A stretch of 64,000 bases of DNA, taken from contig NZ_BJLP01000018.1 of the NCBI RefSeq assembly GCF_006538705.1, positions 1 through 64,000 of the forward strand, read 5' to 3'. The position numbers and the translations under genes are program-made. Below are positions 1-64,000 of the stretch, one piece after another. Within the stretch, counting starts at the first letter, position 1. Each line of letters begins with the position of its first letter. A model generated the notes under the pieces. The model saw nothing but the letters and a program-made list of their open reading frames with translations, made no database searches and had not been told where the DNA came from. The DNA comes from Cellulomonas uda (lineage in GTDB: Bacteria; Actinomycetota; Actinomycetes; Actinomycetales; Cellulomonadaceae).

Positions 1-30
1 CGGCGGGCACGGCAGCACGCGTGCCCGCCG
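1..30. terminator. Hairpin, intrinsic-terminator-like
   Basis: Perfect 11-bp inverted repeat (positions 1-11 pair with 20-30) around an 8-nt loop, without a T tract, as is usual for GC-rich actinobacterial terminators. It presumably ends a gene lying left of the window. Confidence 0.5.
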
Positions 31-39
31 GTCCCGCAT

Positions 40-71
40 CGCACCCGCGGGCCGAGCACCCCGCGGGTGCG
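40..71. terminator. Second hairpin, intrinsic-terminator-like
   Basis: Perfect 12-bp inverted repeat (40-51 with 60-71) with an 8-nt loop, directly after the first hairpin. The tandem pair insulates the following genes from upstream transcription. Confidence 0.5.
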
Positions 72-109
72 GTCTGGCACGCCGCCGGCGCGTCTGCCAC
101 GCACGGGAC

Positions 110-226
110 ATGAGCGCACCCGACGAGGGGTGGCGGGAACGTCGGGTGCTCGTCGGCGGGCACCGCGTGCTGGTGCGCCAGAGCGACGAGCACCCGGACC
201 GGCTCCCGGTGGTCCACGTGCACGGA
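110..226 (+). pseudogene. 5' remnant of an alpha/beta hydrolase gene
   Basis: The first 39 codons from the ATG at 110 look like the start of an alpha/beta hydrolase: an early W-R-E-R segment, a beta strand with VGGHRVLVRQS, then PVVHVHG, which matches the strand leading to the oxyanion-hole HG motif. After about position 226 the frame stays open to 580 but no longer resembles protein; it is antisense to another gene start. The catalytic Ser, Asp and His regions are absent. It is read as the 5' stub of a gene that lost its 3' part. Confidence 0.45.
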
Positions 227-238
227 CCGCCCGAGGTG

Positions 239-370
239 CCGTCGCTCGCGCGCGACCGCGACGGGCGCGGTCGGTGCCACCGCGCCGGGCGAGGCGCTCA
301 GCCGCTCCCGCAGGCGTGCGTTCTCGGCCTCGAGCGCGGCGAGCCGTGCGCGCAGCTCGTCGTCCGTCAT
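239..370 (-). pseudogene. 5' remnant of a coiled-coil N-terminal protein gene
   Basis: Reading leftward from the ATG at 370, which has a strong GGAGGTG ribosome binding site just upstream, the first 44 codons encode MTDDELRARLAALEAENARL and then a Pro/Ala linker ending in RERR. This resembles the short leucine-zipper-like start of actinobacterial membrane proteins. The frame remains open to the window edge, but protein-like sequence stops near 239, where the convergent hydrolase remnant begins. The expected membrane segments are missing. A single deletion removing the 3' ends of both convergent genes would explain both remnants. Confidence 0.45.
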
Positions 371-541
371 CACGCACCTCCGTCGAGGGTCGGGTGGGAC
401 CGCAGCGCACCGACCATCGCAGCACCGCGCGCAGCGGCGCACCACCCGGCGTGGTCGATCCGCAGGTCCGCGCGCCGGTGCACCGCGCGGCGCACCGGTG
501 CGCCTCGCGCCGGGTTGCGCCCGCGCCGGTCACGGTCCCGG

Positions 542-547
542 TACGGT
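542..547 (+). promoter_or_regulatory. -10 box (TACGGT) upstream of the AI-2E transporter
   Basis: TACGGT lies 9 nt before the ATG of a 7-codon open frame (557-580). Its spacing is slightly longer than the 6-8 nt seen for probable leaderless genes in this window. No clear -35 element. Confidence 0.3.
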
Positions 548-556
548 CGTCGCGAC

Positions 557-580
557 ATGCACCGCCCCGCCTGGACGTGA
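557..580 (+). other. Possible 7-residue leader ORF (MHRPAWT)
   Basis: A short open frame of seven codons and a TGA ends 9 nt before the ATG of the transporter at 590. It follows the TACGGT box closely and has no ribosome binding site, so it could be translated from a nearly leaderless transcript. Chance occurrence is quite possible. Confidence 0.2.
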
Positions 581-589
581 CGAGGTCCG

Positions 590-1738
590 ATGCCGAAGCC
601 CCGCACCGCGATGGACGCCCGCCGGCCCCCGGCCTGGCTGCCGCGCGCGCTGCTCATGTGCGTGCTCGCGGTGTTCGCCGCCGTTCTCGTGTGGCGCTCG
701 CTCGGGCTCCTGACGAACGTCATCACGATCGTCGTGTGGTCGTGGTTCATCGCGCTCGCGATGGAGCCGCCGATCCGCTGGCTCGTGCGGCACGGGCTGC
801 GGCGCACGCGTGCCACGGGGCTCGTCATGCTCGGCGCGGGCGTGGTCGTGACCGTCGTGGTGGCGCTGTTCGGCAGCCTGTTCGTGCAGCAGGTCGTCGA
901 CTTCGTCACGCACCTGCCCGACTACTACGCGGACCTCGCGGAGTGGCTCGACGACCGGTTCGGCGCGCAGATCCCGACGGCCGACGAGGCGCTCGACACG
1001 CTCGGGACGCACTGGCAGTCGCTCGCGCCCGGCATCATCGGGGCCGGGGCCTCGCTCATCGGCGGCATCTTCAACGCCACGTCGATCCTGCTCGTGACGT
1101 ACTACATGGCGAGCGCCGGCCCGCGGTTCCGGGCCGCGGTCCTGGCGTACCTCGAGCCGAGCCGCCAGCGCGAGGTGCTGCGCGTGTGGGAGGTCTCGCA
1201 GGAGAAGGTCGCGGACTTCATCAACTCCCGGCTCGTGCTCGCCGCGCTGTCCACGGCGTTCACCTGGGTGTTCTTCATGCTGATCCACGTCCCGTACGCG
1301 CTCCCGCTCGCGGCGTTCACGGGCGTGGTGTCGCAGTTCGTGCCCACGATCGGTACGTACATCGGCGGCGCCCTGCCGGTCGCCGTGGCGCTGACCGTCT
1401 CGCCGGTCAAGGCGCTGCTCGTGATCGCGTGGATCATCGCCTACCAGCAGGTGGAGAACTACCTGTTCTCGCCGAAGATCTCGGCGCGGGCGCTGCTGCT
1501 CAACCCCGCGGTGTCGTTCCTCGGGGTCATCGGGTTCGGCGCCGTGTTCGGTGCCATGGGCGCGTTCCTCGCGCTGCCCGTGATGGCCACGATCCAGGCG
1601 GTCGCCTCCACCTACGTGCGGCGGCACGAGATCGTCGACGACCCGCTCCTGCGGGAGGACGCCGAGGCCATGCGGCGCGACCACGGCTGGGAGGACCTCG
1701 AGCCCGAGGACGCGCCGGCCGACCGCACGGACGACTGA
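590..1738 (+). CDS. AI-2E family transporter (membrane permease)
   Basis: A 382-residue polytopic membrane protein of the AI-2E/PerM (DUF20) family. Hydrophobic segments lie at about 15-57, 75-97, 155-175 and then as a dense group from 210 to 335. The region between the early and late helices (about 98-150) is the usual soluble segment. Family members include autoinducer-2 exporters and Na+/H+ antiporters, so the substrate cannot be read from sequence. The C-terminal 45 residues are charged and cytoplasmic. The start at 590 follows a GAGG element; a second in-frame ATG occurs seven codons later. It appears monocistronic; the contractile cluster begins 185 bases downstream. Confidence 0.85.
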   Translation: MPKPRTAMDARRPPAWLPRALLMCVLAVFAAVLVWRSLGLLTNVITIVVWSWFIALAMEPPIRWLVRHGLRRTRATGLVMLGAGVVVTVVVALFGSLFVQQVVDFVTHLPDYYADLAEWLDDRFGAQIPTADEALDTLGTHWQSLAPGIIGAGASLIGGIFNATSILLVTYYMASAGPRFRAAVLAYLEPSRQREVLRVWEVSQEKVADFINSRLVLAALSTAFTWVFFMLIHVPYALPLAAFTGVVSQFVPTIGTYIGGALPVAVALTVSPVKALLVIAWIIAYQQVENYLFSPKISARALLLNPAVSFLGVIGFGAVFGAMGAFLALPVMATIQAVASTYVRRHEIVDDPLLREDAEAMRRDHGWEDLEPEDAPADRTDD

Positions 1739-1923
1739 CCCGGGTTTCACCCGCTCCTCCCCCGCCCCGACGCCGTCGCGAGCGGTCCCTGTGACGCGCG
1801 CGTGACGCGCGTGAGGCGCGCGGCGGCGCACGCTCCCTGCCAGGGGCTGTGACGCAGGCGTCCGACCTGCGGGCTCCCGTCGCCGGTGCACCGTGCCGGT
1901 GGTCGTCGCGCGAGGAGGAAGCC

Positions 1924-3618
1924 ATGGCGACGCTCGTCGTACCCGGGGTACAGGTCGAGACACGGTTCGACGTGCTGCCGCCGCTGCCCGCCTCGTCGGG
2001 CGTGGTCGGCATCGCCGGCATCGTCGACCGGCCGCCCGCCCCCGCCGCGCTGGTCGGCCTCTCACGAGCCGCGGAGATCACCGGCGCCCTCGGGCCCGGG
2101 ACCGTCGCGTCCGCGCCCGAGATCGTGCACGCCCTGGCCAACGGCGCGTCCGAGGTGCTCGTCGCGCCCGTCGGGGGCGGCGGTGCCGCGTCGCTCGTGC
2201 TGCGCAACGCGGTGTCCACCGACGCGGTGCTGCTGCGCGCGCGGTCGGTCGGCACGTGGGCGCACCAGGTCGCGGTGGACGTGCGCACCGTGACGAACGC
2301 CGCGGGCGAGACCGTCCGCGTGAGCCTGCGCGTGTTCCGCGCCGGGCAGGTCGTCGAGGAGTTCACGGACCTCGTGGTCGAGCCCGGCTCGCACCAGGAC
2401 CTGTTCGACACGATCAACACCCGCTCGCTGTACCTCGTCGCGCTCGACCCGTCGCTCGCGGACGCGCTGCCCGCCGCGGGGACGTACGTGATCCCGGCGG
2501 ACGGGACCGGCGTCGTCGTGCCCCGCTCGGGCGCCGCGCAGACCCTGCTCACGCTGTTCGCGGAGCCCGGAGTCGACCCGGAGGGCCTCACGGTCGAGCT
2601 CCTGTCGCCCTCGGCGGACAACGTGCGCGTGCGCGTGCTGCGCGACGGTGCGCAGGCCGAGGAGTTCACGCGCCTGACGATGAACCCCGACTCGGCGAAC
2701 TACCTGCCCGCCGTCGTGCTGCGCGAGAGCGCGCTGATCCACGTGCGGCAGGCCTCGTCCCTGGCCGGGCCGGACCGGCTCCCCGTGGCGATCGCGCCCA
2801 CCCCGCTCGCCGGGGCGACGTCCCCGAGCGCCGCCGACTACCAGGCGGCGATCGACCTGCTGGCGACCGACCCGCGCATCAGCCTCGTCGCCGCGTCCAT
2901 CGAGCCGACGCGCGGCGAGACGTTCGTCGCGACCGTGCACCAGGCCCTCGTCGCGCACGCCGTGGCGCAGGCCGACGCCGGCGCGCCGCGCATCGCGTTC
3001 GGCTCCGTGACCCCCGCCGAGCAGGGCAGCCTCGACCGGATCCGCGACCACGCCGCCGGCGTGCGCAACCGCCGGTTCGTGCTCGTCACACCCGCGGGCG
3101 CGGCGGGCGCCGTGCTGGGCGCGGTCGCGCGCACCGGGCCGTCCGTCTCCCCGACGTTCAAGCCCGTGCCGCTGTTCGGCATCCCGCCCGCCCGCTACAC
3201 CGACAGCGAGCTCAACCGGCTGCTCGGCCCGACACACAACGCGCTCGTCGTCGCCGACCGGTCGGGCCGCGGCGTGATCGTGCTGCGCGGGCTGGACACC
3301 AGCGGCGACCAGATCTCCGTCACCCGCGTCGCGGACGCGTGCGTGCGCGAGGTCAAGGCCATCGCGGAGAACTTCATCGGCCAGCTCAACACCGTCGACG
3401 CCCGCACGGCCCTGCGCCAGCAGATCGTCGCGACGTTCACGCGCATGGAGCGCGCGGGCGAGCTCGTGCCGTCGACCGACGGGACCGACCCCGCGTTCCT
3501 CGTCGACGTGTACTCCACGCAGCTCGACTTCGCGCAGGGCAACGTCCGCATCGACATCGCGGTCCGCCCCGTGCGCGCCATCGACTTCGTCTACGCCACC
3601 ATCCGCGTGAAGAACTGA
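1924..3618 (+). CDS. Contractile tail sheath protein
   Basis: A 564-residue sheath subunit of a phage-tail-like contractile particle. It begins MATLVVPGVQVETRFD, the usual N-terminal arm of sheath proteins. Its C-terminal part (about 430-564) carries the conserved sheath end: VLRGLDTSGDQISVTRVAD, then a helix ending FIGQLNTVDARTALRQQI, and a final strand with IDIAVRPVRAIDFVYATI. Two immunoglobulin-like insertions (about 100-170 and 190-260) share the pattern VRV-LR-G-EEFT-L, suggesting a duplicated decoration domain. The start at 1924 is chosen for its AGGAGGA site; the frame is open further upstream. The tube gene follows 10 bases later. The 185-base gap before it holds GTGACGCGC direct repeats near 1791-1820 and no convincing promoter. 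Confidence 0.9.
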   Translation: MATLVVPGVQVETRFDVLPPLPASSGVVGIAGIVDRPPAPAALVGLSRAAEITGALGPGTVASAPEIVHALANGASEVLVAPVGGGGAASLVLRNAVSTDAVLLRARSVGTWAHQVAVDVRTVTNAAGETVRVSLRVFRAGQVVEEFTDLVVEPGSHQDLFDTINTRSLYLVALDPSLADALPAAGTYVIPADGTGVVVPRSGAAQTLLTLFAEPGVDPEGLTVELLSPSADNVRVRVLRDGAQAEEFTRLTMNPDSANYLPAVVLRESALIHVRQASSLAGPDRLPVAIAPTPLAGATSPSAADYQAAIDLLATDPRISLVAASIEPTRGETFVATVHQALVAHAVAQADAGAPRIAFGSVTPAEQGSLDRIRDHAAGVRNRRFVLVTPAGAAGAVLGAVARTGPSVSPTFKPVPLFGIPPARYTDSELNRLLGPTHNALVVADRSGRGVIVLRGLDTSGDQISVTRVADACVREVKAIAENFIGQLNTVDARTALRQQIVATFTRMERAGELVPSTDGTDPAFLVDVYSTQLDFAQGNVRIDIAVRPVRAIDFVYATIRVKN

Positions 3619-3628
3619 GAGGCGTGCC

Positions 3629-4009
3629 ATGCCCACCGTGTACGCAGCCAACGAGAGCTCCGTCCTGGTCAACGGGACGCCCGTCGAGGGGGTGCGCTCC
3701 GTCGAGCACCGCTCGCTCGTGGCCCGCTCCGACCTGTACGCGATCGGCTCGTCCGAGCGCATCGGCGTCATCACCGGCGGTCGCAGCGTCGAGGGCCGGA
3801 TCCGCGTCGCGTCGTCGGCCCCCGACCTGGACGCGCTCGTCGGCGACGCGTTCTTCCAGATCACCGCGCCGCTGCGGCAGGGCGAGACCACCGTCACGGT
3901 GAGCTTCGACGAGTGCCTGCTCACCGAGAAGTCGTTCGCGATGAGTGCGGGCGGGCACGGCGAGACGGTCTACGCGTTCACCGCGACACGCGTGCGCGAG
4001 GAGCGGTGA
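3629..4009 (+). CDS. Tail tube protein (inner tube)
   Basis: A 126-residue, beta-rich protein directly after the sheath, the standard place for the inner tube subunit. The sequence has alternating strands without charged clusters (NGTPVEGVRSVEHRS, VITGGRSVEGRIRV, TTVTVSFDECLLTEKS), and its length fits small Hcp/gp19-like tube proteins. There is a single tube gene, whereas Afp/PVC-type particles carry two or more. Assignment rests mainly on position, size and strand pattern. Confidence 0.65.
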   Translation: MPTVYAANESSVLVNGTPVEGVRSVEHRSLVARSDLYAIGSSERIGVITGGRSVEGRIRVASSAPDLDALVGDAFFQITAPLRQGETTVTVSFDECLLTEKSFAMSAGGHGETVYAFTATRVREER

Positions 4010-4021
4010 GGTCGGACGGTC

Positions 4022-5389
4022 ATGGGTGCTGCGGTCCAGCTCGTCGCCGGGCAGGTGCGGGTCGGCGACGCGACGTTCCCCGGAGGGCTGCTGCCCGACG
4101 GGCGCGTCGCCGTGCTGGGCGCACGCCTGCGCCGGTTGCGGCTGCGTGAGCGCGACGACCTCGTCGCGCTCGCCGCGGAGCTGACCGGTCCCGACGCGGT
4201 GCGCACGCTCGCGCGCCTCGTGCTCGCGGCCGCCTGCGGGACGGGCAGCACGGGCGACGACGAGACGCGCGCCGCGCTCGAGGCCGTGGCGCTGCACCTG
4301 GCCGGTGCGGAGCACGAGGGCGCTCTGGTCCGCACACGTCTGCTCGCGACCCGGGCAGCGGGGGCTGCGGGCGGCGACCTCGCCGCCGCGGACGCCGACG
4401 ACCTCGCGGGCCGCCTCGCGCACGCGGTGACGGACGACGACGGGTGGACCAGGATCGCGCTGGACCCCGAGGCCCACGTGGCGCCGCGGACGCCCGACGA
4501 CGTGCGCGACCACCTGGCGGCAGGGCTCCTCGCCCGCGCGGGTGAGGCGCTGGACCCCGGCCTCGCGCGTGTGCTGGTGCTGGCCGCACCGGACGGCCCC
4601 GCCGACGCCGGCACGTGGGTACCCGACGCTGCGCCCGCCGCGGGCGGTTTGACGCCGCCGGCCGACCCTGACGACCCGCCCGGTCCGACCGGCTCTCCGG
4701 CGGCCGTTCGCGCTCCGCTCGGCACGCCGGACGACCGCACGTGTCCGCCCGCGGACGCCCGCGACGCCGTCCCGTGCGACGGCGCGTCCCCGCTCCGGCC
4801 GGGACCGGTCGGCGGACGAGCGTCGACGGACGGGCGCTGGTCCGCCGTGCGGTCGGCTTCCCGGCAGCAGGCCGAGCAGGCTGGACATGACGACGGTGCG
4901 TCGGCGCTCACCTCGACGCCGGGCGGTGCCGCGGCGGTCCGCCCCGCGTCCGCCCCCGCCGAGCGGCACGGCGCGGCGCTCCACGCGCGCCCGGACGCCG
5001 CGCACGGCCGGGCGGCGACGGCGACGGGAGCCCCGCTGCCGGTGCCGCACGCGACGCTCGACCGGTGGGGCGCGCCGGACGGTCACGCGTGGCCGACCGC
5101 GCCCGGACCGTCCACCGCGTCCGACGCGACGGTCCGCGGGCCAGGACGGGCGACCACGCAGCCCCGCGCGGCCGCCGCACCCGGGGCTCCCGGCCCCGGC
5201 ACCCTCGTCCCCGGCTCCCTCGTGACGACGGGGCGCGCGCCGGGCCGGCCGCTCGACGACCGCTCGCCCGCCCCCGCGCGGCCCGCCTGGACCTCCGACG
5301 TCGCCGCCCCGGGCGGTGAGCCCGTCGACACCGACGCCCTCGCCCGCGCGCTGCACCGCGCGGCCGACCTGCGCGGGGTGCGGCGATGA
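4022..5389 (+). CDS. Cluster protein with helical head and long disordered tail
   Basis: A 455-residue protein not recognised by sequence. Residues 1-190 look folded: an initial beta hairpin (VQLVAGQVRVGDATFPGG) followed by Ala/Leu-rich helices. From about 195 to 430 it is rich in Pro, Ala, Gly and Asp with no regular pattern, so probably disordered, and it ends in a short helix (DTDALARALHRAADLRGVRR). In contractile phages the slot between tube and hub adaptor encodes tail assembly chaperones and the tape measure; the head could play a chaperone role, but this is inference. Its TGA overlaps the next ATG (ATGA). Confidence 0.55.
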   Translation: MGAAVQLVAGQVRVGDATFPGGLLPDGRVAVLGARLRRLRLRERDDLVALAAELTGPDAVRTLARLVLAAACGTGSTGDDETRAALEAVALHLAGAEHEGALVRTRLLATRAAGAAGGDLAAADADDLAGRLAHAVTDDDGWTRIALDPEAHVAPRTPDDVRDHLAAGLLARAGEALDPGLARVLVLAAPDGPADAGTWVPDAAPAAGGLTPPADPDDPPGPTGSPAAVRAPLGTPDDRTCPPADARDAVPCDGASPLRPGPVGGRASTDGRWSAVRSASRQQAEQAGHDDGASALTSTPGGAAAVRPASAPAERHGAALHARPDAAHGRAATATGAPLPVPHATLDRWGAPDGHAWPTAPGPSTASDATVRGPGRATTQPRAAAAPGAPGPGTLVPGSLVTTGRAPGRPLDDRSPAPARPAWTSDVAAPGGEPVDTDALARALHRAADLRGVRR

Positions 5390-6090
5390 GCATCCCGACC
5401 CTGCCGTCCGCCCCCGCACCCGGTCCGGAGCAGGGTGCCCGCCCCATGCCGGTGATCGGCGACGTCACCCTCACGGCCGCGCAGCGCGTCGACCACGCGC
5501 TCGACGGCGGCTTCGTCGACGTCCCCGTCCTCGGCCTGCCGGGGCACGCGCAGCAGCGCTCGGGTCGCCCGAGCCACCGGGTCGCGATCGCGGCGGTGCT
5601 CGCGGGGCCCACCGCGCTGGCCGACCTCGGCGCGCTCCAGACGCTCGCCGCGTCGGGCGAGCCGACGACCTTCACCGCGGACATCGTCACGGCGCTCGAG
5701 CTGCAGCAGGTGGTGGTCACGCGGCTCGCGGCGAGCGAGGTCGCCGGGCGGCCCGGCGTGGTCGAGGTGCTGGTCGAGCTGGCCGAGGACCCGCCCCTGC
5801 CCCCGCCCGCGCAGCTCGCGGGGTTCGGCGGGCTCGACGACTTCGGGCTGGGCGACCTCGGCTTCGACACGGACCTGCTCGACGACCTGTCCGGTCTCGC
5901 GGACGACGTCGCCGGCGCTGTCGAGGGCGCGCTCGCCGCCGTCGACGCGCTGTCCGCCCTGTCCGGGCTCGCGTCGTTCGACTTCGACGGCGTCCTGGCG
6001 CCGGTGCAGGACCTGCAGCGCTCGATCGAGACCGCGGGCGACCAGCTCGGCACCGCGCTCGACGCGCTCGGGCAGGTGTTCGGCTCATGA
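5386..6090 (+). CDS. Hub adaptor, DNA-circularisation-like tail protein
   Basis: A 234-residue protein. Residues 20-130 resemble the N-terminal domain of Mu gp43-type 'DNA circularisation' proteins and baseplate adaptors: a strand RPSHRVAIAAVLAG, a spacer, then ELQQVVVTRLAASEVAGRPG and VEVLVELAED, where adaptors list their beta-strand core. Residues 145-230 are acidic helices rich in Asp and Leu. In such particles this protein connects the tube end to the hub. It overlaps both neighbours by 4 bases (ATGA), so translation is coupled. The family assignment is moderate. Confidence 0.55.
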   Translation: MSIPTLPSAPAPGPEQGARPMPVIGDVTLTAAQRVDHALDGGFVDVPVLGLPGHAQQRSGRPSHRVAIAAVLAGPTALADLGALQTLAASGEPTTFTADIVTALELQQVVVTRLAASEVAGRPGVVEVLVELAEDPPLPPPAQLAGFGGLDDFGLGDLGFDTDLLDDLSGLADDVAGAVEGALAAVDALSALSGLASFDFDGVLAPVQDLQRSIETAGDQLGTALDALGQVFGS

Positions 6091-7097
6091 CCCTCGCGAC
6101 CGGCGCCACCGTCACGCTCGACGACCTGCGCTACACCGTCCAGATCCGCTCGGTCGCGGCCGAGCTCGTGCTGCTGCCCGGCGTGAACCGCGCCGAGGTC
6201 GCGATCGCGGCGGGGGTCGACGTGCCCGCGGCCGCCGGCGCGCGCGCGAGCGTCGAGCTCGACGGCGGCGACGGTACGGCCGTCGTGCTCACCGGCACCG
6301 TCGACCACGTCGAGCGCACGACGAGCGGCGCGGTCGTCGTCGTGACCGACGCGGGTGCCGCGCTCGCCGCGACCCGGCCCTCCGAGACGTACAACGGGCT
6401 CACCGGCGTGCAGGTGGTCGGCAAGCTCGCCGACCTCGCGTCGGCCGACACCGGGCAGGTCGCGGCGCTCACGCAGACCGCCGCGTACGTCGCGGACGCG
6501 CGGCGCACCGCTGCCGAGCACGTCGCGGCGATCGCGCGGCGGTCCGACGCGGTCGCCGCCGTGGACGCCGAGGGGCGCGTCACCGTGGTCGCGTGGCCGG
6601 TCGGCGTCGCCACCGCCGCGATGCGGCTCGACCGCGAGTTCACGTCGTTCACCACGTCCGCGCACACGCCCGCGCACGAGTTCACGCCTGTGGGCGCGGG
6701 CGGGTCCGGCGCCGCCCAGGCACCCGACGCGTGGGTGCCCAGCACGGACCCCCTGACCGGCGCCGACGAGCCCGACGGGACGCGGACCTGGTCCCCCGCC
6801 CCCGTCCTGCGCACCCGCAGCGACGTGGACCTCGCGGCCCGCGGCGAGTCCTCCCGGCGCGGTGCCGCGACGGCGCGCATGCGCGGGACGTGCTGGCTGC
6901 AGCCCGCGCGCCGACCCGGCGACGTCGTGCGCATCGACGAGACCACCGACCCCGCGCAGTCCGGCCCGTGGCTCCTGACCACCGTGCGGCACGAGCTGGC
7001 ACCGGGCGTCGCGCGCACCACGCTCGCGGGCGTCGCGGCCGGCGCGTCGGACGACCTGCTCGGCGGGCTCGCGGGAGCGCTCGGGGGGCTGCTGTGA
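6087..7097 (+). CDS. Baseplate hub protein (gpD / gp27-like)
   Basis: A 336-residue homologue of the phage late-control gpD/gp27 hub. It starts with a strand-rich domain with VQIRSVAAELVLLPGVNRAEV and continues with the gpD-type feature ETYNGLTGVQVVGKLADLA, followed by a helix and the second barrel. The C-terminal part contains the typical GTCWLQPARRPGDVVRIDE and the closing strands WLLTTVRHELAPGVARTTLAG. The hub forms a trimer below the tube and receives the spike encoded by the next gene. It overlaps that gene by 4 bases (GTGA). Confidence 0.75.
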   Translation: MTLATGATVTLDDLRYTVQIRSVAAELVLLPGVNRAEVAIAAGVDVPAAAGARASVELDGGDGTAVVLTGTVDHVERTTSGAVVVVTDAGAALAATRPSETYNGLTGVQVVGKLADLASADTGQVAALTQTAAYVADARRTAAEHVAAIARRSDAVAAVDAEGRVTVVAWPVGVATAAMRLDREFTSFTTSAHTPAHEFTPVGAGGSGAAQAPDAWVPSTDPLTGADEPDGTRTWSPAPVLRTRSDVDLAARGESSRRGAATARMRGTCWLQPARRPGDVVRIDETTDPAQSGPWLLTTVRHELAPGVARTTLAGVAAGASDDLLGGLAGALGGLL

Positions 7098-7744
7098 CCG
7101 ACGTGCTGTACGACGCCGTCGCGCGCATCGCGCGCCACGAGGCCGACGCGCGCTCGTGGGTCAGCGTCGCCGTCGTCACCGAGGTGCACACGACCGCCGC
7201 CGGCTCGCCCGACCACAGCGTGAGCGTGCGGCTGCGGGACACCGCGGTCGTCGTCCCGCGGGTCCCGGTCGCGGTGGGCGCGCTCGGGTTCGTCGCCACG
7301 CCCGCGGTCGACGACCTCGTCGTCGTCGCGTTCGCCGACGGGGACCCGCACGCGGGCGTCGTCGTCGGGCGGCTGTACCACCGCGACCTCGCACCGCCCG
7401 AGCACGGCGACGGCAAGGTCGTCCTGCAGCTGCCACCCGGCGGGAAGGACGTCGACCTGCAGGTCGACGCGAGCGCACCGCAGGTCACGCTCGTCGTCGG
7501 CGACACGAGCATCGAGCTCGCCAAGGACCGCGCGTCGCTCACGATCGGCGACTGCGAGGTCGTCGTCGACGGCGCCTCCCCGGGCAGCGTGACGCTCACC
7601 GCGAAGGACAGCACGCTCACGCTCGGCGGGAACGGCGAGGTGAGCCTCGAGGCGTCGACCCGGCTGACGCTCAAGGCGCCCGAGGTCGTGATCGACGGGT
7701 CGAGCAAGGTCACCGTCTCCGGCGGCCTGGTGGAGGTGAACTGA
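7094..7744 (+). CDS. Central spike protein (gpV / gp5-like)
   Basis: A 216-residue spike. Residues 5-100 form an OB-fold-like domain with VAVVTEVHTTAAGSPDHSVSV, a proline-containing turn, then FVATPAVDDLVVVAFADGD, the last being the usual gpV/VgrG signature ('P.vgd.VvvaF..Gd'). Residues 125-216 are short regular strands (DVDLQVDASAPQVTLVVGD, SVTLTAKDSTLTLGGNG, VVIDGSSKVTVSGGLVEVN), consistent with the trimeric beta-helix needle. Start is GTG at 7094 inside the hub stop codon. Confidence 0.8.
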   Translation: MTDVLYDAVARIARHEADARSWVSVAVVTEVHTTAAGSPDHSVSVRLRDTAVVVPRVPVAVGALGFVATPAVDDLVVVAFADGDPHAGVVVGRLYHRDLAPPEHGDGKVVLQLPPGGKDVDLQVDASAPQVTLVVGDTSIELAKDRASLTIGDCEVVVDGASPGSVTLTAKDSTLTLGGNGEVSLEASTRLTLKAPEVVIDGSSKVTVSGGLVEVN

Positions 7745-8145
7745 TGGGCACCCCCGCCGTGGGCACCGACGCGATGGTCGTCGCGGTCGACACGCACGTC
7801 GTGCTCGTCCCGACGCCCGGCGGGACCGTGCCCACCCCGCTGCCGCACGTGTTCTCCGGCACGATCACCAGCGCCACGTCGTCCACCGTGACGATCGGCG
7901 GCAAGGCCGCCGCGACGCTCGACTCGGTCGCCAGGAACAAGCCCCCGCACGTCGCCACGCCCCCCGGCACCACGTTCCAGTCGCCGCCCTCCGACGAGGG
8001 CACCGTCACGCAGGCCTCGAGCACCGTGACGATCGGCGGCAAGGGCGTCGCCCGTGTCGGCGACCAGGTGACCACGTGCAACGACCCGAGCGACCAGCCC
8101 GTGGGCACGCTCGTCGGACCCGTCGGGACGGTGATGGTCGGATGA
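7744..8145 (+). CDS. PAAR-domain spike tip protein
   Basis: A 133-residue PAAR-like protein that would cap the spike needle. It has the family's paired strands: TITSATSSTVTIGGKAAAT and, later, SSTVTIGGKGVARVGDQVT, with histidines (DTHVV, LPHVF, PPHVATP) and one cysteine (CND) as candidate metal ligands near the tip. Its ATG shares one base with the spike gene's stop (TGATG). No C-terminal toxin extension is present, so effectors must be carried some other way. Confidence 0.75.
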   Translation: MGTPAVGTDAMVVAVDTHVVLVPTPGGTVPTPLPHVFSGTITSATSSTVTIGGKAAATLDSVARNKPPHVATPPGTTFQSPPSDEGTVTQASSTVTIGGKGVARVGDQVTTCNDPSDQPVGTLVGPVGTVMVG

Positions 8146-8594
8146 GCGACGTCCTGGGCACCGACCTGCGCGTGCTGCTCGGCCCGCCCGGCATGGCCGC
8201 GCACGACGCGGCCGCACTCGACCTGCGGCTCGGCGCAGGCCTCGTCGACCGCGCCGCGGACGGCCCGCAGCTCGTCTCGGACCGCCACAACCTGGGTCAG
8301 GCACTTGTGCTGCGGCTGCTCACGCCGCGCGGCACCCTCGCCGGGCTCGGGCACGCCGCGTACGGGTCGCGTCTGCACGAGCTGGTCGGCGAGCGCAAGG
8401 ACGAGTCGAGCCGCGCACGGTGCAAGGCGTTCGTCCTCGAGGCGGTCGCCGCCGAGCCGCGCGTGCTCGACGAGGTCGTCGACCTGACGTTCGACATTCC
8501 GTCGGAGGGACCGTCCGAGCTGCGGTTCCTGCTCACGGTCCAGCCCGTCGAGGGCGGGCAGCCCGTGTCGGTCGACCTGGGGGTGGAGCTGTGA
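8142..8594 (+). CDS. Baseplate wedge protein, gp25/GPW family
   Basis: A 150-residue gp25-like (GPW) protein. The characteristic features are LVSDRHNLGQALVLRLLTPR, then GELXXLGHAAYGSRLHELVG-type sequence and a helix with LDEVVDLTFDI, matching the family's core 'l.NL..ll.T..GE....p.yG..l..l'. The classical EPR triad is not evident. It nucleates sheath assembly at the baseplate in T4. It overlaps neighbours on both sides by 4 bases. Confidence 0.75.
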   Translation: MSDVLGTDLRVLLGPPGMAAHDAAALDLRLGAGLVDRAADGPQLVSDRHNLGQALVLRLLTPRGTLAGLGHAAYGSRLHELVGERKDESSRARCKAFVLEAVAAEPRVLDEVVDLTFDIPSEGPSELRFLLTVQPVEGGQPVSVDLGVEL

Positions 8595-10378
8595 ACGGCC
8601 TGCCGGACGGCTTCTCGCCGCGCCCGTACCCGGAGATCGTGCGGGACACGCTCACCACGCTCACGGGCGGCACGGTGCGCGAGGTCGTCACCGTGCCCGC
8701 TGGCGACCTCGTCGTGCTCGACTCGCTGCGCGACCGCCCGATCCGGCGCGTGAGCCACCTGCAGGGCGTCGTCGAGGTCACCCGACCGCTGCGGGACGTC
8801 AACGGCGACCTCGTGCGCGACGCGCAGGGCCGCACCGTCGAGGAGCAGGTGCCCGTGCCCTACCGCTTCACGGATGCCGACTTCGAGGTCGTCGCGACGG
8901 GCCGCGAGGGCGTCGAGCGCGACGCGATCCGGTTCCGGCCCACGGGCCGTCGGCCGCCGACCGGCTCGACCGTCGTCGTCAACTACTACCCCTCGCAGTC
9001 CCGTCCGGCGCCGGTCACGGACCTGAGCGTCGGGTCGGTCGCGCGCACGCTGCTCGAGTCCGTGGCGCGCGAGCTCGCGCTGGTCGAGCTGGGGCTCGAC
9101 GCGGTGTACCGCTCGGCGTTCCTCGAGACCGCGCAGGGGACCTCGCTCGACAAGGTTGTCGCGCTCGTCGGGGTCGCCCGACGACCCGGGGGCGTGCCGA
9201 CCGCGCGCGTGCGGTTCACGCGCGCCGCCGGCTCGACCGGACGCATCACGGTGCCCGTCGGCACGGTCGTCTCCGACGCGCAGGCCAACCGCTACGCGAC
9301 GACCGTCCCGCTGGTCCTCGAGATCGGCGAGGACTCGCGCGAGGTGCTCGCGGCCGCGCTCTCCCCCGCGACCGCGGCGGTCGAGGCGGGTGCGCTCGAC
9401 CGGCTCGAGGTGCTCATCGCGGGGGTCGGCGCGGTGACGAACGAGTCCCCCGCGGCGGCGGCGGGCGGACCCGAGCCCGACGACGACCTGCGTCGACGCG
9501 CGCGCGGAGCGCTCGCGGTCGCGGCGCGCGGGACGCTCGACGCGCTGCGGCACGGCGTGGCGAACCTCGAGGGCGTGCAGGACGTCACGGTCACGGAGTT
9601 CCCGCACGGCCTGCCGGGCGAGGTCCTGCTGTCGGTCTCGTACGACGGGGAGCCCACGCCGGACCTGCTGGCGCGCGTCGTGGCACGGGTCGACGACCTG
9701 CGGCCCGCGGGCGTGCGGGTCACCCTCGGGCGCACGCAGCCGCAGCCCGTGCAGGTGACCGCCACGCTCGTGCTCGCCGGCTCGGGCGTCGGCGGGGCCG
9801 AGCTGCAGTCGCTGCAGAGCGCGCTCGAGGAGCGCGTCGCCGCGATCGTCGGCGCGCTGCCGCCGGGCGGCACCGCGCGTGCGGCCCAGCTCTCGGCCGC
9901 CGCACTGTCCGACCCGCGCATCGTCGACGCGACGTTCGGGCTCGACACGGGAGCCGGCCCGCAGCCGAGCGTGACGGCCCCGACGGGGCACGTGCTGTCG
10001 GCCGTCCGGCCGTTCACGCACCTCGTGAGCACGGAGTCCGGCACGGGCCCGGGTGCGACCGTCGAGGTCGACGCGCTCGTCCCCGTGCACCTCGCCCCCG
10101 GCGTCACGGCGGGCCAGGCGGAGCAGGCGATGAGCCTGGCCGCGCGGTCGTGGGCCGCGGGCCTCGGCCCCGGCACGCAGATCTCGGTCGACGCGTTCGT
10201 CGCGGCGGTGCGTGACGACACGCGGTACGCGGTGGTGCGCGCGCACGTCGCGCTGACCACCGAGGCCGAGGGCCGGTTCCTGCGCCTCGCCGACGGCCTC
10301 GGCACGCACGCGCTCGGTGCGCAGGACTCCGCCCGGATCCGCTCCGTGTCGCTCGACGTGCGCGAGGGGGGTGCGTGA
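8591..10378 (+). CDS. Baseplate wedge protein, gpJ family
   Basis: A 595-residue baseplate J-like protein. Around residues 145-185 it has LLESVARELALVELGLDAVYR and AFLETAQGTSLDKVVALVGV, the family's signature region, followed by the RVRFTRAAG...ITVPVGTVVSD strand pair and, later, DDDLRRRARGALAVAARGT ahead of two repeated ferredoxin-like domains. It is longer than P2 gpJ (about 300 residues) because of an N-terminal strand-rich extension (1-140) and a C-terminal one (480-595). Start is GTG at 8591 overlapping the gp25 stop; the next gene starts within its stop codon. Confidence 0.8.
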   Translation: MNGLPDGFSPRPYPEIVRDTLTTLTGGTVREVVTVPAGDLVVLDSLRDRPIRRVSHLQGVVEVTRPLRDVNGDLVRDAQGRTVEEQVPVPYRFTDADFEVVATGREGVERDAIRFRPTGRRPPTGSTVVVNYYPSQSRPAPVTDLSVGSVARTLLESVARELALVELGLDAVYRSAFLETAQGTSLDKVVALVGVARRPGGVPTARVRFTRAAGSTGRITVPVGTVVSDAQANRYATTVPLVLEIGEDSREVLAAALSPATAAVEAGALDRLEVLIAGVGAVTNESPAAAAGGPEPDDDLRRRARGALAVAARGTLDALRHGVANLEGVQDVTVTEFPHGLPGEVLLSVSYDGEPTPDLLARVVARVDDLRPAGVRVTLGRTQPQPVQVTATLVLAGSGVGGAELQSLQSALEERVAAIVGALPPGGTARAAQLSAAALSDPRIVDATFGLDTGAGPQPSVTAPTGHVLSAVRPFTHLVSTESGTGPGATVEVDALVPVHLAPGVTAGQAEQAMSLAARSWAAGLGPGTQISVDAFVAAVRDDTRYAVVRAHVALTTEAEGRFLRLADGLGTHALGAQDSARIRSVSLDVREGGA

Positions 10379-11649
10379 TGCGGACGGACGCGGTGCTGTC
10401 CCACCTGCCCACGCTGTACCGCGAGGGCGAGCTGCTCGGCGCGTTCGCCGGGACGTGGGGCGTGCAGCTCGACGGCCTCGACGAGGCGGGCGTGAGCGTG
10501 CAGCGTGCGCACTGGTTCGACGCGACACCCGACCTCGACGAGGCCGCGGCGCTCGCCGCGCTGCTCGACATCCCGCCCGAGCCGTTCCACGCGGGGCTCG
10601 GCGAGTACCGCGCGTGGGTGCACGCGGTCGTGCGCGCCCGCCTGCAGCTCGGGGCGGTCACGCGCGAGGCGCTGCGGGTGCTCGTGAGCGACTACGCGGA
10701 CGGCTTCCAGCGGGCGGCGGGCATCCGCACCGTCGGCCGCGTCGACGCGTGGTCGACCGAGCCCGCCGGCCCGCAGCTCGTCGACAACCCGACGCGCGTG
10801 CGGGAGACCCGGCTGCCCCAGGTGGGCGGGTGGGAACCGCTCGCGCACCTCGAGGTCGACAACCGCGGCATGGATCCCGCGCCGTGGGCGGTGGTGCTGC
10901 GGGGCACGGGCGAGCAGCCCGAGCACTCGCCCGTCGTCGTGAACCGCACCACCGGTCACGCGGTGCTGTTCCGCGGCTCGCTCGCGCCCGGCCAGCGCCT
11001 GACGATCGCGCCGTCCGCCGCCGACCGCTCGCTGCTGCGCGCCGACCTCGACGGGCGCGACGTGACGAGCCGGCTCACGGTCTGGACCGACCTGCGGGCG
11101 GGCGCCGACGGCCCCGGCGAGCCGGCCGGCACGCTCGTCGCGGGCGCGCTCGCACGCGGCACCAACGTCCTGTGGTTCCTGCCGCTGGCCACCTACGACG
11201 CCCCGGGCCTCGACCGGTACCTGCTCGCGATGGCCGACGACTCGCTCACCCAGGCCCGGTTCGACTCGACGGCGTTCGACCGCTCGCTGTTCGCGCAGCC
11301 CGCGCTCGTGGCCGCACGCGTCGCGTGGGTCGAGGCGCAGCCGGCGACGCTCGAGGTCCGCCTGCCCGCGAGCACGCTGGTCAGCGACGCGGGCGCCGCC
11401 GACCAGGCCGTCCTGGCGCGTGACCGGCTCGAGGCGGGCCTCGACGCCGCGGTGGAGCGCACCGCGGGCGCGGGGATCGCGGCGGACGTGGTGCTGCGCG
11501 CGTTCACCGAGCGGCAGCCGGGCGAGGCGCACCTCGTCGGCGTCTGGCCGCGCACGTTCCGCGAGGCCGGACCCACCGGCGCCGACGCGCTGCCCGACTC
11601 GGGCGCGGCGTTCGACGTCACCGACTTCGACGACTCGGTCCTTGCCTGA
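10378..11649 (+). CDS. Baseplate protein, tail protein I-like
   Basis: A 423-residue protein that begins like phage tail protein I: a short helix (LSHLPTLYREGELL), LAALLDIPPEPFHAGLGEYR, then a long helix ARLQLGAVTREALRVLVSDY. The middle (130-290) is a separate beta-rich domain with PWAVVLRGTGEQPEHSPVVV. The last part (290-420) returns to helix plus VVLRAFTERQPGEAHLVGVW. In contractile tails gpI sits with gpJ in the wedge. The gene order gp25-gpJ-gpI is the same as in P2. Confidence 0.6.
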   Translation: MRTDAVLSHLPTLYREGELLGAFAGTWGVQLDGLDEAGVSVQRAHWFDATPDLDEAAALAALLDIPPEPFHAGLGEYRAWVHAVVRARLQLGAVTREALRVLVSDYADGFQRAAGIRTVGRVDAWSTEPAGPQLVDNPTRVRETRLPQVGGWEPLAHLEVDNRGMDPAPWAVVLRGTGEQPEHSPVVVNRTTGHAVLFRGSLAPGQRLTIAPSAADRSLLRADLDGRDVTSRLTVWTDLRAGADGPGEPAGTLVAGALARGTNVLWFLPLATYDAPGLDRYLLAMADDSLTQARFDSTAFDRSLFAQPALVAARVAWVEAQPATLEVRLPASTLVSDAGAADQAVLARDRLEAGLDAAVERTAGAGIAADVVLRAFTERQPGEAHLVGVWPRTFREAGPTGADALPDSGAAFDVTDFDDSVLA

Positions 11650-11658
11650 GGAGGCGCC

Positions 11659-12156
11659 ATGAAGGCCACGTTGCACCTGGTGCTGAGCGACCACGACGGG
11701 TCCGTCGTCGACGAGCGACGCGCCCACAACACCGTGATGGCGAGCGGCGCGCGGATCATCGCGGACCTGTTCGCGGGGGTCGGCAACCCCATCACCCACA
11801 TGGGCGTGGGCACCAACGACGACTCGCCCGAGGACGTCTCGGTGACCGCGCTGACGAACGGGGGCGGGGACGACGCCGCGCTGGTGGGCGCGACGACGAC
11901 GCCCGTCGCCGCGTCGGCGTTCACGGCCACGCTCGTGCCGGAGCGGCGCGTCGTGCGGGTGCGGGTGCGCGCGACGCTCCCGGACGACGCCGCCGTCGGG
12001 CGCATCCGCGAGGCGGGGCTCGTCTCGCAGGGCGACACGGACGCCGTCCTCTACAACCGCGTGGTCTTCGCGCCCGTCGACAAGGGCGACGACCACGAGC
12101 TGACGCTGTTCTGGGAAGTCGAGTTCCCGTACGGCGACCTCCAGTGGCTCACCTGA
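11659..12156 (+). CDS. Fibre- or fringe-like tail protein, 165 residues
   Basis: The protein begins with a strand ('ATLHLVLSDHDGSVVDER'), then AHNTVMASGARIIADLFAG and ITHMGVGTNDDSP. The pattern of 'hN.v...G...ia.l..g....i..m.vGt' recurs in small tail-fibre or baseplate-exterior proteins of phages and contractile particles. The rest is alternating strands, ending VEFPYGDLQWLT. It starts 9 bases after gpI, with a GAGG ribosome binding site inside the gap. Role in surface attachment is inferred from position. Confidence 0.45.
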   Translation: MKATLHLVLSDHDGSVVDERRAHNTVMASGARIIADLFAGVGNPITHMGVGTNDDSPEDVSVTALTNGGGDDAALVGATTTPVAASAFTATLVPERRVVRVRVRATLPDDAAVGRIREAGLVSQGDTDAVLYNRVVFAPVDKGDDHELTLFWEVEFPYGDLQWLT

Positions 12157-12173
12157 GTCGAAGGGAACCGACC

Positions 12174-13121
12174 ATGGCCAAGGCAGCGTTCGACATCCGC
12201 CTCGAGGGCTTCGTGCCCGCGAACCGCGACGCCGTCGTCAAGCTCGTCAACCAGTCCACGGGGCAGCAGGTGGAGCGCAAGCCGTTCCTCGACGGCTCGT
12301 TGCTGGTGCGCGACCTCGACCCGGGCAGCTGGGAGATGACGGTCACGCACCCCAACCTCGTGAACGTCATCGACCGACGCGTCGTGCGGCTCTTCCCGCA
12401 GGACATCCCCACGCGTGTGCCGGTGGTCGTGCCGCCCGACCTGTTCCGGGACTCGCCGATCCGTGACATCCAGGACGCCGACCTGGCCCCGGTGCAGCAG
12501 CAGGCGGGCGCGGTCACGACGAACGTGGGACGGCTCGCGAACAAGGCGCCCGGCGAGGTCATCCGCGCCGAGGACTGGAACGTCCTCGCGGCGGCGGTCG
12601 CCGACCTCGCGCGCGCCGTCGGCGAGCTGACGCGGCTCGTGTCCCCCGTGGGCCACGACCACCCCGAGATCGCGGAGAAGTTCGCGGAGGTGCAGGGCAA
12701 CATCGTGCGATTCAGCGAGTCGTTCGGGCGGAGCCTGCTCGAGCTGCGACGCGAGGTCGAGAGCCAGAACCTGCGCGGCCGCCTGACGGCCGTGCTCGAC
12801 AAGGGGGCGGCGACCAGCGCGGTGCGCGACCGGGTGCTCGGCCGCGTCGCCGAGCTGCAGCAGTCGACGCTCGTCACGACCGCGCAGTGGACCCCGCTCA
12901 TCGCGAACCACTCCAACGCGGCGATCCGCGAGGTCCTCGAGCTCGCGAACGAGCAGGGCACGGGGGCCGACGAGTTCCTCGCGTCGCCCGAGGTCAGCGG
13001 CGCGCTGACGCTGCTGCAGACGTTCTCCTCCGCGGGCGGCGCGAGCCGTCCCGAGGAGGAGCTCGAGACGTACCGACGCGGCGTCGCGGCCACCGGCCCG
13101 TCGCTGTTCCGGGCCCTGTGA
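12174..13121 (+). CDS. Fibre-like protein 1 with DWN / HxHP module
   Basis: A 315-residue protein. Residues 1-90 are a beta domain that looks like a carboxypeptidase-regulatory or prealbumin fold (FDIRLEGFVPANRDAVVKLV, then DGSLLVRDLDPGSWEMTVTH). After a Pro-rich linker come a helix containing GEVIRAEDWNVLAAAVADLA (DWN at 134-136) and HDHPEIAEKF (161-170), followed by a long helical stretch. The DWN and HxHP elements reappear in the next gene at almost the same spacing, so the two probably share a structural module. Function is unknown; a fibre or baseplate-peripheral role is likely. Confidence 0.45.
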   Translation: MAKAAFDIRLEGFVPANRDAVVKLVNQSTGQQVERKPFLDGSLLVRDLDPGSWEMTVTHPNLVNVIDRRVVRLFPQDIPTRVPVVVPPDLFRDSPIRDIQDADLAPVQQQAGAVTTNVGRLANKAPGEVIRAEDWNVLAAAVADLARAVGELTRLVSPVGHDHPEIAEKFAEVQGNIVRFSESFGRSLLELRREVESQNLRGRLTAVLDKGAATSAVRDRVLGRVAELQQSTLVTTAQWTPLIANHSNAAIREVLELANEQGTGADEFLASPEVSGALTLLQTFSSAGGASRPEEELETYRRGVAATGPSLFRAL

Positions 13122-13148
13122 CGGCCCACCCGCGCGAGGAGGACGACC

Positions 13149-14831
13149 ATGGCAACAGCCGTCGAGATCGAGCGGCTGCAGGCGCTCGTCGAACGCCTGC
13201 GCCCGCTGGCGGGCAAGACGCGCGGCGAGCTCATCGCGGCCGACGACTGGAACACGCTCGTGTCCGCGATCGTCGAGATCGGCCGGGCCACGGTCGCGAC
13301 CGGCCAGGCGGGCGTGCCGCAGCACGAGCACCCGGACCAGGTGGGCATCGGCTGGCTCGACCCGCAGCTGCGGCAGATCGTCACGGGCGGCGGGCTCAAG
13401 GACCCGGCGCTGGACTCGACGCTCGTGAGGCTGCGCCGTGACGTGAGCCTGCTCGACACCCGCATCGGCCGGGTGGGCGACGACCTGGCCGCGACGCGCA
13501 CGCGCGTCGACGTGGTCGCGACGAACGACCTGACGCGGTCCGCGACGCTCGACCGCCTGAACCGCAAGGTCCTCGGCGCGGCCGACGACCGCGGTGACAT
13601 CGCCGACCTGCGCTCGACCCTGCGCACCCTCCAGACCGAGGTGGGGCGCGCGGTCGAGGTGGGCAGCATGCTCGAGGTCGACGGTGCTCCGCTGGACGTG
13701 CCGGGGCTCGTGGAGCGGCTCGGGTCCGTCGAGCAGCTGCGGGACCGGCTCACGCGCCCGGACGGCTCGCTGCTGGACGCGTCCGGGCTGGAGATCCGGC
13801 TGTCGGAGCTGCAGTCCGCGCTCGTCACGCAGGACCAGCTGACCGAGGCGATCGACGAGGTGCGCGGCAGCGGCGGCCCGGGCGACCTGGACCAGGTGCT
13901 CGACGCGGCACGGCAGGCCGGTCGCGCCGAGGCGACGTCCGCTGTCGAGACGCTCGGCACGGACCTGCGCTCGGTGCTGTCCGCCCGGCTCGCGGAGGTC
14001 GGCGAGGAGGTCGAGGCGCGGGTGCGGCGGGCGACCGCCGGGTTGGTCGACGAGGTCCTCACCACGTCCCGCGCGGACCTCGCCGCGGGTCTCGACTCGA
14101 TGGCGGCACGGGTGCGGGAGGCCGTCGGCGCGGACGTCGACGCGCGGCTGCGCGCGGCCGACGAGGCGACGCGCGAGGCGCTGGCGAACATCGACGCGAG
14201 CCTCGGCGCGCTCGTCGAGAAGACCGTCGAGGGCCGCCTGGCGGACGTGCTGGGCGAGCTCACCGCGCGGGTCGGCGGCGTGGACGAGCGCATGTCCGGG
14301 CTGGAGGGCGTGCTCAAGGAGATGGGTGTGCGGGTGGACCGGCTCGAGGAGCGCATCGAGGTCAACCGCCGCGTCGGGGTCGACGAGCGCGACACGCTGC
14401 GCCAGGAGCTGCTCACCGAGGTCGAGCGGCTCGACCGGGAGACCGCGACGCGCATCGGGCGCGACGTCCAGGACGCGCGCACGCAGCTCGGGCTCGACCT
14501 GCAGGCCGAGGTCACCGCGGCCCAGCGCGACCTCGAGGTGCGCCTCGCCGAGGTCGCCCGGCAGGCCGCGGCGACCGAGGTGCAGGTGCTCGGCACCGGC
14601 CTGCGCACCGACGTCACCGGCGTCGTCCGCTCGGCGGTCGCGAGCGAGACGGCGGGCGTGCGGGACACGGTCGCGGCCGAGCTCGCCGGGTTCCAGGTGC
14701 AGGTCGCGGGGCTGGTCACCAACGAGGTCGCGCGGCAGACCCAGGACATCCCGACGATCGTCGAGAAGCAGCTCGCGACGCTGCGCCCCGAGCTCGAACG
14801 GATCGTCGACGTGCGGGTCGGACGGGGGTGA
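13149..14831 (+). CDS. Long coiled-coil fibre-like protein with DWN / HxHP module
   Basis: A 560-residue, almost entirely helical protein. Residues 1-62 contain the module shared with the preceding gene (GELIAADDWNTLVSAIVEIG, then QHEHP). From about 85 onward heptad-like charged and hydrophobic repeats predominate (LRRDVSLLDTRIGRVGDDLA; RIEVNRRVGVDERDTLRQEL), predicting extended coiled coils. There are no hydrophobic membrane spans. It could be a long trimeric fibre shaft that projects from the baseplate. It has an AGGAGGA ribosome binding site and starts 27 bases after the previous gene. Confidence 0.45.
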   Translation: MATAVEIERLQALVERLRPLAGKTRGELIAADDWNTLVSAIVEIGRATVATGQAGVPQHEHPDQVGIGWLDPQLRQIVTGGGLKDPALDSTLVRLRRDVSLLDTRIGRVGDDLAATRTRVDVVATNDLTRSATLDRLNRKVLGAADDRGDIADLRSTLRTLQTEVGRAVEVGSMLEVDGAPLDVPGLVERLGSVEQLRDRLTRPDGSLLDASGLEIRLSELQSALVTQDQLTEAIDEVRGSGGPGDLDQVLDAARQAGRAEATSAVETLGTDLRSVLSARLAEVGEEVEARVRRATAGLVDEVLTTSRADLAAGLDSMAARVREAVGADVDARLRAADEATREALANIDASLGALVEKTVEGRLADVLGELTARVGGVDERMSGLEGVLKEMGVRVDRLEERIEVNRRVGVDERDTLRQELLTEVERLDRETATRIGRDVQDARTQLGLDLQAEVTAAQRDLEVRLAEVARQAAATEVQVLGTGLRTDVTGVVRSAVASETAGVRDTVAAELAGFQVQVAGLVTNEVARQTQDIPTIVEKQLATLRPELERIVDVRVGRG

Positions 14832-14834
14832 CGG

Positions 14835-15728
14835 GTGCTCACCGAGCTCGAGTCCCGCCTCGCGGACGTCCTCGGAGCGGCGCTGCCGGCGCCGTTCGGC
14901 GGACGTGTGCGCAGGCGGGGCGCCGCGCCACCGAACGGTGCCGGACCGGTGGTCCGGCTCGGGGTCGAGGCGTACTCGCCGCTCGAGCCCGACCTGTTCT
15001 CCGCACGCCCGGAGACCGGCGCCGGGGCACCGTCGCTGCGGCGCGTCGTGCGGCTGCGGGTGCGGCTCGGCGTCGACGTCACGACCGACCCGCCCGGCGA
15101 CCGGCTGGGCCTGCTCGCGGGCACCGACGCGCTGCTGTTCGCGCTGCAGGCGCCCGAGGTGCGGTCCGGGCGCGCGCTCCTGGCGCCCGGTGACCAGGGG
15201 TTCCGCCTCGACTCCCTCGAGCTGCTCGACGTGGGCGACGACGACCCGGCGGTGTTGCTCGAGGCGGTCGGCTGGTTCTGGCCGGTCGGCGTCGCGGGCC
15301 AGGACGGGCGCGCGATCGTCCGGGCCCTCGTGCGTGAGGTCCGGCTCCCGGTGCGCCTGACGCTCGGCGGTCCGCTCGTCGCGGGCGGTGCGGGCGTCGC
15401 GTGCGACCTGGTGCTCGGCGCGACCGGGACCGCGGACGTGACCGCGGGCGCGACGACGAGCGCACCGTTCGGCGAGCTCGCGCTGCACCTGCTCGACGCG
15501 GGCGGTGGCCCGGGCGCCGGGTCGCTGGACACACCCGCCTCGCCCGCCGGGACGCAGGTCGTCGCGAGCGTCGACGCGCGGGACGCGGGTGCGGGCACGA
15601 CGTTCACGTACGTCCCACCGGCGACCGTCGCGCGCGAGCAGCTCGTCGTGCTGGCGCGCGCGGGCGAGGGCGCCGACGCGCGCACCGGCATGGAGCTCGC
15701 ACGGTTCGACCTGGTGGTGACGCCGTGA
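14835..15728 (+). CDS. Unknown cluster protein, possible tail terminator
   Basis: A 297-residue protein that I do not recognise. It starts with an amphipathic helix (LTELESRLADVLGAALPAPF), followed by strands and a helix (TDALLFALQAPEVRSGRALL), and FRLDSLELLDVGDDDPAVLL, a pattern seen in tail terminator and tail completion proteins. Residues 175-297 form a second beta domain (VARE-QLVVLARAG). Its place after the fibres equals that of the terminator gene in Afp-like loci. Start is GTG at 14835, 3 bases after the preceding stop. Confidence 0.35.
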   Translation: MLTELESRLADVLGAALPAPFGGRVRRRGAAPPNGAGPVVRLGVEAYSPLEPDLFSARPETGAGAPSLRRVVRLRVRLGVDVTTDPPGDRLGLLAGTDALLFALQAPEVRSGRALLAPGDQGFRLDSLELLDVGDDDPAVLLEAVGWFWPVGVAGQDGRAIVRALVREVRLPVRLTLGGPLVAGGAGVACDLVLGATGTADVTAGATTSAPFGELALHLLDAGGGPGAGSLDTPASPAGTQVVASVDARDAGAGTTFTYVPPATVAREQLVVLARAGEGADARTGMELARFDLVVTP

Positions 15729-17215
15729 CCGGGGTCTCCCTGCTCGGGGTCCAGGCCGCCGCGGTCCAGGCCGTCGCCGTGACCGGGTACACGACCGGGT
15801 ACACGACCGGGTACACCGTCCTGCTCCCGGCCCCCGTCACCGTGCCGCCCGCCGGTCACGTGCTGAGCACGCCGTGGCGGGCCGTCGTCGGCGCGACGGG
15901 CGCGCGCGTCGGCCGCGCGCTGCTCACCCTCGACCCGGTGACCGCGGGCGACGGGCGCGACCTGGGCGTCGTCGCGCCCGGGAAGCGACCGACGACCTCG
16001 ATCACCGTCCGGCCCCCGGACCCGCGCGTCCCCACCCGCGCGCTGACCGTCCCGCAGTGGGTGACCGCACCCGACGGCGAGACGTTCCCCTGGTCCGACG
16101 ACCTGCACGTGATGGTGCGGCAGGACGGGCGACCGGTGGTCGCGGCTCCCCCGCTGCCGGCGGTCGGCTACGTGCCGGCGCAGCTGCCGGGCGGGACGGT
16201 CTCGGGCTCACGCGTGACGCTGCCGGACCTCCTGGGCGACCTCACGCTCACGGTCGTGTCCGGCCGGACGCTCGACGCGCTCACCGAGCTCCCGTTCGCG
16301 CACGGCGACGTGCGCCTGCGCGCCGCCCCGATGCCCGTGGGGCTGCACGTCCTGGGGCCCGACGGCGACGAGCAGCTCGCGGTCGCGGGGCCGGTGCGCG
16401 GCCGGGTGTCGCACGACCTGGCGCCCGCGCTGGCACGCCACCTCGCCGCCGCGGTGCGCACCGAGCCGGGCGGGACCGCTCCGGTGACGGTGCGCTCGGA
16501 CGTCGTGGGCGAGGCGCACGTGCGGCTCGACGTGCAGGACGTCGTCATCGAGCGCGCGCTCGACGGGCGGCTCACCGTGGGCTGCGACGGGACGGCGACC
16601 ACGCTGCCCCGGCCGGGCGTCGCACCCGGACGCGCCCCGACCCGCACCCGGGCGGACCTGACGGTGACCCACCACGGCGCCGCGCTGCACCCGGCCTCCG
16701 ACCCGGTGCCCGCCGTCGACGCGGGCCTGGGCGGTCCCACGGTGCGCGACGAGCCCGTCACGCGGCGGGTCGCGGCAGCGACGCTCGCCGACGCGCGGCT
16801 CGTGCGGGTCGGCGTCGTCGGGTGGCCGTCCGCCGGGACGGACCTGTCGCTCGTCGTGCTGGGTCGCACGGTGACGGCGACCGGCCTCGTCGGGCCCGTC
16901 GGGCGCTCGACGCCCCAGGTCGTGTGGTTCGACCTGGGCGACGCGGTGGCGGTCGACCGTCCGCTCGAGGTGACGCTGCGCGCGACGCGCGGCACGTTCG
17001 CGTGGCTCGCGGCGCCCGAGCCCGCGGTGCGCCTCGCGGTCGAGGCACCCGCGGCGGGCGCGCACGTCACCGTCGGCGGGCTCACGGTCACGCTCACCGG
17101 GCCCGAGACGCACGTGCCCGGGGTGTCGCTCGCCGGCACCGACGGGTGGGACGTGACGACCGACCAGCTCGTCACCGTCGCGCTCTCGAGCGCGGTCATG
17201 GAGTTCGCGCCATGA
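15725..17215 (+). CDS. Unknown beta-rich structural protein
   Basis: A 496-residue protein with no recognised family. It starts with a GTG overlapping the preceding stop. Near its N-terminus (about residues 20-31) a perfect triplication gives GYTTGYTTGYT. The remainder alternates strands and turns: LTVPQWVTAPDGETFPWSDD, then GDLTLTVVSGRTLDALTELP, and a C-terminal Ig-like part. No signal peptide, membrane span or catalytic motif is seen. Genes before and after are in the same particle operon, so it is probably a structural or sheath-exterior component; this is inference only. Confidence 0.4.
   Translation: MTGVSLLGVQAAAVQAVAVTGYTTGYTTGYTVLLPAPVTVPPAGHVLSTPWRAVVGATGARVGRALLTLDPVTAGDGRDLGVVAPGKRPTTSITVRPPDPRVPTRALTVPQWVTAPDGETFPWSDDLHVMVRQDGRPVVAAPPLPAVGYVPAQLPGGTVSGSRVTLPDLLGDLTLTVVSGRTLDALTELPFAHGDVRLRAAPMPVGLHVLGPDGDEQLAVAGPVRGRVSHDLAPALARHLAAAVRTEPGGTAPVTVRSDVVGEAHVRLDVQDVVIERALDGRLTVGCDGTATTLPRPGVAPGRAPTRTRADLTVTHHGAALHPASDPVPAVDAGLGGPTVRDEPVTRRVAAATLADARLVRVGVVGWPSAGTDLSLVVLGRTVTATGLVGPVGRSTPQVVWFDLGDAVAVDRPLEVTLRATRGTFAWLAAPEPAVRLAVEAPAAGAHVTVGGLTVTLTGPETHVPGVSLAGTDGWDVTTDQLVTVALSSAVMEFAP
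15781..15816 (+). repeat. 12-bp tandem repeat, 3 copies, inside the coding region
   Basis: Three perfect head-to-tail copies of GACCGGGTACAC. Being a multiple of three, copy number changes keep the frame and only lengthen the Gly-Tyr-Thr-Thr run. Confidence 0.9.
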
Positions 17216-17234
17216 CCGCGGTGAGGAGGCTCGC

Positions 17235-20200
17235 ATGACGCTGCTGGACGACCTGCAGGCGCTCGACCTGTCCGCCGTGGTCGGCGGGAAGCTCGACATC
17301 GCCGCGGCGCTCGACGTGTCCGATCTCCAGGCGCTGCTCGGCGACGGCGCGGTCGCGACCGTGCTCGGCGACCTGGGCACCGCGGTGAGCACCGCCGTGG
17401 CGGCCGTCGAGGACCCGTCCACGCTCGTCGAGCCGCTCGCCGCCGCGCTGCTCGAGCTGCTCGACTCGATCGGCGCGGACCTGCCGCTCGCGCAGTACGC
17501 GAGCGCCGTCGCGGACGGCGCACGCATCGTCGCCGGGCTGGTCGGCGCGCTCTCGGGTGACCCGCTGCGCCTGAGCATGCCCGGCACCGGCGACGCGGGC
17601 GACGCGTTGGCACGCGTCGCCGACGGGTTCGGCGACCAGGCGAGCGCCGTCGCGGGCGGTGCGGAGCAGCTCCGGTCGCTCGTGCAGCTGGTGGACCGCG
17701 GGCTGCCGCGCGACCCCGCCGCGCTCGTCGGCGTCGCCATGCAGATCCTGCTCCCGTTCGGCACGGCGGCGGTCGACCCCGTTCGGGGCTGGGCGCGCAC
17801 CGTGGACGCGCAGCTCGACCGGGTGCGCATCGACCCGCGGCTCGGCGAGGGTCTCGTCGTCGCCCTGGGCCGCCTCCGGGCGGCGGCGGACGCGGGTGAC
17901 GTCGCCGCGGTGCGCACGGCGCTCGCGACGCTCGCCGAGGTCCGCGCCGCGACGGTCACCCAGCTCGCCGCGGCGCTGCGCACGGTCGCCGGCGTGCTGT
18001 CCGCGACGCGCGTCGGCGACCTCGCCGCTCCCGTGCGGGCCCTGCGCGGCGCGCTGCACACGGTCGAGAAGGGCGCGCTCGACCAGCTCGACGAGTGGCG
18101 CGGGATGCTCGCCGACGCGCGCGGGTTCGTCGACGGCATCGACCCGCAGGCCGCCCTCGACGCGGCGCGCGACCTGCTCGACGACGTCGAGCGCGCGGCG
18201 CGCGAGACCGTGCTCGGCGTGGTCGACCAGTCGGTCGAGGTGATCAAGGGCTGGGTGCGCGACCTGCTGCGCGAGCTGCCGCTGCGTCCGCTGCGCCAGG
18301 AGCTGTCGGAGGCGATCGCCCGGCTCGCGCGGGTGATCGACGACGCGGACCTCGACGCACCCGTCGCGGTCGTGCGGGACACCCTCACGCAGGTCGCGCA
18401 GACGCTCGCGGAGGCGGACCCCGCGGCGCTCGTCGCGTCCGCCGTCGAGCGGCTCGAGGGCGTCGTGCGGGACCTCGTGGACGCGGTGCGCGACGCGCTG
18501 GGCGGGATCGCCGAGGGTGTCGAGGCCGTCGCGGACGAGGCGAGCGAGGTGCTCGGGCGTGCGGTCGACGGGCTGCGCGCGTTCTCCGAGGCGGCGCACG
18601 CGATCGCCGACGCGGTGGGCGGCACGCAGATCGCCGACACGGCGGCCGCGATCGCCGCCGAGCTGCGAGAGCTGCGCGAGGAGGTCGGCGAGGTGGTCTC
18701 GTCCGTCGAGCTGCCCGAGCCGTTGCGCGCGGGCGTCGACCAGCTCGTCGGGCTGCTCGACTCGATCGACCTCGACGAGGCCGTGCGCCGCCCGCTCGAG
18801 GACGCCGCGTCCCGGCTCACCGTCCCGCCGGCTGTCGGCCAGACCGTGCGCGACGGTCTGCAGGCCGTGAGCGACGCGATCTCCTCGCTCGTCCCCGCCG
18901 ACCTGACGGCCGAGCTCGACGCGCTGCTCGCGGACGCGTTCGACCAGCTGCGGTCGATCGACGTCTCGTCGCTCACCTCGGGCGTCACGCAGCTCCTCGA
19001 CGACGCGGCCGGTGCCGTCGAGGGCGTCCACCTGACCGAGCTCGTCGCGCCCGCGAGCGACGTGTTCGCCCAGGTCCTCGGCGCGGTCGACCGCGTCCAC
19101 CCGCGCACGCTGCTCAGCCCGGCGATCGACCTGTACCGCCAGCTCACCGGCGCGATCCCGGTGCCCGCACCGGACGCGATCGGTGCGCGCGTCGGCTCGG
19201 TCACCGCGCAGGCCGGGGAGGCCGCGGCGCGAGCGGTCGTCGAGCCCACGCTGAGCGCGGTGGGCGCGGGCGGCTCGGCACCCACCACGGACCGGCCCCA
19301 GCCGACTCCCCCACCGGACCTGCGGCTCGGCGACGTCGTGCGGCTCGTCGGCTACCTGCCCGCGCGCCTGCGCGAGGCGCTCGAGGACCTGGGTACCGGT
19401 CCGGTCGGCGAGGTGCTCGCGACGATCGACGACACGCTCACGGGCACCGCCGCCGCGCTGCGTGCGACGCGTGACCGGCTGCTCGGGCTGCAGGCGCAGG
19501 TCGAGGCCGGTCTCGCCGCGGCGCTCGCGCCCGTCGGCGCCGCGCAGCTCGACGCGCAGCTCGCGCTGCGCGGGTCGGCCGCGCTGAGCGCGGGCGGGCT
19601 CGACGTCGCGGTGTCCGTCGAGCTCGTCGGCGGCGTCTCGCCCGGTGCGCTGCTGCGCGCCGTGGACGGTGAGCGCGCGATCGTCCTCGACGGCACGCGC
19701 GGGCTCGCCGGCGCGCTCGTCGGACCCGTGGCCGACGACCTCGAGAGCGTGGCCGCGCTGCTCGAGGCCGCGCTCCCGGCGGGCGTGCTCGCGGACGCCG
19801 ACGGCCTGCTCGCGGCACTCGACCCGGAACCGCTCGCCGCCGAGCTCGACGCGCTGTTCGCCTCGATCGTCGCGGCGGTCCCCGGGTTCCTCACGGTGGC
19901 CGGGTCCGCCGTGACGGAGCTGGCCGACCGCGTGCGCGCGCTCGTCGAGGAGTTCAACCCCGGCTCGCTCGCGCAGCGGTACCTCGCGGTCGTCGAGGTG
20001 CTGCGCGACGAGCTCGCGCTGCTCGACCCCGCGCGGCTGGCCGACGAGCTCGGTGAGGTGCACGCGGTCGTGCGCGCGACGATCGCGGCGTACGACCCCG
20101 CGGTGCTCGCCGCGCAGCTCGACGCGCTGCTCGGCCAGGTGGCGGGTGCGATCCGTGGGCTCGACCCGGCGCACCTGATGCCGGACCTGTCGGGCGTCGA

Positions 20201-20468
20201 GGCGCAGATTGCACGCATCGCGCAGGTGCTGCCGCTGGAGGCCCTGGACGGCGTGGGCACCCAGCTCGAGGCCGTCGGCGACCAGCTGCGCGCGCTCGAC
20301 GTCGAGGGGATGCTCGCGATCGTCGACGCGATCCCGCCGCAGGTCGCGGACGGTGTCTCGACGCTCGTCGAGGCGATCCGTGACGAGCTCGTCGCGCTGC
20401 TCGAGTCCATCCGGTACGCGGGCGCCTCGGCGTCGGCGTCCGTGTCCGTGTCCGCCTCCGTGGGGTGA
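17235..20468 (+). CDS. Giant helical protein, tape-measure candidate
   Basis: A 1077-residue protein, almost wholly alpha-helical, Ala/Leu/Asp/Val-rich, with heptad-like spacing throughout. A Pro-rich break near residue 690 (DRPQPTPPPDLRLGDVVRLV) splits it into halves, and it ends in a Ser/Ala/Val low-complexity tail. No obvious membrane span or catalytic motif. A long helical protein of this type is what a tape measure looks like, though tape-measure genes usually lie upstream of the hub, whereas Afp14-type genes follow the fibres. The start has a GAGGAGG site 5 bases upstream. The GTG of the next gene overlaps its stop. Confidence 0.45.
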   Translation: MTLLDDLQALDLSAVVGGKLDIAAALDVSDLQALLGDGAVATVLGDLGTAVSTAVAAVEDPSTLVEPLAAALLELLDSIGADLPLAQYASAVADGARIVAGLVGALSGDPLRLSMPGTGDAGDALARVADGFGDQASAVAGGAEQLRSLVQLVDRGLPRDPAALVGVAMQILLPFGTAAVDPVRGWARTVDAQLDRVRIDPRLGEGLVVALGRLRAAADAGDVAAVRTALATLAEVRAATVTQLAAALRTVAGVLSATRVGDLAAPVRALRGALHTVEKGALDQLDEWRGMLADARGFVDGIDPQAALDAARDLLDDVERAARETVLGVVDQSVEVIKGWVRDLLRELPLRPLRQELSEAIARLARVIDDADLDAPVAVVRDTLTQVAQTLAEADPAALVASAVERLEGVVRDLVDAVRDALGGIAEGVEAVADEASEVLGRAVDGLRAFSEAAHAIADAVGGTQIADTAAAIAAELRELREEVGEVVSSVELPEPLRAGVDQLVGLLDSIDLDEAVRRPLEDAASRLTVPPAVGQTVRDGLQAVSDAISSLVPADLTAELDALLADAFDQLRSIDVSSLTSGVTQLLDDAAGAVEGVHLTELVAPASDVFAQVLGAVDRVHPRTLLSPAIDLYRQLTGAIPVPAPDAIGARVGSVTAQAGEAAARAVVEPTLSAVGAGGSAPTTDRPQPTPPPDLRLGDVVRLVGYLPARLREALEDLGTGPVGEVLATIDDTLTGTAAALRATRDRLLGLQAQVEAGLAAALAPVGAAQLDAQLALRGSAALSAGGLDVAVSVELVGGVSPGALLRAVDGERAIVLDGTRGLAGALVGPVADDLESVAALLEAALPAGVLADADGLLAALDPEPLAAELDALFASIVAAVPGFLTVAGSAVTELADRVRALVEEFNPGSLAQRYLAVVEVLRDELALLDPARLADELGEVHAVVRATIAAYDPAVLAAQLDALLGQVAGAIRGLDPAHLMPDLSGVEAQIARIAQVLPLEALDGVGTQLEAVGDQLRALDVEGMLAIVDAIPPQVADGVSTLVEAIRDELVALLESIRYAGASASASVSVSASVG

Positions 20469-23400
20469 CGACGATGACGACGACGACCGACCGGCCCGCG
20501 CACGTCGCGGGCGTCACCGACCGGGTGGACCTGGGCGACGCGGGCGTGCTCGAGGTCGAGCGCGACGCGGAGTCCGGCGTGCTCGTCGCGCTGCGCGGCG
20601 GTGGCCGCGACTACCTCACGGTCGGCCACGACGGCACGCGCGTCTGGCACGGGGTCTGCACGACGAGCGAGCGCGTCGCCGAGGGCACGCTGGACCGCCG
20701 GGTGCGGCCCGTGACGGGCGCGGTGTGGACCGAGCACTACCGCTGGTCGGGCGACCACCTGGTGCTCGTCGACGGCGTCGAGGTACGCCGCGACGCGAGC
20801 GGCCGCGTCGTCGCGTGCCTGCCCGGCGGCCCGGACCCGGCACCGGCCGGGCACCGCTGGCTCTACACGCACGACGAGCGCGGGCTCGTCGAGGTGCGCG
20901 GCCCCGGCCGCGAGCGCCGCGTCGTCCTCGGGCCGGACGGTCGTGCGCGCGAGGTGCACGACGAGTCCGGGGCCACGGTGCTCGCGCACGACGCGCGCGG
21001 CCACCGGCTCCTGGCGGCGCGGCCGGCGGGCGACACGGTGGACGACGAGGGCCGCACCTGGGTCACGCGTGCGCCCGACGGACGCGTGCGCTGCGTGTTC
21101 CTGTGGGACGGCATGCGCTGCCTCGCACGGGTGGACGGCCCGCTCGGCAGCCCGCTGGCCGCGGTCCTGAGCCTGGACCCGTCGGGCACCCCGGTGCGCG
21201 TCGTGACGGCCGACGGTGCGCGGCGGCTGCCGCGTGACGCGTACGGCGAGGGGCTGCTCGACGTGCCCGACGTGCCGGGGCTGTTCGGGGGGCGCGTGCA
21301 CGCCGGCGTCGTGCACCTCCCGCTGCGGCGGCTGGACCCGCGCACGGGCGCGTTCTGCGAGCCGGACCCGTGGCACGGCGGCGACGACGACCCGCGCCGG
21401 CCCGCCGGGTACACCGGCCCCGTGCCGGTCGAGAAGGAGCCGCGCTCGGCGTTCGAGGTGTGCCGCGGCGACCCGGTGGGTCGCTCCGACCCGACGGGCG
21501 GGGTCTCGGCGGGTCTCGTGCTGTCGACGCTGACGTGGTCGTTCCAGAACAACATCATGACGTTCTTCGGGATCGACTGGTGGTTCAACCTGTTCCTCAG
21601 CCTGCTCGCGGCACCGTTCGCGGGCGACAGGTACGACTTCTTCTCCTCGACCGGGCTGTCGTCGACCGACCGGCTGGGGTCGTTCGGCGTGCGCCGCGAC
21701 GGGTTCATGAACGTCATCACGGGTGGCCGCGCGTTCACCACGCAGCACATCGTGTGGTCCCCGGACAGCGAGTTCGCGCTCCTGCAGCGCGGCGAGGTGG
21801 TCGACCCGCGCGGCGCGTACGAGCCCACGCACTACGGCACGGTCCTGTCGCTCGCGCCGACGGGGGCGCCGACGTCGTTCCTGGCGTGCGGCCCGACGAC
21901 GATGCCCGGGCTCCCGGGCAACCTGACCTCCTGGTCCCGCCACGGCGGGCTGGGCGTGCCGGCCGCACCCGGCACGCTCACGCCGTGGTTCCCGTCCGGC
22001 GGGCTGCACCTGGACACGCCCCGCATGGACACGCGGCACGACGTCGACGCGACGCTCACCGAGCTGCGACCGGGCCCGGTGGGGGTCGGCGACTTCGAGC
22101 AGCGGTCGGTGCTCACGTCGAGTGCCGCCACGGGGCTCGCGGCAGGGGCGCTCGTGCTGGTCGACGACGGCACCGCGCTCGCGATCGCGACCGTGGTGGG
22201 CGTCGTCCCGGTGCCCGGTGGCGAGCGCGTGCAGCTCGCCGAGGAGCTCACGCTCACCGGCCCGTCGCTGCGCGTGACGCCGCTGGAGGCCGCGCCCGCG
22301 TCGTCGGAGTCCCGTCCCGCGGGAGCGCCCGCGGCGTCCCTCGACGCGCGCGGCACGACGACGACGTACGCGCCGGGCGACCTGGTGCGCGTCCGGGCCG
22401 CGGGCGGGCAGGTGCTCGTCGCGCGCGTCGCGCACCTGGAGGTGCGGGTGCCGCTCGAACGCGCGCTGCCCGCAGCGCTCGCGGGGCCGATCGCGGTCGC
22501 GACCGGCGTCGTGGGTCCCACCGCGACCGTCACGGCGACCGGCACGACGCTCGACTTCGCTCCCGCCACGCCGCCGGGCCGCGGCACCACGGGGCTGCTC
22601 GTCGGCGGTACGACGACGGGCGCGCGGGTCGAGACGGACCCGACCGGCTCCACCACCACGGTCGACGTGGCGGCACCCGCGGGCACCACCGGCTTCCAGA
22701 CCGTGACCGCGAGCACGGTCCTCGGCACCCGGACCGGCGCGGCCGAGACGGACCCCGCGCTCACGTACACCCCGCTCACGGCGGGCTCGGCACCCGACGG
22801 CTCCGCCGGTCTCGTCGTCCTGCGTGTCGAGTCCGGGGGCACCGCGCACGCCCGCGTGGTGCCCGCTGCGCCGACGCACGACGTCGTCGTCCTCGACCGG
22901 CCGCTCGTCGGCGCCGGGCCGTTCACCGTCGAGCGGTGGCGCACGCGAGGCACCGCGCTCACGTCGTTCACGCTCGCGCAGGTCCTGTCCGTCGTCGTGC
23001 CCTCGCCCGAACGGTTCGAGGGCATGCCCCTGCTGCTCACGCGGGTCGCCGGGGAGCCGCCCACCGTCACCGGCGCGCTCACGGGCGTCGACGTCACGGC
23101 GGGCACGACGACCCTGACGACGCCGACGGCCGCGGCGGGGCTGCGCGCGGGCTTCCCGGTCCGCGTCGGCACCGAGCACACCGCGGTGCGCGACCTGCGG
23201 TGCGACGTGACGTTCACGCCCGCGGTCGACCTCGGTGCGGGCGACCTGCGCCTCGTGCGGCTCGAGCCGACGGGCTTCGCGTACGACGCGGTCGTCGCCG
23301 CCGCGGACGCGCTCGACCTGCGTGCGACGGTGACGGTCGCCGGGACGCCGGTCGACGCGCCGTTCCCGCGGCTGCGCCCCGGCGACCTGGTCGAGGTCAC

Positions 23401-26400
23401 GTCCGGCGGCGCGACGACGTGGCACCGGGTCACCGCCGAGGCCGCCGGGCGCGTCACGGTGACGGTCGCGACGACCGCGCTGACCCCCGGCGCGGCCGCG
23501 ACCGTGCGCCAGGCCGCCGTCGGCGACCCGGACACCGGGTGCCCCTCCCTCGGGATCAGGGGCACGCGCACGGGAAGCGGCGCGACGACGACGGCGACGT
23601 TCTCGCTGTGGCGGTCCGACGACCTCCCCGCGGGGACCGCGGCGCTCGGCATCGTCGACGGCGACGTCACGCACCCCGTGCAGCAGAACGGCGGCGCGCT
23701 CGTGCGGTCCGTGACGTTCTCGACGACGTTCACCGCGTCGGCGGTCGACGTGGAGGTGTTCACGCACGTGACGACGGCGGTCCTGGCGTCCGTGACGCGC
23801 GACGGGGGCGTGCTGCTCGCCGAGACGCCGCCGGGTGCCGGCACCATCACGACCGCGCCCGGCCAGTCGGTCGTCGCGGTGGCGCTCGAGGCGGTGGGCG
23901 ACGCCCGCACCGTCACGCTCGGCCCCGGGACGCTGCTCGTCCCCGAGGAGGAGACCACCGAGATCGACCGCGGCCAGTCCCTGTCGAACCACGAGCTCAC
24001 GCACACCGTCCAGTACGCGCGGTGGGGGCCCCTGTGGTTCTGCGCGTTCCCGATGATCGCCCTCGAGCTGCCGGCGATCCTCACGTCCGACACCGAGCTG
24101 CCGGAGTTCTCCGCGTTCCTCGACGCGAGCGTCGCGGCGGGCGCGGACGCGCTGTGGGACGTCACGATCCCGCAGCGCGGCGGGGTGTCCCTCGCGGAGG
24201 GCGACACGCTCCAGGTGGTGCAGGGCGCACGGATCGTCGAGGCCGAGGTCCGCTCGTCGTCGGGCGACGTGGTGCGCGTGCGCGTCTCGTCGGGCACGGT
24301 GCCGACCGGCCGCGTCGCGGTCCGCAAGAAGCAGAGCGCCGCGGGGTGGGACGTGTCGATCGCGATCCTCGACCTCATGACGCACGGCGGTCTGGTGAAC
24401 CTGCTCGCCGGGTCCACGTGGGGCGGGATCTTCTGGCTCGTCGGCAAGGCGTTCTACGGGCTCGGACGCGCGATCGGGGGCACCGGGGACCTGTACGCGG
24501 GGACCGTGACGGTCGGGGGCACGACGATCACGCTCGCCCGGGCCGGCGACGCCGAGAAGATCCCGGTGACCGGGCGCGTCACCGTCCGGCAGGGCGAGGA
24601 CACCGTCATCCGCTCCGCGACCCGCGCCGGGCAGACGCTCTCGCTCGGCGAGCCGGTCACGTTCACGGGCGACGTGCGCGTGGCCGCGTACGACTCGCAC
24701 GAGCCCGGCAGCGCGTTCGACTGGTACGACTACCGCGCGGGGACGGTCGACGCCGCGAACCACTTCGCGGTGGACCTGGGCGCGGGTCACGGCCTCGAGC
24801 CCGAGGACCGGGTCGTCGTGCGGTACCGGTCGGGACGCCCGTTCCGCACCGACGTCCTCGCGGTGGCGGGCGGGCGCGTCGAGCTCGCGACCCGGGTCCC
24901 CGTCACCGGCGACGAGCTGTCGGTGCGCATCGCGCGCGTCGGCGCGAGCGACCCGCTCGGCAACGCCGACTCCGCGGCGATGGTCGAGATGGGCATGGGG
25001 TGGATGAAGTGGCTCTTCGACCCGTACGGGCAGGTCGAGCCCGCGGTCGCACCGGGCGACTGGACGCGCTGGCTGCTGCGCGTGATGCGCTGGCTGCTCG
25101 GCACGCAGAACTTCTCGCTGCTGCCGTTCGGGTACGTGTGGTGGGGGCGGCTGTTCGGCCTCCAGAAGGAGCACGAGGCACCGATCGAGCAGGAGGCGTC
25201 GAGCGAGTCCGGTGACGTGTACTCGCCGCTCGCCCGGCTCACCGGCGAGGTCGAGCGCGGCGGCGCGATCGCGGACCGGCGCGCGACCGTGGGCGACGTC
25301 ATGCGGTACCGCTTCACGCCCGGGGACCGCTCGCGCACGTTCGTGACGCGCGACCGGCTCGACACGCCCGGCGTGCACCTGTCGCGGACCCTGCGCGTGA
25401 TGCCCACCCGCTCATCCACGGGCACGTCCGCCGACCCGAACGGCGCGGTCCGCGCCGACGCCGCCACGCCCGACCCCGGCCGGTTCGTCTCCGCGGTCCT
25501 CACGGACCACGAGGGCGACACCGACCCCCGCGCCCTCCCCCTCAACGGCGGCGGGACGCCGGACGCGCTCGGGTACCGAGCGTCCGCGCTCGGCTCGGTC
25601 CCGGTCAGCGCGCGGCTCGAGCGCAACGAGAGCGTCTACGCCGCGTTCACCCGCCCCGGCGACCACCGGGTCACCACCCGCAACGGGATCGCCGGCGCCA
25701 CCGAGGCCGTCGAGGCGCACGCCAAGGACCTGCAGACGCTGTGGTTCGACGTCACGGTCGCGGACGTCACCGTCACCGCCGCAGGCCGCGCGCTGGACGC
25801 GACGGCACCCGGCACGAGCGACCGTCTCGTGCTCGTCCCCACGCAGTCCGTGGACGTCACGACGACGCCCGGGGCGCCCCGCGTCCACCGGGTCACCGCG
25901 CTCGACCCGGCCGGCTCCGTGACCGTGCGCGACGCGCGGCTGACCGCGGTGTCGGCCACCACCGCGCCCGTCCCCGTCGAGGTGAGCCGGCACTACGCCG
26001 CGACCGACGGGCGGTACACCGGCGGGCTCGCGTTCGCGGGCATGCACCTGTCGCGCGACCTCGACGTGCCCGTGCGGACGTTCACCGTCGAGGTCGTCAC
26101 GACCGTGCCCCTGCGCGCCGCCGCACGCGCGGACGCGGCCGAGGTCACCACGCTCGCCCGCGGCACCGAGGCGTTCCTGCTGGTCCCCGCGAACGTGACC
26201 GTGCCGCCAGCCGTCGCGACGATCGGGGGCGCACCGCCGCCCGCCGGCACCCCGGACCCGGTCGCTCGCGCCGACGCACCCGACGCGGCGGCGTTCCTCG
26301 GGCCGACCGGTTCCGCGTGGCGCGTCCTGTTCCCCGCCGCCGCCACCCCCGGCGCCTACGTGCTCACCGTGAGCGTGGGCGACGGGACGACGTCGCACAC

Positions 26401-26428
26401 CCTGACGTGCGCTGTGACCGTCAGCTGA
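20465..26428 (+). CDS. Rhs-like giant protein with HELTH metalloprotease-type motif
   Basis: A 1987-residue protein starting with a GTG that overlaps the previous stop. Residues 60-340 resemble an Rhs/YD-repeat region: repeated strand-turn elements (WLYTHDERGLVEVRG), then LFGGRVHAGVVHLPLRRLDP and the core-ending SDPTGG (DPTG at 342-345). A hydrophobic block follows at about 350-385. The next 1500 residues are mostly beta-rich Thr/Val/Ala repeats. At 1176-1180 stands HELTH, the zinc-protease HExxH signature, within NHELTHTVQYARWGPLWF, then hydrophobic segments (about 1310-1340 and 1510-1560). It is a probable effector or payload of the particle; there is no partner immunity gene. The third zinc ligand cannot be placed. 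Confidence 0.55.
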   Translation: MTTMTTTTDRPAHVAGVTDRVDLGDAGVLEVERDAESGVLVALRGGGRDYLTVGHDGTRVWHGVCTTSERVAEGTLDRRVRPVTGAVWTEHYRWSGDHLVLVDGVEVRRDASGRVVACLPGGPDPAPAGHRWLYTHDERGLVEVRGPGRERRVVLGPDGRAREVHDESGATVLAHDARGHRLLAARPAGDTVDDEGRTWVTRAPDGRVRCVFLWDGMRCLARVDGPLGSPLAAVLSLDPSGTPVRVVTADGARRLPRDAYGEGLLDVPDVPGLFGGRVHAGVVHLPLRRLDPRTGAFCEPDPWHGGDDDPRRPAGYTGPVPVEKEPRSAFEVCRGDPVGRSDPTGGVSAGLVLSTLTWSFQNNIMTFFGIDWWFNLFLSLLAAPFAGDRYDFFSSTGLSSTDRLGSFGVRRDGFMNVITGGRAFTTQHIVWSPDSEFALLQRGEVVDPRGAYEPTHYGTVLSLAPTGAPTSFLACGPTTMPGLPGNLTSWSRHGGLGVPAAPGTLTPWFPSGGLHLDTPRMDTRHDVDATLTELRPGPVGVGDFEQRSVLTSSAATGLAAGALVLVDDGTALAIATVVGVVPVPGGERVQLAEELTLTGPSLRVTPLEAAPASSESRPAGAPAASLDARGTTTTYAPGDLVRVRAAGGQVLVARVAHLEVRVPLERALPAALAGPIAVATGVVGPTATVTATGTTLDFAPATPPGRGTTGLLVGGTTTGARVETDPTGSTTTVDVAAPAGTTGFQTVTASTVLGTRTGAAETDPALTYTPLTAGSAPDGSAGLVVLRVESGGTAHARVVPAAPTHDVVVLDRPLVGAGPFTVERWRTRGTALTSFTLAQVLSVVVPSPERFEGMPLLLTRVAGEPPTVTGALTGVDVTAGTTTLTTPTAAAGLRAGFPVRVGTEHTAVRDLRCDVTFTPAVDLGAGDLRLVRLEPTGFAYDAVVAAADALDLRATVTVAGTPVDAPFPRLRPGDLVEVTSGGATTWHRVTAEAAGRVTVTVATTALTPGAAATVRQAAVGDPDTGCPSLGIRGTRTGSGATTTATFSLWRSDDLPAGTAALGIVDGDVTHPVQQNGGALVRSVTFSTTFTASAVDVEVFTHVTTAVLASVTRDGGVLLAETPPGAGTITTAPGQSVVAVALEAVGDARTVTLGPGTLLVPEEETTEIDRGQSLSNHELTHTVQYARWGPLWFCAFPMIALELPAILTSDTELPEFSAFLDASVAAGADALWDVTIPQRGGVSLAEGDTLQVVQGARIVEAEVRSSSGDVVRVRVSSGTVPTGRVAVRKKQSAAGWDVSIAILDLMTHGGLVNLLAGSTWGGIFWLVGKAFYGLGRAIGGTGDLYAGTVTVGGTTITLARAGDAEKIPVTGRVTVRQGEDTVIRSATRAGQTLSLGEPVTFTGDVRVAAYDSHEPGSAFDWYDYRAGTVDAANHFAVDLGAGHGLEPEDRVVVRYRSGRPFRTDVLAVAGGRVELATRVPVTGDELSVRIARVGASDPLGNADSAAMVEMGMGWMKWLFDPYGQVEPAVAPGDWTRWLLRVMRWLLGTQNFSLLPFGYVWWGRLFGLQKEHEAPIEQEASSESGDVYSPLARLTGEVERGGAIADRRATVGDVMRYRFTPGDRSRTFVTRDRLDTPGVHLSRTLRVMPTRSSTGTSADPNGAVRADAATPDPGRFVSAVLTDHEGDTDPRALPLNGGGTPDALGYRASALGSVPVSARLERNESVYAAFTRPGDHRVTTRNGIAGATEAVEAHAKDLQTLWFDVTVADVTVTAAGRALDATAPGTSDRLVLVPTQSVDVTTTPGAPRVHRVTALDPAGSVTVRDARLTAVSATTAPVPVEVSRHYAATDGRYTGGLAFAGMHLSRDLDVPVRTFTVEVVTTVPLRAAARADAAEVTTLARGTEAFLLVPANVTVPPAVATIGGAPPPAGTPDPVARADAPDAAAFLGPTGSAWRVLFPAAATPGAYVLTVSVGDGTTSHTLTCAVTVS

Positions 26429-27191
26429 CCGTCAGCGCTCGCACGGGCGTCGCGACGAGGGCCGCGGTGGCGGCCGACGGCTCGACACCCAGCTCGGCGT
26501 GCAGCAGCGCGCGGCACGCCGCGAACGCCCGCCGCGCCTCGGCGACGTTGCCCTCCGCGAGGTGCACCGCGATCACGGTGCGGTGCGCGCTCTCGCGCAG
26601 CGGGTCGGCGCGCAGCGCGGTGAGCGCCAGGTCGACCGCCGCCGCGAACCGGTCCCGCCCGGCGAGCGTGCGCGCGACGGCCTCGAGCAGGTGCAGCCGC
26701 AGCTGCCGGACCCGCTCGCGGTCCTCCGCGACCCACTCGTCGTCCCAGTCGGGCAGCAGGTCCGCGTCCGCGAGCCGCGGCAGGTCCGCGACGTCGTCGG
26801 CGCTGTCCTGCGCGCGCAGCGCGCGCTGCGCGACGTCCCGCACGTCCACCGACACCCCGGGCCCGAGCTCCAGCCAGCCGCGCTCCACGCGCAGCACCTG
26901 CGGCGCGACCGCGCCGACGCGCCACAGCGCGGTCCGCAGGTTCGCGCCCGCGCGCCGGTCGGCCACCGCGGGCCACAGCGTCCCCGCCGCCCGCGCGCGC
27001 GGCACCGCGCCGCGCAGGCACACGAGCGCCACGACCCGCCGGCACGACGTCCCGAGCTCGACCGAGCGACCCGCCACCTGCAGCCGGAAGTCGCCCAGGA
27101 GCGTCACGTGCGCCTGCGCGCCCCGCTCGACCGACGCGGCACCGGGTACCCCCGCCGCGTCCGACGCCGTCTCCCCCGCACGGGATGACAT
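26421..27191 (-). CDS. SARP-type regulator (winged helix plus BTAD)
   Basis: A 256-residue regulator of the AfsR/DnrI/RedD type. An N-terminal OmpR-like winged helix (about 28-115: VTLLGDFRLQVAGRSVELG, then CRRVVALVCLRG and LRTALWRVG) is followed by a bacterial transcriptional activation domain of TPR-like helices (about 125-245), including ALRADPLRESAHRTVIAVHL and the AELGVEPS ending. SARPs activate nearby secondary functions, so this one may control the convergent contractile cluster. The 3' ends overlap by 8 bases. The ATG at 27191 is the chosen start; GTG at 27242 is an alternative. Confidence 0.75.
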   Translation of the reverse strand: MSSRAGETASDAAGVPGAASVERGAQAHVTLLGDFRLQVAGRSVELGTSCRRVVALVCLRGAVPRARAAGTLWPAVADRRAGANLRTALWRVGAVAPQVLRVERGWLELGPGVSVDVRDVAQRALRAQDSADDVADLPRLADADLLPDWDDEWVAEDRERVRQLRLHLLEAVARTLAGRDRFAAAVDLALTALRADPLRESAHRTVIAVHLAEGNVAEARRAFAACRALLHAELGVEPSAATAALVATPVRALTVS

Positions 27192-27364
27192 CGCCCGTCG
27201 CCGCCCGTCACCGACCGGCCGCCGCGGGCCGGCCACGCTCACCCGACATCGTCGTCACCGCGCCCCTCCGCAGGTTCGACCGCCATGGTCGTCGGGAAGG
27301 AGCGCGCGGCACCGCGCCCAGATACCCCTGGCGCGCCACGGGCACCGGGGGTGCGCCGCGCCCG

Positions 27365-30300
27365 TCAGCCGTAGAACACGCGCTCGACCACGGCCCGCGC
27401 CCGCCGGGCGGTCCGCAGGTACGTCTCCTCGAGCTCGCCACCCGAGCCGGGCGGCATCCCGATCACGCGCGCGAGCCCCGCGAGCGTGTGGTGGTCGTGC
27501 GGCAGCACGTCCGTGTGCGCACCCTCCGCGCGCCCCGTCCACAGCACGTTCGCGTCCCGCAGCCGCGACGCGAGCTCCCACGCCTGCACCAGCACCGGCA
27601 GGTCGTCGTCCTCGAGCAGCCCCGCCTCGTGCGCGGCGGCGAGCGCGTCGAGCGTGCTCGTCGTGCGCAGTCCCGGCACGGCGTGGGCGTGCTGCAGCTG
27701 CAGCAGCTGCGCGGTCCACTCCACGTCCGCGATCCCGCCGCGCCCGAGCTTGAGGTGCCGGGCCGGGTCCTGACCGCGCGGCAGCCGCTCGGCCTCGACG
27801 CGCGCCTTGATCCGGCGCACCTCGCGCACCGCCGCCGGGTCGAGGCCGTCGGCCGGGTAGCGCAGCGGGTCGACGAGCGCGACGAACCGCTCGCCCAGCT
27901 CGCAGTCGCCCGCCACGGGACGCGCGCGCAGCAGCGCCTGGCTCTCCCACGGCGACGACCAGCGGCCGTAGTACTCCACGAACGCGTCGAACGACCGCGC
28001 GAGGGGCCCGTTGCGACCCTCGGGGCGCAGGTCCGCGTCGACCGGCAGCGGCGGCTCGGCGCCCACCGCACCGAGCAGCTGACGCATCGCGGTGGCCACC
28101 GCGACCGCGAACGCCTGGGCCTCGCGCGGGTCCGCGCCCGGGACCGGGTCGTGCACGAACAGCACGTCCGCGTCCGAGGCGTACCCCATCTCCCCGCCCC
28201 CGAGCCGGCCCATCGCGACGACGAGCATGCGCGTCGGGTCCTGCGCGAGCCCGCGCGCCTCGCGGACCTCCCACCGCGCCACGCGCAGCGCACCCGCGAG
28301 GACGACGTCGGCGGCGACCGTCATGCTCTGCGCGGCCCGGAAGCCCGTCACGACGCCCAGCACGTCCGCGACCGCGGTCCGGGCGAGCTCGCGGCGACGC
28401 AAGCCCCGCAGCAGCGTGACCGCCGGCACGGGCTCGTCCGCGCGCGTGAGCATCGCGTCCGCCTCGGCGGCGAGGCGCTCGCGCGTGCGCGGCTCGAGCT
28501 CGTCGTCGTCCGCGAGCCACGGCACCGACTCGGGCGAGCGCATGAGCGCGTCCGCGACGTACCGCGACGTCGACAGCGCGCGCGCGAGCCGCTGCGCGGC
28601 CGTGCCCGAGTCGCGCAGCAGCTTGAGGTACCAGTGCGTGCGCCCGAGCGCGTCGGACAACCGGCGGAACGCCAGCAGGCCGCCGTCCGGGTCGGGCCCG
28701 TCCGCGAACCAGCCGAGCATCACCGGCAGGAGCTGGCGCTGGATCGACGCGCGGCGCGAGACACCCTCGGTGAGCGCCGCGATGTGCCGGACCGCGCCCG
28801 CCGGGTCGCGGTAGCCGATCGCCGCGAGCCGGGCCTTGGCGGCGTCCGGCGCGAGGCTCGCCTCCTCGTCGGACAGGCGCGCGGTCGCGGGCAGCAGCGG
28901 GCGGTAGAACAGCTCCTCGTGCAGGTGCCGCACGTCGCGCCGCACCTGCCGCCACCGCTCGAGCAGACCCTCGGCGCCCTCCGCGCGCATCCCGACCGAC
29001 CGCGCGAGCCGGCGCAGGTCGGCGTCCGCGGTCGGCAGCAGGTGCGTGCGCCGCAGCCGGTGCAGCTGGATGCGGTGCTCGAGCAGGCGCAGGAACCGGT
29101 AGCAGACCGCGAGCCGCGCGGCGTGGTCCCGGCCCACGTACCCGGCGGCCGCGAGCGCCCCGAGCGCGGTGAGCGTGCTGCCCGAGCGGATCTCGTCGTC
29201 GGAGCGGCCGTGCACCAGCTGCAGCAGCTGGACCGTGAACTCCACGTCCCGCAGGCCGCCGCGCCCGAGCTTGAGCTGGCGGTCCGCCTCCGCGGCCGGG
29301 ATGTTGTCCTCGACCCTGCGGCGCATGCGCTGCGAGTCCTCGACGAAGTGCTCGCGCTGCACCGCGGACCACACGAACGGCTGGGTCATCTCCACGTACG
29401 CGCGCCCGAGGTCCCGGTCGCCCGCGAGCGGACGCGCCTTGAGCAACGCCTGGAACTCCCACGTCTTGGCCCAGCGCTCGTAGTACGCGCGGTGGCTCGC
29501 GAGCGTGCGGACCAGCGGGCCGTCCTTGCCCTCGGGCCGCAGCGCCGCGTCCACCGGCCACAGCGCGGGCTCACCCGACGGTGTCGCGCACGCGCGCGCC
29601 AGACCCGTCGCCAGCCGCGTGCCCGTGGCCAGCGCGTCCGCCTCGCTGACGCCCGCGCCCTCGTCGGGCTCGCACACGTACACGACGTCCACGTCGGAGA
29701 CGTAGTTGAGCTCGCGGCCGCCGGCCTTGCCCATCCCGATCACCGCGAGCCGCACGCCCGCGCCGTGGTCAGGCAGGTCGGCGCGCGCCAGCGCGAGCGC
29801 CGCCTCCAGCGCGGCCGACGCGAGGTCCGCGAGCGCCGCGGCGACCCCCGGCATCCGGTTCAGCGGGTCGACGACCGTGAGGTCCGTCGCGGCGATGCGC
29901 AGCAGCCGTGTGCGGTACGCGCGCCGCATCGCGTCCACGCCCGCGGTGCCGACGAGCGTCGCGACCGGCACCGCCGCGTCGGGGTCCGCGCCCACGGCCG
30001 CGAGCAGCTCCGCTCGCACCTGCGCCACCGGGACGCCCGTGCCCGGGGTCGGGTCGGCCAGCACGCGCAGGTTCGCCGGGTGCGCGCCGAGCGTGTCGCC
30101 CAGCGCCACCGAGGCCCCGAGCACGGCGAGCAGCCGCTGACGCCGTTCGTCGTCGTGCGTGAGCACGTCCCTGAGCAGAGCGCTCAGCTCCGCGTCCGGA
30201 CGGACGACGCCGGCGAGCTTCGCCAACGCGAGCAGGGCCGCGTCCGGGTCGGCGACCTCCGCGAGCGGCCCGACGAGCACCTCCGTCGCGTCGGGCAGCA

Positions 30301-30412
30301 CCTCGAGCAGCGCGGCGTCCTCGAGCAGGCGCTGCGCGCGCGGGACGTCGTCGACCCCGGCCCGCGTGAGCCGGCCCGCCAGCGACGTGCCGCGCTCGCT
30401 CCGGTCGCTCAT
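27365..30412 (-). CDS. glnE: Glutamine synthetase adenylyltransferase/deadenylase
   Basis: A 1015-residue bifunctional enzyme that attaches or removes AMP on glutamine synthetase in response to nitrogen status. Both nucleotidyltransferase halves are visible: the first near residue 225 with MGKAGGRELNYVSDVDVVYV, and the second near 730 with AMGRLGGGEMGYASDADVLF. Each is followed by its GlnE helical domain (DNIPAAEADRQLKLGRGGLR; DPARHLKLGRGGIADVEWTA). The length fits actinobacterial GlnE. The start at 30412 is 5 bases after glnA2's stop, so the two form an operon, as in Mycobacterium. Confidence 0.95.
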   Translation of the reverse strand: MSDRSERGTSLAGRLTRAGVDDVPRAQRLLEDAALLEVLPDATEVLVGPLAEVADPDAALLALAKLAGVVRPDAELSALLRDVLTHDDERRQRLLAVLGASVALGDTLGAHPANLRVLADPTPGTGVPVAQVRAELLAAVGADPDAAVPVATLVGTAGVDAMRRAYRTRLLRIAATDLTVVDPLNRMPGVAAALADLASAALEAALALARADLPDHGAGVRLAVIGMGKAGGRELNYVSDVDVVYVCEPDEGAGVSEADALATGTRLATGLARACATPSGEPALWPVDAALRPEGKDGPLVRTLASHRAYYERWAKTWEFQALLKARPLAGDRDLGRAYVEMTQPFVWSAVQREHFVEDSQRMRRRVEDNIPAAEADRQLKLGRGGLRDVEFTVQLLQLVHGRSDDEIRSGSTLTALGALAAAGYVGRDHAARLAVCYRFLRLLEHRIQLHRLRRTHLLPTADADLRRLARSVGMRAEGAEGLLERWRQVRRDVRHLHEELFYRPLLPATARLSDEEASLAPDAAKARLAAIGYRDPAGAVRHIAALTEGVSRRASIQRQLLPVMLGWFADGPDPDGGLLAFRRLSDALGRTHWYLKLLRDSGTAAQRLARALSTSRYVADALMRSPESVPWLADDDELEPRTRERLAAEADAMLTRADEPVPAVTLLRGLRRRELARTAVADVLGVVTGFRAAQSMTVAADVVLAGALRVARWEVREARGLAQDPTRMLVVAMGRLGGGEMGYASDADVLFVHDPVPGADPREAQAFAVAVATAMRQLLGAVGAEPPLPVDADLRPEGRNGPLARSFDAFVEYYGRWSSPWESQALLRARPVAGDCELGERFVALVDPLRYPADGLDPAAVREVRRIKARVEAERLPRGQDPARHLKLGRGGIADVEWTAQLLQLQHAHAVPGLRTTSTLDALAAAHEAGLLEDDDLPVLVQAWELASRLRDANVLWTGRAEGAHTDVLPHDHHTLAGLARVIGMPPGSGGELEETYLRTARRARAVVERVFYG

Positions 30413-30417
30413 CGCGG

Positions 30418-31755
30418 TCACAGGACCGGCAGGAACCGCTTCAGCTCGTACGGGGTCACCTGCGAGCGGTACTCCTCCCACTCCTGGCGCTTGTTGCGCA
30501 GGAAGAAGTCGAACACGTGCTCACCGAGCGTCTCCGCGACCAGCTCGGAACGCTCCATGACCTCGATCGCCGCGTCGAGCGACGTGGGCAGCGGCTCGAT
30601 GCCGAGCGCACGGCGCTCCGCGTCGGTGAGCTCCCACACGTCGTCCTCGGCACCGTCGGGCATCTCGTAGCCCTCCTCGATGCCCTTGAGGCCCGCCGCG
30701 AGCAGGACCGCGAACGCCAGGTACGGGTTGGTGGCCGAGTCCACCGCGCGGTACTCCACGCGTGCCGAGTTGCCCTTGCCGGGCTTGTACATCGGGATGC
30801 GGACCAGCGCCGAGCGGTTGTTGTGGCCCCAGCAGATGTAGCTCGGCGCCTCGGAGCCGCCCCACAGGCGCTTGTACGAGTTCACGAACTGGTTGGTCAC
30901 CGCGGTGATCTCCGCCGCGTGCCTGAGCAGACCCGCGATGAAGCTGCGCGCGACCTTCGACTGCTCGAGGTGCGCACCCGGCTCGTGGAACGCGTTGCGG
31001 TCCCCCTCGAACAGCGACAGGTGCGTGTGCATGCCCGAGCCCGGCTTGTCGGCCAGCGGCTTGGGCATGAAGCTCGCGAACACGCCCTGCTCCAGCGCGA
31101 CCTCCTTGACGACCTGGCGGAACGTCATGATGTTGTCCGCGGTCGTCAGCGCGTCGGCGTAGCGCAGGTCGATCTCGTTCTGGCCCGGGCCGGCCTCGTG
31201 GTGCGAGAACTCCACCGAGATGCCCATGGACTCGAGCATCGTGATCGCCGCACGGCGGAAGTCGTGCGCGGTGCCGCGCGGCACGTGGTCGAAGTAGCCG
31301 CCCTGGTCCACCGGGACCAGCGGCTGCGACGGGTCGGCCGGCGCGTCGAACAGGTAGAACTCGACCTCGGGGTGCGTGTAGAACGTGAACCCCTTGTCGC
31401 TCGCCCGGCTCAGCGCACGCTTGAGCACGTTGCGCGAGTCCGCGAGGCTCGGCTCGCCCTCGGGCGTGAGCAGGTCGCAGAACATCCGCGCGGTGCCGTG
31501 CCGCTCACCGCGCCACGGCAGGACCTGGAACGTGGACGGGTCGGGCCGGGCGATCATGTCGGCCTCGTACACGCGCGTCAGGCCCTCGATCGCGCTGCCG
31601 TCGAACCCGATGCCCTCGGAGAAGGCGGCCTCGAGCTCGGCCGGGGCCACCGCCACCGACTTCAGGATGCCGAGCACGTCGGTGAACCAGAGGCGGATGA
31701 AGCGGATGTCCCGCTCCTCGACCGTGCGGAGCACGAACTCCTGCTGCCTGTCCAT
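30418..31755 (-). CDS. glnA2: Glutamine synthetase, type I (GlnA2)
   Basis: A 445-residue class I glutamine synthetase. It begins MDRQQEFVLRTVEERDIRF, as GlnA2 proteins of actinobacteria do, and keeps the beta-grasp signature IGFDGSAIEG, the catalytic-domain motifs GSGMHTHLSL and NRSALVRIP, and RVEYRAVDSATNPYLAFAV. The adenylylation loop differs from GlnA1: where an NLY tyrosine stands there, this protein has EDDVWELTDAERR, with no tyrosine, so it should escape GlnE control. This is shown by the sequence but the functional effect is inferred. Start is ATG at 31755. Confidence 0.93.
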   Translation of the reverse strand: MDRQQEFVLRTVEERDIRFIRLWFTDVLGILKSVAVAPAELEAAFSEGIGFDGSAIEGLTRVYEADMIARPDPSTFQVLPWRGERHGTARMFCDLLTPEGEPSLADSRNVLKRALSRASDKGFTFYTHPEVEFYLFDAPADPSQPLVPVDQGGYFDHVPRGTAHDFRRAAITMLESMGISVEFSHHEAGPGQNEIDLRYADALTTADNIMTFRQVVKEVALEQGVFASFMPKPLADKPGSGMHTHLSLFEGDRNAFHEPGAHLEQSKVARSFIAGLLRHAAEITAVTNQFVNSYKRLWGGSEAPSYICWGHNNRSALVRIPMYKPGKGNSARVEYRAVDSATNPYLAFAVLLAAGLKGIEEGYEMPDGAEDDVWELTDAERRALGIEPLPTSLDAAIEVMERSELVAETLGEHVFDFFLRNKRQEWEEYRSQVTPYELKRFLPVL

Positions 31756-31887
31756 GGCGCATATCCTGCCCGATCCCGCGCCCCGCGCCGCCCCCATCCC
31801 ACCCACCGGCGCGCCCCCCCTTCCCGCCCCGGCCCGAGCTCGGGCCCCCGCCGACCGCACACCACTCACGCACCACCACCGACCCCG

Positions 31888-31968
31888 CACCGCCGAGTGC
31901 GCACGTACCGGCGCGAGCGCGCCCGCTCTGCGTGCGCAGTGGGGTCGGAACGTGCGCGGTCGGCGGTG
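31888..31968. promoter_or_regulatory. Long imperfect inverted repeat between glnA2 and nadE
   Basis: Two 23-bp arms (31888-31910 and 31946-31968) match at 20 of 23 positions as an inverted repeat, separated by 35 bases that hold a smaller repeat (CTGCG..CGCAG). The flanks are strongly C-rich on the left and G-rich on the right. It lies in the 270-base divergent gap, so it may be a shared operator or a cruciform structure. Confidence 0.5.
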
Positions 31969-32013
31969 GGTGAGGGTGGGCGTGGTGGGTGCGGTGGTGG
32001 GGGGCGTGCTGGG

Positions 32014-32019
32014 TAGGGT
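32014..32019 (+). promoter_or_regulatory. -10 box (TAGGGT) of nadE
   Basis: TAGGGT ends 6 nt before the GTG of nadE, so transcription should begin at or next to the start codon (leaderless mRNA). Confidence 0.55.
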
Positions 32020-32025
32020 CGGGGG

Positions 32026-33678
32026 GTGAGCCGGGTGAGGATCGCTGCAGCGCAGGTCGACACGTGCGTCGGGGACCTCGAGGGGAACGCGCGTCTGGTG
32101 CTCGAGTGGACCCGCCGCGCGGCGGACGCGGGCGCCGACCTCGTCGTCTTCCCCGAGATGACGCTCACCGGCTACCCCATCGAGGACCTCGCGCTGCGCG
32201 CGTCGTTCCGACGTGCCGCGGAGGCGACGCTCGACCGGCTCGCGCAGGACCTGGCCGCGGCCGGGCTCGGCGCGGTGGCGGTGCTCGTCGGGTCGGTCGG
32301 CGAGCGCACGAGCGCGACGGGCGTGCGGCGCCCGACGAACGACGCGGTCCTGCTGCGTGACGGTCGCGTCGAGACCCGGTACGCGAAGCACCATCTGCCC
32401 AACTACGGCGTGTTCGACGAGTTCCGCATCTTCACCTCGGGCGACGAGATCTGCGTCGTCGAGGTCGCGGGCCGCCGCCTGGGCGTGGTGATCTGCGAGG
32501 ACATCTGGCAGGACGGCGGTCCGGTGTCCCAGATGGACGCGAACGAGGTGGCCGCGCTCGTCGTGCTCAACGGCTCGCCGTTCGAGGAGGGCAAGGGGCA
32601 CGTGCGCGCGGAGCTCGCGGCCCGACGCGCCGCGGAGGTGGACGCCCCCGTCGTCTACGTCAACCTCGTCGGCGGCCAGGACGACCTGGTGTTCGACGGC
32701 GGGTCGTTCGTGGTGGACCGCGACGGGACGACGCTGGCGACCGCGCCGCAGTTCGTCGAGCACCTGCTCGTGTGGGACCTCGCCGACGAGGGCGAGCCGT
32801 CGCTGCCCGGCCCGCAGGTGCCACCGCTGGGCGCGGACGAGGAGACCTACCGCGCGGTGGTGCTGGGCCTGGCCGGCTACGTGCGCAAGAACGGCTTCCG
32901 CTCGGTGGTGCTGGGCGTCTCCGGCGGGATCGACTCGGCCCTGACCGCGGCGATCGCAGCGGACGCGATCGGCGGCGAGAACGTCGTCGGCGTCTCCATG
33001 CCGTCGTCGTTCTCGTCCCAGCACTCGAAGGACGACGCGGCGGACCTCGCCGCGCGCCTCGGCGCCGACTACCGCGTCCAGCCGATCGCGTCGATGGTGG
33101 ACGCGTTCCAGGAGCAGCTCGCGCTCGAGGGCGTCGCGGAGGAGAACCTGCAGGCGCGCGTGCGCGGCGTGATCCTCATGGCGATCTCCAACCGCGAGGG
33201 GCACCTCGTGATCGCACCGGGCAACAAGTCCGAGCTCGCGACCGGCTACGCGACGATCTACGACGCGGGCAGCATCGGCGGCTTCGCGCCCCTCAAGGAC
33301 GTCGACAAGTCGCGCGTGTGGGCGCTCGCGCGGTGGCGCAACGACCACGCGCTGGACCGGGGCGAGATCCCGCCCATCCCGGAGTCCTCGATCACCAAGC
33401 CGCCCAGCGCCGAGCTGCGGCCGGGCCAGACCGACCAGGACTCCCTGCCGCCGTACGACCTGCTCGACGAGGTGCTCGACGCGTACGTCGAGCACGCCGA
33501 GGGCCGTGCCGAGCTGCTGGCCCGCGGGTACGACGAGGCCGTCGTCGACCGGGTGCTGCAGCTGGTCGACCGCGCGGAGTGGAAGCGCCGTCAGTACCCG
33601 CTCGGCCCGAAGGTCACGGCCCTCGCGTTCGGCCGCGACCGCCGCCTGCCCGTGACCTCGCGGTGGCGCGAGCCCTGA
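32026..33678 (+). CDS. nadE: Glutamine-dependent NAD+ synthetase
   Basis: A 550-residue enzyme that makes NAD+ from nicotinic acid adenine dinucleotide, ATP and glutamine. The N-terminal nitrilase-fold glutaminase (1-270) shows the Glu-Lys-Cys triad elements: FPEMTLTGYP (Glu44), RYAKHHLPNYGVFDE and VICEDIWQDGG. The C-terminal synthetase has the P-loop SGGIDS (299-304), then ISNREGHLVIAPGNKSELAT and EIPPIPESSITKPPSAELRP. This is the short bacterial form (about 550 residues) rather than the 680-residue mycobacterial type. A leaderless start at GTG 32026 is likely, since there is no ribosome binding site. Confidence 0.95.
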   Translation: MSRVRIAAAQVDTCVGDLEGNARLVLEWTRRAADAGADLVVFPEMTLTGYPIEDLALRASFRRAAEATLDRLAQDLAAAGLGAVAVLVGSVGERTSATGVRRPTNDAVLLRDGRVETRYAKHHLPNYGVFDEFRIFTSGDEICVVEVAGRRLGVVICEDIWQDGGPVSQMDANEVAALVVLNGSPFEEGKGHVRAELAARRAAEVDAPVVYVNLVGGQDDLVFDGGSFVVDRDGTTLATAPQFVEHLLVWDLADEGEPSLPGPQVPPLGADEETYRAVVLGLAGYVRKNGFRSVVLGVSGGIDSALTAAIAADAIGGENVVGVSMPSSFSSQHSKDDAADLAARLGADYRVQPIASMVDAFQEQLALEGVAEENLQARVRGVILMAISNREGHLVIAPGNKSELATGYATIYDAGSIGGFAPLKDVDKSRVWALARWRNDHALDRGEIPPIPESSITKPPSAELRPGQTDQDSLPPYDLLDEVLDAYVEHAEGRAELLARGYDEAVVDRVLQLVDRAEWKRRQYPLGPKVTALAFGRDRRLPVTSRWREP

Positions 33679-33743
33679 CCGAGCAGCACCACCGACGCAG
33701 CACCACCGACCCCACGTCCGCGGGACGTACGAACGGAGCGACG

Positions 33744-34556
33744 ATGAGCGAGACCATCAAGCGCGTGCGGGTGCACCACCTGCGAGCGGCGAAGGAGCGC
33801 GGTGAGCGGCTCACGATGCTCACGGCGTACGACGCGGTCACCGCGCGGATCTTCGACGAGGCGGGCGTCGACATGCTGCTCGTCGGCGACTCCATCGGGA
33901 ACACGATGCACGGGCACGCCACCACGCTGCCCGTGACGATCGAGGACATGATCCCGCCGGCGCGGGCCGTCGCGGGCGCGGCCACGCGCGCCTTCGTCGT
34001 GGTGGACCTGCCGTTCGGCTCGTACGAGGCGGGCCCGCAGCAGGCGCTCGAGTCGGCGGTGCGGGTCATGAAGGCCACCGGCGCGGACGCGGTGAAGTTC
34101 GAGGGCGGCAAGCGCTCGGCGGCGCAGATCCGGGCGATCACGTCGGCGGGCATCCCCGTGGTCGGCCACCTGGGCTACACGCCGCAGTCCGAGAACCTGC
34201 TGGGCGGCCCGCGCGTCCAGGGCCGCGGCGACGTGGCCGCCGAGGAGCTGTCCGAGGACGCGCTCGCGGTCGCGGACGCCGGTGCGGTCGCGGTGGTCCT
34301 CGAGATGGTCCCGGCGCCGGTCGCGGCACGCATCACGGAGATCGTCGCGATCCCGACGATCGGCATCGGCGCGGGCGCGGAGTGCGACGGCCAGGTGCTG
34401 GTCTGGGTCGACATGGCGGGCATGGGCGACTGGTCGCCGCGGTTCGCCAAGCGGTTCGGCGAGGTCGGTGCCGCGCTGCGCGCCGCGGCGACGGCGTACG
34501 TCGACGAGGTCCGCTCGGGGTCCTTCCCCGACGCGGCGCACAGCTTCGAGAAGTGA
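33744..34556 (+). CDS. panB: 3-methyl-2-oxobutanoate hydroxymethyltransferase
   Basis: A 270-residue ketopantoate hydroxymethyltransferase, the first step of pantothenate and coenzyme A synthesis. Family motifs are intact: TMLTAYDAVTARIFDEAGVD, VGDSIGNTMHGHATTLPVT, KFEGGKRSAAQIRAITSAGI, VGHLGYTPQ and IPTIGIGAGAECDGQVLVW. It follows nadE after 65 bases and has its own GGAG ribosome binding site; the start is the ATG at 33744. A strong hairpin follows its stop. Confidence 0.95.
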   Translation: MSETIKRVRVHHLRAAKERGERLTMLTAYDAVTARIFDEAGVDMLLVGDSIGNTMHGHATTLPVTIEDMIPPARAVAGAATRAFVVVDLPFGSYEAGPQQALESAVRVMKATGADAVKFEGGKRSAAQIRAITSAGIPVVGHLGYTPQSENLLGGPRVQGRGDVAAEELSEDALAVADAGAVAVVLEMVPAPVAARITEIVAIPTIGIGAGAECDGQVLVWVDMAGMGDWSPRFAKRFGEVGAALRAAATAYVDEVRSGSFPDAAHSFEK

Positions 34557-34597
34557 GCGACCGGGGCCGCCCGCGCGGGAGCGGGCGGCCCGGTCGC
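34557..34597. terminator. Bidirectional terminator hairpin after panB
   Basis: A 17-bp GC-rich stem (34557-34574 with 34581-34597, one bulged G) and a 6-base loop directly after panB's stop. It can serve both panB and the convergent small gene. Confidence 0.65.
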
Positions 34598-34613
34598 GCG
34601 GCTCAGGGCGTCG

Positions 34614-34790
34614 TCAGCGGTCCGCCTCGTCCTGCGCGTCCCACGCGGCGGAGCGCGCCCGCGCCTGCTCGAGCGCGTGCTGCGCGGCGTCCCGCGTGGG
34701 GTACGGCCCCATGACCTTGCTCCAGTCGCTCTGCCGGCCCTCCTCGACCTGGCCGGTCTCGGTGTTGTACCAGTACTGGGTCTCGCTCAC
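34614..34790 (-). CDS. Small SPOR-like hypothetical protein, 58 residues
   Basis: A 58-residue protein starting with GTG at 34790 after an AAGGAG ribosome binding site. The sequence [20 protein letters not shown] is followed by [20 protein letters not shown]. The strand-turn-strand start ([11 protein letters not shown]) and the [14 protein letters not shown] element resemble one half of a SPOR domain ('GPF.t...A'), and related short proteins occur widely in actinobacteria. No membrane segment is present. It is divergent from map and convergent with panB. Cellular role unknown. Confidence 0.7.
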
Positions 34791-34869
34791 GTGCGCTCCT
34801 TCGCTCGTCGGTCCGCGTCTCTCGGGTCGCGCGTCGGCCCGGACCTGGGGCTTCGTCCGGCGTGGTCCG

Positions 34870-34875
34870 TAGACT
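34870..34875 (+). promoter_or_regulatory. -10 box (TAGACT) of map
   Basis: TAGACT ends 7 nt before the ATG of map, consistent with a leaderless transcript. Confidence 0.55.
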
Positions 34876-34882
34876 GCCAGGC

Positions 34883-35746
34883 ATGTCGCCCGTCCGCTCC
34901 CCGCTCGTCCCGGGGACGATCAGCCCTCGTCGTGCCGTCCCCGCCACCATCGCGCGCCCCGAGTACGTGGACAAGCCGGCGCCGACGCCGTACCGCGGAC
35001 CCGACGTGCTGGACGACGAGACGGTCGCGCGGGTCCGGGTCGCGGCGCGTCTCGCCGCGCAGGCGCTCGCCGAGGTCGGCGCGCACGTGCGGCCGGGTGT
35101 GACGACGGACGAGCTCGACCGCATCGGCCACGAGTTCCTGCTCGACCACGGTGCGTACCCCTCGACACTCGGCTACCGCGGCTTCCCCAAGTCGCTGTGC
35201 ACGAGCCTCAACGAGGTCGTCTGCCACGGCATCCCGGACTCCACGGTGGTGCAGGACGGCGACATCGTGAACGTCGACGTCACGGCGTACGTCGGCGGGG
35301 TGCACGGGGACAACAACGCGACGTTCCTCGCGGGAGACGTCGACGAGGAGTCGCGCCTGCTCGTCGAGCGCACGCGCGAGGCGCTGGAGCGCGCGATCAA
35401 GGCGGTCCGGCCGGGGCGCGAGATCAACGTCATCGGTCGCGTGATCGAGAAGTACGCAGCACGATTCGGGTACGGAGTCGTGCGCGACTACACCGGGCAC
35501 GGCGTGGGACCGGCGTTCCACACGGGCCTCGTGGTCCCGCACTACGACGCGGCACCGCAGTACGACACGGTCATCGAGCCCGGCATGGTGTTCACGATCG
35601 AGCCCATGCTCAACCTCGGCACGCCGGACTGGGTCATGTGGGACGACGACTGGACGGTCCTGACGGCCGACGGTCGTCGCTCCGCGCAGTTCGAGCACAC
35701 CCTGCTGGTCACGGACGACGGAGCGGAGATCCTGACACTGCCATGA
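34883..35746 (+). CDS. map: Methionine aminopeptidase, type I
   Basis: A 287-residue metalloenzyme that removes N-terminal methionine from new proteins, working after the deformylase encoded at 57605. It has the N-terminal linker of actinobacterial MapB proteins ([20 protein letters not shown]), then [20 protein letters not shown] (His115), [12 protein letters not shown] (Asp132), HGDNNATF (Asp143), [11 protein letters not shown] and MVFTIEPM, covering the dinuclear metal ligands. A leaderless start at 34883 fits the upstream TAGACT box. Its stop overlaps the ATG of ppgK (ATGA). Confidence 0.95.
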
Positions 35747-36498
35747 GCAAGCGAGCGTTCGGCATCGACATCGGCGGCAGCGGCATCAAGGGCGCCCCCG
35801 TGGACCTCAAGAAGGGGGAGTTCACCGACGACCGGCTGCGCATCCCCACCCCGCAGCCGGCCACGCCGGACGCGGTCGCACGGACGGTCGGCGAGATCGT
35901 CGACTCGTTCGACCTGGACAAGCACGTCCCGATCGGCGTGACGTTCCCGGCCGTGATGCTGCACGGCGTCGCGCAGTCGGCCGCGAACGTGGACGACTCG
36001 TGGATCGGCACGGACGCGCAGACGTTGTTCGCGGAGGCGACCGGCCGGCACGTGGTGGCGGTGAACGACGCGGACGCGGCGGGCTTCGCCGAGGCGAGGT
36101 ACGGCGCGGCGAAGGACGTCTCGGGCGTCGTGCTCGTGGTGACGCTCGGGACCGGGATCGGCTCGGCGCTCGTCGTGGACGGCCGCCTCGTGCCGAACAC
36201 CGAGCTCGGGCACCTGGAGATCGACGGGCACGACGCGGAGTCGCGCGCCTCGGACGCGGCGCGCGACCGTGACGGCCTGGACTTCGAGCAGTGGGCGCAG
36301 CGGCTCCAGCGGTACTTCTCGGTCGTCGAGAACCTGTTCTGGCCCGACCTCATCGTCGTGGGCGGCGGGGTCAGCAAGCACCACGAGAAGTTCCTGCCGC
36401 TGCTGGACCTGCGCACGCGCATCGTCCCGGCGCAGCTGCGCAACGCGGCGGGCATCGTGGGCGCGGCGGCCCTCGCGGCGGTCACGGACGAGGACTGA
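35743..36498 (+). CDS. ppgK: Polyphosphate glucokinase
   Basis: A 251-residue ROK-family kinase that phosphorylates glucose with polyphosphate or ATP in the cytoplasm. It contains the phosphate-binding [13 protein letters not shown] (6-18), [36 protein letters not shown], the [17 protein letters not shown] segment near the active site, and [15 protein letters not shown]. PpgK is typical of actinobacteria. It is translationally coupled to map through a 4-base overlap. Confidence 0.93.
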
Positions 36499-36529
36499 CG
36501 CCCTGGCCCTCGCGCAGGTCGCGCCGGGC

Positions 36530-37339
36530 GTGCTCGTCACGACGAGCGCGGTGTACGCGACCACGACGACCGTGCTCGTCGGGTCCGGCGGCGCGTGTCT
36601 CGTCGTGGACCCGGGTGTGACGGCCGACGAGGTCGCGGCGCTGGGTGCCCAGCTCGAGGCGGCCGGGTGGCGCGCGGCGGCCGTGTGGTCGACGCACCCG
36701 CACTGGGACCACCGGCTGGACGGGCCGGCGTTCGCGGGTGTGCCGCGCTGGGCGGTCGCGGCCCGCGACGACGAGCACGCGACCCTGGCCGCCGAGCGGG
36801 ACGCGGACGACGAGCTCGCACGCGTCCTGCGGTCCCGGCCCGGGGACGGCCCCGCCGCGATGGCGCCGGTCCCCGCGGTCGCCCCGACGCACCCGGCCCC
36901 GGCCGGTGCACCGCCCGGCTGGCGCTCGCTCGACACGGCCGCGCTCGGCTGGGCGGGCCCACGGGTCCTGGTCCTCGCGCACCGCGCGCACGCCCCGGGG
37001 CACGGTGCGCTGCTCGTGGCGGACGTGGGCGTGCTCGTCGCGGGCGACATGCTGAGCGACGTCGAGGTCCCGCTGCTCGACGAGGCGGCGGGCGACCCGC
37101 TCGGCGACTACGTCCTGGCGCTCGACGCCCTGGCCGCCTCGGGCGCCGGGCTCGTCGTGCCCGGGCACGGCTCGCCCGGGCCGCTCGCCCCGCGCGTCGC
37201 GGCGGACCGCGCGTACCTCGCCGGTCTCACGGACGCGGACTCCACGGACCGGGGCGTCGCGGGCGCGCGCGACCCGCGCCTGGCCTCCGCGTGGCAGCGT
37301 GCCGCCGACGACCGTCAGCGGCGGCTCCTGCACCGCTGA
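36530..37339 (+). CDS. MBL-fold metallo-hydrolase
   Basis: A metallo-beta-lactamase-fold protein of about 269 residues. It has the strand [15 protein letters not shown], the metal motif [31 protein letters not shown] (third histidine and the conserved Asp), and VVPGHGSPG near the end. Substrate unknown; the sequence suits a hydrolase for a thioester, phosphoester or lactone. The reading frame has no ATG: GTG at 36530 is the first conventional start, and a CTG at 36503, right after ppgK, would add nine residues of plausible sequence (LALAQVAPG). It likely forms an operon with map and ppgK. Confidence 0.8.
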
Positions 37340-37412
37340 CCTGCCCGGTCCCCACCCCGAACCTCCACATGCACGACCGCCCGCGGGCGGCGCGTCGTGG
37401 TGAGGTGGTGGC

Positions 37413-38513
37413 GTGCTGCTCCCCCGGCGCGTCGTCGCCCCGCTGGCTCACGCCCGCTCCGCCGTCGAGCGCGGCCTCACCTCGGTCGAGCAGCGCGTCG
37501 ACGCGTGGGCGCACCGCCGCCTCGACGGGCTCCCGACGGACGGTCCGCGGGCGTGGCTGGTCACGCTCGTGGTGTTCGTCCTGAAGCAGGCGTGGGCGTG
37601 CCTGTTCGGTGCGCTGCTGCTCGCGGTGATCCTCGCGACCCGGCTCTGGTACCCCGACGACGCGCCGCTGGCACGCAACGACCTCCTGACGCTCGCCGCG
37701 CTGGCGTTGCAGGTGCTGATGCTCGTCACGCGCCTCGAGACGGTCGCGGAGCTGCGGGTCGTGGGGGTCTTCCACGTGGTCGGGACCGTGATGGAGCTGT
37801 TCAAGACGGACGTGGGCTCGTGGTCGTACGCCGCGGACGGCGTCCTGCGGGTGGGCGCCGTCCCGCTGTTCTCGGGCTTCATGTACGCGGCGGTCGGCTC
37901 CTACCTGGTGCGCGTGATGCGGATCTTCGACCTGCGGTTCGAGCGCTACCCGCGGCGGTGGGTCACGGCGCTCGTCGCCGCCGCGGTGTACGTCAACTTC
38001 TTCACCCACCACTGGTGGTGGGACGCGCGCTGGCTGCTGGTGGCCGCGGTGCTGACCGTGTGGGCGCGCTGCGTGATGCACGTGCGGGTGCTGACGCGCG
38101 TGGTGCGCATGCCCGTCCTGGTGGCGTTCGGCCTCGTGTCCGCGGTGATCTGGGTGGCCGAGAACCTCGCGACGTTCGCCGGCGCGTGGCTGTACCCGGC
38201 GCAGGCCGCCGGCTGGCACCCGGTGTCGCCGCACAAGCTCGTCGCGTGGTTCCTGCTGCTGGTCATCTCGGTCGTGCTCGTCACGTGGGTGCACGTCCCG
38301 CGCCCGCCGGCCGGCGCGGTGACCTCCGGCGGGACGCGGGACGTGCCCGCGCGTCAGGGGCGACGACGACGGGCGGCGAGGAGCGCGGCGACGGCGACGG
38401 CCGCGACGACGACGAACAGCGCCCCCACGACGAACGACGCGGGCCCACCGCTGCGCGGGCCGGGGTCGATCGTCGGCAGCGCCGACGGCGTCGGGGACGG
38501 CGCGGCGGTCTGA
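37413..38513 (+). CDS. DUF817 family membrane protein
   Basis: A 366-residue protein with about eight hydrophobic spans between residues 45 and 300. It carries the DUF817 signature TVMELFKTDVGSWSY and VPLFSGFMYAAVGSYLVRVM, followed by NFFTHHWWWDARW. Function of the family is unknown. The gene starts with GTG at 37413 after a GAGGTGG ribosome binding site. After residue 305 the sequence becomes low-complexity (Thr/Ala/Gly) and overlaps the 3' end of copC on the other strand for 160 bases, so the C-terminal 60 residues may not be a conserved part. Confidence 0.8.
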   Translation: MLLPRRVVAPLAHARSAVERGLTSVEQRVDAWAHRRLDGLPTDGPRAWLVTLVVFVLKQAWACLFGALLLAVILATRLWYPDDAPLARNDLLTLAALALQVLMLVTRLETVAELRVVGVFHVVGTVMELFKTDVGSWSYAADGVLRVGAVPLFSGFMYAAVGSYLVRVMRIFDLRFERYPRRWVTALVAAAVYVNFFTHHWWWDARWLLVAAVLTVWARCVMHVRVLTRVVRMPVLVAFGLVSAVIWVAENLATFAGAWLYPAQAAGWHPVSPHKLVAWFLLLVISVVLVTWVHVPRPPAGAVTSGGTRDVPARQGRRRRAARSAATATAATTTNSAPTTNDAGPPLRGPGSIVGSADGVGDGAAV

Positions 38514-39007
38514 CCCGCACCCGAGGTGGGCGACGGCGCCTGCGTCGGGGTGGGCGTGGGGGTGGGCGTCGGCTCGGGCGTGCCGGTGCCGCTCGCCGCC
38601 GTGAACGCGAACGTCCCGTCGACGGGGTGGCCGTCCGCGGAGGTCACGCGCCACTGCACGGTGTACCGGCCGGGCGGCAGCTCACCCGACAGCGGCTGGG
38701 TCACGGCGGCGCCGTCGAGCAGCGGCTCACCGGCCGCGGCGTCCCGGCCGTCGGGCGTCAGCACGACGACGCGCGTGCCGAGCGCCATCGCGGGCGACGA
38801 GAACGTGAGCGTCACCGCCTCGGGTGCGACCGGGACGGTCGAGCCGTCGGCCGGGTCGGTCGACAGGAGCGTGTCGTGCGCGTACGTGGCACTCGCCCCG
38901 GCCACGAGCAGCACCCCCGTCGCGACGAGCGCCGCGAGGGACCGCAGCGTGCGTCGGGTGGTCGGGGGCGCGTCGCGCAGCGCCGGGGTGGGGTCGGTGC
39001 GGTGCAT
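38354..39007 (-). CDS. copC: CopC-type copper resistance protein
   Basis: A 217-residue secreted, membrane-anchored protein. It has an N-terminal signal peptide (LRSLAALVATGVLLVAGASA, cut near TYA-H) and a mature protein starting with His, the copper ligand of CopC, in HDTLLSTDPADGSTV. The CopC domain runs to about 145, with the second histidine in RVTSADGHPVDGTFAF. A Pro/Thr-rich linker of TPTPTPT repeats leads to a C-terminal transmembrane anchor (VVGALFVVVAAVAVAALLA) and an RRRR tail. CopC binds periplasmic or extracellular copper for a partner permease. Start is ATG at 39007 after GAAGGA. Confidence 0.9.
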   Translation of the reverse strand: MHRTDPTPALRDAPPTTRRTLRSLAALVATGVLLVAGASATYAHDTLLSTDPADGSTVPVAPEAVTLTFSSPAMALGTRVVVLTPDGRDAAAGEPLLDGAAVTQPLSGELPPGRYTVQWRVTSADGHPVDGTFAFTAASGTGTPEPTPTPTPTPTQAPSPTSGAGQTAAPSPTPSALPTIDPGPRSGGPASFVVGALFVVVAAVAVAALLAARRRRP

Positions 39008-39084
39008 GGGTCAGGGATCCTTCACGGGCGGGCCGCGGGGCGGCGGGGTCGGTGCGGCGCACCGGGCCGCGCGCGGTCGGCGCG

Positions 39085-39711
39085 TCAGGTCCGCGGTGTG
39101 CCGGTGGGCGGGGCCGCCAGCGGCGGGGGTCCGCGGCGCGCCGGCATGCCCCGCAGGTGCAGCGTCGCGACGCGCGCGTCGGGCTCGCCGGCGGGCAGGA
39201 GCCGCGCCAGCACGGGTGCGACGAGTGCGGCGGGCGCGCGGAACAGGGCCGCGAGCACCCCGGCGACGAGCGGGAAGCCGCGCTCGACCCCCGCGACGAG
39301 GAGCGCGGTGACGACCGTCGCGACGACGTGCCACGCGACCATCGCACCGGCGGAGGAACCGGCGATCGACTCGGCACCCGTGGCGCACACGTGCTGCAGG
39401 TGCGCACCCCCGTGGTGCGCGTGCGCCCCCACGGCGGGTCCGGACGTCGCGCACGAGCCGACGACGGTGAACGCACCGTGCAGCGCCAGCTGCCCCACGG
39501 CGAGGACCGCGAGCGCGACCCCGCGCGTCACGCGCCGGCCGCACAGCAGCACGGTGACGGGTGAGGACACCGCGACGAGCGCCACCAGCAGACCGGGCTG
39601 CGGCGCGGCTCCCCCGCCGAGCGCGTGCCCGACCGCGGCCAGCGCGACCACCAGGACCGACAGCGCCGCCGCACGCGCGAGACGCGCCGGTGCGGTGGAC
39701 GCCCTGGTCAT
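39085..39711 (-). CDS. His-rich membrane protein beside copC
   Basis: A 208-residue polytopic membrane protein with about five hydrophobic spans (15-35, 43-60, 65-88, 125-143, 145-165). Between the third and fourth lies a likely external loop, GAHAHHGGAHLQHVC, rich in histidine and flanked by two cysteines, a plausible copper-binding site. It ends 77 bases before copC, so both are probably cotranscribed and cooperate in copper handling. Not a CopD by sequence. Its ATG is 6 nt after a TAGCGT box and has no ribosome binding site. Confidence 0.65.
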   Translation of the reverse strand: MTRASTAPARLARAAALSVLVVALAAVGHALGGGAAPQPGLLVALVAVSSPVTVLLCGRRVTRGVALAVLAVGQLALHGAFTVVGSCATSGPAVGAHAHHGGAHLQHVCATGAESIAGSSAGAMVAWHVVATVVTALLVAGVERGFPLVAGVLAALFRAPAALVAPVLARLLPAGEPDARVATLHLRGMPARRGPPPLAAPPTGTPRT

Positions 39712-39717
39712 GAGCCG

Positions 39718-39723
39718 ACGCTA
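39718..39723 (-). promoter_or_regulatory. -10 box (TAGCGT) of the copper gene pair
   Basis: On the minus strand TAGCGT ends 6 nt before the ATG at 39711, consistent with a leaderless start. Confidence 0.5.
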
Positions 39724-39790
39724 GCCCGCGTACGGGACCAAGGTCCTCACCGTGAGGTGTGAGAATCCCCGCACCTCAACGGTTCGGCAC

Positions 39791-40191
39791 GGATGAGTCA
39801 GCCGGTACGCCGGGTTCTGTCCCCGTGCGCGGTCGCCCACGCACGGGTGGCGGCCATCCATCTACGACGTACGTTGCCGCACGCCTCCAGCGACCTACCC
39901 GGGAGCTCGGGCGGGCCGCCCTCGAACGCTCCCTGTCTGGTCTTGCTCCGGGTGGGGTTTGCCGAGCCGCACCGGTCACCCGGTGCGCTGGTGGTCTCTT
40001 GCACCACCGTTTCACCCTTACCCCGGCCGGGCCGGCGGACCGGCACGTCGGGGCGGTCTGTTCTCTGTGGCACTGTCCCGCGGGTCACCCCGGGTGGGTG
40101 TTACCCACCACCCTGCCCTACGGAGCCCGGACGTTCCTCGGCGGTGGGGCCCCGAGGACCTCACCGACGCGGCCGCCTGGCTGACTCATCC
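39791..40191 (-). ncRNA. rnpB: RNase P RNA, bacterial type A
   Basis: The catalytic RNA that matures the 5' ends of tRNAs. The ends pair perfectly over 13 bases (GGATGAGTCAGCC at the 5' end, 40191-40179, with its complement at 39803-39791), forming helix P1. Internal conserved elements of the minus strand include GAGGAACGTCCGGGCTCC near the 5' end and AGGGTGAAACGGTGGTGCAA, followed near the 3' end by ACAGAACCCGGC. The length is about 401 nt, as in actinobacteria. Exact ends are estimated from the P1 pairing. Confidence 0.93.
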
Positions 40192-40199
40192 GCGCGACG

Positions 40200-40205
40200 A
40201 GTCTA
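40200..40205 (-). promoter_or_regulatory. -10 box (TAGACT) of rnpB
   Basis: TAGACT on the minus strand ends 8 nt before the predicted RNA 5' end at 40191. Confidence 0.55.
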
Positions 40206-40237
40206 CGCACGTCGCGGGCGCGTGCCAGCATGGGCGC

Positions 40238-40585
40238 ATGGGCTGGCTCGCCTGGGTCGTCGGGGTCGCGGTGGTCGGCGGGCTGCTCGTCGTCGCCGAC
40301 CGGCTGGTGGCGAGCGGGCGGCTCGACCGGTTCCTCGACCGGCCGCGCGCGGTGCGCACGGACGTCGGGAGCGCGGCCGGCGGGCTGTTCGACTCGCTCG
40401 GCGACCTGTTCCAGCCCAACCGGGAGCACCTGACGGCCGAGAAGGAGCGTCAGCGGCTCGACATCCACTACGCGGGTGACGACGCACCGCCGTTCGACCT
40501 CGACTCCGGGACCGTCGTGCTGCGACCGCGGGCCCGGCCCGGCGACGAGGACGACGCATCTCACGTCGCGCCGCACCCGGACTGA
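40238..40585 (+). CDS. Small membrane-anchored protein, DUF6191-like
   Basis: A 115-residue protein with one N-terminal hydrophobic segment (LAWVVGVAVVGGLLVVADRL) and a hydrophilic remainder. LGDLFQPNREHLTAEKERQR and DDAPPFDLDSGTVVLRP correspond to the DUF6191 pattern ('F.PsR.h..eE.er....i..gd.apP..vDLdsG'). Function unknown. It is read away from rnpB, whose promoter lies just upstream. ATG at 40238 has no clear ribosome binding site. Confidence 0.65.
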   Translation: MGWLAWVVGVAVVGGLLVVADRLVASGRLDRFLDRPRAVRTDVGSAAGGLFDSLGDLFQPNREHLTAEKERQRLDIHYAGDDAPPFDLDSGTVVLRPRARPGDEDDASHVAPHPD

Positions 40586-40610
40586 CGCGGCCCGCGCGGT
40601 GCGGGCGTCC

Positions 40611-40616
40611 TACAGT
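40611..40616 (+). promoter_or_regulatory. -10 box (TACAGT) of yaaA
   Basis: TACAGT ends 6 nt before the GTG of yaaA, consistent with a leaderless start. Confidence 0.55.
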
Positions 40617-40622
40617 CGTGCG

Positions 40623-41402
40623 GTGCTCCTGCTGCTCCCCCCGTCCGAGGGCAAGACCGCGCCGCGCCGCGGCGCCCCGGTCGACCTCGACGCGCTGTCC
40701 TCCCCCGCGCTGAACCCGCTGCGCGCCAAGGTGCTCGACGCGCTCGTCGAGGTCTCGGCCCGGCCGGACGCGGCGCAGGTGCTCGGCGTGTCCCCCGGCC
40801 TGGCCGACGAGGTCACGCGCAACACCCGGCTGCGCGAGGCGCCCGCCGCGCCCGCGCGCGGCGTCTACACGGGCGTGCTGTACGCGGCGGCGGGGCTCGC
40901 CGGGCTGACACCCGCGCAGCGGCGACGAGCGGCGGCGTGCGTGCGGATCTTCTCGGGGCTGTGGGGCGTCGTGACCCCCGACGACGCGGTGCCGGCGTAC
41001 CGGCTGTCGGGCGGGGTCGACCTGCCCGGCATCGGTCCGCTCGCGGCGGCCTGGCGCGCGGCGCTGCCGGACGTGCTCGACGCCGAGGCGCAGGGTGCGC
41101 TCGTCGTCGACGGCCGCTCGGCGGACTACGTCGCGATGTGGCGCCCGCCCGCGGGAGCGGACTGGGTGGCCGTGCGGGTCGAGCGCGAGCTCGCGGGGCG
41201 GCGGTCGGTCGTGTCGCACCACGCGAAGCACACGCGGGGCGTCCTCGCGCGTCACCTGCTGACGCGTCGCGCGCAGCCGCCGCGGGACGCCGAGGCGCTG
41301 GCGCACGCGGCCGGCGAGCTCGTCGGCACGGCCCTCCTGGGTGTCGAGCTGGGCGACGCACGTGCCCGGGGGCCGCGCACGCTCACGCTCGTGGTGGGGT
41401 GA
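40623..41402 (+). CDS. yaaA: YaaA family peroxide stress protein
   Basis: A 259-residue member of the YaaA/DUF328 (UPF0246) family. The N-terminal LLLLPPSEGKTAP, GVYTGVLYAAAG, RIFSGLWGVVTPDDAVPAYR, and the basic SHHAKHTRGVLARHLL near the C-terminus are the family signatures. In E. coli YaaA lowers free iron during hydrogen peroxide stress, and the family fold binds DNA. GTG at 40623 is the start because of the preceding box and the exact family N-terminus. The permease gene overlaps its stop by 4 bases. Confidence 0.88.
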   Translation: MLLLLPPSEGKTAPRRGAPVDLDALSSPALNPLRAKVLDALVEVSARPDAAQVLGVSPGLADEVTRNTRLREAPAAPARGVYTGVLYAAAGLAGLTPAQRRRAAACVRIFSGLWGVVTPDDAVPAYRLSGGVDLPGIGPLAAAWRAALPDVLDAEAQGALVVDGRSADYVAMWRPPAGADWVAVRVERELAGRRSVVSHHAKHTRGVLARHLLTRRAQPPRDAEALAHAAGELVGTALLGVELGDARARGPRTLTLVVG

Positions 41403-42571
41403 GCACGCCCGCTCGCGGCCGCCCGTGGTGGGTGGTCGCGCTCGTCGTGTCGGTGCTCGTGGTGGCCACCGGGGTGCTGCCGCGCGACGGCGCCGTCGCG
41501 CTCGCCGAGCGCACCGGCCCCGTCCTGCTGTTCGTCGCCGCGCTCACGGTCGTGTCCGAGCTCTGCGCCGGCGCCGGCCTGTTCGCGGCCGCGGCAGCGC
41601 TCGCGGCGCGCGCCGCCCGCGGCCGACGCTGGGTCCTGTGGGCCGGTGTCGTCGTGCTCGCGACCGTCGTGACCGCGGTGCTCTCGCTGGACACCACGGC
41701 GGTGCTGCTCACGCCCGTCGTGATCGCCCTCGCGCGCCGCACGCACACGCCTCCCCTGCCGATGGCGCTCGCCGTCGTGGCGCTCGCGAACACGGCCTCG
41801 CTCGTGCTCCCCGTCTCGAACCTGACGAACCTGCTCGCGGACCACGAGATCCGGCGCTCGGGCACCGACTACCTGTCGCTGATGTGGGCGCCGGCGCTCG
41901 CGGCGGTCGTCGTGACGGTCGTCGTGCTGGCCGTGCGCGACCGGGGCGCGATCCGCGGCCGGTACGCACCCGTCGCGACGCCCGACGCCCCCGACCCCGT
42001 CCTGCTGCGCGTCACCGGCGTCGCCGTCGCCGCGATGGCCGTCGCGTTCGTCGTCGGCGTCACGCCCGAGCTCGCCGCGGGCGTGACGGCGCTCGTGCTG
42101 CTCGCCGTGACGCTCGCGCGGCGCCGACCGCTGCCGGTCGCGCCCGGCGACATGGTCCCGTGGCGCACGCTGCTCGTCGTCGCCGCGCTGTTCGTGCTCG
42201 TCGCGGCCGCGCACGCGCACGGCCTCGCGGGCGTGCTGCACCGCGCGGCGGGCGACGGGCACGGCCCGCTGGACCTGCTGCGGCTCGCGGGCGTCGGGGC
42301 GCTCGCGTCGAACGGGATCAACAACCTGCCCGCGTTCCTGGCGCTCGACCCGGCGACGGCGGGCGACCCGCTGCGCATCGCCGCGCTGCTCGTCGGGACG
42401 GGCGTCGCACCCATCCTCACGCCGTGGGGCTCGCTCGCGACCGTCCTGTGGTGGCAGCGGTGCCGTCAGGTGCTGCTCGACGTGCCGGCCGCGACGATCG
42501 TCCGGCAGGGCCTGCTGCTCGCGCCGCTCGCGCTCGTGGCGTCGGTCGCGGCCCTGGTCGCCGCGACCTAG
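41399..42571 (+). CDS. SLC13/ArsB-type ion permease
   Basis: A 390-residue polytopic membrane protein of the ion transporter superfamily (ArsB, CitM, SLC13 types). About ten spans are seen. Two symmetrical half-repeats each contain a re-entrant polar motif: VVALANTASLVLPVSNLTNL (about 120-140) and GALASNGINNLPAFLALDPA (about 300-320), with GTGVAPILTPWGSLATVLWW following. The Asn-Asn-Pro and Pro-x-Ser-Asn pattern fits arsenite or dicarboxylate carriers, so the substrate is uncertain. GTG at 41399 overlaps yaaA. Its stop codon overlaps the stop of the convergent gene through CTAG. Confidence 0.82.
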   Translation: MSTPARGRPWWVVALVVSVLVVATGVLPRDGAVALAERTGPVLLFVAALTVVSELCAGAGLFAAAAALAARAARGRRWVLWAGVVVLATVVTAVLSLDTTAVLLTPVVIALARRTHTPPLPMALAVVALANTASLVLPVSNLTNLLADHEIRRSGTDYLSLMWAPALAAVVVTVVVLAVRDRGAIRGRYAPVATPDAPDPVLLRVTGVAVAAMAVAFVVGVTPELAAGVTALVLLAVTLARRRPLPVAPGDMVPWRTLLVVAALFVLVAAAHAHGLAGVLHRAAGDGHGPLDLLRLAGVGALASNGINNLPAFLALDPATAGDPLRIAALLVGTGVAPILTPWGSLATVLWWQRCRQVLLDVPAATIVRQGLLLAPLALVASVAALVAAT

Positions 42572-43716
42572 GACCAGCCCTCGCTCGGTGCTCCCGCCAC
42601 GGCGATCTCGTGGCGCCGGTCGGAGTACAGGCGCACGATGCTGACGGACGCGGGCGAGACGCGCAGCTGGCTCCACGTCCCGGGGTGCGCACCCATCGCG
42701 AGGCCGAGCGCCGCGCGGATGGCGACGGCGTGCGAGACGACGACCACGGTGCGTCCCCCGCCCGCCGCGAGGAGGTCGTCGTACACCGACCGCAGGCGCT
42801 CCCCGACGTCGGCGATCGACTCCCCGCCCGGCGGTCGCACCGTCGCGAGGGTGTGCCACGGCTCGAGCATGCCCGGCCAGCGCTCCTCGATCTGCTCCGA
42901 CGTCAGACCCTGCCACTCACCGAAGTCCGCCTCCTTGACGCGGTCGTCGGTCCGCACCGGCAGCCCGAGCCGCTCCGCCACGATCCCGGCGGTCTCCTGC
43001 GTGCGCACCATGGGCGACGCGAGGAGCTCGCTCGGGTACTCGATGTCCCCCCACAGGTCGCGGCCCACACGGTCCACGAGCGCGGCCGCGGCACGCGCCT
43101 GCGCGCGGCCGTGGTCGTTGAGCGGCGGGCCGGGCTCGCCCGAGCCCGAGTAGCCGCGCGAGACCGTCATGGCGGTCTCACCGTGCCGCACGAGCACGAC
43201 CGTGACGGGCTGCTCGTCGTCGAACCGCACGCCCGCCCCGGACGGGCCGGGCTGCCGCCGCCGCACGACCTCCGCCACGGACGACGACGCGGCCGCGTCG
43301 GTCACGACCGGGCCTCGCGTGTCCATCGCGCGGTTCGCGAGCCGGTCCGCGGCGGCGTTCTCGGCGCGCGGCACCCACGTCCACGTGACCGTCGTGGGGT
43401 CGACGAGCGCGCGGGCCTGCGCCGCGAGCCGGCGCATGTCGTCGTGCTTGACCTGCCACTCACCGCTCATCTGGCGGATGACCAGCTGGGAGTCCATCCG
43501 GACCTCGATCGCCGCGTCGGGGTCGATGCCGACCGCGGCGCGCAGACCCGCGACGAGGCCCGAGTACTCCGCGACGTTGTTCGTCGTGATCCCGACGTAG
43601 TCGGCCCGCTCGGCGAGCACCTCGCCCGTGGCCGCGTCACGCACGAGCGCGCCGTACCCGGCGGGACCGGGGTTGCCGCGCGAGCCCCCGTCGGCCTCGA
43701 CGACGAGCCGCCGCAT
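42568..43716 (-). CDS. Bifunctional RNase H / acid phosphatase
   Basis: A 382-residue fusion known in actinobacteria. Residues 1-140 are an RNase HI domain: RRLVVEADGGSRGNPGPAGY (Asp9), NVAEYSGLVAGLRAAV (Glu) and RMDSQLVIRQMSGEWQVKH (Asp), though the second half of the classic motif is shortened. Residues 175-382 form a histidine phosphatase (CobC/PhoE-like) with VVLVRHGETAMT, the GXGXPPLNDHGRAQARAAA region, ELLASPMVRTQETA and VVVVSHAVAIRAALG. The mycobacterial homologue (Rv2228c) degrades RNA in hybrids and hydrolyses alpha-ribazole phosphate. The ATG at 43716 overlaps the previous stop (TGATG). Confidence 0.93.
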   Translation of the reverse strand: MRRLVVEADGGSRGNPGPAGYGALVRDAATGEVLAERADYVGITTNNVAEYSGLVAGLRAAVGIDPDAAIEVRMDSQLVIRQMSGEWQVKHDDMRRLAAQARALVDPTTVTWTWVPRAENAAADRLANRAMDTRGPVVTDAAASSSVAEVVRRRQPGPSGAGVRFDDEQPVTVVLVRHGETAMTVSRGYSGSGEPGPPLNDHGRAQARAAAALVDRVGRDLWGDIEYPSELLASPMVRTQETAGIVAERLGLPVRTDDRVKEADFGEWQGLTSEQIEERWPGMLEPWHTLATVRPPGGESIADVGERLRSVYDDLLAAGGGRTVVVVSHAVAIRAALGLAMGAHPGTWSQLRVSPASVSIVRLYSDRRHEIAVAGAPSEGWS

Positions 43717-44456
43717 CACTGTCCCTCGGGCAGCCGGACCAGGATCCGCCCGCACTCCTCGCAGCGGACCACCGCGTCGTCCGGCTTCGCCTTGATGACG
43801 TCCACGTCGGACGGGTTGAGGTCGAGGTGGCAGCCCTCGCAGCGTCGGCCGCGCAGCGCTGCCGCGCCCTGCCCCCCGAGCTGCGCGCGGATCCGGTCGT
43901 ACAGCGTGACCAGGCCCGCGTCGAGACCGCTCGCGGCGCCCGCCCGCTCGGCCTGCACGGTGGCGGCCTCGGCGTCGAGCTGCGCGTACGCCGCGTCCCG
44001 CTCGGAGACGACCTGCGCCTTGCTCTCGACGAGCTGCGAGTGCGCCGCGGTGACCTCGGCGAGCGCTGCCTCGTGCGCCTCGAGACGCTCCATCACCTCG
44101 AGCTCGACCTCCTCGAGGTCGCCCTGGCGCCGCGCGAGCGACTCGAGCTCGTGCTGCAGCGCCTGCAGGTCCTTGGCCGTGCCCTGACCCGCGTCGAGAC
44201 GCGCCTGGTTGCGCGCCGCGCGGTCCCGCACCTGCTGCACGTCCGCCTCGGCCTTCGCGAGCTCGCGGCGCAGGTCCGCGACCGCCGTCTGCGACGTGAC
44301 CAGCGCGGTGTGCAGGTCCGCGACCTGCGAGTCCAGCTCGGCGATGCGCGCGATCTCGGGCAGCGTCCGGCGCCGGTGCGCGAGCTGGTCGAGGCGCGTG
44401 TCGAGCGCCTGGACGTCGAGGAGTCGTCGCTGGTCCGCTGCGGGGGCGTTGGCCAC
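43716..44456 (-). CDS. Coiled-coil protein with C4 zinc ribbon
   Basis: A 246-residue cytoplasmic protein. Residues 8-180 make a long antiparallel coiled coil (LDTRLDQLAHRRRTLPEIAR; ELAKAEADVQQVRDRAARN). The C-terminus has two Cys pairs, RRCEGCHLDLN and RCEECGRILVR, forming a zinc ribbon. It belongs to the CT398/FlxA-like 'C4-type zinc ribbon' family usually found next to the RNase H/phosphatase and Nif3 genes in actinobacteria. Precise function is unknown. GTG start with AAAGGA upstream. Confidence 0.88.
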   Translation of the reverse strand: MANAPAADQRRLLDVQALDTRLDQLAHRRRTLPEIARIAELDSQVADLHTALVTSQTAVADLRRELAKAEADVQQVRDRAARNQARLDAGQGTAKDLQALQHELESLARRQGDLEEVELEVMERLEAHEAALAEVTAAHSQLVESKAQVVSERDAAYAQLDAEAATVQAERAGAASGLDAGLVTLYDRIRAQLGGQGAAALRGRRCEGCHLDLNPSDVDVIKAKPDDAVVRCEECGRILVRLPEGQ

Positions 44457-44520
44457 GGGCAGTCCTTTCCGTACGCGGCGGCGCGCGTGGGTCGTCGTCG
44501 GCTCTCGCCGGATGGCGGGG

Positions 44521-45708
44521 CTAGCTGCTGCGGGAGTCCGTGCGGCCGACGCGACCCGTCCACGGGTCGGTGCACCGTACGCTCACGCGGGTCTCCACCG
44601 TAGTGCCCTGCGCGTGCAGGTCCGCCGCCAGGTCGCGCGCGGCGAGCGGCAGCCAGGGCCACTCGGACGCGAAGTGCGCGAGGTCCACCAGGTACGGCGT
44701 CGCGGCCCTGCCCGCGCGCGCGTCGAACGCCGCACGCTCGCGCTGCTCGGACGCGGGGTGGTGGCGCAGGTCCGCCGTGACGTACACGTCGGCACCCGCC
44801 GCACGCGCCGCGTCGAAGAACGGGTCGCCCGACCCGCCGACGACCGCGACCCGCTCGACGCGACCGTCCGGGTCGCCCGCGAACCGCACGCCCTGCGCGG
44901 TGGCCGGCGTCGCGTCCGCGGCGCGCTGCGCGAACGCGCGCAGCGTCGTGGGCTCCGCGAGCCTGCCGACGCGTCCCGTGCCCGTGCTCCCGGGCAGGCT
45001 CGCGGCCTCCAGCACGTCGAACGCGGGCTCCTCGTACGGATGCGCGCCGCGCATCGCCGTCACGACCGCGGTCCGGGCACCCCGCGGCGCGACCATCTCG
45101 ACACGGGCCTCGACGACGACCTCGCGGGTACCGACCGAGCCGATCGTGGGCGACGCGCCCGGCAGCGGCGTGAACGTCCCCTCGCCGGTCGTCGTCCACG
45201 CGCACCGCTCGTACGCCCCGAGGGCACCGGCTCCGGCCGCGGCCATGGCGTCGACCACGCGCGGCGCGTCGGCGACCGGCACGAAGACGACGTGCTTGTC
45301 GAGCGCCGGGCCCGCGTCCGCCAGCAGCGGCTCGACGTCGACGAGCCCGAGCACCTGGGCGAGCGCGTCCGCGACGCCGTCGGTCGCGGCGTCCGCGTTG
45401 GTGTGCGCGGCCAGCAGCGCGCAGCCGCCGCGCACCAGCCGGTGCAGCACCGCCCCCTTGAACGTCGTCGCAGCCACCGACGTCACGCCCTTGAGCAGGA
45501 GCGGGTGGTGGGTCACGACGAGGTCCGCACCCCACTCGAGCGCCTCGTCGACGACCGTGGCGACGGGGTCCACCGCGAACAGCACGCGCCGTACCGGCTG
45601 GTCCGGGTCACCGGTGACCAGGCCGACGGCGTCCCACGACTCGGCGGTCGACGGCGGGTAGCGCCGTTCGAGGACCCGGGCGACGTCGGCCAGACGAGGA
45701 GCGCTCAC
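44521..45708 (-). CDS. Nif3-like dinuclear metal centre protein
   Basis: A 395-residue Nif3/YqfO family protein. Metal ligands are visible: LVVTHHPLLLKGV (His-His), LLAAHTNADAATDGV (His and Asp), and DLRHHPASEQRE with DLAHFASEWP near the C-terminus (His and Glu). The middle (130-240) holds the YqfO-type insertion domain, with TFTPLPGASPTIGSVG and GAHPYEEPAFDV. Family members are toroidal hexamers of uncertain enzymatic role, annotated as GTP cyclohydrolase I type 2. GTG at 45708 lies 8 nt after a TAGCGT box, so it is probably leaderless. Confidence 0.92.
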   Translation of the reverse strand: MSAPRLADVARVLERRYPPSTAESWDAVGLVTGDPDQPVRRVLFAVDPVATVVDEALEWGADLVVTHHPLLLKGVTSVAATTFKGAVLHRLVRGGCALLAAHTNADAATDGVADALAQVLGLVDVEPLLADAGPALDKHVVFVPVADAPRVVDAMAAAGAGALGAYERCAWTTTGEGTFTPLPGASPTIGSVGTREVVVEARVEMVAPRGARTAVVTAMRGAHPYEEPAFDVLEAASLPGSTGTGRVGRLAEPTTLRAFAQRAADATPATAQGVRFAGDPDGRVERVAVVGGSGDPFFDAARAAGADVYVTADLRHHPASEQRERAAFDARAGRAATPYLVDLAHFASEWPWLPLAARDLAADLHAQGTTVETRVSVRCTDPWTGRVGRTDSRSS

Positions 45709-45716
45709 AGACGAGC

Positions 45717-45722
45717 ACGCTA
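45717..45722 (-). promoter_or_regulatory. -10 box (TAGCGT) of the Nif3-like gene
   Basis: Minus-strand TAGCGT ends 8 nt before the GTG start at 45708, consistent with a leaderless transcript that would run through the zinc-ribbon and RNase H genes. Confidence 0.5.
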
Positions 45723-45735
45723 CCCGGCGGGCGGG

Positions 45736-46566
45736 TCAGGTCAGCGGGACGACGGGCGCGCCGACGACGAGCTCGCCCACCTGCTCGGGCACGAGCCGCA
45801 CCCCGAACCACACCTTGCCGTCCTCGCGGCGGTGCCGTGCGAGCGTGCGCGTCGGCTCGGTGCCGGTGCGCAGCGTGTCGAGGTCGACCGTCGTCATGAC
45901 GCACCGGTCGCACCGCTCGGCGAAGCGCAGCACGGCGTCCCCGACGCGCACACGCGCCCACCGGTCCTCCGCGAACGGCTCGAGGTCACCGTCGACCACG
46001 AGCGTCGGGCGGAACCGCTCCATCGGGAGCGGCGGGTGCCCCCGCTCGTGCGCGAGCCAGCCGTTGAGCGCGTCGAGCGACGCGGTCGTCGTCAGGAGCA
46101 CGGGCGCGGCGTCCGCGAACGACAGCGGGTCGCCGGGGCGCCCGCCGTGGTCGGGCGAGACCGACCGTCGCGCCGGGTCGTCGAGCCACACGAGCCGCAC
46201 CGCGAGCGCGAGCGCCTCGGAGAGCCACGCGTCCGCCTCCGCCGCGCACGCGGTCGCCTCGCCCACCCGGGACAGCGTCACGGGGACCCGCCGGCCCGCG
46301 CGTGGCTCGTGCACGACGAGCGGCACGCGCCCGGGGGCCGTGAGCTCCACACCCCCGTCGACGGGGCGCGCGGTGAGGCCGAGCATCGCCGGCACCTGCC
46401 GTGCGGTGACGGTCGCGCCGTCCGGGCCCACCACCATCCACCGCCGGTCCCCGCGGGGCCCGAGCCGGTCGAGCGCGACCCGCTCGACCTCGACGCCGCG
46501 CAGCGACTTCACGGGCCGTACGGCGAGCGACGCGAGACGCGGCGGCCGCGAGGGGGCGTCGCTCAT
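45736..46566 (-). CDS. MOSC domain protein (molybdenum cofactor-type)
   Basis: A 276-residue protein with the MOSC N-terminal beta barrel (SLAVRPVKSLRGVEVERVAL, GDRRWMVVGPDGATVTARQV) and the MOSC core (VLLTTTASLDALNGWL, RFRPTLVVDGDLEPFAEDRW, ERCDRCVMTTVDLDT, GVRLVPEQVGELVVG). The cysteines in ERCDRC correspond to the molybdenum-coordinating position in mARC-like reductases. It may reduce N-hydroxylated compounds or carry sulphur; the substrate is unknown. The ATG is at 46566, and the tRNA-Val gene lies 42 bases upstream. Confidence 0.9.
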   Translation of the reverse strand: MSDAPSRPPRLASLAVRPVKSLRGVEVERVALDRLGPRGDRRWMVVGPDGATVTARQVPAMLGLTARPVDGGVELTAPGRVPLVVHEPRAGRRVPVTLSRVGEATACAAEADAWLSEALALAVRLVWLDDPARRSVSPDHGGRPGDPLSFADAAPVLLTTTASLDALNGWLAHERGHPPLPMERFRPTLVVDGDLEPFAEDRWARVRVGDAVLRFAERCDRCVMTTVDLDTLRTGTEPTRTLARHRREDGKVWFGVRLVPEQVGELVVGAPVVPLT

Positions 46567-46608
46567 GACGGGCGACCTCCTCGTGCGCGCGTCGTCGCGG
46601 CGTCCGCC

Positions 46609-46685
46609 TGGTGGGCCCGGCCGGGTTCGAACCGGCGACCCCCGCGGTGTAAGCGCGGTGCTCTGACCAGCTGAGCTACAGGCCC
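46609..46685 (-). tRNA. tRNA-Val (UAC anticodon)
   Basis: A 77-nt cloverleaf: acceptor GGGCCTG pairs with CGGGCCC; D arm GCTC...GAGC; anticodon stem CCGCG/CGCGG with loop CTTACAC, giving anticodon UAC (Val, GUA codons); T arm GCCGG TTCGAAC CCGGC. The 3' CCA is encoded in the DNA. Confidence 0.96.
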
Positions 46686-46720
46686 CTGCTGCCGTGCGCC
46701 CGGGCGCCCGACGGCGGCAC

Positions 46721-46726
46721 AGCCTA
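46721..46726 (-). promoter_or_regulatory. -10 box (TAGGCT) of tRNA-Val
   Basis: Minus-strand TAGGCT sits 35 nt before the mature tRNA 5' end, allowing a short 5' leader for RNase P to remove. Confidence 0.35.
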
Positions 46727-46780
46727 CCGGCAGCGCCCGGCGCCCGGCGCGGTGGCCCGCCAGCGGGCGGCCGCGCAGGT

Positions 46781-47254
46781 TCACAGCGCCGCGAGCGCCT
46801 CGCGGTACGCGCCGAGCGGACGCGCCTGGCCGCGCGCGTTGACGACGCTCCACCGCAGCACGCCCTGCGCGTCCACGAGGAACGAGCCGCGCAGCGCGTG
46901 CCCGGTGCTCTCGTCGAACACGCCGAACGCGCGCGCGGCCTCGCCGTGCGGCCAGAAGTCGGAGAGGAGGTCGAACGTGTAGCCCTCGTGCTCCGCCCAC
47001 GCCCGCAGCGTGAACATCGGGTCGCACGAGACGACGAGCAGCCGCACACCGGCCTCGTCGAACGCCTCGAGGTTGTCCCGCAGCTCGCACAGCTCGCTCG
47101 TGCAGATCCCGGAGAACGCGAACGGGACGAACACGACGGCCACGGCGCCACCGCGCAGCTGCGACAGCGTGACGGGCGTGCCGTGCGTGTCGGGCAGCGT
47201 CAGGTCCGGCGCGGGCTCGCCGACGACGAGCGCACGCGTGCCCGCTGCGGTCAC
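46781..47254 (-). CDS. AhpE-like peroxiredoxin
   Basis: A 157-residue thiol peroxidase. The active-site segment FVPFAFSGICTSELCELRDN holds the peroxidatic cysteine (Cys51) in a P-x3-(S)-x-x-C setting with Thr52, plus a second cysteine at 56 that could act as an unusually close resolving residue. The remainder (VVSCDPMFTLRAWAEHEGY, DFWPHGEAARAFGVFDE) fits the AhpE/Bcp fold. It reduces hydroperoxides in the cytoplasm. GTG at 47254 overlaps the DUF3052 stop by 4 bases, so the two genes are coupled. Confidence 0.9.
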   Translation of the reverse strand: MTAAGTRALVVGEPAPDLTLPDTHGTPVTLSQLRGGAVAVVFVPFAFSGICTSELCELRDNLEAFDEAGVRLLVVSCDPMFTLRAWAEHEGYTFDLLSDFWPHGEAARAFGVFDESTGHALRGSFLVDAQGVLRWSVVNARGQARPLGAYREALAAL

Positions 47255-47670
47255 TTCCCGCGGCCGCGCGTGCCGAGCCGCGTCGCCGACCAGTCCGGGG
47301 CGATCGCGAACGTCGACATCGCGTGCAGGCCCGACGTGGTCGCGGCCTCCTCGATGTCGGAGTGCGACACGTGGCCCGGCCGGCCCGACTTCGGCGACAG
47401 CACCCAGATCGGGCCGTTGTCCTCGAGCACCGTCATGGCGTCGACGAGGTAGTCGGTGAGGTCACCGTCGTCCTCACGGAACCAGATCACCGCACCGTCG
47501 GTGACGTCGTCGTACTCCTCGTCGACCATCTCGGCACCCGTGATCGCCTCGATCGACTCGCGCAGGCCCTCGTCGACGTCGTCGTCGTAGCCGAGCTCCT
47601 GGATCACCTGCCCCGCGGCGAATCCCAGTCGAGCAGCCTGCTGCTGCCCGGCGTCCGCACTCGCTGACAC
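47251..47670 (-). CDS. DUF3052 family protein
   Basis: A 139-residue acidic protein. The DUF3052 pattern is clear: ARLGFAAGQVIQELGYDDDV, DEEYDDVTDGAVIWFREDDG, LTDYLVDAMTVLEDNGPIWV, and SPKSGRPGHVSHSDIEEAAT. The family is restricted to actinobacteria, sits near aceE, and its function is unknown. The GTG at 47670 is chosen because the family begins near VSASADAGQQQAARLGF and an AAGGGA element lies upstream; the open frame extends to 47730. Confidence 0.88.
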   Translation of the reverse strand: MSASADAGQQQAARLGFAAGQVIQELGYDDDVDEGLRESIEAITGAEMVDEEYDDVTDGAVIWFREDDGDLTDYLVDAMTVLEDNGPIWVLSPKSGRPGHVSHSDIEEAATTSGLHAMSTFAIAPDWSATRLGTRGRGK

Positions 47671-48022
47671 GTCCCGTCCGATCCCTTCGTCGCGGCCCCC
47701 ACCCCTGCGGGCGCCTCCCGATGTGCGCACAACCTAGCCCACCGCAGCACGCGCCACCTGGCAAGAGTCGCCGCGGTGGACCGTGCCGGACGGGTCGGCG
47801 GCCGTGCGGTGGGCGTGCGGTGGGCGTGTGACGCAGGAGGCACTGTCACGGACGTCACGTGCACCAGAGATGACCCGCGTGTGACTTTCGGGCCGTCAGG
47901 GTCCGAGAATGGGGCGGACTACCCGCCCCGTGCACGCGGCAGCCAGCCACGCTCGGGCCCGGGCCGACGATGTGCGCCGTGGCCGATCCGGCCCGCGCGC
48001 CGACGAGAGGCGAGGAGCACTG
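47671..48022. other. Intergenic region between DUF3052 and aceE
   Basis: 352 bases containing the divergent promoters of DUF3052 and aceE. An 11-bp direct repeat (GTGCGGTGGGC twice) is near 47813-47834, and GTGAC/GTCAC arms 12 bases apart are near 47828-47850. A loose -35/-10 pair (GTGACT, then GAGAAT near 47905) could serve aceE. Nothing protein-coding is evident. Confidence 0.4.
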
Positions 48023-50770
48023 GTGGCTCAGATCGACGAGACAGGCCCGCTCATCGGCGGCCTGCTCAGCCAGGTACCGGACATCGACCCCGACGAGACC
48101 GGGGAGTGGGTCGAGTCCCTCGACGGACTCATCGACGACAAGGGCGGCCCGCGCGCGCGGTACGTGCTCATGAGCCTGCTGCGGCACGCGCGTGAGCGGA
48201 ACGTGGCGATCCCGTCGTCGATGAACACGCCGTACGTGAACACGATCGCGGTGCACAACGAGCCCTACTTCCCGGGCGACGAGGTCATCGAGCGGCGCTA
48301 CCGCTCGTGGAACCGCTGGAACGCGGCCGTCATGGTCACGCGGGCGCAGCGCCCCGGCATCGGCGTCGGCGGCCACATCTCGTCGTACGCGTCGGTCGCG
48401 ACGCTGTACGAGGTCGGCCTCAACCACTTCTTCCGCGGCAAGGACCACCCGGGCGGCGGCGACCAGGTGTACTTCCAGGGCCACGCCTCCCCCGGCGTGT
48501 ACGCCCGCGGCTTCCTCGAGGGACGCCTGAGCGAGCACCAGCTCGACGGGTTCCGTCAGGAGCTGTCGCACCCCGGCGGCGGCCTGCCGTCCTACCCGCA
48601 CCCGCGCCTCGCGCCGGACCTGTGGGAGTTCCCGACCGTGTCGATGGGCCTGGGCCCGTCGGGCGCGATCTACCAGGCGTGGACCAACCGCTACCTGCAC
48701 AACCGCGGCATCAAGGACACCAGCCAGCAGGACGTGTGGGCGTTCCTCGGCGACGGCGAGATGGACGAGCCCGAGTCGCGTGGCCTCATCCACCTCGCGG
48801 CGCAGCAGAACCTCGACAACCTCACGTTCGTCGTGAACTGCAACCTGCAGCGCCTCGACGGTCCGGTACGCGGCAACGGCAAGATCATCCAGGAGCTCGA
48901 GGCCGAGTTCCGGGGCGCCGGCTGGAACGTCATCAAGGTGATCTGGGGCCGCGAGTGGGACGTCCTGCTCAACGCCGACAAGGACCGCGCGCTCGTCCAC
49001 CTGATGAACATCACGCCGGACGGCGACTTCCAGACGTACCGGGCCGAGAACGGCGCGTTCATCCGCGAGCACTTCTTCGGGCGCGACCCGCGCACCAAGG
49101 CGCTCGTCGAGAAGATGACCGACGACGAGATCTGGGCGCTCAAGCGCGGCGGTCACGACTACCGGAAGATCTACGCGGCCTACAAGTCGGCGCGCGAGCA
49201 CACCGGCCAGCCGACCGTCATCCTGGCGCACACGATCAAGGGCTACGGGCTCGGCTCGGGCTTCGCGGGGCGCAACGCGACCCACCAGATGAAGAAGCTC
49301 AAGATCGACGACCTCAAGACGCTGCGCGACACGCTGCACATCCCGTTCACGGACGCGCAGCTCGAGGAGAACCCCTACGTCCCGCCGTACTACCACCCGG
49401 GTGCCGACGACGAGGCGATCCAGTACATGCTGGAGCGCCGCCGTCAGCTCGGCGGGTTCGTGCCCGAGCGCCGCTCGACGCACAAGCCCGTCACGACGCC
49501 TGCGCCGGAGAAGTACGACGGCCTGGCGAAGGGCTCGGGCCAGCAGGAGGTCGCCACGACCATGGCGCTCGTGCGCCTGTTCAAGGACCTCCTGAAGGAC
49601 AAGGAGTTCGGCCACCGGCTGGTGCCGATCATCCCCGACGAGGCCCGCACGTTCGGCCTGGACTCGATCTTCCCCAGCGCGAAGATCTTCAACACGGTGG
49701 GTCAGCACTACCTCGCGGTCGACCGCGACCTGATGCTGAGCTACAAGGAGTCCGAGTCCGGGCAGATCATGCACACCGGCATCAACGAGGCCGGGTCCGC
49801 GTCCGCGTTCCAGGCCGTCGGCACGTCGTACGCGACGCACGGTGAGCCCCTGGTCCCGTTCTACTTCTACTACTCGATGTTCGGGTTCCAGCGCACGGGC
49901 GACCAGTTCTGGGCGGCCGGCGACCAGATGGCGCGCGGCTTCCTCATCGGGGCGACCGCAGGCCGCACCACGCTCACCGGTGAGGGCCTGCAGCACGCCG
50001 ACGGGCACTCGCCGCTCATCGCGGGCGCCATGCCGCACGTCGTGCACTACGACCCGGCGTACGGCTACGAGATCCGGCACATCGTGCGCGACGGCATCGA
50101 CCGCATGTACGCGCCGGACAACGGCGGGCGTGACCGTGACGTCATCTACTACCTCACGGTCTACAACGAGCCGATCGTCCAGCCCGCCGAGCCGGAGGGT
50201 GTGGACGTCGAGGGGATCCTCAAGGGCATCCACCTGCTGGCCCCCGCCGAGGGTGACGGGCCGCGTGCCCAGATCCTCGCGTCGGGTGTCGCGGTGCCCT
50301 GGGCCCTCGAGGCGCGCGACCTGCTCGCCGAGGACTGGGGCGTGCGGGCCGCGGTGTGGTCCGTGACGTCGTGGAGCGAGCTGCGCCGCGACGGTCTCGA
50401 GGCCGACGCCCAGGCGTTCCTGCGCCCGGACGAGGAGCCGCGCACCGCGTACCTCACGCAGAAGCTCGCGGGGGCCGAGGGTCCGTTCGTCGCGACGACG
50501 GACTACGACCACCTCGTGGCGGACCAGGTCCGCGCGTGGGTGCCCGGCACGTACGCGACGCTCGGTGCCGACGGCTTCGGCTTCTCGGACACGCGCGCCG
50601 CCGCTCGCCGGCACTTCAAGATCGACGGCCCGTCGACCGCGGTGCGCGTGCTGCAGCAGCTCGCGCGCACGGGTGCGGTGGCCGCGGACGTCCCGGCGCA
50701 GGCGATCGAGCGCTACCGACTGCACGACGTCACGGCCGGCACGTCCGGCAACGCGGGCGGCGACTCCTGA
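48023..50770 (+). CDS. aceE: Pyruvate dehydrogenase E1 component (homodimeric)
   Basis: A 915-residue E1 subunit that decarboxylates pyruvate with thiamine diphosphate and passes the acetyl group to the E2 lipoyl domain. The thiamine-binding motif runs from GDGE (243-246) to [14 protein letters not shown]. Other family segments: [57 protein letters not shown], and the C-terminal [12 protein letters not shown]. The length equals that of actinobacterial AceE. GTG at 48023 has a GGAG ribosome binding site; upstream open sequence is not conserved. E2 and E3 genes are not in the window. Confidence 0.96.
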
Positions 50771-50791
50771 CGGTCCGCGCCTGACATGCGC

Positions 50792-50825
50792 GAAGGGGGC
50801 CGACGAGCGATCGTCGGCCCCCTTC
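50792..50825. terminator. Terminator hairpin after aceE
   Basis: Perfect 15-bp stem (50792-50806 with 50811-50825), GCGA tetraloop, 21 bases after the aceE stop. It can also end the convergent TPR gene. Confidence 0.8.
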
Positions 50826-50871
50826 GTCGTCCGCGCCGCGACGGCGCGGGAGTACTCAGGTACGGGAGCGC

Positions 50872-51558
50872 TCAGGTCCCCGGCATCGCCTGCTGCGCCT
50901 GCGCGACGACGTGCGCGAGCTCCTCACGCAGCTCGCGCACGGACGCCTGGTCCGGGTACAGGTCGAGGTTGGCGAGGTACTGCTTGGCGTCGAGCGGCCG
51001 GTCGGCCTCGACCGCCGCGAGGACGAGCTGGCGCGCGACCGCCGGGTCGTGCTCGCGCGGCCGCCAGTGCCCGACGCCGATCCCGAGCGCGTCGACCGGC
51101 TTGCCCGCCTCCCGCAGCAGGCTCAGCGCCTCCACGAGCGCCGTGCCCGACGGGTCGCGCTCCGCGGCGGTCGTCAGCCGGCGCAGCGTCCCCTCGTGGT
51201 CGTCGCGCACGGACAGGCGGGCGACCTCGATGAGCGGGTACCAGGCGCGCGGGTTGCCCGCGAGCTCCTCGCCGAGCGACCAGACCGCGAGGTCGGCCGC
51301 ACGTTGCCGCTCGGCGTCGTCCTGGGGCGCGGTCAGCGGGTCGCCGTCGGGGCCGGTCTCGGCCGCGCGACGGCGCACGATCTCGGCGAGGGCCGCGAAC
51401 GCGCGCACGTTGTTCGGGTCGTCGGACAACATCGACCGCAGGGCGTCCTCGTGGAGGGTGTCGCCGCGGCGCGCCGTGCTCGTGGGACGACGGGCGCCGA
51501 CGCGCGAGGCGGACGAGGGCCGACGCATCAGCTGTCTCAGACGGGGCAGCAGAGCCAT
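50872..51558 (-). CDS. TPR-like protein
   Basis: A 228-residue soluble protein built from helical pairs. After a basic start (RRPSSASRVGARRP), LRSMLSDDPNNVRAFAALAE looks like a tetratricopeptide repeat, as do AWYPLIEVARLSVRDDHEGT and LRRLTTAAERDPSGTALVEA. No enzymatic motif or signal peptide. It lies between aceE and fasR in related actinobacteria, so it may assist a metabolic complex; function unknown. The ATG at 51558 is 6 nt after a TAGTGT box, consistent with a leaderless transcript. Confidence 0.75.
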   Translation of the reverse strand: MALLPRLRQLMRRPSSASRVGARRPTSTARRGDTLHEDALRSMLSDDPNNVRAFAALAEIVRRRAAETGPDGDPLTAPQDDAERQRAADLAVWSLGEELAGNPRAWYPLIEVARLSVRDDHEGTLRRLTTAAERDPSGTALVEALSLLREAGKPVDALGIGVGHWRPREHDPAVARQLVLAAVEADRPLDAKQYLANLDLYPDQASVRELREELAHVVAQAQQAMPGT

Positions 51559-51564
51559 GCTGCG

Positions 51565-51570
51565 ACACTA
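51565..51570 (-). promoter_or_regulatory. -10 box (TAGTGT) of the TPR gene
   Basis: Minus-strand TAGTGT ends 6 nt before the ATG at 51558. Confidence 0.5.
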
Positions 51571-51683
51571 GCCCGTCGGCGTCCGTGGGACCGACCCGAG
51601 ACGCCGCGAACCGGGCCAGACGGACGATCCGCCGGGGCTCCGAGCCGGTCCCGGGCGGCGCGAGCCTGGCCGCGACGCGCGCC

Positions 51684-51708
51684 GGGCTTTGTCGACTTCC
51701 CACAAGCC
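51684..51708 (+). promoter_or_regulatory. Probable FasR operator upstream of fasR
   Basis: GGGCTTTGT, 7 bases, then CCACAA: an inverted repeat TTGT-N9-ACAA (51689-51705). The same element with identical spacing lies before fabD. Located just upstream of the -10 box at 51716, where a regulator could act on its own gene. Confidence 0.55.
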
Positions 51709-51715
51709 GTCCGCC

Positions 51716-51721
51716 TATGCT
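51716..51721 (+). promoter_or_regulatory. -10 box (TATGCT) of fasR
   Basis: TATGCT ends 6 nt before the ATG of fasR, consistent with a leaderless transcript. Confidence 0.6.
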
Positions 51722-51727
51722 CGGCGC

Positions 51728-52972
51728 ATGTCCCGCTCCTCCGAGCGCCCCGCGCGCTCCACGACGACGCCGCGGGCCGCGGCCGCGGGGGCGCTCACCC
51801 CGTCCCAGGCGGTGGCGCAGCACGTCCCGACGAGCGAGACGCAGCGGCGCGTGCGGGAGGGCGCAGGGCTGCTCGCGGCCGCCGCGATGCGCCGCCTCGA
51901 CGAGGACCTGGACTGGTACCGGGCGCTGCCCGCCGAGGACCGCTCGTGGGTCGGCCTGGTCGCCCAGGCCGGCATCAGCGCGTTCATCACGTGGTTCGCG
52001 GACTCGACCCGCCCACCGCACGGTGTGAGCGACATCTTCGCGAGCGCGCCACCCGAGCTGACACGCTCGATCTCCCTGCAGCACACGCTGCACCTCGTGC
52101 GCGTGGTCGTCGACGTCGTCGAGACGCACGCCGAGCGCCTCGCGGCGCCGGGCGAGGAGCGCGAGCTGCGCGAGGCGGTGCTCCTGTACTCGCGGGAGGT
52201 CGCCTTCTCCGCTGCCGAGGTCTACGCGCGCGCCGCCGAGGTGCGCGGCGCGTGGGACGCCCGGCTCGAGGCGCTGGTGGTCGACGCGCTGGTCCGCGGC
52301 GACGTGGACGACTCGGTCCGCTCGCGCGTCGCCGCGCTCGGCTGGGGCGGGCGCGGTCCCACCCTCGTCGTGGTCGGGACGACCGCGGCGCCGATCGACG
52401 AGGTCCGCGCGGCGGACCTGCGGCGTGCGACCAGCCGCGCGGCCGACGACGCGCTCGTCGGGATCCAGGGCGACCGGCTCGTCATCTTCCTGGGCGGCGA
52501 GGGCGACCTGCGCGCGGCGGTGACGTCGCTGCTCCCGCGCTTCGGGCCGGGCCCCGTCGTCGTCGGGCCGCAGGTCGCGGACCTGACCGAGAGCGCACGC
52601 TCCGCCCGTGCGGCGCTCGCCGGGCTGCAGGCCGCGGCGGCATGGCCGCAGGCGCCGCGGCCCGTCGCGGCGGACGACCTGCTGCCCGAGCGCGTGCTCG
52701 TCGGCGACCCGCTCGCACGCCGCACGCTCGTCGCGCAGGCGTACGACCCGCTGTCCGCGAGCCAGGGCGCGCTCCTCGAGACGATCTCGGCGTACCTGGG
52801 GACGGGCCGTTCGCTCGAGGCGGCCGCACGCTCGCTCTACGTGCACCCCAACACGGTGCGGTACCGGCTCAAGCGCGTCGCGGACGTCACGGGGTGGGAC
52901 CCGCTCGACCCGCGTGAGTCGTACGTGCTCCAGACGGCGCTCGCCGTGGGGCGGCTCGACGCGACCTCCTGA
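51728..52972 (+). CDS. fasR: Fatty acid synthesis regulator, PucR-type
   Basis: A 414-residue regulator matching Streptomyces FasR in length, C-terminal HTH and gene order. Residues 30-190 are helical; 195-290 resemble the GGDEF-like CdaR domain (LVVVGTTAAPIDEVRAADLR). The C-terminal PucR HTH is clear: LLETISAYLGTGRSLEAAAR followed by SLYVHPNTVRYRLKRVADVT. FasR activates the fab operon. The ATG at 51728 lies directly after a TATGCT box. Identical operator-like sites lie before this gene and before fabD. Confidence 0.88.
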   Translation: MSRSSERPARSTTTPRAAAAGALTPSQAVAQHVPTSETQRRVREGAGLLAAAAMRRLDEDLDWYRALPAEDRSWVGLVAQAGISAFITWFADSTRPPHGVSDIFASAPPELTRSISLQHTLHLVRVVVDVVETHAERLAAPGEERELREAVLLYSREVAFSAAEVYARAAEVRGAWDARLEALVVDALVRGDVDDSVRSRVAALGWGGRGPTLVVVGTTAAPIDEVRAADLRRATSRAADDALVGIQGDRLVIFLGGEGDLRAAVTSLLPRFGPGPVVVGPQVADLTESARSARAALAGLQAAAAWPQAPRPVAADDLLPERVLVGDPLARRTLVAQAYDPLSASQGALLETISAYLGTGRSLEAAARSLYVHPNTVRYRLKRVADVTGWDPLDPRESYVLQTALAVGRLDATS

Positions 52973-52992
52973 CCGCCGGCGCACCGACAGGA

Positions 52993-53017
52993 GGGCTTTG
53001 TAGGACAGCCACAACGC
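52993..53017 (+). promoter_or_regulatory. Probable FasR operator upstream of fabD
   Basis: GGGCTTTGT, 7 bases, then CCACAA (TTGT-N9-ACAA at 52998-53014), the same as at 51684-51708. It lies 65 bases before the GTG of fabD. Confidence 0.55.
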
Positions 53018-53081
53018 CCCGCCACATTCTCGGTGCGCGCCGCGTACCGGTGCCCCGCCGTCGGGCAGGCACAGTTGACGG

Positions 53082-54071
53082 GTGCTCGTCGTCGTCTGCC
53101 CCGGACAGGGTGCCCAGTCCCCCGGCATGCTCGCCCCTTGGCTCGAGCTGCCCTCCGTCGCCGAGGCCGTGGGCCGTGCATCGCAGGCCACCGGCCTCGA
53201 CCTCGTCGCGCACGGCACGACGTCGGACGCCGACACGATCCGCGACACCGCCGTGGCACAGCCGCTGCTGGTCGCCTCCGCGCTCGCGACGCTGCGCGCG
53301 GTCCTCGAGCTGGACGTGAGCGCCCCGCTGGGCGCGGCGGTCGCGGACCGCGTGGACGTGACCGCTGGCCACTCGGTGGGTGAGCTCGCCGCAGCGGCGG
53401 TCGCGGGCGTCCTGACCGACGACGAGGCGCTTCGGCTCGTCGCGGTGCGCGGTGCCGCCATGGCCCGCGCGGCCGCGGTGACGCCCACCGGCATGAGCGC
53501 GGTGCTCGGCGGGGACCCCGACGAGGTGCTCGCGGCCCTCGCGCGCCACGCGCTGGTGCCCGCGAACGTCAACGGGGGCGGCCAGGTCGTCGCCGCCGGC
53601 ACGCTGGACGCCCTCGCCGCGCTCGCCGCCGAGCCCCCCGCCCGCGCACGCGTGGTGCCCCTGCAGGTCGCGGGCGCGTTCCACACCGAGCACATGGCGC
53701 CCGCGGTCGACGAGCTGCGCGCGGCGGCAGCCGAGGTGACGCCCGGCGAGCCCGGCGTCACGCTGCTGTCCAACGCCGACGGCGCCGCGGTCGCGAGCGG
53801 CGCGCAGGCCCTGGCGCGGGTCGTCGCGCAGGTCGCCAACCCGGTGCGGTGGGACCTGTGCTGCGCGACCCTCCTCGAGCTGGGCGTCACCGGCCTGCTC
53901 GAGGTCGCCCCCGGTGGTGTGCTCACGGGCCTCGCGCGCCGTACGCTGCCCGGGGTCGAGACCGTCGCCGTCAAGACCCCCGCCGACCTCGACGCCGCAC
54001 GCGACCTCGTGCGCCGCCACGCGTCGTCGGCCGTCCCCACGTCCGCGAGCAGCCAGGAGCAGTCGTCGTGA
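53082..54071 (+). CDS. fabD: Malonyl-CoA:ACP transacylase
   Basis: A 329-residue transacylase that loads malonyl groups onto AcpP for type II fatty acid synthesis. It has the N-terminal LVVVCPGQGAQSPGML, the nucleophile motif GHSVGE (Ser98), RGAAMARAA, NGGGQVVAAGT and the catalytic His in AGAFHTEHMAPA. GTG at 53082 is the start. First gene of fabD-fabH-acpP-fabF; its stop overlaps fabH (GTGA). Confidence 0.95.
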   Translation: MLVVVCPGQGAQSPGMLAPWLELPSVAEAVGRASQATGLDLVAHGTTSDADTIRDTAVAQPLLVASALATLRAVLELDVSAPLGAAVADRVDVTAGHSVGELAAAAVAGVLTDDEALRLVAVRGAAMARAAAVTPTGMSAVLGGDPDEVLAALARHALVPANVNGGGQVVAAGTLDALAALAAEPPARARVVPLQVAGAFHTEHMAPAVDELRAAAAEVTPGEPGVTLLSNADGAAVASGAQALARVVAQVANPVRWDLCCATLLELGVTGLLEVAPGGVLTGLARRTLPGVETVAVKTPADLDAARDLVRRHASSAVPTSASSQEQSS

Positions 54072-55069
54072 CCCGTCCCACCCTCACGCAGGCCACCGGC
54101 CCCGCGCACACCCGCATCCTCGGGATCGGCGGCGTCCGCGGCGAGAACCTCGTGACGAACGACGATATCGCCGGGCCGATCGACTCGTCCGACGAGTGGA
54201 TCCGCCAGCGCACGGGGATCGTCACGCGCGCCCGCGCCGGCGAGGGCACCGACGTGCTCGACCTCGCCGAGGGCGCGGCCCGCAAGGCGCTCGAGCACGC
54301 CGGTCTGACCGGTGCGGACATCGACGCCGTCATCCTGTCGACCGTCACGTACTTCCACCAGACCCCTGCGGGGGCCGCGATCATCGCCGACCGGATCGGC
54401 GCGACGCCCGCCGCCGCGTTCGACATCTCGGCCGCGTGCGCGGGCTACTGCTACGGCATCGGCCAGGCGGACGCGCTCGTGCGCGCCGGCACCGCACGCC
54501 ACGTGCTCGTCATCGGCGCCGAGAAGATGAGCGACTTCATCGACCCGACCGACCGCTCCATCTCGTTCCTGCTGGGCGACGGTGCGGGCGCGGTGGTCAT
54601 CGGACCGTCGGACACGCCCGGCATCGGCCCGACGGTGTGGGGCTCGGACGGCGGCCAGGCGCAGGCCATCCGCCAGACGCACTCCTGGAAGGAGACGCAG
54701 ACGGGCGCGGGCTGGCCCACGCTGCGCCAGGAGGGCCAGTCGGTCTTCAAGTGGGCCGTGTGGCAGATGGCGCCCGTCGCGCAGAAGGCGCTCGACGCCG
54801 CGGGCATCACCGCGGACCAGGTCGAGGCGTTCATCCCGCACCAGGCGAACATGCGGATCGTCGACCAGATGATCAAGCAGCTCAAGCTGCCCGAGTCGGT
54901 GGTGGTCGCACGCGACATCGTCGACACGGGCAACACCTCCGCGGCGTCGATCCCGCTCGCGACCGAGCGCCTGCTCCGTGAGGGCGAGGTGTCGTCGGGC
55001 GCGCTCGCACTGCAGATCGGCTTCGGTGCGGGGCTCGTCTACGCCGCCCAGGTCGTCGTCCTGCCCTGA
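54068..55069 (+). CDS. fabH: 3-oxoacyl-ACP synthase III
   Basis: A 333-residue KAS III that condenses an acyl-CoA primer with malonyl-ACP and sets whether chains are straight or branched. The Cys-His-Asn triad is complete: DISAACAGYCYG (Cys124), IPHQANMRIVDQ and VDTGNTSAASIP. SSDEWIRQRTGI is the usual substrate-loop start. GTG start overlaps fabD. Confidence 0.96.
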   Translation: MTRPTLTQATGPAHTRILGIGGVRGENLVTNDDIAGPIDSSDEWIRQRTGIVTRARAGEGTDVLDLAEGAARKALEHAGLTGADIDAVILSTVTYFHQTPAGAAIIADRIGATPAAAFDISAACAGYCYGIGQADALVRAGTARHVLVIGAEKMSDFIDPTDRSISFLLGDGAGAVVIGPSDTPGIGPTVWGSDGGQAQAIRQTHSWKETQTGAGWPTLRQEGQSVFKWAVWQMAPVAQKALDAAGITADQVEAFIPHQANMRIVDQMIKQLKLPESVVVARDIVDTGNTSAASIPLATERLLREGEVSSGALALQIGFGAGLVYAAQVVVLP

Positions 55070-55169
55070 CACCCCCGCGGGCCGCGACCGCGGTCCGCAC
55101 TCCCCCGTCGGTCCGGCCGCCCGGCTGTACCGTTCGTCCGACCCCTAACGTCCCACGAAGGAGACACCC

Positions 55170-55418
55170 ATGGCGTACAGCGAGCAGGACATCCTGGCCG
55201 GCCTGGCCGAGATCGTGAGCGAGGAGACCGGCCTGCCGACCGACGCGGTGCAGCCGGAGAAGTCGTTCACCGACGACCTCGACATCGACTCGCTGTCGAT
55301 GATGACGATCGTCACGCTCGCCGAGGAGAAGTTCGACGTGCGCATCCCCGACGACGAGGTCAAGAACCTCGCGACCGTCGGCGACGCCGTCAGCTTCATC
55401 GCGAACGCGCAGGCCTGA
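55170..55418 (+). CDS. acpP: Acyl carrier protein
   Basis: An 82-residue acidic carrier. The phosphopantetheine attachment serine is Ser41 in DLDIDSLSMMT. The helices LAGLAEIVSEETGLPTD and EEKFDVRIPDDEVKNL fit the four-helix fold. Ribosome binding site GAAGGAG. Two candidate -10 boxes (TACCGT at 55128 and TAACGT at 55146) in the 100-base gap before it could give extra transcription, since AcpP is needed in large amounts. Confidence 0.96.
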   Translation: MAYSEQDILAGLAEIVSEETGLPTDAVQPEKSFTDDLDIDSLSMMTIVTLAEEKFDVRIPDDEVKNLATVGDAVSFIANAQA

Positions 55419-55425
55419 CCCACCC

Positions 55426-55459
55426 GCGTCCGTCCTGCGCGCGTGCGCAGGACGGACGC
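55426..55459. terminator. Perfect hairpin between acpP and fabF
   Basis: 15-bp perfect stem (55426-55440 with 55445-55459), loop GCGT, 7 bases after the acpP stop. It lies within an operon, so it may partly stop transcription or protect the acpP mRNA 3' end. Confidence 0.65.
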
Positions 55460-55574
55460 GCCGGGCGTCGTCGGACACCGTCCGGCACCCGCCCGTCCGG
55501 CACCGGCCACCCGGCACCGCCGGAACCCCCGCACGACACCCGTGAGACCGGGACCCGACCTCTTGGGAGCAACG

Positions 55575-56819
55575 ATGAGCCACACGACCGACGTCGTCGT
55601 CACCGGCCTGGGCGCCACCACGCCCCTCGGCGGCGACGTGAAGAGCACGTGGGCCGCGGCGCTCGCCGGCGAGTCCGGCGCCCGTCCCTTCGAGGAGGAC
55701 TGGTCGGAGCGCTACAGCATCCCGGTGCAGTTCGCCGCGACGATCAAGGTCCGTCCCGAGGACGTCCTCGAGCGGCCCGAGCTCAAGCGCATGGACCCCT
55801 CCGCGCAGTACGCGATCATCGCGGCGCGTGAGGCGTGGTCCGACGCGGGCACCCCCGAGGTCGACGGCGAGCGCCTGGGCGCGGTCGTCTCGTCCGGCAT
55901 CGGCGGCATCTGGACCACGCTCGACGGCTGGGACCTGCTGCGCGAGAAGGGCGCGCGCCGCGTGCTGCCCATGACCGTCCCCATGCTCATGCCCAACTCA
56001 CCCGTGGCCTACGTGTCGCTGGAGTTCGGTGCCAAGGCGGGTGCGCACGCGCTCGTCTCGGCGTGCGCGTCGGGTGCCGAGGCGATCGGCTACGGCGTCG
56101 ACATGATCCGCGCCGGGCGCGCCGACGTCGTCATCGCGGGCGGCACCGAGGCGACGATCCACCCCATGCCGATCGCCGCGTTCGCGGCGTCGCGCACGCT
56201 GTCGCTGCGCAACGACGACCCGCAGGGCGCGTCCCGGCCCTACGACGTCGACCGCGACGGGTTCGTGATCGGCGAGGGCGCGGGTGTCGTCGTGCTCGAG
56301 AGCGCGGAGCACGCCGCGGCCCGTGGGGCGCGCGTGTACGCCCGCATCGCGGGCGTCGGCCTGTCCGCCGACGGGTACCACATCACCTCCCCCGAGCCGA
56401 GCGGCGACGGCCAGGTCCGCGCCATGCGTGCCGCGCTCGCGGAGTCGGGCGTGTCCGCGCCCGAGGTCGTGCACGTCAACGCGCACGCGACCTCCACGGT
56501 GGTGGGCGACCTCATCGAGGCCCGCTCGATCCGCGGGGTGCTGGGCGACGACGCGGACCACGTCGCGCTGTCCGCGACGAAGTCGATGACCGGCCACCTG
56601 CTGGGCGGTGCGGGTGCGCTCGAGACGATCTTCACGGTCCTCGCGCTGCACGGACGTCAGGCCCCGCCGACGATCAACGTCAGCAACCCGGACCCGGAGC
56701 TCGTTCTCGACCTCGTGCGCGACACGCCGCGTGCGCTGCCCTCGGGCGACATCGCCGCGATCAACAACTCGTTCGGCTTCGGCGGTCACAACGTCGCTCT
56801 CGTGGTCACGAGCGCCTGA
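55575..56819 (+). CDS. fabF: 3-oxoacyl-ACP synthase II
   Basis: A 414-residue KAS II that elongates acyl-ACP chains. The Cys-His-His triad is present: LVSACASGAEAIG (Cys164), VNAHATSTVVGD and KSMTGHLLGGAGALET, and the C-terminal NNSFGFGGHNVALV is typical. The ATG at 55575 has a GGGAG site. Last gene of the fab block; a strong terminator follows. Confidence 0.96.
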   Translation: MSHTTDVVVTGLGATTPLGGDVKSTWAAALAGESGARPFEEDWSERYSIPVQFAATIKVRPEDVLERPELKRMDPSAQYAIIAAREAWSDAGTPEVDGERLGAVVSSGIGGIWTTLDGWDLLREKGARRVLPMTVPMLMPNSPVAYVSLEFGAKAGAHALVSACASGAEAIGYGVDMIRAGRADVVIAGGTEATIHPMPIAAFAASRTLSLRNDDPQGASRPYDVDRDGFVIGEGAGVVVLESAEHAAARGARVYARIAGVGLSADGYHITSPEPSGDGQVRAMRAALAESGVSAPEVVHVNAHATSTVVGDLIEARSIRGVLGDDADHVALSATKSMTGHLLGGAGALETIFTVLALHGRQAPPTINVSNPDPELVLDLVRDTPRALPSGDIAAINNSFGFGGHNVALVVTSA

Positions 56820-56831
56820 CCCTCACGCACG

Positions 56832-56866
56832 ACGAAGGGGCACCCCCGGTGGGGGCGCCCCTTCGT
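56832..56866. terminator. Terminator hairpin after fabF
   Basis: 16-bp stem with one mismatch (56832-56847 with 56851-56866), 12 bases after the stop. It can serve the convergent DUF3145 gene too. Confidence 0.75.
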
Positions 56867-56882
56867 GCTGTCGGGTGCGAGC

Positions 56883-57383
56883 TCAGCCGACGCGGTGCAG
56901 CCAGCGCACGGGTGCGCCCGCTCCCGCGTAGCGGAAGGGCTCGAGCTCGTCGTCCCACGCCTGGCCGAGCGCGAGGTCCAGCTCGGCGCGCAGGCGCGCC
57001 GGGTCGCCCGCGTGCTCGAGCGCCGCACGGATGCGGTCCTCGGGGACGACGACGTTGCCGTGCACGTCCGTCTGCGCGTGGAAGATGCCGAGGTCGGGCG
57101 TGTGGCTCCAGCGGGAGCCGTCGGTGCCGTGGCTCGGCTCCTCGGTGACCTCGTAGCGCAGGTGTGCCCAGCCGCGCAGCGCGGACGCCAGCCGCGCGCC
57201 GGTGCCCGGCACGCCCTGCCACGAGTGCTCGGCACGGTAGAACGCCGGACCGGCCGGCTGCTCCGTCCAGTCCAGCGAGACGCGCTGACCCAGCACGTTG
57301 CCCGCCGCCCACTCGATGTGCGGGCACAGCGCACGCGGTGCCGAGTGCACGAAAAGCACACCGCGGGTGATCGCACCTGCCAT
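56883..57383 (-). CDS. DUF3145 family protein
   Basis: A 166-residue protein with MAGAITRGVLFVHSAPRALC, WAAGNVLGQRVSLDWTEQPA, GWAHLRYEVTEEPSHGTDGS and QAWDDELEPFRYAGAGAPVR: the DUF3145 pattern, which is common in actinobacteria beside fab genes. Function unknown. The ATG at 57383 is preferred because GGAGG lies 7 bases upstream and the family starts at 'MAGAITRGV'; the frame is open to 57422. Confidence 0.9.
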   Translation of the reverse strand: MAGAITRGVLFVHSAPRALCPHIEWAAGNVLGQRVSLDWTEQPAGPAFYRAEHSWQGVPGTGARLASALRGWAHLRYEVTEEPSHGTDGSRWSHTPDLGIFHAQTDVHGNVVVPEDRIRAALEHAGDPARLRAELDLALGQAWDDELEPFRYAGAGAPVRWLHRVG

Positions 57384-57604
57384 GTCGTCCTCCATCAGCG
57401 GCTCGAGGTTCGCCTTCCCCAACGACCTCGTGACTGCTGCGGAGCACCCTGGGGCGCACGCGGCGTACGGCCTTCAGGATGCACGACGAGGCGACGAGAC
57501 GCCAAGCGGAACCGCCGCACGTCCCCCGGATGCGTGACGCGGCCGGCCTGACCGGTTGCCGGGAGGGCGTATCGACGACGGCCGGACCGGGCCCGCGCGT
57601 CGGC

Positions 57605-58093
57605 TCAGAGCTGCTCGCGGATCGCGCGCATCGCCTTCTTGCGCACGGACCGCTCGAGTCTGTCGAGGTACAGCATCCCGTCGAGGTGGTCGACCTCGTG
57701 CTGCAGGCAGCGCGCCATGAGCTCGGTGCCCTCGACCACGACCTCCTTGCCGTCCAGGTCGTGCCCGACGACGCGCGCGTACCAGGCGCGCCGGGTCGGG
57801 AACCAGAGCCCGGGGACCGAGAGGCAGCCCTCGTCGCCGTCCTGGTACTCGTCCTCGGACAGCTCGACGATCGTCGGGTTGAGGACGTAGCCGATCTCGT
57901 CGTCGATGTTCCAGGAGAACGCGCGCAGGCCGACGCCGATCTGGTTCGCGGCGAGCCCGGCGCGACCGTCCTCGTCGACCGTCTCGAGCAGGTCCTCGAC
58001 CAGGGACCGGACGCGGTCGTCGATGGTGGTGATCGGGTCGCACGGGGTGCGCAGCACGGGGTCGCCGACGGTCCGGATCTCTCGCATCGCCAT
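57605..58093 (-). CDS. def: Peptide deformylase
   Basis: A 162-residue metalloenzyme that removes the formyl group from nascent proteins before Map acts. The three motifs are complete: GLAANQIG (46-53), EGCLS (88-92, metal ligand Cys90) and HEVDH (132-136, ligands and catalytic Glu). The start at 58093 places a GGAAG element 10 bases upstream; ATGs at 58102 and 58087 are alternatives. The 220-base gap before DUF3145 has no recognised gene. Confidence 0.95.
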
Positions 58094-58194
58094 GCCGAGC
58101 ATCTTCCCATGCCGCGCCGCGCGGGCTCTCGCCCGGTCCGCGCGTGTGACGGGACAGACAGCGCCCGCGGGGTGACGAGTCGGGCATCGCGACC

Positions 58195-58200
58195 TATGCT
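58195..58200 (+). promoter_or_regulatory. -10 box (TATGCT) of the ABC/YhgE operon
   Basis: TATGCT lies 4 bases before the palindromic operator, so the transcription start falls within it. Confidence 0.55.
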
Positions 58201-58204
58201 TTGT

Positions 58205-58218
58205 ACTGACCAGTCAGT
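58205..58218 (+). promoter_or_regulatory. TetR-type operator
   Basis: ACTGAC-CA-GTCAGT: perfect 6-bp inverted arms around two bases, at the predicted transcription start. A related GTCAG follows. Probable target of the TetR regulator at 61514. Confidence 0.65.
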
Positions 58219-58233
58219 CAGGAGTCCGATCGC

Positions 58234-59025
58234 ATGGTTCAGCAGACCCCTCTCCGCCCGCCCCAGCACGTCGCCGGTCAGCCGGCAGCCTCCGATCCCG
58301 AGACCGGGACACCCCCGGTCCCGGCGGCCGTGGCCGCGCACCGGCTCGCGCTGCACGGCGATCGTGGCGTCGTGTACGGCCCGGTGGACCTCGAGCTGCC
58401 CGCCGGTGCCCTGACCGTCGTGCAGGGACCCCAGGGCGCCGGACGCTCGAGCCTGCTGCTCACGCTCGCGGGCCGCATGGTCCCCGACGCCGGGTCGTCC
58501 CTCACCGTCCTGGGCCACGCCCTGCCCCGCGAGCGCGACCGCGTCCAGCGGGAGGCCGCCATCGCGGGCTTCGCGGGGATCGACGACCTCGACCCGAGCG
58601 TCACGGTCGGCGACGTCGTCCGGGAGCGGCTCACGTGGCTCGCCCCCTGGTACCGGCGCGTGCCGCGTGTGGACCAGCGCACGTTCGCCGCGCTCGCACG
58701 CCCCGTGTTCGGCGAGCGGCCCCTGCCCCGGACGACGAGCGTCGTGTGGGACCTCGACGAGGTCGACACCCTGCTCCTGCGCGTGACGCTCGCGGCCGCC
58801 CAGCGCCCGCGTCTGCTCGTCGTGGACGACGTCGACCAGGTCCACGACTCCACCCGCCGGGCGACTCTCTGGTCGCGGCTCGAGGCGCTGACCGCCTCCG
58901 GCACGACCGTCGTCGCGGCGGTCGCCTCGCTCGACGAGGTCGGCCGCACGCCCTGGCGCACCCCACCCACGCAGGTGACGCTCGCGACCGGCCCGCACGC
59001 CGTGCCCGCGACCGACGCCGCCTGA
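58234..59025 (+). CDS. Degenerate ABC-type ATP-binding protein
   Basis: A 263-residue ABC-like protein. Its Walker A is GPQGAGRSSLLL, with Arg in place of the catalytic Lys. Walker B (RLLVVDDVDQVHD) has Val where the catalytic Glu belongs, and no LSGGQ signature is seen; DLDEVDTLLLRVTLAAAQRP takes that place. ATP hydrolysis is therefore doubtful. The protein precedes the YhgE gene by 25 bases and probably works with it as a nucleotide-binding or regulatory partner. RBS is AGGAGT. Confidence 0.75.
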   Translation: MVQQTPLRPPQHVAGQPAASDPETGTPPVPAAVAAHRLALHGDRGVVYGPVDLELPAGALTVVQGPQGAGRSSLLLTLAGRMVPDAGSSLTVLGHALPRERDRVQREAAIAGFAGIDDLDPSVTVGDVVRERLTWLAPWYRRVPRVDQRTFAALARPVFGERPLPRTTSVVWDLDEVDTLLLRVTLAAAQRPRLLVVDDVDQVHDSTRRATLWSRLEALTASGTTVVAAVASLDEVGRTPWRTPPTQVTLATGPHAVPATDAA

Positions 59026-59050
59026 CCGCGCTCACCCCGAGGACTCCCCC

Positions 59051-61474
59051 ATGCCCGCGCTCACCACCACCGGCACCGAGCTGCGCCGGTTCCGCCGCGG
59101 ACGGCTGCCCCGGCTCGCCGTCGCCGCGATGATCCTCGTGCCCCTGCTCTACGGGGCCCTGTACCTGTGGGCCTTCTGGGACCCGACCGGGCACCTCGAC
59201 CGGCTCCCCGTCGCGCTCGTGAACGCCGACGCGGGGACGACCCTGGACGGCGCACCGCTGCGGGCCGGCGACGAGGTGGCCGAGGCGCTCACGTCGTCGG
59301 CCGACCTCGACTGGCGCCCGACCGACGCGCGCGACGCGGCGGCCGGGGTCGCGGACGGGACGTACTACTTCGCGGTCACGCTCCCGGCAGACTTCTCGGC
59401 CGACGTCGCGTCCGCGTCGGGCGACGACCCGACGAGCGCGCAGATCCTCGTGACGTACGACGACGCGAACTCCTTCCTCGCCTCCACGCTGGGACGCAGC
59501 GCGATGACGCAGGTCGAGGCCGCGGTCTCCGACTCGATCGGCGAGCAGGCGACCCAGCGCGTGCTCGTCGGGCTCGGCGCTGCCCGCGACGGGTTCGCGC
59601 AGGCGTCCGACGGTGCGCTCACGCTGCACGCGGCGGCCGGCGACCTCGACGACGGCGCGACCCGGGTCGCCGGCGGTGCACACGACGCGGCGGACGGAGC
59701 CAGGGACCTGGCCGCGGGGGCGGGCGCGCTCGACGCGGGTGCGGCACGCCTGGCCACGGGCGCCGCCACGCTGGCCGAGGGAGCGACGAGCGCCACGCGC
59801 GGCGCGGGCGACGCCGCGAGCGGCGCGCACGACCTCGCAGCCGGCCTCGGGACGCTCGACGACGGCGCAGGCCGCGTCGCGCAGGGCGCGCACGACGCAG
59901 CCGACGGCGCCGACTCCCTGGCCGACGGCGCGGCCACGCTCGCGAGCTCCGCGCAGACCGCCGCCGACGGCGCCGCGCGCCTCGACTCCGGTGCGGGCAC
60001 GCTCGCCTCCGGGCTCACGAGCGCCTCGTCGGGGGCGGACGACCTGCGGGACGGCACGGCCGCGCTCGCCACCGGCGTGAGCACGCTCGAGGACGAGCTG
60101 TCGCCCCTCGTGTCGGCGGTGCCGACCCTGCGCACCGGGCTCGGTCAGGTCTCCGCGTACCTCACGGCTCGCGCGCAGGCGGGCGACACGACCGCCGCTC
60201 AGCTGCTGACGGGACTGTCCGCGCAGGCCGGGGCCCTGCCGTCCGACGCGCAGCTCTCCGAGCTGTCCGACGGCCTGGCGGCGCTGTCCAGCGGCGCGGC
60301 GAGCGCAGCGAGCGGCGCGGACGACCTGGCCGGCGGCGTCTCGACGCTCGCGGCCGGCGCGCAGGACCTTGCGGACGGCACGGGCGACCTCGCCTCGGGC
60401 CTCGGCCGGCTGGCCGACGGCGCGAGCACGCTCGCGGATGGCACGTCCTCGCTCTCCGACGGTCTGGACACGCTCGAGAGCGGATCCAGCGCGCTCGCGA
60501 CCGGGACCACGAGCGCCGCCACGGGGGCCGACGCGCTCGCGGACGGCACGTCCCGCCTCGCGGCAGGGCTGACCCGCCTCGGCTCGGGATCCGCCGACCT
60601 CGCGTCCGGTGCGGACGAGCTGGTCGACGGCACGGGTGAGCTCGCGGACGGCGCCGGCCGGCTCGCGGACGGCACCGCGACGCTCGCCGACGGCGCCGGG
60701 AAGGTCGCCGACGGCGCGGGCCGGTTGCAGGAGGGCGCGGGGCAGCTCGCCGACGGCCTCGTGGACGGCGAGTCCGCGATCCCCGCCGACGTCGCGGCGC
60801 CGGCACGCGCGAGCACCATCGCCTCCCCGGTGCACGTCACGGAGGACCACGTGAGCCAGGCCGAGGGCTTCGGCGAGGGCTTCGCGCCGTTCTTCCTGCC
60901 GCTCGCGCTGTTCGTCGGCGCGCTCATCACGTGGCTGCTCCTGCGGCCCCTGCCCCCGCGCGCGCTCGCGACGCCCGCGTCCGGTGCTCGCGTCACGCTG
61001 GCCGGGTACCTGCCGGCGCTCGCGCTCGGCGTCGCGCAGGTCGTGGTGATGCTCGGCGTGGTGCACCTCGGTCTCGGGCTCGACCTCAGCTCCGGGATCG
61101 GCACGCTCGCGTTCACGATGCTGGTCGCGGCGACGTTCCTCGCGCTCCAGCAGATGCTCATGGCGGTGCTCGGCCCCGCGGCGGGCAAGGTCGCGATCCT
61201 CGCCCTGCTCATGCTGCAGCTCGCCTCGTCGGGCGGGACCTACCCCGTGGAGACGACGCCGGCGTTCTTCCGCGCCATCCACCCGCTGCTGCCCATGAGC
61301 TACGCGGTCACCGGCCTGCGGGAGGTCATCACGGGGCCCGTCGACGCGCGGTTCTGGGTCGCGGTCGCCGTCCTGGCGGGCGTCCTCGTGGGCTCGCTGG
61401 CCGTGACGGCGTGGCGCGCGGGGCGCATGCGCACCTGGACGCTCGAGCGCCTGCACCCCGTCCTGTCGATCTAG
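59051..61474 (+). CDS. YhgE/Pip family membrane protein
   Basis: An 807-residue protein. An N-terminal span (LPRLAVAAMILVPLLYGALY) is followed by an extracellular domain with VALVNADAGTTLDGAPLRAG. Residues 195-580 are an Ala/Gly/Asp-rich repeat with LADGA-like units every 7-11 residues (LADGTSSLSDGLDTLESGSS). The C-terminus has about five spans of ABC-2 permease type (VTLAGYLPALALGVAQVVVM; YPVETTPAFFRAIHPLLPMS). Related proteins are phage infection protein Pip and, in firmicutes, the ESX-linked YueB. Long extracellular stalks are expected. The substrate is unknown. Confidence 0.85.
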   Translation: MPALTTTGTELRRFRRGRLPRLAVAAMILVPLLYGALYLWAFWDPTGHLDRLPVALVNADAGTTLDGAPLRAGDEVAEALTSSADLDWRPTDARDAAAGVADGTYYFAVTLPADFSADVASASGDDPTSAQILVTYDDANSFLASTLGRSAMTQVEAAVSDSIGEQATQRVLVGLGAARDGFAQASDGALTLHAAAGDLDDGATRVAGGAHDAADGARDLAAGAGALDAGAARLATGAATLAEGATSATRGAGDAASGAHDLAAGLGTLDDGAGRVAQGAHDAADGADSLADGAATLASSAQTAADGAARLDSGAGTLASGLTSASSGADDLRDGTAALATGVSTLEDELSPLVSAVPTLRTGLGQVSAYLTARAQAGDTTAAQLLTGLSAQAGALPSDAQLSELSDGLAALSSGAASAASGADDLAGGVSTLAAGAQDLADGTGDLASGLGRLADGASTLADGTSSLSDGLDTLESGSSALATGTTSAATGADALADGTSRLAAGLTRLGSGSADLASGADELVDGTGELADGAGRLADGTATLADGAGKVADGAGRLQEGAGQLADGLVDGESAIPADVAAPARASTIASPVHVTEDHVSQAEGFGEGFAPFFLPLALFVGALITWLLLRPLPPRALATPASGARVTLAGYLPALALGVAQVVVMLGVVHLGLGLDLSSGIGTLAFTMLVAATFLALQQMLMAVLGPAAGKVAILALLMLQLASSGGTYPVETTPAFFRAIHPLLPMSYAVTGLREVITGPVDARFWVAVAVLAGVLVGSLAVTAWRAGRMRTWTLERLHPVLSI

Positions 61475-61499
61475 GCCGGGCGGACGACGAGAGGCGGTC

Positions 61500-61505
61500 T
61501 AGGGT
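61500..61505 (+). promoter_or_regulatory. -10 box (TAGGGT) of the TetR gene
   Basis: TAGGGT ends 8 nt before the ATG at 61514, suggesting a separate leaderless transcript besides read-through from YhgE. Confidence 0.45.
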
Positions 61506-61513
61506 TGCGGACC

Positions 61514-62050
61514 ATGACGGACACGCGGCAGCAGATCGTCGATGCCGCTCTCGCGCTGGTCGCCGACCGCGGCATCGGGGCGACGACCGTCGACGAGATC
61601 GCGGCGGCGGCGGGCGTCGCGAAGGGCAGCGTGTTCTACAACTTCGGCTCGAAGTCGGGGCTGTTCGAGGCGATCATCGCCGCGGGCGTCACGCGGCTCA
61701 CCGCCGCGTTGCAGGAGGCGGGCGCCGGCCGGTCCGGCCGGGCCGCCGTCGAGTCCATGGTGGGCGCGCTGCTCGAGCAGGTGCAGGCCCACCCCGACTT
61801 CGCCAAGCTCGTCGTCGCGGAGTCGTTCCGCTCCGGACGTGCGTGGCAGGACTCGATCCGTCAGGTGCGCGAGGAGTCGATGGGCGCGCTGGCCGCCGTC
61901 GTGCAGGACGCGTGGCCCGAGCGGGACGCGTGGTTCACGGCGGCCGCGCTGTTCGGCGCGACGCTCGTCGCGGGCCTCGAGTGGCTCGTGTTCCAGCCGG
62001 ACCGCCCGGTCGAGGACGTGCGCGCCGCGGTCCTGGCGACGCTCTCCTGA
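61514..62050 (+). CDS. TetR-family regulator
   Basis: A 178-residue repressor. The N-terminal HTH is VADRGIGATTVDEIAAAAGV followed by AKGSVFYNFGSKSGLFEAII, as in TetR proteins; the rest (about 60-178) is a helical ligand-binding domain. It lies 39 bases after the YhgE gene and probably controls that operon through the operator at 58205. Its ligand is unknown. Confidence 0.88.
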   Translation: MTDTRQQIVDAALALVADRGIGATTVDEIAAAAGVAKGSVFYNFGSKSGLFEAIIAAGVTRLTAALQEAGAGRSGRAAVESMVGALLEQVQAHPDFAKLVVAESFRSGRAWQDSIRQVREESMGALAAVVQDAWPERDAWFTAAALFGATLVAGLEWLVFQPDRPVEDVRAAVLATLS

Positions 62051-62097
62051 CCGATCCGAGCACCGCGGGCAGGACGCCGCCGGGCGCGGGCATGACG

Positions 62098-62126
62098 AAG
62101 GGCCGGTGACCCGGTCACCGGCCCTT
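62098..62126. terminator. Terminator hairpin between TetR and bldC
   Basis: 14-bp perfect inverted repeat (62098-62111 with 62113-62126) ending in TTGCG; can terminate both convergent genes. Confidence 0.7.
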
Positions 62127-62161
62127 GCGCCTGACGTACGTGCGGGACGTCCCCGCCGCGC

Positions 62162-62387
62162 TCACTCGCCCGCGCGCTGCTGCGGGACGCCCTGCAGGAG
62201 CTGACGGACCTCGGCCTCGTGGAAGCGACGGTGCCCACCGAGGGTGCGGACCGCCGACAGCTTGCCGGCCTGCGCCCACCGGGTGACGGTCTTGGGGTCG
62301 ACCCGGAAGAGGACCGCGACCTCGCCGGGGGTCAGCAGAGCGCCCTGCTGCAGGGGGGCGTCGGTGTGGGGGGGTGGTGATGGCCAT
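62162..62387 (-). CDS. bldC: BldC-like MerR-type DNA-binding protein, apparently frameshifted
   Basis: The reading frame encodes a BldC homologue of about 74 residues: LLTPGEVAVLFRVDPKTVTR, WAQAGKLSAVRTLGGHRRFH, EAEVRQLLQGVPQQRAGE. BldC controls development in Streptomyces. The best start is the ATG at 62387 with AAGGAG upstream (MAITTP), but it is out of frame with the body by one base at a G7 run (62368-62374). With six Gs the protein would read MAITTPHTDAPLQQGALLTP. It may be a sequencing error, or the real start may be farther upstream in the same open frame (several in-frame ATGs before it, such as MSSFGDSSELSAT). The length 226 bases equals 3n+1. Confidence 0.75.
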
Positions 62388-62768
62388 GGTGGCTCTCCTT
62401 CGTCGTTCGGTAGCTCGGCTGACCCGGTGGGCCCCGTGGCTTTGCGTCCCCTCCTCGCGGAGGGTTTGCCATTTGTCGCTGACAACTCAGAACTATCCCC
62501 GAAACTGGACATGCGTGCAAGAAGCCGAGCCGTGGGAGACCACGGGCATTCGGGTGAAATTCGGACGCCGTGGACCAGGAGGAACAGGACCAAGTCGGAC
62601 GTCCGGTTTTCGATCCGGACATTCGTCCAGTTCAGGGCCGTTCTTGCTGACTTGGCACACGCCCCGACGCGTGCGACGGCGTTTCGGAAGTGACCTCGGT
62701 CACTTCCGGGGTCTCGGCGTGTCCCGGGCGACGAACCGACCACCGGGTGGGGTGCCGGAGCTGCTGGG
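62388..62768. other. Intergenic region between bldC and the CAU tRNA
   Basis: 381 bases, visibly less GC-rich than the coding DNA. It holds the bldC promoter (minus strand, not pinpointed), a 6-bp inverted repeat GTCCGG...CCGGAC at 62601-62620, and the long palindrome at 62685-62708. No gene recognised. Confidence 0.5.
62685..62708. promoter_or_regulatory. Perfect 24-bp palindrome (operator-like)
   Basis: CGGAAGTGACC, two bases, GGTCACTTCCG: perfect 11-bp arms. The 2-base loop is unsuitable for a usual terminator; a dimeric regulator's binding site upstream of bldC is more likely. Confidence 0.55.
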
Positions 62769-62842
62769 TGGGGCAGGTGGGGCTTGAACCCACGACCCAC
62801 GGATTATGAGTCCGCTGCTCTGACCGGCTGAGCTACTGCCCC
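62769..62842 (-). tRNA. tRNA with CAU anticodon (Met elongator or Ile2)
   Basis: A 74-nt cloverleaf: GGGGCAG pairs with CTGCCCC; anticodon stem GCGGA/TCCGT with loop CTCATAA; T arm GTGGG TTCAAGC CCCAC. CAU can mean elongator Met or lysidine-modified Ile2; sequence alone does not settle it. The discriminator is A; the CCA is not encoded. Confidence 0.9.
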
Positions 62843-62855
62843 GAGATCGAACGCC

Positions 62856-62861
62856 AGGCTA
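62856..62861 (-). promoter_or_regulatory. -10 box (TAGCCT) of the CAU tRNA
   Basis: Minus-strand TAGCCT, 13 nt before the tRNA 5' end. Confidence 0.4.
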
Positions 62862-62863
62862 CC

Positions 62864-62894
62864 GGGACCAGGACCAGGACCAGGACGGGACCGG
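62864..62894 (+). repeat. GACCAG-like hexamer tandem repeat
   Basis: About five irregular copies of GGACCA / GGACGG between the CAU tRNA and the next gene, in the divergent promoter interval. Confidence 0.6.
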
Positions 62895-62906
62895 ACCAGG
62901 GCCGAG

Positions 62907-62912
62907 TACCGT
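62907..62912 (+). promoter_or_regulatory. -10 box (TACCGT) of the gene at 62919
   Basis: TACCGT ends 6 nt before the GTG start, consistent with a leaderless transcript. Confidence 0.5.
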
Positions 62913-62918
62913 GAGCCC

Positions 62919-63431
62919 GTGGCCGGCTTCCTCTCCACCCGCGCGCTCACGGACGACGACCGTCGCCTGCTCGACCTGCGTCGCGGCGACCGTGTGCTCG
63001 TCGCCGCGACCCTGACGGACGGCCGCCGGGTGGCCGCCTCGCGACTCGCGCTGCACGTGCTGCGCGACGGCGAGGCGGCGCGCACGCCGTGGGCGGACGT
63101 GGACCGCGGTTCGCTCGACCCCGAGACGCGCACGCTCGCCGTGCGGTGGGTGTGGGGGGCGAGCGACACGTTCGTCTTCGGCACGGACCGCCAGTCGGTG
63201 CGGTTCGCGCAGACGTTCCGGGAGCGCGTGCAGTCGTCCGTGGTGCACGCCACCTCGGTCACGCTCCCGGGTGGCGGTCAGGCGCGGGTCGCCCTGCGGC
63301 GCGACGAGGACGGCGAGCTGTTCACGCAGGTCGTCGCCGACGAGGGCGTCGACCTCGCCCGGCCCGAGGTCGCGGCGCTGGTCGACGCGGCAGAGTCCGA
63401 GCTCCGCGCGAGCGCCGGGCTGCCGGCCTGA
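62919..63431 (+). CDS. Hypothetical protein, 170 residues
   Basis: A soluble protein that I cannot assign to a family. It has strands with RRGDRVLVAATLTDGRRVAA, TPWADVDRGSLDPETRTLAV and TFVFGTDRQSVRFAQTFRER, and ends in a helix (VAALVDAAESELRASAGLPA). Alternating strands and one C-terminal helix suggest an alpha/beta fold such as a PH-like domain. GTG at 62919 sits at the usual leaderless distance from a TACCGT box. Confidence 0.7.
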   Translation: MAGFLSTRALTDDDRRLLDLRRGDRVLVAATLTDGRRVAASRLALHVLRDGEAARTPWADVDRGSLDPETRTLAVRWVWGASDTFVFGTDRQSVRFAQTFRERVQSSVVHATSVTLPGGGQARVALRRDEDGELFTQVVADEGVDLARPEVAALVDAAESELRASAGLPA

Positions 63432-63459
63432 CTGGTCGGGACCACCCCCGAACGGCTGC

Positions 63460-63465
63460 TAGAGT
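63460..63465 (+). promoter_or_regulatory. -10 box (TAGAGT) of tRNA-Asn
   Basis: TAGAGT lies 12 nt before the tRNA 5' end; no clear -35. Confidence 0.5.
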
Positions 63466-63477
63466 TCTGCAGCGCGA

Positions 63478-63550
63478 TCCCCCGTAGCTCAATTGGCAGA
63501 GCATTCGACTGTTAATCGAAGGGTTACTGGTTCGAGTCCAGTCGGGGGAG
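63478..63550 (+). tRNA. tRNA-Asn (GUU anticodon)
   Basis: A 73-nt cloverleaf: TCCCCCG pairs with CGGGGGA; anticodon stem TTCGA/TCGAA with loop CTGTTAA, giving GUU; T arm ACTGG TTCGAGT CCAGT. Discriminator G; CCA is not encoded. Confidence 0.96.
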
Positions 63551-63558
63551 CTCCACGG

Positions 63559-63586
63559 GGCCCTGACCTGCATCGCAGGCAGGGCC
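63559..63586 (+). terminator. Terminator hairpin after tRNA-Asn
   Basis: 12-bp stem with one bulged A (63559-63571 with 63575-63586), loop ATC, followed by TTCGTCGT. Confidence 0.6.
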
Positions 63587-63714
63587 TTCGTCGTGCTCGG
63601 ACGGCCGCCGTGGCGCGGTCGGTGCGACGGCGGGCCGGACGTAGGCTGGTGGCCGGTTCGTCGAGGCACCTGTCCCGACCCTCACCGAGCCGCCCACCGA
63701 GACGGAGCCTCCCC

Positions 63715-64000
63715 ATGACCGGCGTGCCGCACCCCGTGCGCACGTCGTCGCACCGCGCGATGGTCGTGTTCACGGCCGCGGTCGCCGCGTACTTCGTGGC
63801 CGTCCTGCACCGCACGTCGTTGGGCGTCGCGGGCGTCGAGGCGATCGAGCGGTTCGGCCTCGGCGCGACCGCGCTGTCGATGTTCTCGGTCGTGCAGCTC
63901 GCCGTGTACGCGGGCATGCAGCTGCCGGCGGGACGCGTGCTCGACCGGTTCGGCGCGCGCGTCGTCATCGGCGGCGGCTCGGCGGTGATGGCCGCGGGCC
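63715..64000 (+). CDS. MFS transporter, N-terminal part (runs off the window)
   Basis: The first 95 residues are seen. TM1 is MVVFTAAVAAYFVAVLHRTS, then the LGVAGVEAIERFGLGATALS loop, TM2 (MFSVVQLAVYAGMQLPAGRV), and the MFS loop motif AGRVLDRFGARVVIGGG, with DRFG and R matching 'G.laDr.G.r'. The substrate is unknown. ATG at 63715 with GGAG upstream. A TAGGCT box near 63642 may be its -10. Confidence 0.85.
   Translation, partial: MTGVPHPVRTSSHRAMVVFTAAVAAYFVAVLHRTSLGVAGVEAIERFGLGATALSMFSVVQLAVYAGMQLPAGRVLDRFGARVVIGGGSAVMAAG

Follow-up and report, generated by a model that had tools for sequence, protein, structure and literature searches.

What kind of particle is encoded by a contractile-tail gene cluster that holds neither an AAA+ ATPase nor phage head genes? 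The question is raised by a 64,000-nucleotide stretch of DNA (the window) from Cellulomonas uda, a soil bacterium with a genome of 3.56 Mb. The original prediction was of a complete contractile-tail set belonging to a separate, actinobacterial lineage of domesticated particles. From the gene content and its relatives, we find it probable that the cluster encodes a functional contractile injection system that derives from a phage tail and belongs to a deep, sporadic lineage; such systems are known, and what is new is a deep, ATPase-free variant. We recognised no description of this cluster in the open literature searched; it may be listed, unremarked, in supplements or in the tables of eCIStem and dbeCIS, which lay beyond this search.

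Gene content of the cluster

Seventeen plus-strand genes (1924–26428) form a single unit in which neighbours overlap or lie at most 27 bases apart, and the first starts with an ATG preceded by GAGGAGG (Table 1). The predicted completeness of the tail set held for the sheath, gpD, gpV, PAAR, gp25 and gpJ, which have family matches, but not in the same way for the tube, hub adaptor and gpI, which lack a credible match and were placed by position and conservation. Order and length likewise guided the putative assignment of the tube, hub adaptor, gpI, fibres and tape measure. Several structural genes scored below the curated Pfam cut-offs, which were passed in hmmscan by four of the 17 proteins (gpV, PAAR, gpJ and, barely, eCIS_core in the last gene). 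Of the eCIS features of Geller 2021, the sheath, tube (by position only), VgrG-like hub, PAAR, gp25 and gpJ are present.

Table 1 Genes of the contractile cluster and its BTAD neighbour
Feature	Position	Strand	Basis
Tail sheath, 564 aa	1924..3618	+	phrog_279, Phage_sheath_1C
Putative tail tube, 126 aa	3629..4009	+	Place behind sheath, conservation
455 aa, no family	4022..5389	+	Fastest evolving gene of the unit
Putative hub adaptor, 234 aa	5386..6090	+	Position; conserved FGGLDDFGLGDLGFDT stretch
gpD-like hub, 335 aa	6090..7097	+	Phage_GPD
gpV-like spike, 216 aa, gene separate from hub	7094..7744	+	Phage_base_V
PAAR tip, 133 aa	7744..8145	+	PAAR_motif
gp25 wedge, 150 aa	8142..8594	+	phrog_975
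gpJ wedge, 595 aa	8591..10378	+	Baseplate_J
gpI-place wedge, 424 aa	10375..11649	+	Gene order
165 aa, phrog_5417	11659..12156	+	E 6.4e-18
Baseplate/fibre-attachment candidate, 315 aa	12174..13121	+	Identity in distant loci; segment in common with 560-aa gene
Fibre candidate, 560 aa	13149..14831	+	Conserved N-terminus, length
Tail terminator (predicted fold), 297 aa	14835..15728	+	Terminator fold and Ig-like domain (model)
496 aa, no family match	15725..17215	+	Found at this place in all 11 complete loci
Tape-measure candidate, 1077 aa	17235..20468	+	Near-constant length; no family
Giant protein of 1987 aa with Rhs core and HExxH motif; candidate for fixed cargo or tip	20465..26428	+	Rhs_assc_core, HELxHTxQ
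BTAD regulator, convergent to cluster	26421..27242	-	BTAD E 7.2e-14

Distribution and conservation

A pattern-based sheath scan of 84,980 species genomes gave 11 loci; together with the window and genome G033 these make 13 carrier genomes, with C. gelida, C. xylanilytica and Occultella each counted once. Pattern-based scans, whether of genomes or of viral contigs, can miss distant relatives, so the carrier counts are lower bounds. Eleven loci are complete, namely those of the window, G033, C. gelida, C. persica, C. xylanilytica, Humibacillus, Phytomonospora, Mycolicibacterium senegalense, Paracoccus ravus, a Syntrophus MAG and a ‘Nitrospina’ MAG, while in Occultella and a second Syntrophus MAG the contig ends within the locus. 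The same gene order was thus recovered in other Cellulomonadaceae (G033, C. gelida, C. persica and C. xylanilytica), but the label ‘actinobacterial’ had to be given up, as copies occur in Paracoccus and in the Syntrophus and ‘Nitrospina’ MAGs.

Gene order was identical in the 11 complete loci, which come from several phyla, except that PAAR was not found in Phytomonospora at the search sensitivity used (it is present in 10 of the 11) and that the 455-aa gene is hardly or not recognisable in distant loci. Automatic start-finding left blanks for gpJ (both Syntrophus loci), gpI (C. gelida) and the 496-aa gene (C. xylanilytica and Nitrospina), all of which are otherwise present.

The cluster is rare and sporadic: counting the window’s own genome each time, a strong sheath match occurred in 5 of 58 relatives, 4 of 36 genomes of the genus, 2 of 396 of the order and 1 of 396 of the phylum. 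Weak partial sheath matches in three genomes (G037, G361 and G204) were dropped as other sheaths.

The unit is under selection, with dN/dS between the window and G033 (NG86) of 0–0.44 for the 17 genes and below 0.29 in 16 of them; the highest value is that of the 455-aa gene. At a threshold of E 1e-3 this gene had no match in Nitrospina, Paracoccus, Syntrophus, Phytomonospora or Mycolicibacterium; two of these five loci otherwise gave weak matches (E 2e-4 and 0.005), and an ORF of 414–548 aa was called at its place in four of them.

In an unrooted FastTree phylogeny of nine concatenated proteins from 12 genomes (Occultella left out), the Syntrophus pair grouped with Phytomonospora and Mycolicibacterium and was separated from Cellulomonas and Humibacillus. 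This agrees with a spread beyond actinobacteria and suggests transfer between phyla, a reading that calls for caution as three of the carriers are MAGs.

A genuine sheath, remote from known ones

The sheath matched phrog_279 (E 2.7e-22) and, at E 2.4e-5, Phage_sheath_1C, where it passed the Pfam cut-off of 26.9 bits in the genome search (28.2 bits) but not in hmmscan (24.8 bits). A 10-row profile of window-type sheaths matched 0 PDB sequences at E 10, whereas a control, one canonical sheath from the sister species C. xylanilytica, matched 21 at E 1, including the Streptomyces, PVC, Afp, pyocin and gp18 sheaths. Profile–profile alignment with the canonical eCIS sheath profile gave hhalign probability 95 (E 3.6e-8), which identifies the window protein as a true but remote sheath; judged by sequence it lies far outside the known eCIS sheaths, with similarity at the profile–profile level only.

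T6SS i–iii have a two-protein sheath and a membrane complex; the cluster has one full sheath gene, and the genome search found no second sheath in the window’s genome. C. gelida and C. persica do have a second sheath elsewhere, besides a DUF4255 match. For the putative tube, the best PHROG matches were weak (head family phrog_9206, E 0.003 over 53 residues, and a minor tail family, E 0.017), and its profile gave no credible match in the PDB.

Hub, spike and baseplate

The gpD-like hub matched Phage_GPD below the cut-off (E 9.6e-7, 28.7 bits against 30.1), and the best solved relative of its profile was 9gtr (E 1.2e-12), which we take as the hub of the S. coelicolor CIS from the sister entries 9gts and 9gtp. 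Matches were also obtained for the spike (Phage_base_V, E 1.1e-5), PAAR (PAAR_motif, E 2.1e-10), gp25 (Pfam E 2.6e-3; phrog_975, E 7.5e-12) and gpJ (Baseplate_J, E 6.1e-22). All five solved PDB matches of gpJ are named as phage- or tailocin-type structures, and an eCIS name is not among them. The gpI-place protein had no match in Pfam, PHROG, NCBIfam or the PDB, and the putative hub adaptor no LysM match in Pfam and no PDB relative in a profile search.

The baseplate order had been described as P2-like; we found no support for using this to set the cluster apart, since a canonical-looking Phytomonospora cluster also has the order VgrG–PAAR–gp25, and at the gpJ place after its gp25 it has an ORF with a match at only E 0.21.

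Attachment, terminator and length genes

The 315-aa protein is 50–55% identical in five distant loci and has one segment in common with the 560-aa fibre candidate, which has a conserved N-terminus and varies from 429 to 594 aa among loci. The 496-aa protein had no family match.

The view that no DUF4255-type terminator is encoded stands as far as sequence goes, since DUF4255 (PF14065/Pvc16_N) had no match in the whole genome of the window (G000). A structural search of the unassigned genes did, contrary to expectation, find a terminator fold: the predicted structure of the 297-aa protein has an R2-pyocin-like terminator fold and an Ig-like domain, residues 169–297 of the model matching generic Ig-like folds (VIA list), although Foldseek TM-scores of the terminator matches were low, about 0.2–0.35 over the whole model.

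The tape-measure candidate is 1077–1097 aa long in all 11 complete loci, a near-constancy expected of a ruler. The 1077-aa protein appeared helical by eye. Its MnmE_helical match (E 0.0026, below cut-off) comes without a Walker A motif and was set aside as a match of helical composition.

A giant protein conserved over much of its length

The last gene has HELxHTxQ in all 11 complete copies, which are 1721–2140 aa long, and by this motif its product is a metallopeptidase-like candidate. The motif and the Rhs-like core had been overlooked in the original prediction, as had the convergent BTAD gene at 26421–27242. HExxH motifs of similar look occur in other Rhs proteins too. Among nine orthologs scanned, Rhs_assc_core was found in seven, YD repeats in two and eCIS_core in three. 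These seven matches to the core (TIGR03696) were at E 0.01 or better (best 4.6e-5), and that of the window copy alone was at E 0.065 (13.7 bits; cut-off 32.5); the RHS-associated core thus appears to be a feature of the family, weak in the window copy. The window copy was marginal for eCIS_core (DUF4157) in hmmscan, with 22.5 bits against a cut-off of 22; in the genome search this domain exceeded the cut-off in the last gene only in the five Cellulomonas copies and in none of the eight other carriers, two of which have the gene cut off.

The protein aligns over most of its length across phyla, with 24–38% identity to the five copies farthest from it; unlike that of polymorphic toxins, its C-terminal part is conserved. 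The HExxH part (residues 1040–1640) was predicted with low confidence (pLDDT 57) and its Foldseek matches were not meaningful, and we rejected this fold as evidence.

No ATPase, integrase or lysis family found in the unit

Pfam and PHROG searches of the 17 proteins found no AAA, integrase or lysis family, and no head family besides the weak phrog_9206 match of the tube, the one reservation to the predicted lack of capsid, integrase and lysis genes. The called genes of the 11 complete loci contain no Walker A motif (GxxxxGK[ST]); it occurs twice in these loci, both times in uncalled frames. Family searches and motif scan together led us to reject a P-loop ATPase hidden among the unassigned genes and bear out the predicted lack of an AAA+ ATPase in the unit, a lack that, extending across phyla, is likely ancestral to the lineage. 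An ATPase encoded elsewhere in the host might serve in trans: AAA genes were present, among the matches listed, in all 11 genomes searched. This genome-wide search, with part of its matches listed, was not used to show absence.

Could the cluster be a canonical eCIS whose ATPase and DUF4255 genes were simply lost or have diverged? The hub, PAAR and gp25 order in common, the weak eCIS_core and the hub profile nearest to 9gtr would fit, but the remote sheath and the lack of Walker A across phyla do not, and 8 of the 13 carriers have a DUF4255 gene over cut-off elsewhere, outside the cluster. Seven of these carriers were searched for AAA as well, and in every one a match stands no more than 5 kb from the DUF4255 gene, which suggests that a canonical eCIS is present in addition. 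We regard simple loss or divergence as quite improbable.

Lack of an ATPase, a single sheath, the R2-pyocin-like terminator fold and the phage- or tailocin-type gpJ matches would fit an R-type tailocin: a particle without cargo, made from a headless phage tail, that depolarises the membranes of related cells and so kills them. We consider this unlikely, given that the unit, unlike R-type pyocins and diffocins, combines a PAAR tip with a large, constant Rhs/HExxH protein of about 2,000 aa, that no lysis family was found in its 17 genes, that a BTAD regulator adjoins it, and that three of its proteins had no viral relatives in IMG/VR.

A probable injection system without a dedicated loader

In the contractile injection system that we favour, a sheath and tube would stand on a baseplate of gp25, gpJ and the gpI-place protein with a split gpD/gpV hub and a PAAR tip. 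The protein of about 1,080 aa may set the length, the non-DUF4255 terminator may cap the tube, and the 165-, 315- and 560-aa proteins may be attachment parts. The Rhs-core/HExxH protein of about 2,000 aa would be a fixed cargo or a spike-borne component.

PVC particles are described as assembling without Pvc15 but also without payload (PMC11495950). Since the PVC ATPase loads cargo and is unneeded for assembly, a lineage whose one cargo joins during assembly, through the hub, PAAR or tape measure, would probably do without it. Loading could take place on the spike, or with the tape measure. T6SS Rhs proteins ride on the spike. For the tape measure, the Sle1/Sle2 pair suggests cargo loading of this kind (PMC13277306). 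The broader proposal, which we put forward tentatively, is of an undescribed cross-phylum contractile class: a single-cargo syringe that can spare the AAA+ loader because its spike or tape measure always bears one giant, Rhs-type and metallopeptidase-like protein, and that surveys requiring an ATPase or Afp-like sequences have missed.

The cluster is set apart from the Streptomyces systems (CIS-Sc/SLP) by its lack of an AAA ATPase and DUF4255, by a sheath that sequence search did not find, by its giant Rhs-core protein and by separate hub and spike genes, which are one gene in three canonical-looking clusters. The hub profile nearest to 9gtr is a likeness to CIS-Sc, but the window cluster has a tape-measure candidate, whereas CIS-Sc is described as having no tape measure (PMC12237407). 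With Afp, PVC and AlgoCIS it has in common the module content, a cargo-like gene at the 3′ end and a predicted terminator fold; it differs in lacking AAA+ (Pvc15), a DUF4255 sequence and a LysM match, and in having one sheath gene, with no PDB match, and one tube gene. The eBAP5/DUF6519 eCIS of Actinobacteriota are presented as a previously missed subtype (PMC12923769); unlike these, the 17 proteins gave no Pfam match to DUF6519 or Tail_P2_I.

T6SS Rhs effectors have an Rhs-associated core, a PAAR fusion and a polymorphic C-terminal part. The window protein resembles them in carrying this core within a contractile system whose unit has a PAAR gene, but its Rhs part is short, it has no PAAR fusion and its C-terminal part is conserved. 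The gene at the cargo place stays constant from phylum to phylum, where other eCIS are described with variable payloads; this points to a single conserved target or to a role in the structure.

Use of the particle as a cell-anchored, T6SS-like or intracellular device would be compatible with an injection system and finds parallels in the Streptomyces CIS, described as intracellular (PMC12237407), and a haloarchaeal CIS, described as membrane-bound (PMC11566945). The lack of a recognised lysis gene would suit it; against it, no membrane-anchor gene was recognised and fibre-like genes are present, and we hold it to be a minority possibility, at about one chance in a few.

A natural ATPase-free contractile system would make the role of the PVC-type cargo-loading ATPase directly testable. 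One eCIS survey, as described, demanded ten core genes (PMC8213781), and with four of 17 proteins over a Pfam cut-off the cluster might be overlooked by such a demand; according to one metagenome survey, clusters that had fibre and tape measure and lacked an ATPase were left out of it (PMC12210884).

Genomic site and mobility

Relatives with an empty site place the cluster and BTAD gene of the window between glnE and a gene for an AI-2E transporter. We found glnE in 39 of 40 genomes and examined 30 glnE loci: in 17, AI-2E stands beside glnE and the cluster is absent (an empty site), in three (the window’s genome, G033 and C. gelida, G026) the cluster end and BTAD gene adjoin glnE, and in ten neither AI-2E nor the cluster is beside it. 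The arrangement in C. persica is as in the window, whereas C. xylanilytica (G022) has an intact AI-2E–glnE pair and the cluster elsewhere. Empty glnE sites and this other place mark the cluster as an island with at least two sites; no integrase was found for it. The idea of a separate, domesticated contractile lineage free of ATPase and head genes is supported.

No relatives were found in viral contigs in IMG/VR scans with two sheath profiles, the 315-aa protein and the hub adaptor. By tblastn, phages gave partial matches only, at 24% for the sheath and at up to 31% for gpJ, besides a single weak match for the 165-aa protein (E 8e-3); plasmids gave none for the sheath or the 1987-aa protein. 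From these searches, of which the pattern-based scans can miss distant relatives, a viral origin, or live viral relatives, was rejected.

The recognised parts are phage-tail homologs, as they would be in a defective, decaying prophage tail region. That reading is strongly disfavoured and in our judgement very improbable, given the low dN/dS, the same content across phyla, the empty site and the lack of viral relatives. Ten flanking proteins of five other loci contained no integrase or head family, so the flanks did not turn up the head or packaging genes of a prophage. A P2-like prophage would have head, packaging and integrase genes, which are not linked to the window cluster; its neighbours are AI-2E and glnE.

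The BTAD gene lies beside the cluster in all five Cellulomonas loci, and BTAD is given as an eCIS shell domain in the Geller 2021 list (PMC8213781). In Mycolicibacterium, a BTAD gene is located upstream of the cluster.

Eight carriers of the cluster also have a DUF4255 gene elsewhere in the genome (G022, Cellulomonas xylanilytica; G026, C. gelida; G033, G058, G059, G060, G062 and G065). These genes look to be part of canonical eCIS clusters, and several of the eight genomes encode additional eCIS_core proteins.

Sequence comparison revealed cross-matches between the 315-aa and 560-aa proteins of the window through a common DWN-type segment, which suggests that the two form a duplicated attachment module. 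Conservation was strong in the FGGLDDFGLGDLGFDT stretch of the hub-adaptor candidate.

A BTAD regulator lies downstream of the cluster in Cellulomonas and another upstream in Mycolicibacterium. In Humibacillus the genes flanking the cluster encode one protein of trypsin-NPHP3/AAA-WD40 architecture and one with a CHAT domain, a pair that recalls regulated cell-death signalling; the AAA_16-type domain of the former, the only one among the loci scanned, is external to the contractile unit.

Coordinates of the features discussed (L, locus sequences)
Feature	Location
Hub-adaptor candidate	window 5386-6090
315-aa protein	window 12174-13121
560-aa protein	window 13149-14831
Mycolicibacterium BTAD regulator	L025:8671-9474
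Humibacillus flanking genes	L017:4661-9004, L027:14671-17133
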